Assembly: GCA_026874595.1 (NCBI GenBank)
Contig: CM049314.1
Location: 52,125,812 to 52,189,811, forward strand
Source: Sipunculus nudus
Taxonomy: Eukaryota > Annelida > Sipuncula > Golfingiida > Sipunculidae
Direction of reading: 5' to 3'
DNA length: 64,000 nt
Each line of letters opens with the position of its first letter. The first letter of the stretch is position 1. The notes under the pieces are model-generated. The model worked only from the letters and a program-made list of their open reading frames with translations, was not told the origin of the DNA and did no database searches. Below, piece after piece: positions 1 through 64,000 of the stretch. A program made the position numbers and the translations under genes.

Positions 1-1554
1 AGCATAAAGTTTGTACTATCTGGCATTTTCAAGGAAAGGTCAGAACATTTAATAAATTTTGCACAGATTGCCTGTGGTCATGATCGTCACTTAATCTATT
101 TGACACATCATTCATGTCACCAGGTCACTTCCTTTTGCCCAGGGCGCATTTAAAAATATTGCCGGTTAACTGAATTGACTAGAAATATCCGAAGTTACCA
201 TGTGGATTTTCGCAGGAAACTGAAGTGGATTTGCGATCACTGATTTGCCAGAAAGTCACTTGGCGCTCTGTTACCGTCAACTCACAACTGTCGAGAGGTC
301 AGGAGCTCGCGCAATGCAGCTTATGTGTGGAAAAAAAATTTGGCTGTTCCTTTTATCGTACACTGCGTACAACTGCTCATTTTAATATTCAAGATAATAA
401 AGGGAGTGTACGCACAGGACGGAACAGCCTCCCGGAGCGCTACCGTGTATTGCACGTCTCTTTGTGACAACGCATACAACTGCGTAGTTTCCACTGGCAA
501 TGTGGCTTTTTGGACGAGGGAATTCATCAAATAATTCAAATATTACTGTTGAAATGGAATATTTTGTGATATTTATATAAAGAAATAGGTGAAAGAAGCC
601 CATTTTATGTCTCTGAATAGACCAATTGACGTGAAAATCAGTACCGCCGACCGTGTCCATTTTAAACTTCTGTTAGCAGTATCAAAGTTGAAAGAAAAGA
701 AACTGCAGGGGAATTTGACTTAAGAAAATGGTGACTTGTAAGTTTGAAAGATGAAATTCAGACATTTTTGCTGCAAAAAGTTTCATACATATACATATAG
801 TCCTGTAAATTTTTCGGCGAAAAGAAAAATCATTCACTCAAACGTATTTTGCTTAACCTTTGACGAATGAAATGATCCCCCTCGTAATTGGTCGGTGCCA
901 GTTTTTTCAGAAAACTCTGACAGTAGTATTGGTATATACGCGTCTGTCAACACAAGGTCTACCTCGTTTAATACCAGACCGTCGGACTTTAAAGCCTGGA
1001 CTTCACATATATACAAGCCTTGACCTCCAGCGACACATGTCAAGGGAAGATACACAGAGGTCGGCAAATGAGGAAATTTGACCAACCACGTCATAGACAC
1101 TGTTAGGTCATTTATTAGAATAGACATTTCATATTATATAATAAGGCAACCTGATATAAGCTGCCATAAATCACAACAATTACATGTCAAGAAAAAGAGA
1201 AGCTTCTAGAAGCATGCGTGTTTAACAGTGGTGAACTTTTGAAATACCAAATGTGTCAATAAACTTTATCCTGTGCGGCGACTCTTAGCAAACGTCAGCC
1301 TGACGGGAATACCGAGAGCGCTTTTTCTTAAGAATAAATATTGCGAAAATCTACACTGAAAAGGTCTGGCGGGAAAAGTGGGACACATTTTTTTTTCTAC
1401 GAAGGCATGTATTTATTGCTTATTTTGGCATACAAATCACTCTAAAAACTGGCTGGAGTCGGCTGGAAAAATTAGGGTCAGTCGGGTGACCGGAAACAAA
1501 AGTTTTTTTGGGGGGGCTAATGACATTCCTGGACTGTCTGCAAGCATGTGTCTT
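1..1554. other. Intron or upstream region, no gene recognised
   Basis: No ORF here resembles a known protein, and I see no exon that fits the phase needed by the exon starting at 2041 (two bases completing a codon). The short open frames at 225-467 and 834-1127 have no recognisable domain and overlap on both strands, as expected by chance. The stretch is AT-rich with some CpG at 1270-1320. It probably belongs to the intron before exon A. A 5' exon or promoter hidden here cannot be excluded. Confidence 0.4.
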
Positions 1555-2022
1555 GTTCCTAACCTGTCAGTTATAATCCGCTTACTTTAGGTTCCTAACC
1601 TGTCAGCTACAATTAGTTAACTTTAGGTTTTTAACCTGTCAGTTATAATCAGTTAACTTTAAGTTCTGAACCTGTCAGCCATAATCAGTTAACTTCAGGT
1701 TCTTAACCTGTAAGCTACAATCAGTTAACTTTAGGTTTTTAACCTGTCAGCTATAATCAGTTAACTTTAGGTTCTGAACCTGTCAGCTATAATCAGTTAA
1801 CTTTAGGTTTTTAACCTGTCAGCTATAATCAGTTAACTTTAGGTTCTGAACCTGTCAGCTATAATCAGTTAACTTTAGGTTTTTAACCTGTCAGCTATAA
1901 TCAGTTAACTTTAGGTTCTGAACCTGTCAGCTATAATCAGTTAACTTTAGGTTCTTAACCTGTCAGCTTTAATCAGCTAACTTTGCGTTCCTCACCTGTC
2001 TGGTATAATTTGCTAACTTTTC
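1555..2022 (+). repeat. 36-bp minisatellite (13 units) ending at the exon A acceptor
   Basis: Thirteen head-to-tail 36-bp units, each with the core AACCTGTCAGCTATAATCAG followed by TTAACTTTAG. Units starting GTTTTT and GTTCTG alternate in the middle of the array, so there is a 72-bp higher-order period. The last unit is diverged and merges into the polypyrimidine tract of the acceptor at 2039-2040. Unit ends such as CTTTAG|G and TGTCAG|C themselves look like weak 3' splice sites. Confidence 0.9.
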
Positions 2023-2040
2023 ATGTGTTCAATGTTTCAG

Positions 2041-2225
2041 TGCTGGATGCCTCTTCAAGGAGTGTTGTCTCTGGGGGTGCCATCAACCTCAGCACACTGC
2101 CTCCGCAGGCCAGTATAGCAGGCCTCTCCATGGCAACCAGCCAGACCATCCCCTCGGTTACCATGACAGCAGTTGGTGGTGCTTCCTCGCAACCAGTTAC
2201 AATACCAAGTGTCTCCTCAGTACCA
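2041..2225 (+). CDS. SAP130: SAP130-like gene, exon A (internal exon)
   Basis: Internal coding exon, 185 bases. The acceptor is AATGTTTCAG (AG 2039-2040) and the donor is CCA|GTAAGC (GT 2226-2227). The first two bases finish a split codon and the exon ends on a complete codon, so it joins exon B in frame. It encodes about 61 residues rich in Ser, Thr, Val, Ala and Pro (LSTLPPQASIAGL, then IPSVTMTAVGGASSQPV). I read it as the part of SAP130 just before the MxSII segment. SAP130 is a nuclear, largely disordered subunit that links Sin3 and histone deacetylase complexes for repression. The identity rests mainly on the later exons; this one alone is too low in complexity to assign. Upstream exons are outside the window or unrecognised. 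Confidence 0.75.
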
Positions 2226-2374
2226 GTAAGCCCGTTCATGTTCTTTTCCAAATGTATATGGTTTTGATGTGTTAGTCTGAGCTCAACTGACTTTCATTCT
2301 TACTTAGCCATAGAAACAAATCTTTGTCTTTTCCTGGTTAATGGTGCCTGGTTAATGTACAGAAAGACAGACCA

Positions 2375-2574
2375 TTAACCAGCACAAATAGTAAGACCTA
2401 TGAATCCAAAATTTTGCATACTGTTAGATGTCCCCAAGATCTCCTACCAAACCAAAAACTGGGTCACTGCGACTTCATTCCTTCGAGAAATTAAGGAAAA
2501 ACCTCAATTTTCTATTATAAACCTATCATCAGACTTCAGGACTGCCTAATATTAAAACCACTATCTGTTTTTAG
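2375..2574 (+). repeat. Fragment of dispersed repeat R1
   Basis: Contains the R1 body segment (cctacgaatccaaaatt..., then atctcctaccaaaccaaaaa) seen also at 18260, 40500, 42370, 49790 and 63260. Its head hairpin is missing. It breaks off at CTATCTGTTTTT, where repeat R4 begins; R1 copies elsewhere continue past this point. Confidence 0.8.
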
Positions 2575-4080
2575 CGAACCTGTGAGCTTATGCAGTGGCG
2601 CAGCGTCGTCCGTCCACCGTCCGCCGTCCAGGGCTGGCTTTCCGCCGTCCATGGCTGTAAGTCAGAAACTGTTGGAGCTAGCAGCTCCAAATTACATGTA
2701 AGAATTCGTCACATGTGAAACTTGGTGGCCTGGAGCTTATCATTGGGTATCTGCATTAATTTAGATTTTATAGAGAAAAAGCTTAAAAACCTTTAAAAAT
2801 CTTCTTCTCTGAAACTGTTTAGCCAAATTGTCCAATATTTCACAGAAATGATCTCTGGAACAATCTCTCTCAAGTTTGTTCGAATGGTTCCAGTTCGGAG
2901 ATTTTTGGCCGAGTTACAGGAGGTTGTACTTAGTCATCTGTCCAAAAAAGCACACTAAAATTAAAATCTCAGAAACGGCTAGAGCTATAATGACCAAATT
3001 TTTTACCAATGTTTGTCACATATGTCATATCTGATTTTGAGGTATTGGTGAACTTAGTCATCTGTCCAAAAACGCACACTAAAATTAAAATCTCAGAAAC
3101 GGCTGTGTTTGCACCACCCAGAAATAACTCTTTGAGACAAAATTTTAATCCCAAATCTTCCATCTTTCACATAAAGCTCACCTACCAACAGGGGAAGAAC
3201 CCTAATTTTTTTAGGTCAAAAGGTCAAAGGTGAAGGTCACAGGAGCCTCTTCTTTGAAAAGCCTGTGGATGCATTTTAAGCCAACCCTTTCATCTCAATT
3301 CTTTGATTTTTCACATATAGCTCACCTACTAAGTTTGAGAAGAATCCTATAGATTTTGAGGTCACAAGGTCAAAGGTCAGGGTCACAGGATCCACTTCTT
3401 TGAAAAGGTTGTGGACACATTTCAAGCTAGACTTTTCATTCCAAGCCTTCCAGCACTGATATCGCTTCTCTGCCAACAGGGGAAAAGACCTGTTGATTTT
3501 TAGGTCAAAGGTCAAGTTCACAGCACCCACTTCTTGCGTGGAGTCATTTTCAGGCAAACTTTTCAATCTGTACCTTCCATCTGTCATATATGGGAAGAAG
3601 CCTATTGATGTTGAGGTCAAAAAGTCAAAGGTCAAGGTCACAATATTTAATTGTTCTAAATGCTTGTGAGAATATTTCAAGTGTAACTGTTCAACCCAAA
3701 CCTTCAGTCTTTCACATATGCCACATCTATGCATCACTCAGTTTGAATCAAACTTCATATTTATGGGTCTTTTTGCTTGAATAAATAACTTATTGATTTT
3801 GGGGTCAGCTGGTCAGCAGGTTAAAGGTTGCAGGTCAAAGTTATTCACCTATTGGTTGCCAAGTAATTACACCAGATTTAAGTGGTCAGTAGTTACCCAT
3901 CATTTAGAAAGAATCCAGTTGATATATGGGCAAAAGGCCAAGGTCATAGGTCAGGTTCACAATAACTTATTTTATAGACCATCTCTATTTTTGTTGTATA
4001 TATAACCATCCCACTCCAGCTGGTACATCTCCCTGTGTGGCTGTAATTGTGAGTGACACTGGTGACATATGACTCCCTTT
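2571..4080 (+). repeat. Dispersed repeat R4, rich in AGGTCA half-sites
   Basis: Begins TTTTTAGCGAACCTGTGAGC followed by a GTCCGTCC-type low-complexity stretch, then several degenerate internal repeats built around 'aggtcaaaggtcaaggtcaca' phrases. A related but partial copy lies at 37350-37700. There is no coding capacity: the 153-aa open frame at 3276-3737 (minus) is just the internal repeat read backwards. Probably a non-autonomous transposon. Its right end is uncertain. Confidence 0.6.
3367..3514 (+). promoter_or_regulatory. Two perfect DR1 nuclear-receptor-type motifs inside R4
   Basis: AGGTCA-A-AGGTCA occurs at 3367-3379 and again at 3502-3514. The first is followed at once by GGGTCA (3380-3385). 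Nearby are a DR2 (3213-3226) and a DR0 (3629-3640). DR1 is the known binding format for HNF4, RXR and COUP-type receptors. Binding or activity here is inference only, because the motifs are part of a transposon family. Confidence 0.35.
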
Positions 4081-5229
4081 TGTATCAGCCTATTAAGTGA
4101 TAAGGCTCAGTGATAAGTACCTCGTTACTTCATAACAAAAACACTGTTGTCAGAATGCTTCAGCCAGGCATTAAGACTATGAGAGTATAGTATTAAGGTT
4201 TAGCTACTGATTTATAAGATGATGGGAACATTTTGCAGTTTATTTTATGGAATCCTAGCAATAAACTTAGTTTCCTAGATATCTGAATATTTTAATATAT
4301 ATCACCACATATAAAAGCAAGTGTTTGTTCTCATAATATGTGGATGTGTACCTTGATTTAGGATGGCTTTTTGTTTTATTTCAAGACTCTTAGTCATGCT
4401 TTCTGCATTTCTTTTCTTTCAGGTTTGGCAGTTTACCTACCCTGCTGACCCCATTGAAAAGCAGAGTGATAATAAAAAATATTGGACTTACACTTTTTAC
4501 AATTGCATATCTATAAATCTGATATGAGGGCCTGGACATGCCTTTTGAATTATTTTGGGCATTCATTACTGGATAATTTGCCCAAGTTTGGTCTCTTATT
4601 GGAGAATGTGGGATATCAAATGTCATACTTGTCAGAAATCCATAATGTCTGCCAGTTAGCCACCTTAGAAATTCTTTCTTCAGTGCAGTTTCAGTAATTT
4701 TTCTTTAATGTTTGGTCCGATTTAGAGAATGTTTGTTGTCTGATTTCAGACTAGTCAGAAGTCCAATATGGCCACCAGGCAACCATCTTTTAATTCCTTT
4801 TGATCATATTATCTCAAGAACAGTTAAAGTGAATGCAGTTGGATGTATATTTATGTAATCTTGTAAAGGATTGGGTCAAATATTTCTGAATAAATATTAC
4901 CATCATTTATAAAAGTGCAGTACAGTTGGCTTGTATTGAATAAAAATTCATACAGAAGCACCTGTTTCTCAATAATTCTTGCATGTATTTCCTTGATTTT
5001 TGCTATATATTTTGATCTTATATTTTCCCTTTGTTGTGTTCCTTTGAGACTGACAGGTTTTAAGCAAGCTGTTGGAATAGTTCCTGATAGCTTAACAATC
5101 ATGCATTTTCCTCAGACCATCAATTCACTGTGTTTTAACCAGACATAGGTGATATATATTTCTGTTGTCATAGAAAATTTTCAACAAATTGGCAAATTGG
5201 TTCTTCAAAATTTGACTGGAAGTTGTGAA
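4081..5229. other. Intronic sequence, no gene recognised
   Basis: AT-rich intron between exons A and B. Short open frames at 4482-4697 and 4851-5148 show no known domain and no splice-compatible exon structure. Nothing else is supported. Confidence 0.5.
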
Positions 5230-6150
5230 TCTCAGTCCATGATGTCACAGGTCATGCTTGGCAGCTGAGCGTCATGACCCATGGGTCACTTGTTTAAGCT
5301 AGAGACTTTTTTCCAAGTATATAACTTTGTTTAATTAAGATTTAATTGTTTACCCAATATTAGATCTGAATTTTGTAAATGTTTTAAGTTATTAGCATAA
5401 AAATTAAATCAGGTCCTTATATTTTGCCAAACTTTGAACATGGTCAATTTTTTCCCTGTGAGTACTGATGCTTTAATTTTCATACATATTTAATTTGTTT
5501 ATATCTGAAATTTGAAAATAGAAGCTTGAAAATTAGACTAGTTAATGAATTTTTACCTCAGCTGACTGTAAGTCATCTGAGCTTTAGCAATCACTCTTTG
5601 TCCGGTCGTCCTGTCGTCTGTCCGTTAACAGGGCACAAATTGTAACCGATGGACCTGGAATCTTGTAACTTGACATTCTCAGAGGTCCATGAAAAATCTC
5701 CTTGGAAACCAGAAATTAGGTCTCTGTTACCCAAATCCTTCGAGCTATGGGGCCCCAAAGTCCCCCCTAGAATAACTGAAAATTTTAAACCAAAGTAGGG
5801 CACAAATCATAACCACAGGGCCCAGAATCTTCGAACTTGATATCCTGAGAGTTCCTCAAAAGTTCTCCCCAGAAACCTGAAATTTGGTCATTGATACTTA
5901 TATACTCAGGGTTTTGGGTTATGTTTGAGCACCCCAGAAATAATGCAAAATACACACAAATTGCCAGATTCCTCAGGAAAGGCTGTTTTGATTGTCATCA
6001 AATTTGTTGTACTTATGGGTCTTGATGAACTTAAGCTAATATACATGAACAATGATGCCACCTACATTATCGTAATTAGTTGCCTGTGCAAGGACATATT
6101 GTCAACATGTCAGTCGGCTGAGTGTCATGACCCACGTGTCACTTGTTGCA
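5230..6150 (+). repeat. Mosaic of R3 tail, R1 body and a near-complete R3 repeat
   Basis: At 5255-5290 lies the shared tail motif CAGCTGAGCGTCATGACCC + ATGGGTCACTTGTTT, containing a perfect palindrome TGACCCATGGGTCA. 5295-5548 is R1 body (ccaagtatataactttg...). At 5552 a new head hairpin (CTCAGCTGACTGTAAGTCA) starts repeat R3 (gttaacagggcacaaat..., cctggaatcttgtaactt), which ends at the tail near 6148. No ORF of interest. Confidence 0.65.
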
Positions 6151-6830
6151 AAGTGTCAGTCTGTTTGTCTGCTGTAAGATAAAATCACTCATATCTCGGC
6201 AGTGGTTTGACTTATCTGCCGAAAATTTTGCATGGGTATACATCTTAGATAGCTTTTTCGATTTTATGGCAGGTGGCGCCACCTACATTTATGTTAATGC
6301 TGCAGACATCCATGCTAATATCTCAGGACTGGTAAGATGTATCAGCCTGAAATTTTGCATGTGTATATATCTTACATAGCTGTATATCATACACAAGACT
6401 GATGGCGACACCTGCAACCATTTTTGCACAGCGTCCTTCTGTTTGTCTGCCCTGGGATAAAATCACTCATATCTCAGCAGTGGTTTGACTTATCTGCCTA
6501 AAATTTTGCATTTGTATACATCTTGGATAGCTTTCTGGATTTTGTGGCAGGTGGGATCACCTACATACACATTTCGGCTGAAGACATCAGTGGTTTGACT
6601 TATCCACCTGAAATTATGCATATTTATACATCTTTAATGGCTTTCTCTTTCAAATATCAGGTGGCACCACCTACATTCATGTTTACATGGTAGACATCCA
6701 TGCTAATATGCAACACATCTCACTGTATTTCCCCTTGCCACTCAATCCATGCCTCACTTCACCAGTCCCACTCTTGATTTCGGCGGATACACAGTCGCTT
6801 GTCGACTACCCATATTTTAGTTGTTTACAG
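6151..6830 (+). mobile_element. 5'-truncated Helitron-like element, same family as 19306-21044
   Basis: Body repeats with GGTGGCGCCACC near 6271, and the phrase gtctgtttgtctgc + taagataaaatcactcat, match the full elements at 19306 and 29501. The 3' end has the stem-loop AGTCGCTTGTCGACT followed by ...TTTTAG and host T, a slightly decayed CTAG end. The 5' TC end and hairpin are missing: it joins directly to an R3 tail near 6150. Confidence 0.75.
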
Positions 6831-7451
6831 CATTTATTTCAGTTAATAAATTAAATGTATATTTTTATATTTTAGCTAGCATCCACTTTCTTCCTTAATC
6901 TTTAATTGACAGGGGTTCATACATTCCCAGTGGAGTGGTTATTTATACTTATATTACTGTCACATAGCAGTAATACTGATACTTCTAGAAAGTTTTGATC
7001 ATGAAAGGCTCCTGTTTCTTTGACATAGTCTATTAAAGTGCACAGCATTAGTTTGGCAAAAATAAATTGAGTATTTTATTATCACAAGATAGCACAGCCA
7101 TTCCCTCATAGCTTTACATGTGCTAATTTAAATGAAAAAAAATAGAAATAAGTAAGTATATTTTGCATTTGTTATAATTTAAAAAAATTACCTATATTTT
7201 GTGATTTGCAACTTTAAAAAAAAAAATGGGCTGAGCGCTGTGACTCATGGGTCCATTATTATCTACTTTTAGATAGGGAAAGTTTCAGTCATGTTATTTT
7301 GCATCATCTAGTTTTATCTGAATTCCTTGTTCCCTTGCTCTGGGTCTGTCAGCTACTGTGTACATCATCGTTTGTACATATCTCTATAGATCTGTGGTTG
7401 TTAAATCAAGCTGAAAAAGCTGTATTGGTGAGAGCCAATGACATATTGTAG
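6831..7451. other. Intronic sequence before exon B
   Basis: AT-rich sequence with an R1/R3-like tail fragment near 7230-7250 (gctgagcgctgtgactcatgg). The final part leads into the exon B acceptor (TATTGTAG at 7444-7451). No other feature seen. Confidence 0.5.
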
Positions 7452-7602
7452 GTACCAATGGCATCAATCATCCCAAGAGGCCCCAGCCAAGTACCACAGG
7501 TGATCCAGGGGGCGTCTAGTCAGCAGATCGCGTCATCTCATTCACAGCTCATAGCACCACATCCTGCACAGGGAACTATACACCCTTTTCATGTTCCCAG
7601 AG
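7452..7602 (+). CDS. SAP130: SAP130-like gene, exon B
   Basis: Internal exon, 151 bases. Acceptor TTGTAG|GTACCA (AG 7450-7451); donor AG|GTAAGT (GT 7603-7604), a perfect consensus. It starts on a complete codon, matching exon A, and ends after one base of a Gly codon. It encodes MASIIPRGPSQVPQVIQG and later HPFHVPRG across the junction with exon C. In human SAP130, as I recall it, a similar MSII...HLPRG segment sits at this place, just before an Ala-rich run and the VLRP motif; this is one of the better anchors for the identification. The last 15 or so bases and the donor are repeated five times downstream in the intron. Confidence 0.85.
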
Positions 7603-7800
7603 GTAAGTCACTGCTCTCTCACTTTTCATGTTCCCAGAAACACCAGTCACTGCTCTCTCACTTTCATGTTCCCAGAGACAAGTCACTGCTCTCTCACTTT
7701 CATGTTCCCAGAGACAAGTCACTGCTCTCACACTTTCATGTTCCCAGAGACAAGTCACTGCTCTCTCACTTTCATGTTCCCAGATGTAAATCACTGCTCT
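7587..7800 (+). repeat. 35-38 bp minisatellite made from the exon B donor junction
   Basis: Six units of TTTCATGTTCCCAGAG + (GTAAGT) + CACTGCTCTCTCAC. The first unit is the real exon end and donor. In units 3 to 5 the donor reads AGACAAGT, so the essential GT is AC; unit 2 reads AAACACCAGT; unit 6 reads ATGTAAAT. The frame of exon B stays open through the whole array to a stop at 7872-7874, so a retained intron would add about 90 residues with a repeating SLLSHFHVPRDK motif. Confidence 0.9.
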
Positions 7801-8264
7801 CTCTTTTGTGTATTAGAGATAGTCACACCTTTCTGTCTTTATTTTCCAAAAGATCACATGTTGCTCTATTATGATAACATTACAGGATAATTGTGATTAA
7901 TCTGATTCTAGGTAAAAAAATGTGTGAACCCCTCTATTAACCCTTTTCTAGCTATATTCATGATCAGTTTACGTGTTAGGTTTAATGAGACTTAAAGAAT
8001 CAAATAAAACAATAGATAAAATATCTAGTCTTGTTGTGAGGTTATGATTCTTCCTGCTCAGGGTAACCCTGTGTATAATAAGTTTTACATTTTAAAAGGT
8101 CAGAACTCTCGCAAATGTTATTTGGACTAATTTCCCATTTGTTTACAGAAAGATATGCTAGACATTAGTGCCAGTTGGTTTAAAAACAAAAATTAAAACT
8201 TGTCTTAGAAATATAAATTATGGTCCAATGATTGATCTGTTTTTCTTGTAATTTTGTTGTATAG

Positions 8265-8496
8265 GGCCTGCTGTTGCAGCATCTACTCTTGCTGTTCCAA
8301 AAGCTGGAGGGGTTGCCACGGCTGTACTGCGTCCAGCTCAGCCTGTCTCAGCACACCTGCCTGTCTCCAGCTCCATCCAGCCCCGCGGACCAGCCTTGAT
8401 GCCAGTCAGACCAGGCACAGCCACTCCCCCTCCTGTTTCTGGACCAGCCCAGGCCATCCAGGCCAGCAACTTAAACATCACACAGGACCCACACAG
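8265..8496 (+). CDS. SAP130: SAP130-like gene, exon C
   Basis: Internal exon, 232 bases. Acceptor GTATAG|GGCCTG (AG 8263-8264); donor CACAG|GTTGCC (GT 8497-8498), a weak donor, chosen because it preserves the phase with exon D. Its first two bases complete the Gly codon started in exon B. It encodes an Ala-rich run, then VATAVLRPAQPVSAHLPVSS and IQPRGPALMPVRPG. The order PRG - Ala run - K - TxVLRP corresponds closely to human SAP130 as I remember it (LPRG...VTTVLRPTSQ), and this is the strongest single match for the gene's identity. There are no catalytic motifs, as expected of a scaffold subunit. If the donor is wrong, the frame runs on only to a stop at 8537-8539. Confidence 0.85.
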
Positions 8497-8554
8497 GTTG
8501 CCAGTCATTAACTCATCATTACTAATTACAGCAGTGTAAATCCTATTATCCTAC

Positions 8555-9605
8555 AACTTCAGCTGATTGAGGTCATCTGAGTGTTTGCCTGTCATCTGTC
8601 TGTCTGTCCAGCTGTTTGTCCGTCTGTCCTTTAACAGAGCAAAAATAGTAATCTGATGGCCCAAGAAGTTAAAAATTCACATGTTGACAGGCCCTGACAG
8701 GTTCTCTATGAAAATCGAAAAGTAGGTTACTGTGACCCTTATTCTTTTTCTCAGAGTTACACAGTGAAAACATGATCTTTCTGTAATACTGTGAACTGGC
8801 ACAAATTGTAACTGAAAGACCCTAGAACTTCAAACTTCACATGTTAACTGGTCCACTTAGCTCCTCTGTGAAAGCCAGAAAGTAGGTCATTGTGACCTAT
8901 ATTATCTGAGTTATGGAGCAAAAACCTTGAAAGTCATTGTCAATCAGTAGCAAGGCACAAGTTGTAACCACACAACCCAGGAACTTCACATGATAACAGG
9001 CCCTGATAGATCATCTTTGGAAATTAAGATATAGGTCAATTTGACCTGTATTCTCTAAGTTATGAACAAAATACAAAGGAATTCATCTGTCAGTCTGTTA
9101 ACAGGGCACAAATTGTAACTGAAAGACCCAGGATCTTCAAACTTAACATGCCAGCTATTCCAGATTGGTCCTCTGTTGGAACAAAAAAGTAGGTCACAGA
9201 GTTATTGAGTGAAAGCCATGTTGAAATATTTATAAAACAGTTGTCTTTATGGAACTCTTAAATTTCCCTGATCAAAAATTTTGAGGAATCCAAGTTTAGC
9301 TTCTGAATATCTCAGGAATTTCTAAAGCTATGAGCACCAGATTGTTAGTTGATAAATCGCATATTGATATAGTGATCTTTATTTTAGAATGACAGAACAC
9401 AACTATCAGTTTAATATTATAAGGGCACAAATGGTAACCATTAGTACTAGGATGTAAAACTTAATAATACGCAGACATGTTCCTGGAAACTCTTCTTGCA
9501 AATACCAAATTTGGTCACTTATACTACTTTTATGTGCTATGGCCTGTTTATGTGTTGTGTCAGATTCAGCTGAGCGTCTTGGCCCATGGCCTACTTGTTG
9601 TATTT
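8555..9605 (+). repeat. Diverged R3-family repeat
   Basis: Starts with a degenerate head (CTTCAGCTGATTGAGGTCATC) and a GTCTGTCTGTCC stretch, followed by three to four copies of a roughly 140-170 bp phrase (gcacaaattgtaactgaaagacc...). It ends in the tail CAGCTGAGCGTCTTGGCCCA. Much more diverged than the copy at 10228. No coding capacity. Confidence 0.6.
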
Positions 9606-9920
9606 GTTTGCACCCATAAATACACTTGGGTTTGTCAGAGGACAAGGGTTTGTATATACCTGTGTCAGACAGGGTTACCTGTGTATGCCAGTTTTTCCAC
9701 ACAAATTGTAAGTTCTCCATCACTCCAGACTTGATAAATACACACAGGCTATGAAACATGGCAAGTTGGAATGTAACAGACGTATTAAACATGAAAATGA
9801 CAGAAGGTGCAGCTTCTTAGATCCATTTGTAGGTTTAAACAATGTTTGAACAAATATCTCCACAGAATACTCCTCACAGAGTCCTACAAATTTATCACAT
9901 TAAGGCCAAAAAAAATAAAA
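9606..9920. other. Intronic sequence, no gene recognised
   Basis: Opposed short frames (9406-9792 minus, 9477-9734 plus) overlap and have no recognisable domains. Nothing supported. Confidence 0.4.
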
Positions 9921-10222
9921 GGTATGGTTCTCAGGCACCGCCTGCATCAATTTTGAACCCCAGCATCAAAAATTTTATTTTGATTTTCAATAGGAACTTA
10001 CCAATTTTGTGCTGCAACCGCTCGGACATTTCTTTCAAGGAGATAAAATCATACAATTTCCTTTTTCATGTAGGGCTTTTACTTGTTTAGCAAAATAAAT
10101 CTGTTATTATCATGCTTTTTCCTAATCTTTTGTCATTTTTATCGAAACATACCAAAAAAATAAAAATAAAAAAACCGCCCGCCCGCATTGATTTATGAAA
10201 AAAAGTGCCTGAGAACCATACC
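9921..10222. mobile_element. MITE, about 0.3 kb, with 18-bp perfect terminal inverted repeats
   Basis: Left end GGTATGGTTCTCAGGCAC (9921-9938) is the exact reverse complement of the right end (10205-10222). With a one-base gap the match extends outward through TAAAA, to 23 bp or so. The inside is AT-rich and has no ORF that could encode a transposase, so the element is non-autonomous. Flanking duplications are not clear. It abuts the head of R3 at 10228. Confidence 0.85.
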
Positions 10223-10227
10223 GTTTT

Positions 10228-12065
10228 AGCTTAGCTGACTATAAGTCATCTGAGCTATAGGGATCATCTTTTGTCCGTCGTCCATCCAGCCGTCCAGCCG
10301 TCCGGGCTTCTGTCCGTTAACAGGGCACAAATCGTAACCGCTAGAACTGGAATCTTCTTACTTGACATCCTGGGAGGTCTATGGAAATTCTCCTTGTAAA
10401 CCTGAAATTAGGTCACTGTGACCTATATTCTTCGAGCTATGGGGTTCCGAAGTACCCCCCAGAATAATGGAAAATTTGATACAAAAGCTCAAGTATCTGA
10501 ACAACTAATGCATTGATCATCATGATTTTTTGCATGGATATTGATCATGGAGTGTTTCATCAGTTTCTGCAGACTGGTGGCGCCACCTGTATTTTTTCGA
10601 TTTTTACCAATATTTTCTATTTTCTATATTTTCTCTATTTTTGAGACCTCTTAAGATGCGGCCATCTGTTAACAGGGCACAAATCGTAATGACTACACCT
10701 AGAATCTTCTCTCTTGACATGCAGGGAGGCCCATAAAAAGTCTCTTTGGAAACCTGAAATTAGGTCTCTGTTACCCATAACCTTTGAGCTATGGGGCTCC
10801 GAAGTACCCCCCAGAATAATGGAAAATTTGATACAAAAGCTCAAGTATCTAAACAACTATTGCAGTGATCACCATGATTCTTTGCAAGGATAATGATCAT
10901 GGAATGTGTCATCAGTTTCTGCAGTATGGTGGCGCCACCTGTATTTTTTTATTTTTATGAATTTTTTTTCTCTATTTTTGAGACCTCATAAGATACGGTC
11001 ATCTGTTAACATGGCACAAATCGTAACAACTGGACCTAGAATCTTCTCTCTTGACATGCTGAGAGGCCCATGAAAAGTCTCCTTAAAAACTTGAAATTAG
11101 GTCTCTGTTACCCATAACCTCTGAGCTATGGGGCTCCGAAGTACCCCCCAGAATAATGGAAAATTTGATACAAAAGCTCAAGTATCTGAACAATTATTAT
11201 ATCGATCACCATGATTCTTTGCATGGATATTGATCATGAAATGTTTCATCAGTTTCTGCATTCTGGTGGCGCCACCTGTATTTTTTCAATTTTTAGCTCA
11301 GCTGACTGAAAGTAATCTGAGCTATAGGGATCACCTTTTGTCCGTCGTCCGTCCGGCCATCCAGTCGTCTGTCTGTTAACAGGGCACAATTCGTAACCGC
11401 TAGACCTGGAATCTTCTTACTTGACATCCTGGGAGGTCTATGGAAATTCTCCTTGTAAACCTGAAATTAGGTCACTGTGACCTATATTCTTCGAGCTATG
11501 GGGTTCTGAAGTACCCCCCAGAATAATGCAAAATTTAATACAAAAGCTCAAGTATCTGAACAACTAATGCATTAATCACCATGATTCTTTGCATGGATAT
11601 TGATCATGGAGTGTTTCATCAATTTCTGGAGATTGGTGGCGCCACCTATATTTTTTTTTTTTTTTAAGATTTTTTTTCTCTACTTTTGTGATCTTTAAAC
11701 ATTTGGTCATCTGTAAACAGGGCACAAATCATAATGACTGGACCTAGAATCTTCTGTCCTCACCTCCAGGGAAGCCCATAAAAGGTCTACATGGAAACCC
11801 GAAATAAGGTCCCTGTTACCCATATTCTGTGAGCTATGGGGCTCTGAATTACCCCCCAGAATAAAGATTTGGTCATATATTAACAGGGCACAAATCATAA
11901 TGACTGGACCTAGAATCTTATTTCTTGACATGCAGGGAGGCCTTTGGAAAGTCTCTTTGGAAATCTGAAATTAGGTCTCTCATTCAAATTTGACATTCAG
12001 ATGATAAAATTACTTTTGTCAATTTCTTCCTGGTAACCTGAGCGTCATGACCCCTGGGTCACTTG
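10228..12065 (+). repeat. Dispersed repeat R3, composite with two heads and internal tandem segments
   Basis: Head hairpin near 10228 (AGCTTAGCTGACTATAAGTC) and a second one at 11295, each followed by a GTCCGTCGTCC stretch and the phrase gttaacagggcacaaat. Internal segments of about 310-370 bp repeat at about 10310, 10670, 11000, 11375, 11710 and 11880, most holding a GGTGGCGCCACC palindrome near the end (10575, 10929, 11264, 11635). The tail GAGCGTCATGACCCCTGGGT + CACTTG ends at 12065. The 72-74 aa minus frames are repeat shadows. Probably one R3 copy nested in or fused to another. Confidence 0.75.
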
Positions 12066-12560
12066 TTTTATTTTGGCCTAACATGTTCCAGATTCTAATG
12101 ATTATGGAAATAACTTTCCATGACAACAACAGAGGCTTGACTCCGGGTGTAACTACAAATATCTTTTCAGATAAATGATCACTTCATCTCTGCTGCAAAG
12201 TCCATTAGTGAATTCACAAAACACAGGACTCAGCTCTACTTGTACAATGTTAAATCCTAGGTCTTCTGGGATGACAAGAAGATTTACCATGGCCCTACTC
12301 CCAGGCTTTGACACACAAAATCAGTTGCATACAGGGTGCCACAGGGTGCATATTTCACGACCATTTAAGTGCACCTACGGTGTCCTACGGTAAAGGCCAT
12401 GTCCTACAAAGTCCTCCCACGACCTTCAAGAACGAGGTGAACCATAAACAGAACAAGGCAAGTGAGACCTAGGCTTCAGGTCTGCTTGTCAGGTGACCAT
12501 ATTCAGAAAATACACATCAAGACTGGTGGAGGTAGTCCTCTGCCCATGGTGCTGGTTTCA
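12066..12560. other. Intronic sequence, no gene recognised
   Basis: Single-copy-looking sequence. The 72-aa frame at 12175-12393 shows no domain and no plausible splice borders in the phase needed between exons C and D. Confidence 0.4.
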
Positions 12561-13480
12561 TGCCTGTAGAATATTGAGTGTATGCCTGTAGAATGCTGAG
12601 TGTATGCCTGTAGAATATTGAGTGTATGCCTGTAGAATACTGAGTGTATGCCTGTAAAATGTGTATGCCTGTATAATGCTGAGTGTATGCCTGTAGAATG
12701 CTGAGTGTATGCCTGTAGAATGCTGAGTGTATGCCTATAGAATGCTGAGTGTATGCCTGTAGAATAATGAGTGTATGCCTGTAGAATACTGAGTGTATGC
12801 CTGTTGAATATTGAGTGTATGCCTGTAGAATACTGAGTGTATGCCTGTTGAATATTGAGTGTATGCTTGTAGAATACTGAGTGTATGCCTGTAGAATACT
12901 GAGTGTATGCCTGTAGAATGCTGAGTGTATGCCTGTATAATGCTGAGTGTATGCCTGTAAAATGCTGAGTGTATGCCTGTAAAATGTGTATGCCTGTATA
13001 ATGCTGAGTGTATGCCTGTAGAATAATGAGTGTATGCCTGTAGAATGCTGAGTGTATGCCTGTAGATTGCTGAGTGTATGCCTGTACAATGCTGAGTGTA
13101 TGCCTGTAGAATGCTGAGTGTATGCCTGTTGAATATTGAGTGTATGCCTGTAAAAATGCTGAGTGTATGCCTGTTTAATGCTGAGTGTATGCCTGTAATA
13201 ATGCTGAGTGTATGCCTGTTTAATGCTGAGTGTATGCCTGTTTAATGCTGAGTGTATGCCTGTAGAATACTGAGTGTATGCCTGTAGAATGCTGAGTGTA
13301 TGCCTGTAGAATGCTGAGTGTATGCCTGTAAAATGTTTACCTGTAGAATGCTGAGTGTATGCCTGTTGAATATTGAGTGTATGCCTGTAAAAATGCTGAG
13401 TGTATGCCTGTTTAATGCTGAGTGTATGCCTGTTTAATGCTGAGTGTATGCCTGTAGAATGCTGAGTGTATGCCTCTATA
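12561..13480 (+). repeat. 22-bp minisatellite, about 42 units
   Basis: Unit TGCCTGTAGAATGCTGAGTG + TA, with variants at the central 4-5 bases (GAATAC, TTTAAT, TAAAAA) and a few shortened units (e.g. near 12655, 12980 and 13330). The 190-aa minus frame at 12517-13089 is open only because the unit, read three times, makes a 22-residue repeat (YRHTLSILQAYTQ...). I do not consider it a gene. Confidence 0.95.
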
Positions 13481-13627
13481 TTTTTGGTAACACAAGCACA
13501 GCTGTCAAATGTTCAGCACACAGTGAATGTATTAGGCATTCTCAAGTGATCAAGGCACTGAAGAAATGTCTCTGGACACATGCAGACTGTTCTTCTATTG
13601 GCAGAGAACAGCTTTCAGCCTCAGTCT
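13481..13627. other. Short single-copy linker between two arrays
   Basis: About 145 bp separating the 22-bp and 34-bp arrays. No coding or splice signal that fits the gene. Its end (gaacagctttcagcctcagtc) grades into the first 34-bp unit. Confidence 0.5.
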
Positions 13628-16600
13628 GTGAAAGCCTTACTCCATGTACACAGTGAAATCAGTGAAAGCCTAACTCTCATGTACACAGTAAAATCAGTGA
13701 TAGCCTAACTCCATGTACACAGTGAAATCAGTGATAGCCTAACTCGTTGTACACAGTGAAATCAGTGATAGCCTAACTCCATGTACACAGTGAAATCAGT
13801 GATAGCCTAACTCCATGTACACAGTGAAATCGGTGAAAGCATTACTCCATGTACACAGTGAAATCATTGATAGCCTAACTCCATGTACACAGTGAAATCA
13901 GTGATAGCCTAACTCCATGTACACAGTGAAATCAGTGATAGCCTAACTCCATGTACACAGTGAAATCAGTGATAGCCTAACTCCATGTACACAGTGAAAT
14001 CGGTGAAAGCATTACTCCATGTACACAGTGAAATCAGTGATAACCTTACTCCATGTACACAGTGAAATCATTGATAGCCTAACTCCATGTACACAGTGAA
14101 ATCAGTGATAGCCTAACTCCATGTACACAGTGAAATCAGTGATAGCCTAACTCCATGTAAACATTGAAATCAGTGATAGCCTAACTCCATGTACACAGTG
14201 AAATCGGTGAAAGCATTACTCCATGTACACAGTGAAATCAGTGATAGCCTAACTCCATGTACACAGTGAAATCAGTGATAGCCTAAGTACATGTACACAG
14301 TGAAATCAGTGAAAGCCTAACTCCATGTACACAGTGAAATCGGTGAAAGCCTAACTCCATGTACACAGTGAAATCAGTGATAGCCTAACTCCATGTACAC
14401 AGTGAAATCAGTGATAGCCTAAGTACATGTACACATTGAAATCAGTGATAGCTTAACTCCATGTACACAGTGGAATCATTGATAGCCTAACTCCATGTAC
14501 ACAGTGAAATCAGTGATAGCCTAACTCCATGTACACATTGAAATCAGTGATAGCTTAACTCCATGTACACAGTGAAATCAGTGATAGCCTAACTCCATGT
14601 ACACATTGAAATCAGTGATAGCTTAACTCCATGTAAACAGTGAAATCGGTGAAAGCATTACTCCATGTACACAGTGAAATCAGTGATAGCCTAACTCCAT
14701 GTACACAGTGGAATCGGTGATAGCATTACTCCATGTACACAGTGAAATCAGTGATAGCCTAACTCCATGTACACAGTGAAATCGGTGATAGCATTACTCC
14801 ATGTACACAGTGAAATCATTGATAGCCTAACTCCATGTACACAGTGAAATCAGTGATAGCCTAACTCCATGTACACAGTGAAATCAGTGATAGCCTAACT
14901 CCATGTACACATTGAAATCAGTGATAGCCTAACTCCATGTACACAGTAAAATCAGTGAAAGCATTACTCCATGTACACAGTGAAATCGGTGATAGCCTAA
15001 CTCCATGTACACAGTGAAATCAGTGATAGCCTAAGTACATGTACACAGTGAAATCGGTGATAGCCTAACTCCATGTACACAGTGAAATCAGTGATAGCTT
15101 AACTCCATGTACACAGTGAAATCGGTGATAGCCTAACTCCATGTACACAGTGAAATCAGTGATAGCCTAACTCCATGTACACAGTGAAATCAGTGATAGC
15201 CTAACTCCATGTACACATTGAAATCAGTGATAGCCTAACTCCATGTACACAGTGAAATCGGTGAAAGCATTACTCCATGTACACAGTGAAATCAGTGATA
15301 GCTTAACTCCATGTACACAGTGAAATCGGTGATAGCCTAACTCCATGTACACAGTGAAATCAGTGATAGCCTAACTCCATGTACACAGTGAAATCAGTGA
15401 TAGCCTAACTCCATGTACACATTGAAATCAGTGATAGCTTAACTCCATGTACACAGTGAAATCGGTGAAAGCATTACTCCATGTACACAGTGAAATCAAA
15501 GATAGCCTAACTCCATGTACACAGTGAAATCAGTGATAGCCTAAGTACATGTACACAGTGAAATCAGTGATAGCCCAACTCCATGTACACAGTGAAATCG
15601 GTGAAAGCCTAACTCCATGTACACAGTGAAATCAGTGATAGCCTAACTCCATGTACACAGTGAAATCAGTGATAGCCTAAGTACATGTACACATTGAAAT
15701 CAGTGATAGCTTAACTCCATGTACACAGTGGAATCATTGATAGCCTAACTCCATGTACACAGTGAAATCAGTGATAGCCTAACTCCATGTACACATTGAA
15801 ATCAGTGATAGCTTAACTCCATGTACACAGTGAAATCGGTGATAGCCTAACTCCATGTACACAGTGAAATCAGTGATAGCCTAACTCCATGTACACAGAG
15901 AAAATCAGTGATAGCCTAACTCCATGTACACATTGAAATCAGTGATAGCTTAACTCCATGTACACAGTGAAATCGGTGAAAGCATTACTCCATGTACACA
16001 GTGAAATCAGTGATAGCCTAACTCCATGTACACAGTGGAATCGGTGATGGCATTACTCCATGTACACAGTGAAATCAGTGATAGCCTAACTCCATGTACA
16101 CAGTGAAATCGGTGATAGCATTACTCCATGTACACAGTGAAATCAGTGAAAGCATTACTCCATGTACACAGTGAAATCAGTGATAGCCTTACTTCATGTA
16201 CACAGTGAAATCAGTGATAGCTTAACTCCATGTACACATTGAAATCAGTGATAGCCTAACTCCATGTACACAGTAAAATCAGTGAAAGCATTACTCCATG
16301 TACACAGTGAAATCGGTGATAGCCTAACTCCATGTACACAGTGAAATCGGTGATAGCCTAACTCCATGTACACAGTGAAATCAGTGAAAGCATTACTCCA
16401 TGTACACAGTGAAATCGGTGATAGCCTAACTCCATGTACACAGTGAAATCGGTGATAGCCTAACTCCATGTACACAGTGAAATCAGTGATAGCCTAAGTA
16501 CATGTACACAGTGAAATCGGTGATAGCCAAACTCCATGTACACAGTGAAATCAGTGATAGCTTAACTCCATGTACACAGTGGAATCAGTGATAGCCTAAC

Positions 16601-17576
16601 TCCATGTACACAGTGAAATCAGTGATAGCCTAACTCCATGTACACATTGAATCAGTGATAGCCTAACTCCATGTACACAGTGAAATCAGTGATAGCCTAA
16701 CTCCATGTACACAGTGAAATCAGTGATAGCCTAACTCCATGTACACATTGAAATCAGTGATAGCCTAACTCCATGTACACAGTGAAATCGGTGAAAGCAT
16801 TACTCCATGTACACAGTGAAATCAGTGATAGCTTAACTCCATGTACACAGTGAAATCGGTGATAGCCTAACTCCATGTACACAGTGAAATCAGTGATAGC
16901 CTAACTCCATGTACACAGTGAAATCAGTGATAGCCTAACTCCATGTACACATTGAAATCAGTGATAGCTTAACTCCATGTACACAGTGAAATCGGTGACA
17001 GCATTACTCCATGTACACAGTGAAATCAGTGATAGCCTAACTCCATGTACACAGTGAAATCAGTGATAGCCTAACTCCATGTACACAGTGAAATCGGTGA
17101 AAGCATTACTCCATGTACACAGTGAAATCATTGATAGCCTAACTCCATGTACACAGTGAAATCATTGATAGCCTAACTCCATGTACACAGTGAAATCAGT
17201 GATAGCCTAACTCCATGTACACAGTGAAATCAGTGATAGCCTAACTCCATGTACACAGTGAAATCGGTGAAAGCATTACTCCATGTACACAGTGAAATCA
17301 GTGAAAGCATTACTCCATGTACACATTGAAATCAGTGATAGCTTAACTCCATGTACACAGTGAAATCGGTGAAAGCATTACTCCATGTACACAGTGGAAT
17401 CATTTATAGCCTAACTCCATGTACACAGTGAAATCAGTGATAGCCTAAGTACATGTACACAGTGAAATCAGTGATAGCCTAACTCCATGTACACATTGAA
17501 ATCAGTTATAGCTTAACTCCATGTACACAGTGAAATCAGTGATAGCCTAACAACATGTACACAGTAAAATCAGTGA
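13628..17576 (+). repeat. 34-bp satellite-like array, about 116 units, with higher-order structure
   Basis: Unit GATAGCCTAACTCCATGTAC + ACAGTGAAATCAGT. Variants (aagtacatgtac, acattgaaat, cggtgaaagcatt, tggaatcatt, gcttaac) mark individual units and recur in the same order: the block starting near 14283 recurs at 15541 (offset 1258 = 37 units), and the block at 15211 recurs at 16741 (offset 1530 = 45 units). The array therefore grew partly by duplicating blocks of many units. It lies in the intron between exons C and D. Small minus frames here are repeat translations. Confidence 0.97.
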
Positions 17577-18167
17577 CAGATTGGACAGATTTATTTTAAA
17601 TTATGCATGTACATAGATATGGGTTATGGGATGAAGTATATTAAAATTTGGGTTATCACCTTTCCTATGAGAGTGGCCTTGACCTTAAATATTTCCATAT
17701 TTGGTGAAATTCACTAAAAATCTAAAATATCTCAATAAGGGATGCATGGATTGGTCCAAAAATCAAATTGACCAAAAATCTTGGATAGCTTTGTCTTCTG
17801 CGTAAGACAGGCACCACCTTTTGTCCTTTTCTTGTTTTCACGCCTTTTCAGTACCATCATTGCCACTTGACAGTACCGTAAGCATTTTTAGTCAAAAACC
17901 AATGGACAGATGTCTTTCAAATTATGCATATATATAGATATTGGTTATGGAATGAGAGTGGCCTTGACCTTGAAAATTCCCATATTTGGTGAAAAATATT
18001 GATTCCTAAAGTCAAAAGATGAATCTCTGAAAATCAAAATTAAAGATGTCAGATGATAAGTTGTTGAAAGAGACTGGTGACCTTGGTTTTGAAGGTCACA
18101 CCTGTAGAAACCTTGGTGGCTTGCCAAGTGTCAGTATATATGCTTCTGAAAATGGAGGCCCATTTTT
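17577..18167 (+). repeat. Dispersed repeat R5 (two internal copies)
   Basis: Phrases such as 'cttatggacagattt', 'tatgcatgtacatagatatggg', 'gtggccttgaccttgaaaat' and 'tgccacttgacagtac' recur here and at 31080-31511, 36014-36660 and 38985-39950. The body repeats about every 300 bp. No coding capacity. Confidence 0.7.
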
Positions 18168-18442
18168 AGCTCAGCTGACTATTAGTCATCTGAGCTATTG
18201 TCGTGGTCCATTGTCCGTCTGTCCCTCTGTCCGTCCATAAGACTGGCACGTTTTGAAACCGTTAGACCTACAAAATCCAAAATTCTGCATACTGTTAGAA
18301 GTCCTCAAAGTCTCCAACAAAACCAAAAACTAGGTCACTGCGACTTTGTTCCTTTGAGAAATTAAGGAAAAACCTCAAATTTCCATTAAAAACCTATTAT
18401 CACACTTCAGTAAGCCTAATATCAAAACACTTTTCTGTTTTT
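18168..18442 (+). repeat. R1 repeat, 5' fragment
   Basis: Head hairpin AGCTCAGCTGACT / AGTCATCTGAGCT and the first 270 bp of R1. It is cut off in the same T-run (TTTTCTGTTTTT) at which another R1 copy begins, as also seen at 2574. Confidence 0.8.
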
Positions 18443-21400
18443 AGCTCAGTTGACTATAAGTGATCTGAGCTATAGTCATGGTCCATTATTCGTTGTCTGT
18501 CCGTCTGTCTGTCCGTCAATTAGACTGGCACGTTTTGAAACAGTTAGACCTACGAATCCAAAATTCAGCATACTGTTAGATGTCCCCAGGATCTCCTACC
18601 AAACCGAAAACTGGATCACTGTTACTTCGTTCCTTCGAAATATTAAGGAAAAACATCAAATTTCCAATAAAAACCTATTATCACACTTCAGGACTGCCTA
18701 ATATCAAAACCACTCGTCTATTTTTCTTCATATTTACCAGGAGTATTCCCCTATATATATACATGCCAGAAATTAAGACTGTTATTGTAATTTCCATTAG
18801 TTATGGGCTTGAACAAAGTGAACTTTGTAAAAAAATCATGAAAAATATTTTCTCACTTAACATAAAAACTTTTGAAGCTAGAGACTTTTTTTCCAAGTAT
18901 ATAACTTTGTTTAATTAAGATTCAATTGTATACCAAAAATTAGATCTGAATTTTGTAAATTTTGTAAGTTATAAGCATAAAAATAAAATCAGTACCTTTA
19001 ATTTTGCCCAACTTAGAACATGGCATGTTTTTTTCCGGTGAGTAGTGTTGATTTAATTTTCATAGCATGTAAACATAATTTGTTTAAATCTGAAATTTAA
19101 AAATAAAAACTTGAAAATTAGGCTAGTTATTGAATTTTTTCTTGAGGGTCTATTGTAGTCACTTGCTTTGTCCAGATGCAGGTAGGCCACTCCTGGTCAC
19201 TGGAAGTCAGCTATGCCAGTGTTCCTGATTTGTTACAGGTCCCCTGCTGTGATAGGTGTACAGTTAAGACAAACCCTCCCAACCAAGTGTTATACAGTAA
19301 TTGTATCCGCAAAAACAGAGTTTTGCGGATACTATGTTTTCAGCTGCACGCCGCCGCCGCGGCCGCGGCGTAGGTGTCCGGAGAACTCCTCCGTAACCGC
19401 TGGGCGGAATTTTACGAAACCCGGGATAATGTTTGGGTCACATGTGAACTGCTGCGCCCCGATTTTGTTTTGACCTCTGACCTTTCCTCTGCGCTCTGCG
19501 TCCGTTTGTGCGTCTGTTTCCACACATAAACCCACATATCTCGGGAACCGTTTGACCAATCAGGAAAATTTTTTTGCACAAATGTAGCCCTTGGAGAGCT
19601 TTATAACATACACAAGAAATGGTGGCGCCACCTGCAACCATGTTTGCACAGTGTCCATCTGTTCGTCTGCCTTCGGTTAAAATCACTCATATCTCTGCAG
19701 TGACTAGACTAATTCACCTGAAATTCGTCATGTGTAAACATCCTGGATAGCTTTTCTGATTTTATGACAGGTGGCGCCACCTACATTCACGTTTACGCTG
19801 CAGACATCCAAGCTCATATCTTGGGAACTGTTTGACCGATCAGGAAAATTTTTTTGCACAAATGTAGCCCTTGGAGAGCTTTATAACATACACAAAAAAT
19901 GGTGGCGCCACCTGCAACAATGTTTGCACAGTGTCCATCTGTTCATCTGCCTTGGGTTAAATTCACTCATATCTCTGCAGTGACTTGACTAATTCACCTG
20001 AAATTAGGCATGCGTATGCATCCTGGATAGCTTTTCTTATTTTATGACAGGTGGCGCCACCTACATTCACGTTTATGCTGCAGACATCCAAGCTCATATC
20101 TCAGAAACCGTTTGACCGATCAGGAAAATTTTTTTGCACAAATGTAGCCCTTGGAGAGCTTTATAACATACACAAAAAACGGTGGTGCCACCTGCAACCA
20201 TGTTTGCACAGTGTCCATCTGTTCATCTGCCTTGGGTTAAAATCACTCATATCTCTGTAGTGACTTGACTAAAATTTACCTGAAATTCGGCATGCGTATA
20301 CATCCTGGATAGCTTTCCTGATTTTATGACAGGTGGCGCCACCTACATTCACGTTTACGCTGCAGACATCCAAGCTCATATCTCAGGAACCGTTTGACCG
20401 TTTGGGCCAAAATTTTGCATGTGTATAGATCTCACATAGCTCTTTATCATACGCAAAACTGGTGGCGCCACCTGCAGCCATTTTTGCACAGCTCCTGTCT
20501 GTTTGTCTGCCATGGGATAAAATCACTTATATCTCGGCAGTGGTTTGACATATCTGCCTAAAATTTTGCAGGTTTATACATCCCCGACAGCTCTCTTGAT
20601 TTATGACAGGTGGCGCCACCTGCATTCTAGTTTATGCAGCAGACATCCAAGCTCATATCTTGGGAACAGTTTGACCGATTGGGCCAAAGTTTTGCATGTG
20701 TATAGTTCTCACATAGCTCTTTATCATATGCAAAACTGGTGGCGTCACCTGCAACCATTTTTGCTCAGCGTCCATCTGTTTGTCTGCCACGGGCTAAAAT
20801 CACTCATATACATGTAGTAGTTTGACTTATCTGCCTTAAATTTTGCATATGTATACAACTTGGACGGCTTTCTGGATTTTGTGGTAGGTGGCGCAACCTA
20901 CATACACAATTTGGCTGCAGACATCCATGCTAATATGCAACACTTCACTCTATTTCCCCTTGCCACTCAATCCATGCCTCACTTCACCCGTTCCACTTAT
21001 TTAGGCAGATACACGTAGTTGCTTGTCAACTACCCGTATTCTAGTTGTTTGCACTGTATCTCCTTAATTGTAATGCTGTTTCCACTCCAATATACAAAAC
21101 TTTCCTTGAAAAGTAATTCAAGGATTAATCCAGAAGATGCCAATGTTGTGTTAATATAGCATTGTTAAACAAATCAATTTTCTTCTAAATGATTTAAACA
21201 AATTAAAATATTATTAAACCAATCAGTTTATAGAATATGAAGCAAATTATGGATAAATAAAGGCACAATTTAAAATTGTGAAATCTGAATCAAGTATTAT
21301 TTATGGATATTTAGTGTTTTGCAAATTTAAAAGATATTTTTTGTGGTAAAAAATATATATACATTGTGTATGCATGATGTGGTGTTATCTGATTGAGATT

Positions 21401-22223
21401 TATGATGATGTAATTTAGAATTATGAATCAACATTTATATTCAGATATAAATTATATTGGAAATGTATAGAAATATAAACTTAAGATAAAAAAAAAAGTC
21501 ATAATAAAATGGGGATCTTATACAAACATTTGATCATTATTTTCCTGCCTCACAGAATTTGCCCTGCCCTTTAGCTATATGCAGAAGTGCGGTAAACCAC
21601 CCCCCCCCCCCCTCCTGCTGCCATTAATTCCTGTGCACCTGTGCACTGGAAATTAGATTTTATTTCAAATGAGTAAAACTTGTTTAGTTTAAAAATAATT
21701 GGATTAGAAAAAAATTAGATTTGATTGAAACATATTCTTTCCTCAGGAGAATGGAACATAAAGTGATCAGATCTGTCTGTCCATCATCTCTCCGTACTCA
21801 TTAAATATACTAATTATGAAATCTTGTAAATCCTTCCATATCCCCCCCCCCCTCCTATACCATTGATTCCTTTGCACCTTTGACATAAGATATATTTCAA
21901 CTGAATACATTTTATAAAAAAAATGTATAAATTTAATAATATATACATTATAAAAAAATAGATCCAATTGAACAAATGTGTAAAATACTGAACTGTCAAC
22001 AATTGATCAAGAGGCCAACCGATGATCATGGTAATAATATACATCTAATGTCCATAACTGCTCACATGCTTCAATTTTAACATTAGAAATGCATGGTTTG
22101 GTCACAAAATATTATTTGCAACAATTACCAACCATTCATGTTGACCATCCATGGCCTATATTATTTTAAATTTTACCTTCAAGGTCATCTTCAGCTGAGC
22201 ACAGTGACCCATGGTTCCCTTGT
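18443..22223 (+). repeat. R1 repeat (about 2.0 kb) interrupted by a Helitron
   Basis: Left part 18443-19305 and right part 21045-22223 align, in order, with the uninterrupted R1 copy at 40390-42266, including the gatgcagg...gtcactggaagtcagctatgcc segment (19175 and 41128) and the tail GCTGAGCACAGTGACCCATG + GTTCCC. The head has 13-bp hairpin arms around ATA. No transposase is encoded. Homopolymer C runs lie at 21600 and 21843. Confidence 0.85.
19306..21044 (+). mobile_element. Non-autonomous Helitron, 1739 bp, with precise ends
   Basis: Starts TCCGCAAAA, inside a terminal hairpin (GTATCCGCAAAA 19303-19314 pairs with TTTTGCGGATAC 19321-19332). It ends with a stem-loop (GTAGTTG...CAACTAC) and then CTAG (21041-21044), followed by host T. 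This is the canonical Helitron layout: 5' TC, 3' hairpin then CTRR, insertion between A and T without target duplication. The undisturbed target is at 41303/41304. The body is built of a 281-bp tandem repeat with GGTGGCGCCACC palindromes (19621, 19902 and others). A GC-rich block at 19348-19370 follows the 5' end. No Rep/helicase ORF, so it depends on a helper. Confidence 0.9.
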
Positions 22224-22232
22224 TGAAGAGAT

Positions 22233-22253
22233 TGGGGGGGGGGGGGGGGGGGG
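22233..22253. repeat. Homopolymer G run
   Basis: About 20 consecutive G just after the R1 tail. Similar G or C runs lie at 21600, 21843, 35290 and 41257; their lengths are likely unstable and poorly sequenced. Confidence 0.9.
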
Positions 22254-22310
22254 AGTTAATTGTCTAGGGATACTGTGGCATCTGCAGTGCCAAGAAATGT
22301 CAAGTTGTAA

Positions 22311-25300
22311 GTGTTATGTCCTGAAGTACTTTAAGTATCACTTTAATTGCTGGTACCATTTTATTATAGGGCAAGTGTTGATGTAGAAGTGATCCTGATG
22401 TACTTAAGTATACCTTGATTTGCTGGTACCATTTTATTGTAGGGCCAGTGTTGTGTCCTGATGTACTTGAAGTATAACTTAATTTCCTGGTGCCGGTTTA
22501 TTGTAGGGCCAGTGTTGTGTCCTGATGTACTTTAAGTATACCTTGATTTGCTGGTACCATTTTGTAGTAGGGCCAGTGTTGTGTCCTGATGTTCTTTAAG
22601 TATACCTTGATTTGCTGGTACCATTTTATTGTAGGGCCAGTGTTGTGTCCTGATGAACTTTAAGTAAACCTTGATTTGCTGGTACCATTTTATAGTAGGG
22701 CCAGTGTTGTGTCCTGATGTACTTTAAGTATACCTTGATTTGCTGGTACCATTTTATTGTAGGGCCAGTGTTGTGTCCTGATGTACTTTAAGTATACCTT
22801 GATTTGCTGGTACCATTTTATTGTAGGGCCAGTGTTGTGTCCTGATGTACTTTAAGTATACCTTGATTTGCTGGTACTGTTTAATTGTAGGGCCAGTGTT
22901 GTGTCAAGATTTTCTTTGAGTTTACCTTGATTGGCTGGTACCATTTTATTGTAGGGCCAGTGTTGTGTCCTAATGTACTTTTAAGTATACCTTGATTTGC
23001 TGGTACCATTTTATTGTAGGGCCAGTGTTGTGTCCTGATGAACTTTAAGTATACCTTGATTTGCTGGTACCATTTTATAGTAGGGTCAGTGTTGTGTCCT
23101 GATGTACTCTAAGTATACCTTGATTTACTGGTACCATTTTATAGTAGGGTCAGTGTTGTGTCCTAATGTACTTTAAGTATACCTTGATTTGCTGGTACAA
23201 TTTTATTGTAGGGCCAGTGTTGTGTCCTGATGTACTTTAAGTATACCTTGATTTGCTGGTACTGTTTAATTGTAGGGCCAGTGTTGTGTCAAGATTTTCT
23301 TTGAGTTTACCTTGATTTGCTGGTACCATTTTATTGTAGGGCCAGTGTTGTGTCCTAATGTACTTTTAAGTATACCTTGAATTGCTGGTACCATTTTATT
23401 GTAGGGCCAGTGTTGTGTCCTGATGAACTTTAAGTATACCTTGATATACTGGTACCATTTTATAGTAGGGTCAGTGTTGTGTCCTGATGAACTTTAAGTA
23501 TATCTTAATTTACTGGTACCATTTTATAGTAGGGTCAGTGTTGTGTCCTGATGAACTTTAAGTATACCTTGATTTACTGGTACCATTTTATAGTAGGGTC
23601 AGTGTTGTGTCCTGATGAACTTTAAGTATACCTTGATTTACTGGTACCATTTTATTGTAGGGCCAGTGTTGTGTCCTGATGTACTTTAAGTATACCTTGA
23701 GTTGCTGGTACTGTTTAATTGTAGGGCCAGTGTTGTGTCAAGATTTTCTTTGAGTTTACCTTGAATTGCTGGTACTATTTTATTGTAGGGCCAGTGTTGT
23801 GTCCTAATGTACTTTTAAGTATACCTTGAATTGCTGGTACCATTTTATTGTAGGGCCAGTGTTGTGTCCTGATGAACTTTAAGTATACCTTGATTTGCTG
23901 GTACCATTTTATAGTAGGGTCAGTGTTGTGTCCTGATGTACTCTAAGTATACCTTGATTTACTGGTACCATTTTATAGTAGGGTCAGTGTTGTGTCCTAA
24001 TGTACTTTAAGTATACCTTGATTTGCTGGTACAATTTTATTGTAGGGCCAGTGTTGTGTCCTGATGTACTTTAAGTATACCTTGATTTGCTGGTACTGTT
24101 TAATTGTAGGGCCAGTGTTGTGTCAAGATTTTCTTTGAGTTTACCTTGATTTGCTGGTACCATTTTATTGTAGGGCCAGTGTTGTGTCCTAATGTACTTT
24201 TAAGTATACCTTGAATTGCTGGTACCATTTTATTGTAGGGCCAGTGTTGTGTCCTGATGAACTTTAAGTATACCTTGATTTACTGGTACCATTTTATAGT
24301 AGGGTCAGTGTTGTGTCCTGATGAACTTTAAGTATACCTTGATTTACTGGTACCATTTTATAGTAGGGTCAGTGTTGTGTCCTGATGAACTTTAAGTATA
24401 CCTTGATTTACTGGTACCATTTTATTGTAGGGTCAGTGTTGTGTCCTGATGTACTCTAAGTATACCTTGATTTACTGGTACCATTTTATAGTAGGGTCAG
24501 TGTTGTGTCCTAATGTACTTTAAGTATACCTTGATTTGCTGGTACAATTTTATTGTAGGGCCAGTGTTGTGTCCTGATGAACTTTAAGTATACCTTGATT
24601 TACTGGTACCATTTTATAGTAGGGTCAGTGTTGTGTCCTGATGAACTTTAAGTATACCTTGATTTACTGGTACCATTTTATAGTAGGGTCAGTGTTGTGT
24701 CCTGATGAACTTTAAGTATACCTTGATTTACTGGTACCATTTTATTGTAGGGCCAGTGTTGTGTCCTGATGTACTTTAAGTATACCTTGATTTGCTGGTA
24801 CTGTTTAATTGTAGGGCCAGTGTTGTGTCAAGATTTTCTTTGAGTTTACCTTGAATTGCTGGTACCATTTTATTGTAGGGCCAGTGTTGTGTCCTAATGT
24901 ACTTTTAAGTATACCTTGAATTGCTGGTACCATTTTATTGTAGGGCCAGTGTTGTGTCCTGATGTACTTGAAGTATAACTTAATTTCCTGGTGCCGCTTT
25001 ATTGTAGGGTCAGTGTTGTGGACCTGATATACTTTAAGTATACCCTGATTTGCTGGTACCATTTTATTGTAGGGCCAGTGTTGTCCTGATGTACTTTTAA
25101 GTATTCCTTGATTTGCTGGTACCATTTTATAGTAGGGCCAGTGTTGTGTCCTGATGTACTTGAAGTATAACTTGATTTGCTGGTACCATTTTATTGTAGG
25201 GCCAGTGTTGTGTCCTGATGTACTTTAAGTATACCTTGATTTGCTGGTACTGTTTAATTGTAGGGCCAGTGTTGTGTCAAGATTTTCTTTGAGTTTACCT

Positions 25301-25469
25301 TGATTGGCGGGTACCATTTTATTGTAGGGCCAGTGTTGTGTCCTAATGTAATTTTAAGTATACCTTGATTTGCTGGTACCATTTTATTGTAGGGCCAGTG
25401 TTGTGTTGAGATGTACTATAAGTATAAACCTTTATTTGCTGGTAATGTTTTATTGTAGGGCCAGTGTTG
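22311..25469 (+). repeat. 64-bp minisatellite (about 49 units) carrying the exon D acceptor
   Basis: Unit GCTGGTACCATTTTATTGTA + GGGCCAGTGTTGTGTCCTGA + TGTACTTTAAGTATACCTTG + ATTT. The last unit becomes the real acceptor TTTTATTGTAG|GGCCAGTGTTG of exon D, so each upstream unit contains a copy of the 3' splice site plus the first 11 exon bases. Marker units (CTGTTTAATTG...TCAAGATTTTC) at about 22878, 23265, 23708, 24098, 24797 and 25247 show higher-order blocks of 6-7 units. The 106-aa and 82-aa minus frames inside are repeat translations. Confidence 0.95.
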
Positions 25470-25661
25470 GAGCTGTAGCACAAGTTGCCTGTGGAACTGT
25501 TGCTGTCACTATTCCACAGATGGCAAGACAAGTGCTGCCATCTACAAAAGCACAGAATATCCCACAGCCAGTTTTGCTGGCTTCTCAACAACCAAAGCCT
25601 GTCATCTCAAAAGCTCTTGCTGTATCAGCCCAGTCAATGACTTCTGCAGCCCACACCAAAG
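25459..25661 (+). CDS. SAP130: SAP130-like gene, exon D
   Basis: Internal exon, 203 bases. Acceptor TTATTGTAG (AG 25457-25458) is the last unit of the 64-bp array; donor CAAAG|GTGAGG (GT 25662-25663). The first base completes the Arg codon begun in exon C, and one base is left over at the end. It encodes ASVGAVAQVACGTVAVTIPQ, MARQVLPSTKAQNIPQPVLL and ISKALAVSAQSMTSAAHTK. The composition (Ala, Val, Gln, Ser; no acidic residues) fits the disordered middle of SAP130; no domain is recognisable. Using a decoy acceptor in an upstream array unit would give GCC AGT GTT GTG TCC TGA in this frame, an immediate stop. Confidence 0.8.
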
Positions 25662-25939
25662 GTGAGGCTCCTCAGTGGCTGTCTACTGAATCCTTTACAG
25701 TCCAGTGCCATGTCTGCAACTTATTTACTGTTTGTCCAAAACTTAAACCCTAGAACCAAAATAGTGGCTGTTTACACACATTCTTCAGGGAAGTATAGCT
25801 GATCTGACGTTTATGTTATTGTATTGGTAGGGATAAATAGATTGTATGATTCAGTCCTGACTTCTGTAGATCCCTGTTTTAAGGATGCATGTCTATTTAT
25901 AGCCACACCTTTTAAGAAGCCTCCATTGAGGTCAAAATA
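25662..25939. other. Intronic linker after exon D
   Basis: About 280 bp between the exon D donor and the 62-bp array. No further feature seen. Confidence 0.5.
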
Positions 25940-28403
25940 CTGAACACCTCCCTTAAAAGCCTGATGGGGTGTAGCCCTGGCTCAGATACAGTGATAGTCA
26001 GCTGAACACCTCCCTTAAAAGCCTGATGGGGAGTAGCCCTGGCCCAGATACAGTGATAGTCAGCTGAGCACCTCCCTTAAAAGCCTGATGGGGAGTAGCC
26101 CTGGCCCTACAGTGATAGTCAGCTGAACACCTCCCTTACAAGCCTGATGGGGAGTAGCCCTGGCCCAGATACAGTGATAGTCAGCTGAACACCTCCCTTA
26201 CAAGCCTGATGGGGAGTAGCCCTGGCCCAGATACAGTGATAGTCCGCTGAATACCTCCCTTAAAAGCCTGATGGGGAGTAGCCCTGGCCCAGATACAGTG
26301 ATAGTCAGCTGAACACCTCCCTTACAAGCCTGATGGGGAGTAGCCCTGGCCCAGATACAGTGATAGTCAGCTGAACACCTCCCTTAAAAGCCTGATGGAG
26401 TTAGCCCTGGCCCAGATACAGTGATAGTCAGCTGAACACCTCCCTTAAAAGCCTGATGGGGAGTAGCCCTGGCCCTACAGTGATAGTCAGCTGAACACCT
26501 CCCTTACAAGTCTGATGGGGAGTAGCCCTGGCCCAGATACAGTGATAGTCAGCTGAACACCTCCCTTACAAGCCTGATGGGGAGTAGCCCTGGCCCAGAT
26601 ACAGTGATAGTCAGCTGAACACCTCCCTTACAAGCCTGATGGGGAGTAGCCCTGGCCCAGATACAGTGATAGTCAGCTGAACACCTCCCTTAAAAGCCTG
26701 ATGGAGTTAGCCCTGGCCCAGATACAGTGATAGTCAGCTGAACACCTCCCTTAAAAGCCTGATGGGGAGTAGCCCTGGCCCTACAGTGATAGTCAGCTGA
26801 ACACCTCCCTTACAAGTCTGATGGGGAGCAGCCCTGGCCCAGATACAGTGATAGTCAGCTGAACACCTCCCTTACAAGCCTGATGGGGAGTAGCCCTGGC
26901 CCAGATACAGTGATAGTCAGCTGAACACCTCCCTTACAAGCCTGATGGGGAGTAGCCTTGGCCCAGATACAGTAATAGTCAGCTGAACACCTCCCTTACA
27001 AGCCTGATGGGGAGTAGCCCTGGCCCAGATACAGTGATAGTCAGCTGAACACCTCTCTTACAAGCCTGATGGGGAGTAGCCCTGGCCCAGATACAGTGAT
27101 AGTCAGCTGAACACCTCCCTTACAAGCCTGATGGGGAGTAGCCCTGGCCCAGATACAGTGATATTCAGCTGAACACCTCCCTTACAAGCCTGATGGGGAG
27201 TAGCCCTGGCCCAGATACAGTGATAGTCAGCTGAACACCTCCCTTACAAGCCTGATGGGGAGTAGCCCTGGCCCAGATACAGTGATAGTCAGCTGAACAC
27301 CTCCCTTAAAAGCCTGATGGGGAGTAGCCCTGGCCCAGATACAGTGATAGTCAGCTGAACACCTCCCTTACAAGCCTGATGGGGAGTAGCCCTGGCCCAG
27401 ATACAGTGATAGTCAGCTGAACACCTCCCTTAAAAGCCTGATGGGGAGTAGCCCTGGCCCAGATACAGTGATAGTCAGCTGGGCACCTCCCTTAAAAGCC
27501 TGATGGGGAGTAGCCCTGGCCCAGATACAGTGATAGTCAGCTGAACACCTCCCTTACAAGCCTGATGGGGAGTAGCCCTGGCCCAGATACAGTGATAGTC
27601 AGCTGAACACCTCCCTTAAAAGCCTGATGGGGAGTAGCCCGGGCCCAGATACAGTAATAGTCAGCTGAACACCTCCCTTACAAGCCTGATGGGGAGTAGC
27701 CCTGGCCCAGATACAGTGATAGTCAGCTGAACACCTCCCTTACAAGCCTGATGGGGAGTAGCCCTGGCCCAGATACAGTGATAGTCAGCTGAACACCTCC
27801 TTACAAGCCTGATGGGGAGTAGCCCTGGCCCAGATACAGTGATAGTCAGCTGAACACCTCCCTTAAAAGCCTGATGGAGTTAGCCCTGGCCCAGATACAG
27901 TGATAGTCAGCTGAACACCTCCCTTACAAGCCTGATGGGGAGTAGCCCTGGCCCTACAGTGATAGTCAGCTGAACACCTCCCTTACAAGCCTGATGGGGA
28001 GTAGCCCTGGCTTAGATACAGTGATAGTCAGCTGAATACCTCCCTTACAAGCCTGATGGGGAGTAGTCCTGGCCCTACAGTGATAGTCAGCTGAACACCT
28101 CCCTTACAAGCATGATGGGGAGTAGCCCTGGCCCAGATACAGTGATAGTCAGCTGAGCACCTCCCTTACAAGCCTGATGGGGAGTAGCCCTGGCCCAGAT
28201 ACAGTGATAGTCAGCTGAACACCTCCCTTAAAAGCCTGATGGGGAGTAGTCCTGGCCCAGATACAGTGATAGTCAGCTGAACACCTCCCATAAAAGCCTG
28301 ATGGGGAGTAGCCCTGGCCCAGATACAGTGATAGTCAGCTGAACACCTCCCTTAAAACCCTGATGGGGAGTAGCCCTGGCCCAGATACAGTGATAGTCAG
28401 CTG
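25940..28403 (+). repeat. 62-bp minisatellite, about 40 units
   Basis: Unit CTGAACACCTCCCTTAAAAG + CCTGATGGGGAGTAGCCCTG + GCCCAGATACAGTGATAGTC + AG. Variants include AAAAG/ACAAG, a 5-base deletion (GGCCCTACAGTG) and GATGGAGTTAG. Very homogeneous in its middle, suggesting recent expansion. It lies 280 bp downstream of exon D and does not include a splice site. Confidence 0.96.
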
Positions 28404-28949
28404 CACTGAGTACAGTGAGCAGCTTGTGTAAACCATATAAATCATCACATAGCTGCTTCAGTGATGAATAAAATTAAAACTGATGATTATAGAGGCGGAA
28501 AATGTTACTAGCTGATGTATATAAAATATATTTAACGCTAGAGATAGCCATGAAATATCTGTATGTGCTTGGTATATATGCTAAAAACTTCTTGCATGCT
28601 TCAAAAATTTCCAGGACAAAAAGTATAAACATTGAATTGAGATTTATATATACATTTTTTTAAAGCAAAAAAATGCGTGAATACTATCCATTATTAGGCG
28701 GTTTCATGCAGGAGTGTTCCCTGGGCGATGCAATAGTTAAGACTGCTGAAACTGTCAGATTTTCAACTTGGACTAGCTTAATAACAGCTCGTAGGTTGTA
28801 GAATCGTGTAATGTTCACTGTTGTAAGCTATATAAATTGTCATAAAAGTCTTGGTAATTGTCTCTACATATTAAGTTCAGAATACCCTTGCCAACGGCTC
28901 CTAAATGAACACTAAACAAACATGAAATGGCAAACCGCACAAAGTTGCA
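28404..28949. other. Intronic sequence, no gene recognised
   Basis: AT-rich, single-copy-looking. No exon fits between exons D and E, whose phases already join. Confidence 0.5.
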
Positions 28950-29175
28950 ACCAAAATATCAAAATATATTGAAATCCTGAATAAATTGAAACATTATCTA
29001 CCTGGTCATATACTAAAAATTTTATATGACACTTATTCTATCACACTTAAATTATGGAATTCTTGTATGGGACTTTGATATTAATAGATTAGAAAAACTT
29101 TAAAAAAAAGCCATAAGAATTATCACAAATAGCACAAATACAATGCTCACACTGAACCAATTTTTCAATAATTAA
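28950..29175 (+). pseudogene. Decayed LINE reverse transcriptase, C-terminal fragment
   Basis: Conceptual translation gives NKLKHYLPGHILKILYDT, then after a frameshift near 29031 LILSHLNYGILVWDF and, past a stop, KKAIRIITNS. This is the familiar region downstream of the catalytic RT core in Jockey/CR1-type LINE ORF2 proteins (LPxxILxxLYxxLILPHLNYGIxxWG...LQKKAIRIIT). The frameshift and the in-frame TAA make it non-functional. It is unrelated in sequence to the intact LINE at 31755-35015, so a second LINE lineage has inserted in this gene. The 5' part is absent. Confidence 0.8.
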
Positions 29176-29282
29176 ATATAAAAAAAAACAAATGACATAG
29201 GGCCTGAAACCAATTATCCATACTTTTATGCTTTCAGATGTGATAGAAAAAATTATGATAGAAAATCCTGTTATGCTTACAG

Positions 29283-29396
29283 GTATTGGGACGCCTCTAA
29301 ATCTGCAAGTAACATCTCAGACAGCAGCTGTCACCATTGCCGCAGCAATACCAGCAACCTCAGCCGTGTCAGTGAACCAGCCAGCAATACCTATTG
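29283..29396 (+). CDS. SAP130: SAP130-like gene, exon E
   Basis: Internal exon, 114 bases. Acceptor CTTACAG|GTATTG (AG 29281-29282); donor TATTG|GTGAGT (GT 29397-29398). The first two bases complete the Gly codon begun in exon D; one base remains for exon F. It encodes IGTPLNLQVTSQTAAVTIAA, AIPATSAVSVNQPAIPI. Joined to exon F the sequence reads PAIPI-AKVQPQ, like SNIPVAKVVPQ in human SAP130 as I recall it, which supports both this junction and the identity. A Helitron sits only 104 bp past the donor. Confidence 0.85.
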
Positions 29397-29500
29397 GTGA
29401 GTAGGTTGAGCATATGCTATGGTGATGAGGTGTCCATTGTCTGTCCGGCATCTGTCCACAATTTTCACTTTGCTTCCTTTTTATTTCTCTACTTATTGTA

Positions 29501-30959
29501 TCTGCCAAAACAAAGTTTTGCGGATACTATGTTTTTGACCGGGTTCCGCTGCCGCGGCAGCGTTCGTTTCCGGAGCACTCCTCTGAGACTACTGGACGGA
29601 TTTTTCCGAAACTTACACAAATTATCAGGTCACATGTGAACTGGTGCCTAACCAAGTGACCTTGACCTCTGACCTTTCCTCTCTGCCCAGTGCCGTTTGT
29701 GCGTCGGTTTCCACACATAAACCCACATATCTCAGGAACCGTTTGACCGATCAGGAAAAATTTTTTACACGAATGTAGCTCTGGGATAGCTTTATAACAT
29801 ACACAAAAAAAGGTGGCGCCACCTGCAACCATGTATGCACAGTGTCCATCTGTTTGTCTGCCTTGGGTTAAAATCACTCATATCTCTGCAGTGGTTTGAC
29901 TAATTCACCTAAAATTCGGCATGCGTATACATCCTAGATAGCTTTCTTGATTTTATGACAGGTGGCGCCACCTACATTCACGTTAACGCTGCAGACATCC
30001 AAGCTAATATCTTGGGAACCGTTTGACCAATCAGGAAAAAAATTTTACACAAATGTAGCCCTTGGATAGCTTTATAACATACACAAAAATGGTGGCGCCA
30101 CCTGCAGTCATTTTTGCACAGTGTCCATCTGTTTGTCTGCCTTAGGGTTAAAATCACTCATATCTCTTCAGTGGTTTGACCAAATTACCTGAAATTCGGC
30201 ATGCATATACATCCCGCATAGCTTTCTTGATTTTATGACAGGTGGCGCCACCTACATTCACGTTCATGCTCTAGACATCCATGCTTATATCTCCGGACTC
30301 GTTCAACCAATCAGGAAAAAAATTTTACACAAATGTAGCCCTTGGATATCTTTATAACATACACAAAAATGGTGGCACCACCTGCAGCCATTTTTGCACA
30401 GTGTCCATCTGTTTGTCTGCCTTGGGTTAAAATCACTAATATATCTGCAGTGGTTTGATCAAATTACCTGTAATTCGGCATGCGTATACATCCTGGATAG
30501 CTTTCTTGATTTTATGACAGGTGGCGCCACCTACATTCACGTTCACGCTGCAGACATTAATGCTTATATCTCCCGACTAGTTTGAGCAATCAGGAAAAAA
30601 AATTTACACAAATGTAGCCCTTGGATAGCTTTATAACATACACAAAAAAGGTGGCGCCACCTGCAGCCATTTTTGCTCAGTGTCCATCTGTTTGTCTGCT
30701 GTGGGATAAAATCACTCATATCTCTGCAGTGGTTTGACTTTTCTGCATGCAATTTTGCATATGTATACATCTTGGATAGTTTCTCGTTCAAATAACAGGT
30801 GGCAGCACCTACAATCATGTTTATGTGGCAGAGATCCGTTCTAATAAGTAACACATGTAACTCTATTTCCCCTTGCCACTCAATCCATGCCTCACTTCAC
30901 CCGTCCTTCTCTGATTTCGGCGGATACACGTAGTCGCTTGTCGACTACCCGTTTTCTAG
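29501..30959 (+). mobile_element. Non-autonomous Helitron, 1459 bp
   Basis: Same family as 19306-21044. Host A at 29500, then TCTGCCAAAAC inside a hairpin with GTTTTGCGGATAC (29515-29527). It ends with the stem-loop GTAGTCG-CTTGT-CGACTAC, CCGTTTT, CTAG (30956-30959) and host T. The body holds about 280-bp tandem units with GGTGGCGCCACC palindromes (near 29814, 29960, 30093, 30240). A CpG-rich stretch (ccgctgccgcggcagcg) follows the 5' end. The short frames are repeat shadows; no helicase. Confidence 0.9.
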
Positions 30960-31079
30960 TTTTGATTTTTTTTATCAGATAGGCTATGTGTGGGTATTTG
31001 AATTGCTACACAGAATTTTGAAATTCAGTAATTTTGTAAACTTATGCAAACTTTTTCAGAGTCACACAAAATTCTTGTT

Positions 31080-31511
31080 CTGCTTTATTGTATCCCCAAA
31101 TAAGGTCAGGATACTGCAGAGATTTCTTTCAGGCTAGACAACTCACGGATCATTACTAAACTTGACGTGTGCATAGATATTGGTGAAAAAACGAAGCCTA
31201 TTTAAAATGGGGTCATGACCTTTACTAGGAGATTGACCTTGACCTTGAAAAGGTCCATTTACGGGGATAATCACACAAATTCTTAAATATCTCCAGAAAT
31301 CTTGCATGGATTGATCCAAAAATGAAGTTGACCAAAGATCTTGGATAGTGTTGTCATATAACGGAAACTGGTGGCGCCACCTATTACCCTTTTCTTGTTT
31401 TCGTGCCGTTTAATACCCTCAACATTTCCACTTGACAGTACTGTGAGGATTTTAAGTTTAAAACTTATGGACAGATTTCTTTCATATTATGCATAAACAT
31501 AGATATGGGTA
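31080..31511 (+). repeat. R5 repeat, left part, interrupted at 31512
   Basis: Matches the R5 copies at 17577 and 38985 up to 'catagatatgggta', then stops at the left end of the TIR element. The continuation (ttaaattggggtcataacc) resumes at 36016. Confidence 0.75.
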
Positions 31512-31672
31512 TACTGTGGATTCAGAATTGTTTGTTGGGTTTTTATTTTCATGGAATTTGTGGGTAACCTTTATCGATGAAATTAAAAACCCAACAATCA
31601 TTAGGTTATTATAGCATTTTTGAAAGTCCCTTGACCCTGTACATTGAGTTATCATGTTGGCGCGCTATCACC

Positions 31673-34600
31673 ATGATATGATATGATATGATATGATAGA
31701 GTTCATTTATAAAGCGCAAATATAATATACATTTCTATGCGCTGATACAAAGGGTTAAGAAAATAAGTATGTCTTGAGAGCACGCTTAAATGATTCAATA
31801 TGTGTACACGCTCTTACAGAGTCTGGTAAAGAATTCCATGCGGTGGCAGCGTACTTGGAAAATTGTCTGTCACCATATACATTATGGGAGCGAGGTACAC
31901 AGACTATCCTGTGAGCATCAGAAGAACGAAGAGACCTGCGGGGAGAATATTCCACAAACAGTTGGCGCAAATACAGTGGATACAGGCTATCATTCAGCGC
32001 TTTATACACCTGTGTGAGGACTTTAAATGTGATTCTCCTTTCGACAGGCAGCCAGTGAAGCTGTCTTAGAACAGGTCCGATGCAGTCGTACTTCCTGGAC
32101 CTTGTAAGTAATCGGGCTGATGCGTTTTGTGCAAGTTGGAGGCGATGGATGTTAGCATTGGAAGTTCCAGTTAGCAGGCTGTTGTTGTTGTCCAATCTTG
32201 ATGTAATCAGTGCGTTGATGGTCTTTGCAGCTGTCTGGTCATCAAGATGGTTCCGGATCTTACCAATTCTGCGAAGATGGTAAAAAATGTTCTTCACGAC
32301 TGATCTTGTCTGACACTCCATACTCATATTCGCATCGAAATTGGCCCCAAGATTTCTGACAGTGTGTACTGGTCTTATTTCTGCACTACCAATACAGATC
32401 TTAGGTTCAGCGCTAAGGATCTTATTAAGATGGTACCTGGGTGATATGATAAGGAGTTCGGTTTTGGAATCATTCAATTTTAGTTTGTTCTTAATCATCC
32501 ACACTCTAACACCAGCTGCACATTGTTCAATCTTCCTCTGGGATTGAGCAAGGCCGTGCTGGTCACTGAGTTTGAAGAATTCATAAAGTTGGGTGTCATC
32601 AGCGTATCCGTGTCTATGTACACCGAAGGCTTCGACAACTCTACGCAGAGGAAGGATGTAGATAAGAAATAACAAAGGACCTAATACTGATCCTTGCGGC
32701 ACTCCCACAGTGAGCATGGCTGGATCAGATAGTACACCACTGAGGTTAACACGGTGAGTGCAAGTTGTGAGGTATGACTTGCACCAATCCAGTGCTGAAC
32801 CTTGAATGCCAACTTCCTCAACTAGTCTCTCAATTAGGATGCCATGGTCTAACGCATCGAAGGCTGCAGAGAGGTCAAGCAGAAGGAGTACTACTCCCTG
32901 GCCTGTATCCAGTGCATGGTCAATATCATTCTTTATCCTTATCAGTGCTGTTTCTGTGCTGTGCCTTGGTTTGTAGGCGGATTGGAGAGGATCGTGGAGT
33001 TGATTCTGTGTCATGTGGTCCTGGATCTGCTTTGCAACCACTCTCTCCAGCAATTTGCTTACAAACGAAAGATTTGCCACAGGACGATAGTTCTTCAAAT
33101 CCTCTTGGTCAAGACCATCCTTCTTCAAAAGTGGTGTTATAAGAGCTTCTTTCAAGCAAAGTGGTACCTCGGATGATGTAATTGAGGTATTTATTACAGA
33201 TGTAAGGCATGGCAATAATGAACGTAGCACAACAGGATTTTTCAGAAGATTTGTTGTCAAAGGATCCAGGCTACAGGATTTGTTTGGACTTTTCTGGATG
33301 AATTTCTGCAGCTCCTCGGAGGATACTGGATGAAAAGTGACCATAGCAGGCGGGGGTGCTCCGTGGGACGTCCTGATCAAATCCATATCTACACTTGTGC
33401 TATCCAAGTCATTTCGAATCTTCAACACCTTAGATGTGAAGAAGTTTAAGAAGCTGTTGCTGAGTATTTCCGGACTATCTGTAGAGGGTAATTTTCTGCC
33501 AGTTCCGGACCCAAGTAGATCACTCACTAGTCTGAAGGTCTCTTTGGGTGTTGCATCACTAAATTTCTGTCTATAGTATGACCTCTTAGCCTCATCTATC
33601 AGTTTAACAACGAAGCCTCTCTGGTGCAAGAACATCTGCTTATTGATTTCTATAGGATCTTTCCTCAGCTTTCTCTCTAGCTGCCTTCTTTTTCTTCTGG
33701 CACAATGGATAATGTCCGAGTACCATGGCTTCATGGTTACCTGCTTTTTACGAATGGGTCGGGCTGGGGCATGTTTGTCCAGAATATTTGTTACAGTGTA
33801 ATTGTACAATTCTACTAACTGTGACGCATTACCATCCAGCACTCCGATATCCAGACCTAAAGACAGATCAGCTGCAAATTGATCTATGTTAATGGCCCGG
33901 AGTTTCCTGGCACATACTGTGGTCTGTGGTGATTTATCCACTGAGACATGGATTGTACATTCCACAGAATAGTGGTCTGAGATGTGATCATCGCGCACAC
34001 CCACGACCTTCACTCTGTCTTCATCATCTCTGATGATTACAAGGTCCAGTATGTGGTTGCTTTTGTGTGTAGATGAAGGCACAATCTGGCACATACCAAA
34101 CGACCGGAGTATTAAAGTGAACTGCTTGGAGAACCTGTCATCATCTACATCCATATGCAGATTAAAATCCCCAAGAACAGAGACTGGATGCTGGATGGCA
34201 CTGACAGCGGCAAGAAAAAGTTCTATTTCATGCATAAAATTTGATATTCTAAGTCCATTTCTTTGTGAAGGAGGGGGTCGGTAGATGAGGAACAGACTAA
34301 AAGGTTTTGGGCCCTTCTGATTCACTGACAGCACCTCAAAGGATAACAGATTGTCTATAGGGGATGGCTGCTGATGGAGGGGCAAGTTTGACTTGTAGAC
34401 AATGCCTACACCACCTCCTCTAGTTTTGCTAGTTTGACGTGATTTTCCTAGGAAGCTGTAGCCTTCTGGGCAGAGCTTTGACACAACTGATGTATCTCCT
34501 GGTTTTAACCATATCTTTGTTACAAGTAAAACATCAAGATCTTTCTTTGTTACATATTCACTCAGTAATATACTCTTATTACACACAGATCTGGCATTCA

Positions 34601-35190
34601 AAAGTGTAGCCTTCAGTGGAACTTTACTAACACAACAGTTTTGTGTGGTATCATTAAGTATGATATGAGTGTTGTGGTTTGCCTTGGACTTGCCTTTGTG
34701 TTTGAGTCTCTTGTGTCCAATGCCTGTGACCTTAGCAATGGGCCTTTGTTTACCTCTACCTGCCCTGGTACCCCTCCTTGTCTTTGGAGTGACGCAAATA
34801 TCCAGGTCTCTTAGAATGTGTAACAATGACAATGGAATGTGGCTTGTAGTTAATTGAAAGGCGCTAAGCTCTGCTCGTGAATAAGTCCCGTTGACCATCG
34901 TGCCATTGATCAAGAGAGTTACGCACAAGGCAAGCAAACAAAGAAACCACTGATGCATGTCTTCAGAAATGGTCGTATGCAGGAAATCTATCTCATAATT
35001 CTGATGAAAATGCACACTTTACTGATGGTAACCAAGACTGAAACACTTTCAGCATACTCTTAAGAATCTTGTCCATATGATGGTGTAAATTTCAATGTGT
35101 AACAAAGCCTCTTTCTCCAAGAATTTCTCCTTAGATTGAGAGCCAATACACAGTGCAGCCTCTAAGGGCGCCACCTGGTCTCATCCATGC
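31673..35190 (-). mobile_element. CR1-like LINE, nearly full length
   Basis: Minus-strand non-LTR retrotransposon. The 3' end (low coordinates) has no poly(A) but a (ATCAT)n microsatellite at 31673-31698, preceded by a TTTGCGCTTTATAAAT motif, both common at the 3' ends of CR1/L2/Rex-type elements. One long ORF covers endonuclease and reverse transcriptase. The 5' limit is estimated from where sequence resembling a 5' leader ends (about 35190). Target duplications could not be defined. It interrupts the TIR element 31514-36013. Confidence 0.85.
31755..35015 (-). CDS. LINE ORF2-type protein: AP endonuclease and reverse transcriptase, 1086 aa
   Basis: Open from Met at 35015 to TAA at 31755-31757. 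Residues 1-130 are basic with one hydrophobic stretch (22-37) and no recognised domain. The endonuclease spans about 135-355, with LLNARS (138-143), GDFN (282-285), the HILDLVI segment (321-327) and SDH (346-348). The usual catalytic Glu of the T-E-T/I-W-L motif is Lys167 (codon 34515-34517), explained by a single G-to-A change. The reverse transcriptase spans about 625-900, with NYRPVANLS, LDLSAAFD (Asp714), VPQGSVLGP and YADD (804-807). The C-terminal region (LLTRSRKYDCIGPVLRQLHW, then LPVERRITFKV) is typical of CR1/L2/Rex lineages. The RT looks intact, the endonuclease damaged. It is transcribed against the host gene. Confidence 0.95.
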   Translation of the reverse strand: MHFHQNYEIDFLHTTISEDMHQWFLCLLALCVTLLINGTMVNGTYSRAELSAFQLTTSHIPLSLLHILRDLDICVTPKTRRGTRAGRGKQRPIAKVTGIGHKRLKHKGKSKANHNTHIILNDTTQNCCVSKVPLKATLLNARSVCNKSILLSEYVTKKDLDVLLVTKIWLKPGDTSVVSKLCPEGYSFLGKSRQTSKTRGGGVGIVYKSNLPLHQQPSPIDNLLSFEVLSVNQKGPKPFSLFLIYRPPPSQRNGLRISNFMHEIELFLAAVSAIQHPVSVLGDFNLHMDVDDDRFSKQFTLILRSFGMCQIVPSSTHKSNHILDLVIIRDDEDRVKVVGVRDDHISDHYSVECTIHVSVDKSPQTTVCARKLRAINIDQFAADLSLGLDIGVLDGNASQLVELYNYTVTNILDKHAPARPIRKKQVTMKPWYSDIIHCARRKRRQLERKLRKDPIEINKQMFLHQRGFVVKLIDEAKRSYYRQKFSDATPKETFRLVSDLLGSGTGRKLPSTDSPEILSNSFLNFFTSKVLKIRNDLDSTSVDMDLIRTSHGAPPPAMVTFHPVSSEELQKFIQKSPNKSCSLDPLTTNLLKNPVVLRSLLPCLTSVINTSITSSEVPLCLKEALITPLLKKDGLDQEDLKNYRPVANLSFVSKLLERVVAKQIQDHMTQNQLHDPLQSAYKPRHSTETALIRIKNDIDHALDTGQGVVLLLLDLSAAFDALDHGILIERLVEEVGIQGSALDWCKSYLTTCTHRVNLSGVLSDPAMLTVGVPQGSVLGPLLFLIYILPLRRVVEAFGVHRHGYADDTQLYEFFKLSDQHGLAQSQRKIEQCAAGVRVWMIKNKLKLNDSKTELLIISPRYHLNKILSAEPKICIGSAEIRPVHTVRNLGANFDANMSMECQTRSVVKNIFYHLRRIGKIRNHLDDQTAAKTINALITSRLDNNNSLLTGTSNANIHRLQLAQNASARLLTRSRKYDCIGPVLRQLHWLPVERRITFKVLTQVYKALNDSLYPLYLRQLFVEYSPRRSLRSSDAHRIVCVPRSHNVYGDRQFSKYAATAWNSLPDSVRACTHIESFKRALKTYLFS

Positions 35191-35999
35191 AAGCAAATGC
35201 CACTGATCAGTAAAAGGCAAAGAAAATGATATTTAGCCCATAAAATTAAAAAAAAAATTATATTGTGAGGAAAGATATTCAGTTCCATGGGGGGGGGGGG
35301 GGAGCAGACAAAGCGAGATTCCTTCAGTGTCTGTTAAAAGTGCATCTGCACCTACACTGGTATATGTGGACTTGCTCTCTCTCTCATATTATCTCGCTTA
35401 AAGTCGTAGGTAAAGGTCATTTTGCCCTGCTAATCTTATTTGATTGTTTGTTTGAAAGAATGGCATGTTTAAATAAAATAAACAACCGTGCGGCAGAGTT
35501 CATCTAGTTATCCCCCGGCATGGTGATGAGTCATGGTCAGCTGAGCAATATATATGAGCTGGAGCCCAGTCTAACTGTGGCCTCGTTCCTGGAATCCCGG
35601 GCACGTCAGTCAACTTGGGTTCCATCTGAACGAATGACCAACAAGTTTTACTTCTTTTAATTAATGAACATGCAGAATATAAATATTGACTTTCATGTTT
35701 TAATAATTCAAAAATCACAATATGTTAGTTCATCAGAGGATTTGTCAAGATAAAGTGGGGTAGTGGAAATCAGTAGCTGATAACTGCTGGGACAATACGA
35801 CTGGGCAATAAAATTCCAGGGACAGCTTGGTGGACTGTCTTTGATGTCAGAGTAGACACTCCTTTTCTTAACCCAATAATTTTCAGATAAGTCAGCCGAT
35901 ATATCTGTCATTTGTGTCAGTGAGCCTATCTCTTGTATAGTTTTAACCCAACGAATAGTGTTTCAGGTAAAAAACATGAAATTTTAAACCCACAATATT
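35191..35999. other. Right half of the TIR element, no gene recognised
   Basis: Lies between the LINE 5' end and the right TIR. A G run is at 35290. Small frames (35265-35507 plus, 35500-35911 minus) have no recognisable domain. The inner border 'gttttaacccaac...ttttaaacccacaa' mirrors the left half's 'ttgttgggttttta...', as in a MITE with inverted internal sequence. Confidence 0.45.
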
Positions 36000-36013
36000 T
36001 TCTGAATCCACAA

Positions 36014-36660
36014 TATTTAAATTGGGGTCATAACCTTTCCTATGAGTAGCCTTGACCCTGAATATTGCCATATATGGTGAAAATCACACAAAATCATAAA
36101 TACCTCAATAAGTGATGCATGGATTGGTCCATGAATCAAGTTGACTGCAGATCTTTGATAGTGTTGTCTTCTGTGGGAGACAGGTGGCGCCACCTCCTGT
36201 CGTTTTCCTTTTTTAGTACTGTTTAACATCCCAACATTGCCATTTGACAGTACTGTGAGCATTATAAGTAAAAAATTAATGGACAGATTGGGCTGATTGT
36301 GTATGTTCACTGAACTTGGATACCTCCATCTTGTATTCAGAACTGGTAGAGCCATCTGCAATCGTTTCTGTATGGTGTCCATCCGTAGATTTGCTTTAGG
36401 TGAAAAATGCTCATATCTCATGGGTGGTTCAATGTATTGGTCTGAAATTTGGCATGTACATCCATCTTGGAGAGTTTTCTCGTTAAGCAGAAAGGTGGAG
36501 CCACCTGCTTTACTGTTTTCATAGTATAAATATGATGCCCTTTTCTCAGGAACGATTTGCTGGATTGGCTTTAAATTGTTCTTGTCCATAGATCTTGGAT
36601 ACCTCCTCATATTTAAGACTGTGTGGCATCCATCCAGTAGGATGTTTGACTGAGCATGGA
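36014..36660 (+). repeat. R5 repeat, right part
   Basis: Continues the R5 copy broken at 31512: ggggtcataacctttcctatg, then tgccatttgacagtactgtg. It contains a GGTGGCGCCACC palindrome near 36183. The 197-aa minus frame at 36017-36610 is an open shadow of the repeat with no domain; the homologous stretches at 17577 and 39400 are not open. Confidence 0.65.
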
Positions 36661-36691
36661 GACTTACTTTTTGTTTTTTTTGTTGATACAG

Positions 36692-36881
36692 CCAAGGTAC
36701 AACCCCAGCGACAGCTTCTAAGTCACCAGGGGGCGCTGGTCAGGGATGCCAGAGATCACAATATGGCTGCTTCAGGGGCTGTGTTACAGCCAGTCCACCG
36801 AGCATCACCTACTGCCTCAGTTCCCAGTTCAGTGCCGGCAGTCAGTCACAGCACTCAGGCAGAGACACGGACACAGGACAG
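36692..36881 (+). CDS. SAP130: SAP130-like gene, exon F
   Basis: Internal exon, 190 bases. Acceptor TTGATACAG|CCAAGG (AG 36690-36691) after a T-rich tract; donor GACAG|GTGAGC (GT 36882-36883). Two bases complete Ala; two bases remain for exon G. It encodes AKVQPQRQLLSHQGALVRDA, then HRASPTASVPSSVPAVSHS and ETRTQDR. Human SAP130, as I remember it, has AKVVPQQ, then GHRASPNPVAMETRSDNR at this position: the shared HRASP and ETRxxxR blocks are the best anchor after exon C. The Ser-Pro sites could be phosphorylated; that is inference. Confidence 0.9.
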
Positions 36882-37349
36882 GTGAGCCTGGACAGCTGAT
36901 TAACTCCACGTCATAAGCAGCACATGCTCTGATGTGTTCACCATGTCTGTGTAATTCAAATGAAGTAAAGCCTTAATAAATGAATGTAGGCATCAAACAG
37001 TCCTTTCTACAGTGTAATGTTAATCATAAACTGCTATAAAATAAACATTCTTACTGCTTGAGAACACTTGAAGACTGCCACATCAACACATATAATGTTA
37101 GTATAAATTAGCCCTGACAAATTAGGTTACATGAAGGAGTGAATTGTGTCAAGCTTTTCAAAAATAATATGACAGTTTTGAAAACTCACGAAAGTTGGTT
37201 TATTTTGAGTACAATTTTTCACAAAAAGCTGCATTTCCCTGTAATTACTGCACAGATTGCCTTTAAATTTGCTATGGACTGTAATCTTTGTCCACTGTTA
37301 AGGCCATTGACCATTTGTGTGTTATAACTTGACTTCACAGTGATATTGT
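36882..37349. other. Intronic sequence after exon F
   Basis: AT-rich, single-copy-looking, no coding signal compatible with the gene. Confidence 0.5.
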
Positions 37350-38290
37350 TAAGTCTAATTATCATTGGGATATAGTGATGCCTCCGTTCGTTAGCCATCC
37401 GTCTGTCCATCCATCCTGAATAGGCTTTTGGACCCATTTTAAGCCAAACGGTTTGACCAAGACCTTTCATCTTGCACATATGGCTCACCCACCCACAGAT
37501 GAAGAACCCTGTCGATTCTGAGTTCACAGGGGCAAAGGTCTAAGGCCACAGGTCCCACTTCTTAAAAAAGCTTGTTGACCTGTTTTAAGCTAAACAGTTT
37601 GACTAAAACCTTTCATCTTGCACATATGGCCCACCCACCTATGGATGAAGAACACTAGTGAGAACAAGGTCACAGAGTCAAAGATCAAGGTCACAGAGCT
37701 GCCCTCCTCGTTTTCACACCAGTTGTGTGAAAACACCAAGTTACAATTATGCTCCTGTGCAAGGGGATGCTCTGCTTTGCAGTGCCCTTGTTATTTCAGT
37801 TAGAAGGGTTTTTTTTTGTTCATTTGTGAGGCTGTGTTCATCACTATGTCTTCCCTCCCATAGGTCTGTTGGTGTCAGCATCTGTGTCATTTCTTGTGAA
37901 TGCTTTAACTTTTGAACTACTCAAACTTTTTCATGAAATTTGTTATTTCAATTGTTTCTAACATTACTAGGATGATTTTTTTTAAACTGGTGACCTCCAC
38001 CTTGATCTTCAAGGTCAAATTTTCAGATATCTAGGATTTTTGGGAGCCAAATAGCTTTTGAAGTATTGCATATTTTCCTTTCCTTTTCTTACACCAAATG
38101 TTTTAACCTAGTGCTTGAAGAGTTTGAAAGCAGAGGAGTATGATCCTTTGAACTATGATCCATGGAAATATGGTTTCTGTTAACACCATCACTTTTAAAA
38201 TAGTGCATAGTTTTTTCTCAAGTTTGGAGATAGGAGGCATTGCAAGGGGAGACATCTGTTTTTGTGACTCATCTGGCTTTTTTTAGTCAC
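37350..38290 (+). repeat. R4-like and R5-like repeat fragments
   Basis: 37380-37700 repeats twice a phrase (gaccaagacctttcatcttgcacatatggctcaccca...) related to R4, with AGGTCA-type half-sites near 37660-37695. 37850-38060 resembles the R5 phrase 'ggtgacctccaccttga'. No gene. Confidence 0.5.
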
Positions 38291-38325
38291 AAAATCAAAC
38301 TCATTATTTGTTGATTTCCTTTCAG

Positions 38326-38459
38326 AACCAGCATACCACACATGCCATACATACTGCACCCGGACTATGCCAGCTACATCTCAGCAATCAACAATAACCC
38401 ATACATATACCACCCCTCCTTCTCCTCCTCGGCCGGGACAACCATCAGATCAGGTATAG
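38326..38459 (+). CDS. SAP130: SAP130-like gene, exon G
   Basis: Internal exon, 134 bases. Acceptor GATTTCCTTTCAG (AG 38324-38325). Two donors in the same phase compete: CAG|GTATAG (GT 38454-38455) and TAG|GTGAGTAA (GT 38460-38461). The second is a better consensus and adds Gly-Ile; I chose it. The first base completes Arg from exon F. It encodes TSIPHMPYILHPDYASYISA, then INNNPYIYHPSFSSSAGTTI. It aligns with the tyrosine-rich stretch of human SAP130 (FQYFLPTYPPSAYPL...STIR, from memory). The last 70-80 bases plus the donors are repeated five times in the following intron. Confidence 0.88.
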
Positions 38460-38873
38460 GTGAGTAACCCAGCAATCAACAATAACCCATACATATACCA
38501 CCCCTCCTTCTCCTCCTCCACAGGGACAACCATCAGATGAGGTATAGGTGAGTAACCTAGCAATCAACAAAAACCCATACATATACCACCCCTCCTCCAC
38601 AGAGACAACTATCAGATGAGGTATAGGTGAGTAAGCCAGCAATCAACAATAACCCATACATATACCACCCCTCCTTCCCCTCCTTCGCCGGGACAACCAT
38701 CAGATCAGGTATAGGTGAGTAACCCAGCAATCAACAATAACCCAAACATATACCACCCCTCCTCCACAGAGACAACCATCAGATGAGGTATAGGTGAGTA
38801 ACCCAGCAATCAACAATAACCCAAACATATACCACCCCTCCTTCTCCTTCTCTGCTGGGACAACCATTCTCCT
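38460..38873 (+). repeat. 79-89 bp tandem copies of the exon G end and its donor
   Basis: Five further copies of AGCAATCAACAATAACCCAT...GACAACCATCAGAT(C/G)AG + GTATAGGTGAGTAA start at about 38471, 38559, 38638, 38726 and 38805. The one starting at 38638 keeps the exon's ATCAGATCAG; the ones at 38471, 38559 and 38726 have AGATGAG, which puts TGA in the exon's frame; the last loses the donor. The copy at 38471 also has created a CTCCTCCTCCACAG|GG acceptor-like site. The intervening TGAGTAACCC is intron sequence, so the unit spans the exon-intron border. Confidence 0.93.
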
Positions 38874-38984
38874 TGGCAACCATGGCATTCGCTCAGCTCC
38901 TTGCAATTGCCATGCATGACACATGCCTCGTAAAACCTTACGTGATGCATAACATTTCACTATTACCAGACAAAGTCAGGGATC

Positions 38985-39950
38985 TTATGATTTTAGCATG
39001 GTCCTTCCGCCTCTGCTGCAGAAAAATCTTACTGCGCAGTAACTAAAATATTTCACCGATCTTTACCAAACTTGACATGTGCATGGATATGGGTGAGCCT
39101 GAGGGTACAAAGCCTATTTAAAATGAGGTTGTGACCTCTTCTAGAAATTGACCTTGACCTTGATTAGGGTCATTTATGGTGAAAATCACACAAATTTTTA
39201 AATGTCTCACGAAAGCTTGCTTGGATTGATCCATAAACAAGTTGGATAGTGTTTTCATGTAACGGAAACTGGTGGCACCACCTATTATCCTTCTTATCAT
39301 TCGCCAGTTTAATACCTCAATCATTGCCACTTGACAGTACTGTGAGCTTTATAAGTCAATAACTGATGGACAGATTTCTTTTAAATTATGCAAATGCATA
39401 AATATGGGATATAGATGAGGTATATTTAAATGGGGTCATGACCATTAACATGAGAGTGGCCTTGACCTTGAATATTTCCATATTTGGTGAAAATTACACA
39501 AAATCTTAAATATCTTAAGAAAGGATGCATGGAATGGTACAAAAATCAAGTTGACTGAAGATCTTGGATAGCTTTGTCTACTGTGGGAGACATGTGGCGC
39601 CACCTTTTATCCTTTTTCTTGTTTTTGCAGTTTTTAATACCTCCATCATTTGTCTCTTAGTCAGATTTCTTTTATATGATGCACGTGCATATATATCTGA
39701 GTAAAAGGATGAAGTCTATTTAAATTAGGGTCATAATCTTTATTATGAAAGTGGTGACCTTTAATATTTCCGTATTTGGTTAAAGAAAAAACTTGTTTCT
39801 GAAGTGGACAGATGCTTCTGATAAACAAAATGAAAGATGTCAGATGATAAGTTTTTGAAAGAGTTTTAAAACCTGTGGCCTCCACCTTCAAGGTCAAATC
39901 TGTCAATATATAGGATTTTTGTGAACCCCATAACTTTTGAAGTACCTGAT
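38985..39950 (+). repeat. Dispersed repeat R5
   Basis: Three internal copies of the roughly 330-bp R5 body (catgtgcatggatatgggtg..., ttgaccttgaccttgat..., cgccacctattatcc...). Contains TCAAGGTCA-type extended half-sites on the minus strand near 39150 and 39460. The short frames are shadows. Confidence 0.7.
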
Positions 39951-39989
39951 TTACGCATGTACAAGACGATAAATTTTATCCTAAAAATA

Positions 39990-40290
39990 TTTTGCCAAGA
40001 AGGAGGGCCATCTTATAAAAGGGTACAACGTTTTATTAGCGAACTCAGGGCTGCCAACGATAATTTACAGCAATCAGCATTATTACATCAGTCGAACTGG
40101 ATGCCGTGAATATCGGTGATCATGTCCATATGATGGTAATATACACTCAATAAAGAACATTACAATGCTTTGTTTTTGTTTGAATATATCATTTATACAT
40201 CAGATTTAGATGTGCATATAGTTGAATAATTGATGAAAAAGCTTTGTCCTTGCCACATTGACATAGGGATTTTAATCCATATATGAAAGC
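39990..40290 (+). repeat. Dispersed repeat R6, second copy at 47285-47570
   Basis: Both loci share an ordered series of phrases: agaggagggcc/aagaggggccc, gataat, actgg/aactgtc, gtgaatat, tggtaatatacactca, gaacattacaatgctttgtt, tatatcagatttagat and a final aagctttgtccttg. Similarity is about 75% by eye. Nature unknown, no ORF. Confidence 0.55.
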
Positions 40291-40389
40291 CATACTGACA
40301 GCAGAGCCTGTGTTTTTCCGCAATCATGGACAGAACTGATGGACTGAAATGGAATTCCCAGTCCTGAAAATATTTCAGTTTTAATTTTT

Positions 40390-42266
40390 AGCTCAGCTGA
40401 CTATAAGTCATCTGAGCTATAGTCGTGGTCCATTGTCCGTCCGTCCGTCCGTCTGTCCGTCCGTAGATGTGGCACGTTTTGAAACCGTAAGACCTAGGAA
40501 TCCAAATCTCAGCATAATGTTAGATGTCCCCAAGATCTCCTACCAAGCCGAAAACTGGGTCTTTGCGACTTCGTTCCTTTGAGAAATTAAGGAAAAACCT
40601 CAATTTTTTATTAAAATCCTATTTTCACACTTCAGGACAGCCTAATATCAAAACCACTCATCTGTTTTTCCTCATATTTACCATAAATATTCCTCTATAT
40701 AGTTACTATGTACATGCCAGAAATTAAGTCTGTAAAGTATAAATTCTTTAAGATATGGGCCCAAACATAATGGACTTTGTAAATAATCAGGAAAAATAAT
40801 ATCTCACTTAACATGAAAAATTTTGAAACTAGAGTCTATTTTCTCAAGTATATAACTATGTTTAATTAAGATTCAATTGTTTACCCAAAATTAGATCTGA
40901 ATTTTGTAAATTTTTTAAGTTATTAGCATAAAAAAAAAATCAGTACCTTAAATTTTGCCCAACTTTGACCATGGCACGTTTTTTTCCTGTAAGCACCATT
41001 GATTTTATTTTCACAGCATGTAAACATAAATATTTAGTTTGTCTAAAACTGAAATTTGAAAATAAAAGCTTGAAAATTAAGCTAGTTATTGATTTTTTTT
41101 TTCTGTAGTCACTTGCTTTGATTACAGATGCAGGGTCCCACTCCAGGTCACTGGAAGTCAGCTATGCCAGGGTTTCAGATTTGTTACAGTCACTGGGGGA
41201 GATCCCCTGCTGTGACAGGTGTACAGTTATTCTCATATCACCACCCCAATCACCCCCCCCCCCCTGCAAACCCAACCCACCAAGTGTTATGCAGTAATTG
41301 TTATTGTTTTCACTGTATCTCCTTAATTGTAATGCTGTTTCCACTCCGATTTGCAAAAACTTTCCTTGAAAAAATAATTCAAGGTGTAATCCAGAAGATG
41401 CAATGTTGTGTAATGTAGCATTTTTAAAGAAATCAATTTTCTTTTAAATGATTTTAACAAATATAAATGAACCCATCAGTATGCTTATATTATAAAATAT
41501 GAAGCACATTATGGATAAATAAAGACACAATTAAAAATTGTGAAATCTAAATCATGTATTATTTTTAGATATTTATTGTTTTGCAGATTTAAAAGATACA
41601 TTTTTGTGGTAAAAAATAAATTAACATTTGTATGCATGATGTGGTGTTATCTGACAAGATTGAAATTTATGATGATGCAATTTTTATAATATAAAATCAA
41701 CTTTTATATTCAGATATATATGTTAAATTGGAACTGTATAGAAATATAAACTTAAATTAGAAAATAATTGATGTGATAAAAAAATCAGGATTTAATACAA
41801 ACATTTGTTCATTATTTTCCTGCCTCAGCAGAATTTGAGATCAGGCTTTGTTTGCCCTGTTTTATGTTGTTAATTAGCTATATTTCAACTGTATACATTT
41901 CATAAAAAAATACAAATATATATTTAATAATATATATTATACAAAAAAATAGATTCAATTGAACAAATGTGTAAACTACTGAAATGTCAACAGTTAATCG
42001 AAAAACCAACTAATGATCATGGTAATAGTACAGATCATTTGTTCACAAACTGCTCACATGCTTTAGTTTCAACATTAGGAAACACATGGTCAGGTCACAA
42101 AATATTTTTTGCAACAATTTCTTGCTCATCAATACAAACCAATCATATAAACCAACCATGGCCTTAATACCTCTTCCTCTTACACTTTATCTCCATTAGA
42201 TATTATTTTAGATTTTTACCTTCAAGGTTAACGTCAGCTGAGCAAAGTGACCCATAGGTCCCTTGT
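40390..42266 (+). repeat. Uninterrupted R1 repeat, 1.9 kb
   Basis: Head hairpin with arms AGCTCAGCTGACT (40390-40402) and AGTCATCTGAGCT (40406-40418) around ATA, then a GTCCGTCC microsatellite and the R1 body. The tail has GCTGAGCAAAGTGACCCATA + GGTCCCTTGT. It holds the empty target of the Helitron at 41303/41304. No transposase or replicase ORF. It directly abuts the next R1 copy at 42272, sharing only a T run. Confidence 0.85.
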
Positions 42267-42271
42267 TTTTT

Positions 42272-44860
42272 AGCTCAGCTGACTATAAGTCATCTGAGCT
42301 ATAGTCGTGGTCCATTGTTCTTCGTCTGTCTGTCCGTCCGTAGATGTGGCACGTTTTGAAACCGTAAGACCTAGGAATCCAAAATTTGGCAAAATGTTAG
42401 ATGTCCCCAAGATCTCCTACCAAGCCGAAAACTGGGTCTTTGTGACTTTGTTCCTTTGAGAAATTAAGGAAAAACCTCAATTTTTTTATTAAAAACCTAT
42501 TTCCACACTTCAGGACTGCCTAATATCAAAACCACTCATCTGTTTTTCCTCCTATGTACATGCCAGAAATTCTGTCTGTATTATATCATTTAAAAAAGTT
42601 ATGGGCCCAAACATAATGCATTTTGTAAAAAATCAGGAAAGATATTTGATCACTTAACACAAAACATGTTAAAGCTATAGACTTTTTTTCCCAGTAATAT
42701 AACTTTAATTAATCAAAATTAAATTGTATACCCACAATTAGATCAAAATCTTTTAAATTTTTTAAAATATTAACAAAATAAAAAATTAGTACCTTAAATT
42801 TTGCCGAACTTTGACCATGGCATGTTTTTTTACTGTAAGTACTGTGGATTTAATTTTCACAGCATTTTTTTGTTAGCATTTTGTCTGTTAACACCAACAA
42901 TTTGAAACCAGTTGATCAAAAACTGTAGATTTTATTCAAGTTTTCAAGCACCATGTAACATATTGTTTACATCAAGCTAGTGCTATGCAGTTTGCAAGAG
43001 CTCAGCTCCCCAGCTTCAGCTCTGAGTTCCTAAAATTTGGCATACAATTAGATGTCTCCAAAATCCCCTACCATGCCAAGAATTTGGTCACTAGGACTAA
43101 ATATCTCGAGATATTAATGAAAAACTTCATTTTTCCATTAAAAACCCATTGTTACACTTCAAGACTGCCTAATATCAAAACTACTGATCTGACTTTAATC
43201 ATATATAATATACATATTTTTCTATACATTCTCTATGCACAAGCCAGAAATGATGTCAGTATTGGGTAATTGTTTTAAGTTATGGCCTCAAACATAATGC
43301 ACTTTGTAAAAAATCAAGAAATATATTTACTCCCTTAACAAGGGGATTGCTGAAGCTAGAGATTTTTTTGTCAGGGATGTAACATTATTTAATCAAGATT
43401 CAATTGAATACCCAAAATTAGTTCTGAATTTTTCAAATTTTATAAGTTATTAGTATAAATATAAAATTAGTACCTTAAATTTTGCCTAACCTTGACCATG
43501 GCACATTTGTTTTCTGTGAGTACTGTTGAAATAATTTTCATATCATGCACACATAAGGATTTCAGCTTTTAAGTTTAGAAAGCTGAAAGAAATTGGCAAA
43601 AAATTGTAGCTTTTATTAATGATTTTATGAGACCATGTCAGACCTTGGCTCTCTCTAGCCCCTCTTGAGTCACCTGTATGTTGACCTTGTTGAACTTTCA
43701 GCAGATTATGCATGCTTCAGGCGAGGCATACACTGGGGCAGCCAAGCAGCTTATGGCCAGCCACAGTTGATCCAGGTGTCCAGGCCAACTCATCTAGTAG
43801 TTTTAACCATTAACATAACAATAAACAATAAATTAATCAATTTTTATTGGTTTTTAATAACGAATTAAAGAAAAAAAGAAAAGGAATTTGTTAGTTTATA
43901 ATAACAGGAAATTAACTTGCAGTTACTGATGATATAAGAATCTTGTATCGATGGATAGAATGTCATGTAATCCAAATAACACCATGCAGTCACCTATGGT
44001 ATTTTTCAGTTCAATTTTAATGATAAAAAAGTAAATCATATTATTCATTATTAATCATTAGGGATCATATGAAGGAAATTAATGATAGACAAAGATGCAG
44101 TTGATAATATTAATCTAGATTCCTACTGTGTCTAGAGTGTACATTGATGTGAAATTAGTCCAGAATGAATATATTAAATTTATTTTTTTTAATATAAATA
44201 AAAGCCATAAAACCAGGTACTTATGATCATTATTTAAGCGTGTGAATTTTGTATATTCTGGATTCTCAACAGCATTGTTTGGTGAAAACTGAATAAATAC
44301 CAGACATGGTGCAAATACTTTGCAATTGTATTTAAATACGAATATGAATATGTAATCCATTATAAAATTTCTTGCATAAAGAATGGGAATTCAGGTAGAA
44401 ATGAAAGTATATGAATACCAGTGCAAATACTTTCAAAATGTATTCATGAATGCATTCATGAATATATTCTTTAATATTATTTTAATAATCATTTCAGTTT
44501 ATATTTCATTTTAAAAAATCATACGATTCTCTTATAATTTTTAATAAAAATTATATTTGGGACAATATTTGTAATTTTTTTAATAAATAGTTTAATTCTT
44601 ATATTATATGTTCTGCTTATAATTTATATGGCCAAGTCAAAATCTGTGTGACAATAGTACTCCATTTGTTAATAAAATAAATGAAATCAATCCTCTTCCC
44701 TGTCTGCAAAGGTACTATCAAAATCATTCATAAGCTAAACAACAACAACTCATAATACAGCTTATATTTATTACCACTTAAAACCAGCATGTGCCTCATT
44801 TCTAAATCAAAATTTTTATCATATATAACAGCTGAGCGCCGTGACCCATAGGTCCCTTGT
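42272..44860 (+). repeat. Long R1 variant (R1b), 2.6 kb, copy 1
   Basis: Starts with the R1 head hairpin and ends in GCTGAGCGCCGTGACCCATA + GGTCCCTTGT. The first 700 bp match R1; the rest (a second body from 42985, then an AT-rich 1.3 kb including tcagaccttggctctctc) is found only in R1b. Nearly identical along its whole length to 49683-52310, apart from a deletion of about 39 bp near 42550. Non-coding: the frames at 42985-43269, 43665-43868 and 44115-44360 (minus) have counterparts in copy 2 but no known domain. Confidence 0.88.
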
Positions 44861-44863
44861 TTT

Positions 44864-46240
44864 GCCAAAAATATCTTGGCAATTCTCTTGAAACATGTAT
44901 AAAGTGATATAATTGTTGATCCCACTGATAGTGTGCAGGGCTCACCCATATACTCAAGCTCCCAAAGTCCTGGCTTTATTTACACAGCGCTAGTGCTAGG
45001 CATGCTGGGATGAATGCAAGGCATGCTGGGAACTTGGCTATATACCATCCAGTAGCACATAATATGCATATTAAAACAAGGATGATTTTTTCATATGGTG
45101 CCGTATTTACCATGTAAAATGTTCTTGAGTTCAGTGAATGCAGACGCTGTCAGCTGGCTTGCACACTGACATACACGGAGACTTGCACATGGCACTTCGA
45201 TTACAAGGCAACCAGTAGCGCGTTATAATTATAAATATGAAGCGGCCTTTCCTCAGGTGACGGGAAATTCAATGTTTGTCAAGCTTGTATTATTGGACCA
45301 CGTCAAGAAATGAATGTGTTATAATGGGTCAGCAAAGTTCAAGAAAGGGACCGTATTTCTGCAGGATATTAATGACGAATTTCCTTACAATTTTAAATCG
45401 AAACCCAGGATTTGGTGTGTATACTCACTGAAGTTAATATAGTACACTGGAGTCTGAGGGCCAGTATTTTAGCTTTTTTAAACTTTTGCATGTAATATAA
45501 TGCACAATGAAGGACAAAAAGGATAACAATTAGCAATGTCATTCCATGTCATACATCGGCTCAACTTCAAAGGTATTTGCCGAGGTGACTGACATAATCA
45601 GGGTATGGACGTCCTGTATTATATTTTTTCATCTTTCAAATAAATATTGTTTTACATACTTTTAAATGAACATTTTATATATTCTGCTACCTTATCAGGC
45701 GTTGACTTTTATTAAGCAGTTCCTTTATTACCATCCTTATTTTTCCTCTTCACCTGCAAAGGAAATCTCAAACTGTAGTCATTCATACAATTCTCTCATA
45801 CAACACAAAATCAAATCCTCTGCAAAATTGGTATCACTTGATTTAGTTATTATTTGTCAAAAATTTACACAACAGTCACTTAAAGATCCTTGGTTTTTCT
45901 GAATTGTCCTGAATGTGCTGTGAAGTCAAACACGTGTACACAAGCTGCAGTGTTAAAATAGAGGATCGTAATGCACTTTAGAAGTTGGCAGATGTGGGGG
46001 AGGGGGCGCTTATTAGGGTGTAAAAAATATTTGGGAAAAATTTAATTTTGAGAGCGCCCGGGGCACTTATTACGTCGGGTATGGTATTTCTTTTCTTCTA
46101 ATTTTATACACAAATTGTTTCCTACAAGTTGTTGGATGTGTGGCCTTGATTCTGGTGGCCTTGGTTGTGTCAAGTGTTAATATATGCATCAGAAGAAGTG
46201 GACCCCTTTTTTAGAGGGGGTATGCCTTAATTGTCTGGGA
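44864..46240. other. Intronic sequence, no gene recognised
   Basis: Mostly single-copy-looking. Contains a short direct duplication near 44998-45030 (aggcatgctggga) and two 'cgtattt'-type phrases at 45102 and 46045-46080 reminiscent of common terminal repeats. No exon fits: exon G joins exon H in phase. Confidence 0.45.
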
Positions 46241-46420
46241 TACTAAGGCATCTCTGATGCCACAGTTCTAATCAATATACAGATATGTTCTGGTTAACTC
46301 TTCATGTAAATCCAAAATTAGGTCACTTGTGACATGTATACATTTATGTGCTATTGCCTTGAGTGGTGTGTTAGATTCAGCTGAGTGTCAAAGTCCATGG
46401 GCCACTTGCTTACAGTGTCT
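46241..46420 (+). repeat. R3 tail fragment
   Basis: Phrases 'gttctggttaactcttcatg', 'aattaggtcacttgtgac' and the tail 'ttcagctgagtgtcaaagtc' match the end of the R3 repeat at 9430-9605. Confidence 0.6.
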
Positions 46421-46539
46421 CACCACTTACAAGTATCATGTTATCCTGTATAAACCAACCCACTGTTAAATAATGTTATTTTCTAATAACACCAGCCTTG
46501 TATGACATAGATTCCATTATAAAGTCATTTATAACATAT

Positions 46540-47035
46540 CATAAGCTTAACTTTACATATATGGCAGACTAACAGTTATCATAAACAAATATTTACATTT
46601 AAGCCAGATTGAACATTTATCATAAGCTTTTATGTACATGTAAGCCAGACTCATTATTTATTATAAGATTCTATTCACTTGTAAGCCAGACTCGACATTA
46701 ATCATAAGCTTATATTTACATGTAAGCCAGACTCAGCATTAATCATAAACTTATATTTACATGTAAGCCAGACTCAACATTTATCATAAGCTTATATTTA
46801 CATGTAAGCCAGACTTGACATTAAACATAAGCTTAAAAGTACATTTAATCCAGACTCAGCATTAATTGTAAGCTTATATTTACATGTAAGCTAGACTCAA
46901 CATTAATCATATGTAAGCCAGACTTGACATTAAACATAAGCTTATATTTGCATGTAAGCTAGACACAGCATTAATCTTAAGCTTATATTTACATGTAAGC
47001 CAGACTGGACATTAATCATAAGCTTATATTTACAG
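46540..47035 (+). repeat. About 41-bp minisatellite (12 units) ending in the exon H acceptor
   Basis: Unit CATAAGCTTATATTTACATG + TAAGCCAGACTCAACATTAAT. The last unit runs CATAAGCTTATATTTACAG| and the AG at 47034-47035 is the exon H acceptor. It differs from TTTACATG in the other units by the loss of one T. Each unit also has a GCCAG. Some units are shortened (near 46910). Confidence 0.9.
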
Positions 47036-47179
47036 TGCCTACACAGACACCAAACCTGGCAGCCACACTACAAGCTGCTGCAGTTTCTGGAGGGAGGATG
47101 AACCCCATGGTTGTTACAGTGGACCCGGCTAGGCACGCGTCTGTTCCAGTTCATTCACAGTGCAAGCAGGAACCACCAG
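47036..47179 (+). CDS. SAP130: SAP130-like gene, exon H (last exon in the window)
   Basis: Internal exon, 144 bases. Acceptor TATATTTACAG (AG 47034-47035); donor CACCAG|GTAACC (GT 47180-47181). Two bases complete Val after exon G; one base remains for the next exon, which is not in the window. It encodes PTQTPNLAATLQAAAVSGGR, then MNPMVVTVDPARHASVPVHS and QCKQEPPG. Human SAP130 from memory has LNPMQLMTVDASHARH at this point; MNPMVVTVDPARH is a close match and strongly supports the call. The conserved SAP130 C-terminal domain would follow downstream. KQE may be a sumoylation-like site, but the preceding residue is Cys, so this is weak. Confidence 0.9.
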
Positions 47180-47284
47180 GTAACCGTTTAAACATGGCAA
47201 AGTGCTGCCAGTCAGACATAATTTATTGAGTATTTTTGTATGTAAAAGGGAAGAAATTTTCTCATAAAATTATTTCCCCCTCTT

Positions 47285-47570
47285 ACCCCAAGAGGGGCCC
47301 TGTCTCATGCAAGAGAAAACAAGTATTTTTTCAGTGACTTGAGGGCCACCAGGGATAATATTTGGTTATGGGCATGACTATGTCAGTCAAACTGTCAGCT
47401 GTGAATATCTGGCATTATCACCTTACAGTGGTGATATACACTCAAAGAACATGACACTGCTTTGTTTGTGTGAATTAATTGTTCATATATCAGATTCAGA
47501 TTTGCATTTTGTTACATAATTAATAAGAAAAGGTCTGCCCTTGTTGCATCAACACATGGACCATAACAGG
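47285..47570 (+). repeat. Dispersed repeat R6, copy 2
   Basis: See the paired copy at 39990-40290. It includes 'tggtgatatacactcaaaga' and 'catatatcagattcagattt'. No ORF. Confidence 0.55.
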
Positions 47571-48340
47571 AGACAAATCAGAGACATAGGGACAGTCACC
47601 TACAAGCAGATGTCATGTAGGGGCCTATTCTGCTTGAGCTGCTTGTAGGGGCCTATTCTGCTTGAGCAGGTCTGTGAAGAAGGCAGTCTGCCATGGCTGA
47701 GGTGAAGATGTCAATCAAAACACACACCCAGACAGGTGATGCAATGCTGTGACTATTGCAGTGGAAAGCCCCTGTTCCAGTTGACTGTCCATCAAAACGC
47801 TCCCTTTGCATATCCTTTGTGGCAGGAGGATAGAAGTTAATCCGGAACCATGTATAATTGGAAAGAACTTAAGCCCAATAAGGCCCACTGCATCCTATGG
47901 AGAAATAAAAGTGCAAACAAGTTTCTTCCGATGGCAGTCAATCAAATTATATTTTTATGAACTTAAATAAATAGTTAATGACATTTCCATAAAGATTACT
48001 CAGGCAATTAGGCCTTTTGTCTTAATCTGTTGAAAAAATGTAATTGAACTATTGTACTGTTTTTTTGACAAATTTGTTATCAGGCTCCTGTCAAGTGCCA
48101 AAATTTTCTTTTTTATAATGGCCAAAAAGTTGTTGCTTCTTTCTAATGAATCAGAAAACATCATCATGCAGCTGATGTAATGTTAACATGTCTGCAGTTA
48201 TCATATAGAAGCACATTCACACGTGTAGTTCTGATTTCAAGCAAGTTTTCTAGAGATCGGGATGAGGGATTTGCTTCTAGAATCTTTCTGCAAGGCCCAA
48301 CAGCACTTGAGCAAGACAGGCTGGGAATTTGATAAGGTTG
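47571..48340. other. Intronic sequence, no gene recognised
   Basis: A 26-bp direct duplication (cttgtaggggcctattctgc + ttgagc) occurs at about 47612-47668. Nothing else supported. Confidence 0.45.
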
Positions 48341-49003
48341 TCTAATATTAGGCTGTTCCATTGAGCATACACCACATATGTCTGATATTAGGCTGTTCCA
48401 TTGCGCATATACCACATGTCTGATATTTAGCTGTTACATTTAGCATCCACCACATGTGTCTGAAAATAGGCTGTTCCATCAAGCATTCACCACACATGTC
48501 TGATATTTAGCTGTTCCATTGAGTAACACCACATTTGTCTATATATTTAGCTGTTCCATTGAGCATACAACACATATGTCTGATATTTTGCTGTTCCATT
48601 GAGCATACACCACATATGTCTGTTATTGGGCTGTTCCATTGAGCATACACCACATATGTCTGATATTGGGCTGTTCCATTGAGCATACACCACATATGTC
48701 TGATATTAGGCTGTTCCATTGAGTGTACTCCACATATGTCTGATATTAGGCTGTTCCATTGAGTGTACTCCACATATGTCTAATATTTAGCTGTTCCATT
48801 GAGCATACACCACATATGTCTGAAAATAGGCTGTTCCATCAAGCATACACCACATATGTCTGATATTTAGCTGTTCCATTGAGCATACACCACATTTGTC
48901 TAATAATTAGCTGTTCCATTGAGCATACAACACATATGTCTGATATTTGGCTGTTCCATTAAACATACACCACATATGTGTAATATAATGTATGTCTGAT
49001 ATG
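48341..49003 (+). repeat. 40-bp minisatellite, about 16 units
   Basis: Unit GGCTGTTCCATTGAGCATAC + ACCACATATGTCTGATATTA. Minus-strand frames here (e.g. 48507-48773, with repeated MEQPNIRHMCCMLNG) are repeat translations, not genes. Confidence 0.95.
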
Positions 49004-49041
49004 ATAACATAATTTTACCAAGGATACTGGGGATGCAGGAG

Positions 49042-49361
49042 TGGATGACACATCGCGTTATTGTTCTGTCACAGGATGACACATCGCGTTATTGTTCTGT
49101 CACAGGATGACACATCGCGTTATTGTTCTGTCACAGGATGACACATCGCGTCATTGTTCTGTCACAGGATGACACATTGGTTATTGTTCTGTCACAGGTT
49201 CTGTCACAGGATGACACATCGCGTTATTGTTCTGTCACAGGATGACACATCGCGTTATTGTTCTGTCACAGGATGACACAACGCGTTATTGTTTTGTCAC
49301 TGTATGACACATCAGGTCATTGTTCCGTCACAGGATGACACATCTCATCATTGTTCCGTCA
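49042..49361 (+). repeat. 31-bp minisatellite, about 10 units
   Basis: Unit GGATGACACATCGCGTTATT + GTTCTGTCACA. It decays towards its right end (49290-49361). Each CpG-containing unit adds a CGCG. Confidence 0.95.
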
Positions 49362-49682
49362 TAACCTGGTTACATGTTTTTCCTTCCACGTGGGCACAAC
49401 AGAATCCGTTTCAACTTAACCGACATCATTTACACTGACATGATCTATTTAGTGGAACATCATGGTGGACAAGCCGTAAAGATTATTTTTAGCAGTTTTA
49501 GCTTAACAGGGATTGAGGAAGTCTGGTTTAGTTAGCATCAGTGTAGCCTTGTTTTCATGTGCTGTTATTTTTGTCTTGCGCCACTTATGGATATGGACGC
49601 TGATATGCAGTGAGTGTTTTGGATGATATACCTCAAATTAAGCAGCTACTGACATTTTCATGAAATGTTTTAATTAATTTTT
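49362..49682. other. Intronic linker
   Basis: Single-copy-looking, no coding or repeat signal recognised. Confidence 0.4.
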
Positions 49683-52310
49683 AGCTCAGCTGACTATAAG
49701 TCATCTGAGCTATAGTCGTGGTCCATTGTCAGTCGTCTGTCCGTCCGTCCGTCCATAGATGTGGCACGTTTTGAAACCGTAAGACCTAGGAATCCAAAAT
49801 TCGGCATAGTGTTAGATGTCCCCAAGATCTCCTACCAAGCCAAAAACTGGGTCTTTGTGACTTTGTTCCTTTGAGAAATTAAGGAAAAACCTCAATTTTT
49901 TATTAAAAACCTATTTTCACACTTCAGGGCTGCCTAATATCAAAACCACTCATCTGTTTTTCCTCATATTTACCATAAATATTCCTCTATATAGTTCCTG
50001 TGTACATGCCTGAAATTATGTCTGTATTATATAATTTAAGAAAGTGATGGGCCAGAACATAATGCATTTTGTCAAAAAATCAGGAAAGATATTTGATCAC
50101 TTAACACAAGACTTGTTAAAGCTATGGACTTTTTTTCAAGTAATATAACTTTAATTAATCAAAATTAAATTGTACACCCAAAATTAGATCAAAATCTTTT
50201 AAATTTTTTAAAATATTAACAAAAATAAAAAATTGGTACCTTAAATTTTGCCTAACTTTGACCATGGCACGTTTTTTTCCTGTAAGTACTGTGGATTTAA
50301 TTTTCTCAGCATGTTTTTGTTAGCATTTTGTCTGTTAACACCAAAAATTTGAAACCAGTTGGTCAAAAACTGTAGATTTTATTCAAGTTTTCAAGCATGC
50401 ACCATGTAACATATTGTTTACATCAGGCTAGTGTTATGCAGTTTGCAAGAGCTCAGCTCCCCAGCTTAAGCTCTCAGTTCCTAAAATTTTGCATACAATT
50501 AGATGTCTCCAAAATTCCATACCATTCCAAGAATTTGGTCACTAGGACTTAATACCTTTGAGGTATTAATGAAAAACTTCATTTTTCAATTAAAAACCCA
50601 TTGTTACACTTCAATACTGCCTAATATCAAAACCACTGATCTGACTTTAATCATGTATAATATACATGTTTTTCTATACATTCTCTGTGCACTTGCCAGA
50701 AATGATGTCAGTATTGCGTAATTGTTTTAAGTTATGGGCCCAAACATAATGCACTTTGTAAAAAATCAAGAAATATATTTACTCCCTTAACAAGGGGCTT
50801 GCTGAAGCTAGAGATTTTTGTCAGGGATGTAACATTATTTAATCAAGATTCAATTGAATACCCAAAATTAGTTCTGAATTTTTAAAATTTTATAAGTTAT
50901 TAGTATAAATATAAAATTAGTACCTTAAATTTTGCCCAACTTTGACCATTTCACTTTTGTTTCGTGTGAGCTCTGTTTATATAATTTTCATATCATGCAC
51001 ACATAAGGATTTCAGCTTTATAGTTTAGAAAGCTGAAAGAAATTGGCAAAAAATTGTAGCTTTTATTAATGATTTTATGAGACCATGTCAGACCTTGGCT
51101 CTCTCCAGCCACTCTTGAGTCACCTGTATGTTGACCTTGTTGAACTTTCAGCAAATTATGCACGCTTGAGGCGAGGCATATACTGGGGCAGCAAGGCAGC
51201 TTATGGCCAACCACAGTTGATCCAGGTGTCCAACCCAACTCATCTAGTAGTTTTAACCAACAACATAACAATAAACAATAAATTAATCAATTTTTATTGG
51301 TTTTTAATAACAAATTAAAGAAAAACAGAAAAGGAATTTGTTAGTTTATAATAATAGGGAATTAACTTGCAGTTACTGATGATATAAGAATCTTGTATCG
51401 ATGGATAGAATGTCACGTATTCCAAATAACACCATGCAGTCACCTATGGCATTTTTCAGTTCAATTTTAATAATAAAAAAGTAAATCATATTATTCATTA
51501 CTAATCATTAGGGATCATATGAAGGAAATTAATGAGAGACAAAGATGCAGTTGATAATATTAATCTAGATTCCTACTGTGTCTAGTGTGTACATTGATGT
51601 GAAATTAGTCCAAAATAAATATATCACATTTATTTTTTTTTAATATAAATAAAAGCCATAAAACCAGGTACTTATGATCATTATTTAAATGTGTGAATTT
51701 TGTACATTCTGGATTCTCAACACCATTGTTTGGTGAAAACTGAATAAATACCAGACATGGTGGGAATACTTTGCAATTGTATTTAAATACGAATATGAAT
51801 ATGTACTCCATTATAAAATTTCTTGCATAAAGAATGGGAATTCAGGTAAAAATGAAAGTATATGAATACCTGTGCAAATACTTTCCAAATGTATTCATGA
51901 ATGCATTCATGAATATATTCTTTAATATTATTTTAATAATCATTTCAGTTATATTTCATTTTAAAAATCATACGATTCTCTTATTATTTTTAATAAAAAT
52001 TATATCTGGGTCAATATTTGTAATTTTTTTAATAAATAGTTAAACTCATATATTATATGTTCTGCTTATAAGTTATATGGCCAAGTCAAAATCTGTGTGA
52101 CAATAGTACTCCATTTGTTAATAAAATAAATGAAATCAATTCTCTTCTCTGTCTCCAAAGGTACTATCATAATCATACATAAGCTTAACAATAACAACTC
52201 ATAATACAGCTTATACTTATTACCACACAAAACCAGCATGTGCCTCATTTCTAAATCATATTTTTTTATCATATATAACAGCTGAGTGCCGTGACCCATA
52301 GGTCCCTTGT
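49683..52310 (+). repeat. Long R1 variant (R1b), 2.6 kb, copy 2
   Basis: Colinear with 42272-44860 from the head hairpin (AGCTCAGCTGACT at 49683) to the tail GGTCCCTTGT (52301-52310); it carries the 39 or so bp missing in copy 1 (near 49960-49995). The two differ at scattered single bases, so they are young duplicates or recent insertions. A third copy starts at 63132. No ORF of transposase size. Confidence 0.88.
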
Positions 52311-52426
52311 TTTATGAGCAAGATGTCAGTGTTGATAAAGAAGACTCTAGACATTCTTATTCTAAGTGGGTGCCACCTCATGGATATATACCCAAAAACA
52401 GTTTTTACCCAAATTTGGACCTTAAA

Positions 52427-55123
52427 CAGGGTTCGTGCGCGGTCTTACAAAGTCTTACTTTTCATTTTGCAAAAAAAGGTTTTAAAAAGTCTTACTTTTC
52501 TTACATTTTAGAGGCTAGGTCTTACAAAAGTCTTACTTTTTGTATCACAGAAACTGAAATAATTTTTGAAAGAGGCAAATAATTGGATACCATAAACATG
52601 AAAGTAGCTAATTTTTCAAAGCTTGTTCCCGTATTTAACTGCATGTCAGACATCATCTGCATGTTCAGACTACCGTGGGTCTCATGACCATGGGGGCACC
52701 TGGGGAGTATTTTCAGTGCGGACAACTCAGAATAAATGCGAATCAGAACACACGCGTTCACAAGTTTCGGTGGTGTGAAAGGGGACTCGAAAGTTGTGCG
52801 CCAGTTCATCTTCAATTATTATGGTATTTTCCTCTGCTGTACACTTTCCCTAAATCATGTAAATCTCTGCAGTTTCTGCATGTCGGAAGATGCCCATTCA
52901 CTTTGTTGGGAACTAAAAGTAACGAAGCGCTGTGTTTGTCAACATTGCAAACAAAGTAGAAGAAATTCCGGAAACTATGACTTAATCATGAAAGAGTTTG
53001 GTCCTAAAAAATCACTTGAGCGTCTTTTTTTTCAGTTTAATGTTTGCTATGCAGGTTCATGTAAATGCAGGTTCATGTATGAATATTGACAGCACTGAAA
53101 AAGTTAATTATTTTGCTTGACTCAGGTACATCAGGATATAGCGGGGCAAGGACCATTAAAAGGTGTTTGAAAGCGTAAAAGGTCTATTTGGACACGTGCT
53201 TGAAACTGGAAGTTGAAATAAATATTTGTGTATGAGTTGGTGTACAGAAGATGCATCAGTGATTTCTAAACCAGCCAGCATTAATATAACCCTGCATGAA
53301 TACCAGAATATGGCATGAACTGACGTGCGTTTTCTGTAACTCTGCATGATTTAGGCTCGTCCTGCTCGTCGACAAAGGCCTACCTGTGAGCTCAATTTTT
53401 CCAGGGAACGATATCGATGGGGTTTGAAAGTTTAACCCTATAGAAGTAAATACATTTGAATATTTACGTCGATAGTCTTGTGAAATATATCTTTGACAAA
53501 TTTACCGCCTTTGTGGTCAAGGACATCTTTTCGGGCACATATTACCATTGTTTAATTAATTTAATTAATGGATGACTTAAAATCAGCTACAGTGAATCAT
53601 ATTTTGTCAAATTTACAGCATTTAAGTACGAGCTACTTCAGGCTGCTTCGAAAAAGTGGAGCGCGGGAAAGTACAACGGTGTTACCATTTTGTGTATAGG
53701 CCTAGATCGGTGAGCTTACACTGCATTTATATAGCAAGTTATAAGTCTGTAAAATATGTTCGAAATATTTGAGCATTGAAATAACGGGCTATAATTGCAC
53801 CGCAGATGCACATCTAATTTCTGTATGCCAATAAATGCATTCAAATTAGAACATTTTTAATTACGTATTGTGCCCGTGTATGCAACGCGGAAGGAGCATA
53901 TATATCGGTGTCAGCAATGATGGGCTTATAGGCTATATCACCAAATACTGCATGTATCATAAACTCGGTATTTCCAAAATATGCATGACCATCAAGAAAT
54001 CCATTTTTTATCGTAAATTATTTTTTATCATATTGCTCTCGTATATATCAGAACTCATTTTGCCCACGTATTATACGTTCTGCCCGATTTCAATGTCATC
54101 CAACTGCATTTTTCCAAACGTTTCCCCGTAAATTTTTGAACGTCCAAGCACACCTGCTCTCTTTACAAATGTCTCACTCTTGAAGGGGACACGTGGTTTT
54201 TGCAGTTGATCTTGCTAATACAGAGGTATTACCAAAATATACTTGAACATCAAGAAATCTATATTTTGTTGATCGTAAATTAATTTTTATCCTATTGCTC
54301 TCGCATTTCAGAACATGTTTTGCCAACATATTACGGTCTGCCCGATGTAAACGATGTCAGTGTCTTCCAAGTACAGTTTTCTAAACGTATCCCCGTGAAT
54401 TTTGGAACGTACTAGCTCACTTGGTCTCTTTACAAATGCCTCGCTCTTTAGCGGGGATACCTGCGCTAATACAGCAGGATATCCAAGGGTTTCAAAGTGG
54501 AAACTGGTCACTCTCGCGGCTTACACCTTACGGTAATGCGTCAGAGAATATGCCATCATATCAAATTTACTGCTGCATTTTTTTTTTGCGGATATTCTCC
54601 GAATTCGAGTGAAGGAAGTTATCCGAACACGTCCATGAAAATGTTTGTACCTGAGGACTGGCTTGCACATGTTCTTTGATTTTGGCGGGAAAATGAAGTG
54701 CCCAGGGAGAAAGTGGGGCCTGGCGATCACGGGGCTGCAGAAGTCAAGTTACAACATTACAGTTCTACGGCTGAACGCTGTTTATAGATATGAAAAACTT
54801 AATTGACAGATTTATGGATAAAAAGATGCATGCTTTGCCATGTATAATATAGGCCTACGGGAATGAACTCCACTCGTAACGACATATCTGTATAAGTATA
54901 CGGCAACAGCAGGCAAAAGAGTAGAGAATATACGGGCATGTAAATGAAGGTCTATTTATTTATTTATGTGTCATTTGAAATTTGGATGGGTATTAAATCG
55001 AATATAATTAATATAGGGTTTGTATTTACCATGAGAAAATGGTCTTATTTTTCATGGAAAAAAGGTCTTACAAAGTCTTAAAAAGGTCTTACTTTTTGAA
55101 ATTGAAAAGGCGCAAAAACCCTG
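52427..55123. mobile_element. 2.7-kb TIR element, 5-bp target duplication TTAAA
   Basis: Left end CAGGGTTCGTGCGC (52427-52440), right end GCGCAAAAACCCTG (55110-55123): inverted 14-mers differing at two positions. Both are followed inward by repeated 'aggtcttacaaagtcttact' motifs. TTAAA flanks both sides (52422-52426 and 55124-55128). CAGGG ends suggest a hAT-like relative, but hAT normally duplicates 8 bp; a 5-bp subgroup or another superfamily is possible. The interior has a tandem duplication of about 260 bp (53980-54190 and 54240-54450) and no recognisable transposase. The frames at 52736-53089 and 53868-54131 are unassigned. Confidence 0.75.
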
Positions 55124-55177
55124 TTAAAATTGACCCTTTTCTTATACAAGGCAGTTCGCAAATACAGGAGCAAATAC

Positions 55178-56275
55178 GGTAGACACTTTGTCTTGATCTG
55201 AAATCACAGTGGATATTTGGTCAGTTTGATGGTAGACACTTTGTCAGGATCTAAGTTCACAGTGGATATTTGGTCAGTTTGATGGCAGACACTTTGTCTG
55301 GATCTAAGTTCACAGTGGATATTTGGTCAGTTTGATGGCAGACACTTTGTCTGGATCTAAGTTCACAGTGGATATTTGGTCAGTTTGATGGTAGATACTT
55401 TGTCTGGATCTAAGTTCACAGTGGATATTTGGTCAGTTTGATGGTAGACACTTTGTCTGGATCTAAGTTTACAGTGGATATTTGGTCAGTTTGATGGCAG
55501 ACACTTTGTCTGGATCTAAGTTCACAGTGGATATTTGGTAAGTTTCATGGTAGACACTTTGTCAGGATCCAAGTTCACAGTGTATATTTGGTCAGTTTGA
55601 TGGTAGACACTTTGTCAGGATCTAAGTTCACAGTGTATATTTGGTCAGTTTGATGGTAGACACTTTGTCAGGATCTAAGTTCACAGTGGATATTTGGTAA
55701 GTTTCATGGTAGACACTTTGTCAGGATCCAAGTTCACAGTGGATATTTGGTCAGTTTGATGGCAGACACTTTGTCTGGATCTAAGTTCACAGTGGATATT
55801 TGGTCAGTTTCATGGTAGACACTTTGTCTGGATCTAAGTTCACAGTGTATATTTGGTCAGTTTGATGGTAGACACTTTGTCAGGATCTAAGTTCACAGTG
55901 GATATTTGGTCAGTTTCATGGTAGACACTTTGTCAGGATCCAAGTTCACAGTGGATATTTGGTCAGTTTGATGGTAGACACTTTGTCTGGATCTAAGTTC
56001 ACAGTGGATATTTGGTCAGTTTGATGGTAGACACTTTGTCAGGATCTAAGTTCACAGTGGATATTTGGTCAGATTGATGGTAGACACTTTGTCTGGATCT
56101 AAGTTCACAGTGAATATTTGGTCAGTTTGATGGTAGACACTTTGTCAGGATCTAAGTTCACAGTGGATATTTGGTCAGATTGATGGTAGACACTTTGTCT
56201 GGATCTAAGTTCACAGTGAATATTTGGTCAGTTTGATGGTAGATACTTTGTCAGGATCTAAGTTCACAGTTGGTA
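55178..56275 (+). repeat. 53-bp minisatellite, about 21 units
   Basis: Unit GGTAGACACTTTGTCAGGAT + CTAAGTTCACAGTGGATATT + TGGTCAGTTTGAT. Variants TCAGG/TCTGG and GATGG/CATGG are interspersed. Confidence 0.96.
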
Positions 56276-56361
56276 TAAGGTCCAGTTGGCCTATGAAATC
56301 ATGTGTGAGTGAGATTATGTTCTCTTTTTTTCACTAGTTATATATAACTGGGATCATTTTA

Positions 56362-56834
56362 TCCACCAAAACAAAGTTTTGAGGAAACTATGTTTTTTGT
56401 TGGGTTCCGCCACCGCTGCCATGTTTGTTTCAAGAATAGAACTCTGAGACCACTGGACAGATTTTTCTGAAAGGTGACACCATTATCATGTCACATGTGA
56501 ACTGGTGCCAAAAGATCTTGCGTTGACCTCTGACTCTTCCTCTCTGCAGTGCATCCATCCTTTACTCTGCAGTACGTCAATCTGTGCAACTGTTTTGTCA
56601 CATTAACCCACATATCATTTGAACAATCAGGCAAGAAATTTTGCACAAATGTAGCAACTGGATAGCTTTATAACATTCACAAAAAAATGATGGCGCCACC
56701 TGCAACCATTTTTGCACAGCGTCCATCTGTTCATCTGACTTGGGTAAAAATCACTTATATCTCTGCAGTGGTTGGACTTATCCACCTGAAATTTTGCATG
56801 TGTATACATCCTGGATAGTTTTCTTGATTTTATG
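56362..56834 (+). mobile_element. 3'-truncated Helitron of the same family
   Basis: Host A at 56361, then TCCACCAAAAC in a degenerate hairpin with GTTTTGAGGAAAC, the 'gggttccgccaccgctgcc' block and the first body unit (gatggcgccacctgcaacca). It stops at 56834, where the 37-bp array begins, so the 3' stem-loop and CTAG are lost. Confidence 0.8.
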
Positions 56835-58209
56835 CAGTCTGACCACACTACATTGTGTTGTGATTACTGGACAGTCTGACTACATGACATTGTGCTTATG
56901 ATTATTGGACAGTCTGACCACACGACACTGTGTTGTGATTACTGGACAGTCTGACCACATGACATTGTGTTGTGATTACTGGACAGTTTGACCACACTAC
57001 ATTGTGTTGTGATTACTGGACAGTCTGACTTCATGACCTTGTGCTTGTGATTACTGGACAGTCTGACCACACGACATTGTGTTGTGATTACCGGACAGTC
57101 TGACCATACTACATTGTGTTGTGATTACTGGACAGTCTGACCACACTACATTGTGTTGTGATTACTGGACAGTCTGACCACACTACATTGTGTTGTGATT
57201 ACTGGACAGTCTGACTACATGACATTGTGCTTATGATTATTGGATAGTCTGACCACACTACATCGTGTTGTGATTACTGGACAGTCTGAGCACACAACAT
57301 TGTCTTGTGATAACTTGACAGTCTGACTACATGACATGGTGCTTGTGATAACCGGACAGTCTGACCACACTACTTTGTGTTATGATTACTGGACAGTCTG
57401 ACCACATGACATTGAGCTTGTGATTACTGGACAGTCTAACCACACGACATTGTGTTGTGATTACTGGACAGTTTGACCACACTACATTGTATTGTGATTA
57501 CTGGACAGTCTGGCCACACTACATTGTGTTGTGATTACTGGACAGTCTGACCATACTACATTGTGTTGTGATTACTGGACAGTCTGACTACATGACATTG
57601 TGCTTATGATTATTGGACAGTCTGACCACACGACAATGTGTTGTGATTACTGGACAGTCTGACCACACTACATTGTGTTGTGATTACTGGACAGTCTGAC
57701 CACACTACATTGTGTTGTGATTACTGCACAGTCTGACCACACTACATTGTGTTGTGATTACTGGACAGTCTGACCACACTACATTGTGTTGTGATTACTT
57801 GACAGTCTGACTACACAACATGATGCTTGTGATAACCAGACAGTCTGACGACACTACTTTGTGTTGTGATTACCGGACAGTCTGACTACATGACATTGAG
57901 CTTGTGATTACTGGACAGTCTGACCACACGACATTGTGTTGTGATTACTGGACAGTCTGACCACACTACATTGTATTGTGATTACTGGACAGTCTGGCCA
58001 CACTACATTGTGTTGTGATTACTGGACAGTCTGACCATACTACATTGTGTTGTGATTACTGGACAGTCTGACTACATGACATTGTGCTTATGATTATTGG
58101 ACAGTCTGACCACACGACACTGTGTTGTGATTACTGGGCAGTCTGACCACACTACATTGTGTTGTGATTACTGGACAGTCTGACCACACTACATTGTGTT
58201 GTGATTACT
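56835..58209 (+). repeat. 37-bp minisatellite, about 37 units
   Basis: Unit CAGTCTGACCACACTACATT + GTGTTGTGATTACTGGA. Marker units (ctacatgacattgtgcttatgattatt) recur near 56876, 57212, 57588 and 58070, indicating block duplication. The array starts exactly at the break of the Helitron. Confidence 0.96.
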
Positions 58210-58214
58210 TTGTT

Positions 58215-59052
58215 TTAAGTCAGAACCAAATTTTCAACCTTATTTTTTTTAAAATTTCAGATTTAAACAGATTAAATACTTAAATTTACATGCTATGAAA
58301 ATTAAATCATCAGTATTTGCAGGAAAAAAGTGCCATGGTCAAAGTTTGGCAAAATCTGAGGAACTGATTTTATTTATATAGTAATAACTTTAAAAAATTT
58401 TTTTTTTAATCTAATTTTGGGTTTACAATTAAAATTTTAATTAAACAAAGTTATATACTTTGAAAAAAAAGTCTCTAGCTTCAAAAATTTTCATGTCGAG
58501 TGGGTAAATATTTTTCCTGATTTTTTACCAAGTCCATTATGTTCAGGCCCATAACTTAGAGAAATTACTCTGAACAGACTTCATTTCTGGCAAGTATATA
58601 GGAAATATATAGGAGAATACTTATGGTAAAAATATTTAGAAAAAAAATATGTGCTTTTCATATTAGGCATTCTAAAGTGTGATAATAGGTTTCAATGGAA
58701 TATTTAGTGAAAGTGTTTAATAAAAAATTAGATCCAATTGAACAAATGTGAACAAAAATTGAACAAAAACTACTGAACTGTCAACAGTTTATCAAAAAGC
58801 CAACCAATGATCATGGTAATAATATACATCTTATGTTCACAAAATGCTTACATGCTTCAATTTTAACATTAGGAAATGCATGGCTTGGTCACAAAATATT
58901 ATTTGCAACAATTTCTTACTCAACAGTACAAACTAATCATGTCAACCAGCCATGGCCTATATTGCCTTTTCCTCTAAGACTATCCCCATTTGATATTATT
59001 TTTGACCTTCAAGGTCATCTTCAGCTGAGCACAGTGACGCATGGGTCCCTTG
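58215..59052. repeat. R1 fragments in opposite orientations
   Basis: 58215-58715 is R1 body in reverse orientation (aaaaaagtgccatggtcaaa is the reverse of tttgaccatggcac...). At about 58716 the sequence switches to the forward R1 3' part (agatccaattgaacaaatgt) down to the tail GCTGAGCACAGTGACGCATG + GGTCCC. It contains a good copy of the 21960-22223 segment. Confidence 0.75.
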
Positions 59053-59354
59053 TTGGAGGGGGTATGCATTAGTTATTTGAGGATACTATAGCATCTGATG
59101 CCAAGAATTTTCTAGTTCTGTGTGGATGCTGTGTTCAGAGTAGAAATGAGATGTGCCATCTAGTGGGTGATATTCCAGGTTGTCAGACCAGGATATATGT
59201 TTGGAACAAACTACATGAACTATGGCTCTGTTTTGGCAATGACAGTTAGTTATGGATAGTAATATAAGCAGGGTTCGGTATATGAAAATATGAAGTTAAT
59301 ATGAAGGACTGGAAGAGTCATGACAGAGGGCAAGGAGAAAGTCCCATCTTGTTA

Positions 59355-60426
59355 CTGTGGTTGGCTTGAAACTGTGGTGGTTTCAAATTCACAATATTTG
59401 CGGTAGAGTGAAAAATCGCGAAATTAAAACCACGCAGATATGAAACCTTGCTGTCATGGGAAAATTGTCTCTGTAGTTGCCATTATTTGGCAATAGTGGG
59501 CATTAGTGGAAAATAAATATAATCCAAATGATGATCATGTTTATCGCAGCGTGCGACCTGTCCACAATCTAGCTTTATATAAAAAAAATACTTGGTTCTC
59601 AACCTGCAGTTCTACATGTCAGATTTTATTCATTATTCAAGTATCATATAAGATGTCTTGGTGGAATTGCTTTTACTCTCCCCGCTTATGCTTTTTCGGC
59701 TGTCGGTCAGTCTGTTCATGTTCGCTTGGAATAATCTGCTCTTTCTTCACATTCACACTCACAGAGATCAGGCAGGCCTACCGTGTGGCCGCTAGCTAGA
59801 GCCCCTTCCGAAACCAACTTGCTATATCCATAGACCATAGTTTCAGTAATGTAATCCAGACTTGATATGAACAAGGTAGAGTTGAGGGCCATGTTTATAT
59901 TGATATGTAATGGCTAAGCTGTGAAACCAATGCCCCTTTGAAGCGGCCAGATCCTGGCAGTGACGGTCATTGTTATCTGTTATTTGAGCAAAACATGAGC
60001 ATCATTTTGTACTCATCGCCAGCTCATTCCGAGTAAAAATACCCTCATCAGAGTAGCTTGTTGAACTAAATGGAGGCCCGTTTTCCTGTCAAGACTAACA
60101 CGGTTTCTTGACCAAAGCATTATTTATCACAGTGACAACTGCACTGACAGGTGAGCTGTGGGGAACTTTGAAGGGCTTTCCGGTGTTTAACTCTGACCAG
60201 AGGGGGGAAACCCCCGTTAATTAGTTTACAGAAACATTCATTGGCTGTGAGCATGGTAAATGGGGCCATACAAGCAGGTAACTTTGTGTAATAGAAAATT
60301 GTTACCTATTTTGGTGTTTTATTTAAATATTAATATTTGCACCATCGCAAAAATGGAACCATGTGAAACTATGAAAAGTTGCTAGAGCGCGAAAATTCAG
60401 CCCCGTAAATATAAAGCCAACCACAG
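59355..60426. mobile_element. TA-flanked TIR element, 1.07 kb
   Basis: Ends CTGTGGTTGGCTT (59355-59367) and AAGCCAACCACAG (60414-60426) are perfect 13-bp inverted repeats bounded by TA on both sides (59353-59354 and 60427-60428), as for Tc1/mariner-type insertions. Just inside, 'cgcgaaattaaaaccacgc' and 'agagcgcgaaaattcagccc' are also roughly inverted. The start CTGTGG is shared with the element at 31514. The 97-aa frame at 59506-59799 resembles nothing I know; no transposase. Confidence 0.82.
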
Positions 60427-60533
60427 TATTTTGTCAGGATGTAATTGGACATCCAACAAACTCATACAGGCAAGGATGATACACAAAGATCATCCATTTA
60501 CCTGAGCATGACTAAACGTCAGCTGAACTGATT

Positions 60534-60850
60534 CCTTCACAACCCCATTGTACAGAGCTGAGGACCTCACAACCCCCATTATAGAAAGCTGAGGGCCTCA
60601 CAACCTCCATTGTAGAGAGCTGAGGGCCCCACAACCCCCATTGTAGAGAGCTGAGGGCCCCACAACCTCCATTGTAGAGGGCTGAGGGCCCTACAACCCC
60701 CATTGTAGAGAGCTGAGGGCCCCACAACCCCCATTGTAGAGAGCTGAGGGCCCCACAACCTCCATTGTAGAGGGCTGAGGGCCCTACAACCCCCATTGTA
60801 GAGAGCTAACGGCCTCATTACCCCCATTGTAGAGAGCTGAGGGCCTCACA
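60534..60850 (+). repeat. 31-bp minisatellite, left block
   Basis: About ten units of GAGGGCCTCACAACCCCCAT + TGTAGAGAGCT. It is interrupted after TCACA at 60850 by a TIR element and continues at 62368. The 94-aa minus frame (repeated MGVVGPSALYNGGCGALSSLQ-type segments) is a repeat translation. Confidence 0.95.
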
Positions 60851-62367
60851 CAGGCATGGCCAAATTTGAAATTTGGGTAACCCATTTTCGGGTTACCCAA
60901 TTTTGAAATGGGGTAACCCATTTTGTTTGGGACCCATTCCATTTTCAGATCACATCGACACATAAGCAAATATGTGATTGAGCCAGTGATTGTTATAACT
61001 TAAATGTTAGAAATAAAGATTCAATTGAAAAAAAACTTAGTTTCATATGGTTTATTCAATAAACTGTCAACAGGGTGGAGAGACTCCTTAAATTGCCTGA
61101 ATTAAGCATATAGTGGGGTTTTCTTACATAACATGTATCAGTACCCACCCCATTTGTGTAACTCTAAATCATGCTGATAGATTAGTAGCTGGTGTTTTTT
61201 AAAATTAAAAAGAGCTATATGTAAAACATGTGCACCAGCTTTTACAAGCAAATTAGACAGATGAAAGCTGCCTCCCCCATGCCTTACAAATTTGTGAAAA
61301 TGCTGAAAATTAAGACTGCACTTTTATCTATTTAATTAAAAATAAAGTTCATTTGAAGACCAACAAATTTACATGTTTTGCCTTTTGATTCCTGTTTGCG
61401 TGCATTTTGTTTTCTCAATTTAAATACATTATGTTAACAACATATTCTGTGCTTTAAAAAAAACATAGGTTCAGTGATATTTTTTAAATTGTTGTACCAA
61501 TCGTTAACAAACTTTTCTCTTTGTTATTTGCAATTATATGTTATAAAATAAAGTCATGGGAAAGTAATGATATCGGCCAGTGGGGTACGTGTAGACAACG
61601 TGGCTTGCCAGTATCTAAATTGAAAATTCTCAAAATTATAAATCTAAAAAATTGATATTCCAAATATGATATTTGATAGTTTTTGCTGATTTTCATAAAA
61701 CAATTCTTATCCGTAATCTAGTCTGAAAGTTTATTAATATAAGTTGTATAAACTCATAGACTGTGGTGATCATTGCACCCACTACGTTGAATCTCTTTCG
61801 ATGTCACTTCTTTTGTGTGTATTTGAAAACGATCTCGCCCTGTGAAGGAGTTATGAGGCCAAAATACAACTGATGAAATTGTATGGGAATGCATACAAAC
61901 CCATGCAACTGCTGATTTTCGCGGGAAATTAAAGCGAGAGAATGTGTCATTGTCACAAAGTTCGTCAGTACAGCATTCGAGAACAACCCAGTTTCTTTTG
62001 GCTATTCCAGCACACGAACACACCCCCTATACGGCGGTCTCTATACCATATAATCCCAGGGAATTGAAGCAAATCGTGGAACGGCATAGACTGGTATCCC
62101 GCTCTATTTTGCTGTGAATTGGTTACCATAAATATGCGGTTAAGCCCCGTTGTTCTGCATGCAAAGGGTACACTTTGGGAAAGTTGAACGCAAATTGAAA
62201 GAAAATATTCAGGATATTTTTTTCTGCGAGAAATATTTATAAATATCATCAATATTCATAGCTTTTGCCTAGGAAATTTAGGTGAATGAAAAATCGTTCG
62301 CCCTAAATCCAGTTTGGGTAACCTCCGGGCAAACAAAATGATCGTTCGCCCAATTTGGCCATGCCTG
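60851..62367. mobile_element. 1.5-kb TIR element inserted in the 31-bp array
   Basis: Perfect 16-bp inverted ends CAGGCATGGCCAAATT (60851-60866) and AATTTGGCCATGCCTG (62352-62367). Flanks TCACA (60846-60850) and TCATA (62368-62372) look like a 5-bp target duplication with one later change; an intact array unit reads GGGCCTCACAACCTCC across this point. Next to the left end is a hairpin GGGTAACCC...GGGTTACCC. Minus-strand frames at 61754-62023 and 61965-62252 show no known domain. Non-autonomous; superfamily uncertain (CAGG ends are hAT-like). Confidence 0.85.
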
Positions 62368-63071
62368 TCATAACCTCCATGGTAGAAACCTGAGGGCCTC
62401 ACAACCTCCATTGTAGAGAGCTGAGGGCCTCATAACCCCCTTTGTAGAGAGCTGAGGGCCTCATAACCCCAATTGTAGAAAGCCAAGGGCCCGACAACCT
62501 CCATCGTATAGAGCTGAGGGCCTCACAACCCCCATTGTAGAGAGCTAAAGGCCTCACAACCCCCATTGAAGAGAGCTGAGGGCCTCACAACCCCCATTGT
62601 AGAGAGCTGAGGGCCTCACAACCTCCATTGTAGAGGGCTGAGAGCCCCATAACCCCCATTATAGAGAGCTGAGGGTCTCACAACCCCCATTATAGAGAGC
62701 TGAGGGCCTCACAACATCCATTGTAGAGAGCTGAGGGCCTCACAACCTCCATTGTAGAGAGCTGAGGGCCCCACAACCCCCATTGTAGAGAGCTGAGGGC
62801 CCCACAACCCCCATTGTACAGAGCTGAGGGCCTCACAACCCCCATTGTACAGAGCTGAGGGCCTCACAACATCCATTGTAGAGAGCTGAGGGCTTCACAG
62901 CCTCCATTGTAGAAGGTTGAGGGCCACACAACCTCCACTGTAGAGGGTTGAGGGCCTTAAAACCTCCATTTTAGAGGGCTGAGGGCCTTAAAACCTCCAT
63001 TTTAGAGGGCTGAGGGCCTCACAAACCCAATTGTAGAGGGCTGAGGGTCTCACAAACCCAATTTTTAGAGG
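62368..63071 (+). repeat. 31-bp minisatellite, right block
   Basis: About 22 more units of GAGGGCCTCACAACCTCCAT + TGTAGAGAGCT, diverging to the right (TTTTAGAGGGC, CACAAACCCAATTG). Same array as 60534-60850. Confidence 0.95.
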
Positions 63072-63131
63072 CCATTTGACTGTCTGCGGAGTTAAAGGTT
63101 AAACCGAAGAAATATACTGTGGCTGATTTTT

Positions 63132-64000
63132 AGCTCAGCTGACTATAAGTCATCTCAGCTATAGTCGTGGTCCATTGTCCGTTGTCCGTCTGTCTGTCTG
63201 TCTGTCCGTCCGTCTGTTCGGATGTCCGTCTGTAAGAATGGCACGTTTTGACACCATTGGACCTACGAATCTGAAATTCGGCATACAGTTAGATGTCCTC
63301 AAAATCTCCTACCATGCCAAAAATTGGGTCAATAGGACTTCTTTCCTTCGAGATATTAAGGAAAAACCTCAATTTTTTATTAGAAATCTATTTTCACACT
63401 TCAGGACTCCCTTATATCAAAACCACTCGTCTGGTTTTCTTCATATTTACTATAAATATTCCTCTATATAGTTCCTATTTACATGCCAGAAATTTAGTCA
63501 GTATTATTTAATTTAAAAAAGTTATGGGCCCAAACATAATGGACTTTGTAAAAAAATCAGGAAAGATATATGGTCACTTAAGACCAAAAGTGTTCAAGGT
63601 AGGGACTTTTTTTCAGTAATACAACTTTAATTGATCAAAATTTAATTGTATACCAAAAATTAGATCGAAATCTGTCAAATATTTTTAAATATTGGCAAAA
63701 ATATAAAATTAGTACCTTAAATTTTGCCCAAGTTTGACCATGGCATGTTTTTTCCCTGTAACTGCTGAGGATTTAATTTTCAAAGCATGTTTTGTTACCA
63801 TGTCTACTGTTAACACCAAAAATTTGAAACCACTTGATCAAAAACTGTAGATTTTATTCAAGTTTTCAAGCACCATGTCACATATTGTGTACATCAAGCT
63901 AATGTTATGCAGTTTGCTAGAGCTCAGCTCCCCAGCTTCAGCTCTTAAGTTCCGTAAATTTGGCATACAGTTAGATGTCTCCAAAATCCCCTACCATGCC
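63132..64000 (+). repeat. Third R1b repeat, cut by the window end
   Basis: Head hairpin AGCTCAGCTGACTATAAGTC, a GTCCGTCTGTCTGTC stretch, then the same order of phrases as 42272 and 49683, through 'agagctcagctccccagctt' to the end. More diverged than the other two copies. Confidence 0.85.

Follow-up and report, generated by a model that had tools for sequence, protein, structure and literature searches.

Tandem arrays at exon–intron borders in Sipunculus nudus: one gene with five arrayed borders and a sample from three protein families

The closest systems described so far are the mirages of amphioxus, which are known from Adh3, troponin C, the globin genes BflGb6 and BflGb9, and PGBD5 (PMC3087553; PMC3902484). 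According to the portions of these two papers that were available, mirages consist of units of tens to about 160 bp that are repeated in tandem across one exon–intron boundary, on either its 5′ or its 3′ side, and the splice signal is kept in many but not all copies. The amphioxus Adh gene had been named as a precedent in the original prediction about the DNA analysed here, and the same portions of text bear this out. In the potato RdRp gene, a tandem duplication across an intron–exon boundary gave a new intron, as described in the accessible part of that report (PMC4974935). What we describe below resembles this case in being a boundary-crossing tandem duplication with duplicated splice signals, but differs from it in that the extra copies appear to remain inside an existing intron. 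Earthworm metallothionein genes carry large intronic minisatellite arrays (PMC12783039) and so provide another instance of big arrays in the introns of an invertebrate gene, although in the stretch of that text examined, the arrays are not placed on splice junctions. In a search of the literature that covered titles and the openings of abstracts, the entries listed included neither a genome-wide survey of border arrays nor a case from a mollusc.

We analysed a stretch of 64,000 nucleotides (the window) that holds eight exons, A to H, of one gene. All seven joins between these exons are phase-consistent with AG and GT borders, and the joined exons give a stop-free reading of 450 residues. For exon G the donor taken was ATAG/GTGAGT, and an alternative GTATAG donor 6 bp upstream is in frame too. 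The sole basis of the name SAP130 for this gene is a match to PF16014 (SAP130_C) on the same strand, 51 kb past the window. Comparison of exons A–H with Pfam gave no match above the cut-off, and comparison with the PDB gave no match. The arrays, each identified by TRF together with an alignment of its copies, and the exons are listed here in order of position.

1555–2020, plus strand: array A, 36-bp unit × 12.9
2041–2225, plus strand: exon A, AG/GT borders and a phase-consistent join to exon B
7452–7602, plus strand: exon B, phase-consistent
7587–7803, plus strand: array B, 36-bp unit × 5.9
8265–8496, plus strand: exon C, phase-consistent, no array within 30 bp
22310–25469, plus strand: array D, 64-bp unit
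25459–25661, plus strand: exon D, phase-consistent
29283–29396, plus strand: exon E, phase-consistent, no array within 30 bp
36692–36881, plus strand: exon F, phase-consistent, no array within 30 bp
38326–38459, plus strand: exon G, phase-consistent, donor as given above
38382–38867, plus strand: array G, 79/88-bp unit
46537–47034, plus strand: array H, 41-bp unit
47036–47179, plus strand: exon H, phase-consistent

The original prediction was that five of the 16 borders of these exons sit at private tandem arrays. TRF finds arrays at all of the places named, and the five-border observation in this gene is confirmed. The wording that the arrays touch the borders holds for B, D, G, and H and is loose for A, where the array ends 20 bp before the exon A acceptor and the unit is without exon bases. 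It had also been claimed that the units of B, D, and G include exon bases plus the splice site, and this was found to be so. Array B takes in 16 bases of exon B and the donor, and GT is lost in four of five copies. Taken together with its exon (7452–7803), array B is open in the frame of the exon throughout the copies, so that use of a later donor would put in-frame repeats into the protein. Array D takes in 11 bases of exon D and contains 48 decoy acceptors, all 48 with an intact AG; when a 171-bp probe from this array was compared with the 1.43-Gb assembly, 20 matches were obtained, all of them within array D. Array G takes in 78 bases of exon G and the donor, with GT intact in all four aligned copies. 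Array H ends at the exon H acceptor, and AG is missing in all eight aligned copies.

The five border units show no clear kinship with one another, as had been predicted, with the G–H pair marginal. Among the 55 pairs that can be formed from 11 units in the window, the one strong match was between two downstream arrays of 31-bp units, which lie 1.5 kb apart at 60538–60850 and 62368–63063. Three other pairs, including G–H, scored just above 95% of shuffles, which is about what is expected from 55 tests. A further 31-bp array at 49043–49361 has a unit that holds the acceptor-like TTGTTCTGTCACAG.

Other repeats were seen in the introns of this gene. On the minus strand, 31755–35018 holds an open frame of 1087 residues with endonuclease and reverse transcriptase domains, which we read from these predicted domains as a non-LTR retrotransposon within the intron between exons E and F. 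Tandem units of about 280 bp occur at 19535–20936, 29727–30738, and about 36500–36640. A probe covering 36500–36900 gave at least 72 matches, in which its first ~135 bases are found again on numerous chromosomes and the spacing is often alike.

How surprising five borders are depends on the question asked. Arrays make up 21,641 of the 64,000 bases of the window, about one third, and a random point outside the exons has a 36–40% chance of falling no more than 30 bp from one. Plain overlap predicts that 5.8–6.3 of the 16 borders meet an array, and the five observed are not above this chance level. Because an array grows from a single seed unit, the placement of the seed can be asked about separately. 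When the 20 arrays of the window were inserted at random, 0.62 touches were expected versus the five observed (P(≥5) = 0.0002). Since this gene had been picked after being seen, other genes were tested, and with 5 of 16 borders the window gene is an extreme one.

The sample of further exons comprised 243 exons with 486 borders and 41 arrays from the myosin head, kinesin, and SNF2 families; three protein families are a sample and not a genome-wide scan. Each exon with a domain match was taken with 500–700 bp of flank on each side. We used all 75 myosin head matches, 125 of the 126 kinesin matches (one was dropped for its many stops), and 43 of the 89 SNF2 matches. In the last family, 35 matches were set aside (16 because they lie on small contigs, and 19 for being long, rich in stops, weak, or redundant), and a further 11 of the 54 still left were not used. 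An array was defined as a TRF score of at least 100 with a period of at least 20. Borders were predicted from splice consensus sequences around the points where the domain match begins and ends, and were re-called after the removal of stops, which altered 22 of the 243 exons; the predicted borders of L118, L173, and L105 are weak. The first border calls underlie the values given below for coverage, the random-insertion null, decoy counts, G+C, and the examples of copied bases, as well as part of the checks at different score thresholds. Myosin was examined first, then the definitions of array and touch were fixed, and then kinesin and SNF2 were examined.

The predefined comparison was overlap at real borders against overlap at shifted pseudo-borders, and it gave no excess. 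Arrays lie within 30 bp of 21 of the 486 real borders (4.3%) as compared to 5.4–6.2% at shifted points; intron points shifted by 100–400 bp met arrays in 26 of 453 to 30 of 486 cases. Restricting the comparison to kinesin and SNF2 likewise gave no overlap excess (13 of 336 versus 17 of 332 to 22 of 336 at shifted points). Array coverage is flat at ~5% from 30 to 500 bp and is 3.4% in the 10 bp adjoining the exon. We set overlap aside because a pseudo-border, unlike a border, can fall in the middle of an array. Edges were preferred because, for an intronic array to cover the position adjoining the exon, it has to start at that position; coverage that stays flat right up to the border therefore implies an accumulation of edges there. 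We judge edges to be the fairer measure, and this measure was chosen after the data had been seen.

Counted in this way, a border is no more than 30 bp away for 17 of the 41 array edges, versus 2.32 expected from the zone at 90–450 bp, both bins having been picked post hoc. In kinesin and SNF2 alone the numbers are 10 of 29 versus 1.85 expected (P = 2.4e-5, a Poisson value that treats arrays as independent), and in myosin they are 7 of 12 versus 0.50. With the inner bound again picked post hoc, 22 of the 41 arrays have their exon-side edge between 110 bp inside the exon and 30 bp outside it, and 15 of the 41 span the border into the exon. The difference between these 22 and the 21 counted by overlap is L153, which is exactly 30 bp off. 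Of the touching arrays, 13 are at acceptors and 9 at donors, and together they are spread over 19 of 82 gene loci (150-kb bins). A random-insertion null gave a mean of 5.8 touches and a maximum of 16 in 20,000 runs versus the 22 observed. The edge excess persists at TRF scores of 50–200 and with better splice scores, and with the ends of the domain match standing in for borders, the central 120 bp hold 23 of the 41 edges versus 4.3 expected. The original prediction implied that arrays within 30 bp of splice sites would exceed a shuffled expectation; among the 486 borders covered here, this holds for edges and fails for overlap.

The size of the excess depends on how dense arrays are away from exons. 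In the window, nine short-unit arrays lie deep in introns off the borders. Six deep-intron pieces totalling 16.8 kb contained one short-unit array, and the other five units found there are 108–338 bp long. By a hand estimate, the pooled deep density predicts ~10 touches versus the 22 observed. The edge excess is ~7-fold in the sampled flanks and could be nearer to twofold, since arrays of short units may occur at a higher density in the interior of introns than in these flanks.

To judge the direction of copying, we considered the exon bases contained in the 15 spanning arrays. These bases lie fully within the domain match in 11 arrays, partly within it in three, and outside it in one. For example, the first 26 bases of a kinesin exon beginning FLDGYNGTIFAYGQTGSGKT recur in the intron, as do the first 39 bases of an SNF2 exon beginning GTLLVCPASVIHQWKKEVER. 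The copied residues are mostly ones conserved across the families, which identifies the exon as the source and the intron as the recipient.

A homologous splice position could be traced in 18 of the 27 border arrays (five in the window and 22 in the sample), and among the 142 aligned copies of these 18, 115 retain the AG or GT. All aligned decoys are intact in 12 arrays, and in 10 of these 12 the score of the real site is equalled or exceeded by that of the best decoy listed. Decoys no weaker than the real site mean that strength does not explain the choice, and position may set which splice site is chosen. Decoys are mostly dead in arrays B and H and in L212, and less surely so in L129 and L198, where the counts are doubtful; L131 has kept one of two. 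Mostly dead decoys could mean that there is selection against them. In seven arrays chosen for their intact decoys, the decoy dinucleotides are as variable as the remaining bases of the unit (an eighth, L210, was omitted from this comparison for having too few copies). Of 26 units, 9 have a length divisible by three, as by chance. Both the variation of the decoys and the unit lengths look neutral.

We consider it somewhat probable that segments at the edges of exons are duplicated more often than other parts of introns, that the copies are neutral, and that the exon-proximal site is the one that works. In such a process, segments of ~30–150 bp straddling or closely flanking an exon border would be duplicated in tandem more than other intron segments. 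The copies on the intron side would be tolerated and would from then on gain and lose repeats like any minisatellite that is effectively neutral. The copy nearest the exon would retain the coding bases and stay a working splice site, and the remaining copies would be silent decoys. Splicing would thus presumably take the exon-proximal site, and the decoys would be harmless. That arrays arise by local duplication across borders was the interpretation offered in the original prediction, and the arrays that span borders, the clustering of edges, and the conservation of the copied bases all support it.

The simplest competing explanation is coincidence, by which arrays are so abundant in the introns that some fall at borders by chance, without any process particular to borders. 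The overlap counts fit this well: random points in the window predict at least as many arrayed borders as there are, and in the sample coverage is flat and arrays are met at a slightly higher rate by pseudo-borders than by real ones. Random seeding, however, predicts that coverage should rise from near zero at the border, and the density of edges in the 30 bp around a border is 7 times that at 90–450 bp, with more than a third of the arrays entering the exon. We regard coincidence as unlikely. Base composition does not explain the preference of edges for borders, since G+C is near-flat across introns at 0.32–0.35 from 0 to 450 bp from the border. Somewhat less likely still is retention, by which border arrays are kept for longer because their spare sites buffer mutations or tune splicing. 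The large fraction of intact decoys is what this would lead one to expect. By contrast, border arrays and other arrays are alike in copy identity (medians of 86 versus 85%, P 0.84) and in copy number (3.5 versus 2.8, P 0.50), the decoy dinucleotides in the seven arrays compared are no more conserved than the rest of the unit, and the units have no bias to multiples of three. Equal identity and copy number give no indication of longer survival, and a higher birth rate is simpler; we infer that birth rather than survival is the cause.

Two further explanations reverse or extend the order of events. If the introns were young and had themselves come from tandem duplication, as has been proposed for amphioxus globin genes and reported for the potato gene (in the part of that paper available, PMC4974935), arrays at borders would be their traces. 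A myosin intron (C9, 48.05 Mb) with a 48-bp unit common to both of its sampled ends fits this. Among kinesin border arrays, 10 of 11 positions are common to another locus, but so are 75% of random positions, and this sharing does not set the border arrays apart (121 of the 125 kinesin exons entered the comparison). Overall we think young introns very unlikely. Most improbable of all is that the arrays are the older feature and that exon borders later shifted into them. Arrays do supply dozens of near-identical AG or GT sites into which a border could move, but the exon bases in the spanning arrays lie fully or partly within a domain match in all but one case, which means that their coding role is older than the array.

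The preferred reading, more frequent duplication at exon edges, can be taken further. Borders would then be a hotspot of minisatellite birth, probably linked to transcription or splicing, with about one in 20 borders arrayed and often with intact-looking decoys that are ignored by position because the exon-proximal site wins. A link between array birth and transcription or splicing may exist, and this fuller statement as a whole is one that we hold tentatively, with more doubt than confidence. If a common birth process at borders does operate in another animal, it would provide a natural series of tandem copies of splice sites, from two to about fifty. If true, such a series would let one ask how the spliceosome picks among many equal sites, and the tandem-duplication route to new introns would become testable at many loci together.

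The anatomy is that of the amphioxus mirages, so this is a known kind of structure that is seen here in more genes than in the literature searched. Set against the available portions of the mirage papers (PMC3087553; PMC3902484), the likeness includes units that span the exon–intron boundary (B, D, and G in the window, and the 15 spanning arrays of the sample), AG or GT kept in many but not all copies, and duplication on both sides of boundaries. Mirages have so far come from a few amphioxus genes and were described gene by gene, as far as those portions go, whereas here about 4.3–4.5% of 486 sampled borders in many genes are involved, and array D has up to 48 decoys. The GFP family, which amphioxus has alongside a genome of 0.5 Gb, gave no match in the 1.43-Gb assembly, and the controls of that search gave none either; this absence counts against amphioxus without being proof. 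The comparison covers anatomy, known here from the DNA of a single assembly.

Several minor observations came from the sampled loci and their contigs. The 48-bp unit is at both ends of the myosin intron between L129 and L130 (C9, 48.047–48.051 Mb), of which perhaps nearly all is one array. At L092 (C2, 44.849–44.852 Mb), four stretches of a muscle myosin gene all align to roughly one segment of the domain (positions 109–153) and are perhaps a cluster of alternative exons, as judged from these matches. A muscle myosin exon matched chains from squid, vertebrates, and scallop with scores no more than two bits apart, and mollusc haemocyanin gave no match in a search whose controls likewise gave none. 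Animal genes have their matches on 17 large contigs (C1–C17), and the assembly also includes bacterial contigs, several of them over a megabase. Nine of 11 COX1 matches, each with 577–578 open residues and with near-equal scores, lie on several contigs among C60–C89, outside C1–C17, and some of these contigs exceed 1 Mb. One of these COX1 matches, L001, reaches an identity of 58% at most with the 80 GTDB loci listed, from which nearer records may be missing. The contigs with these COX1 matches are perhaps from symbionts or cohabitants, and perhaps from several strains.
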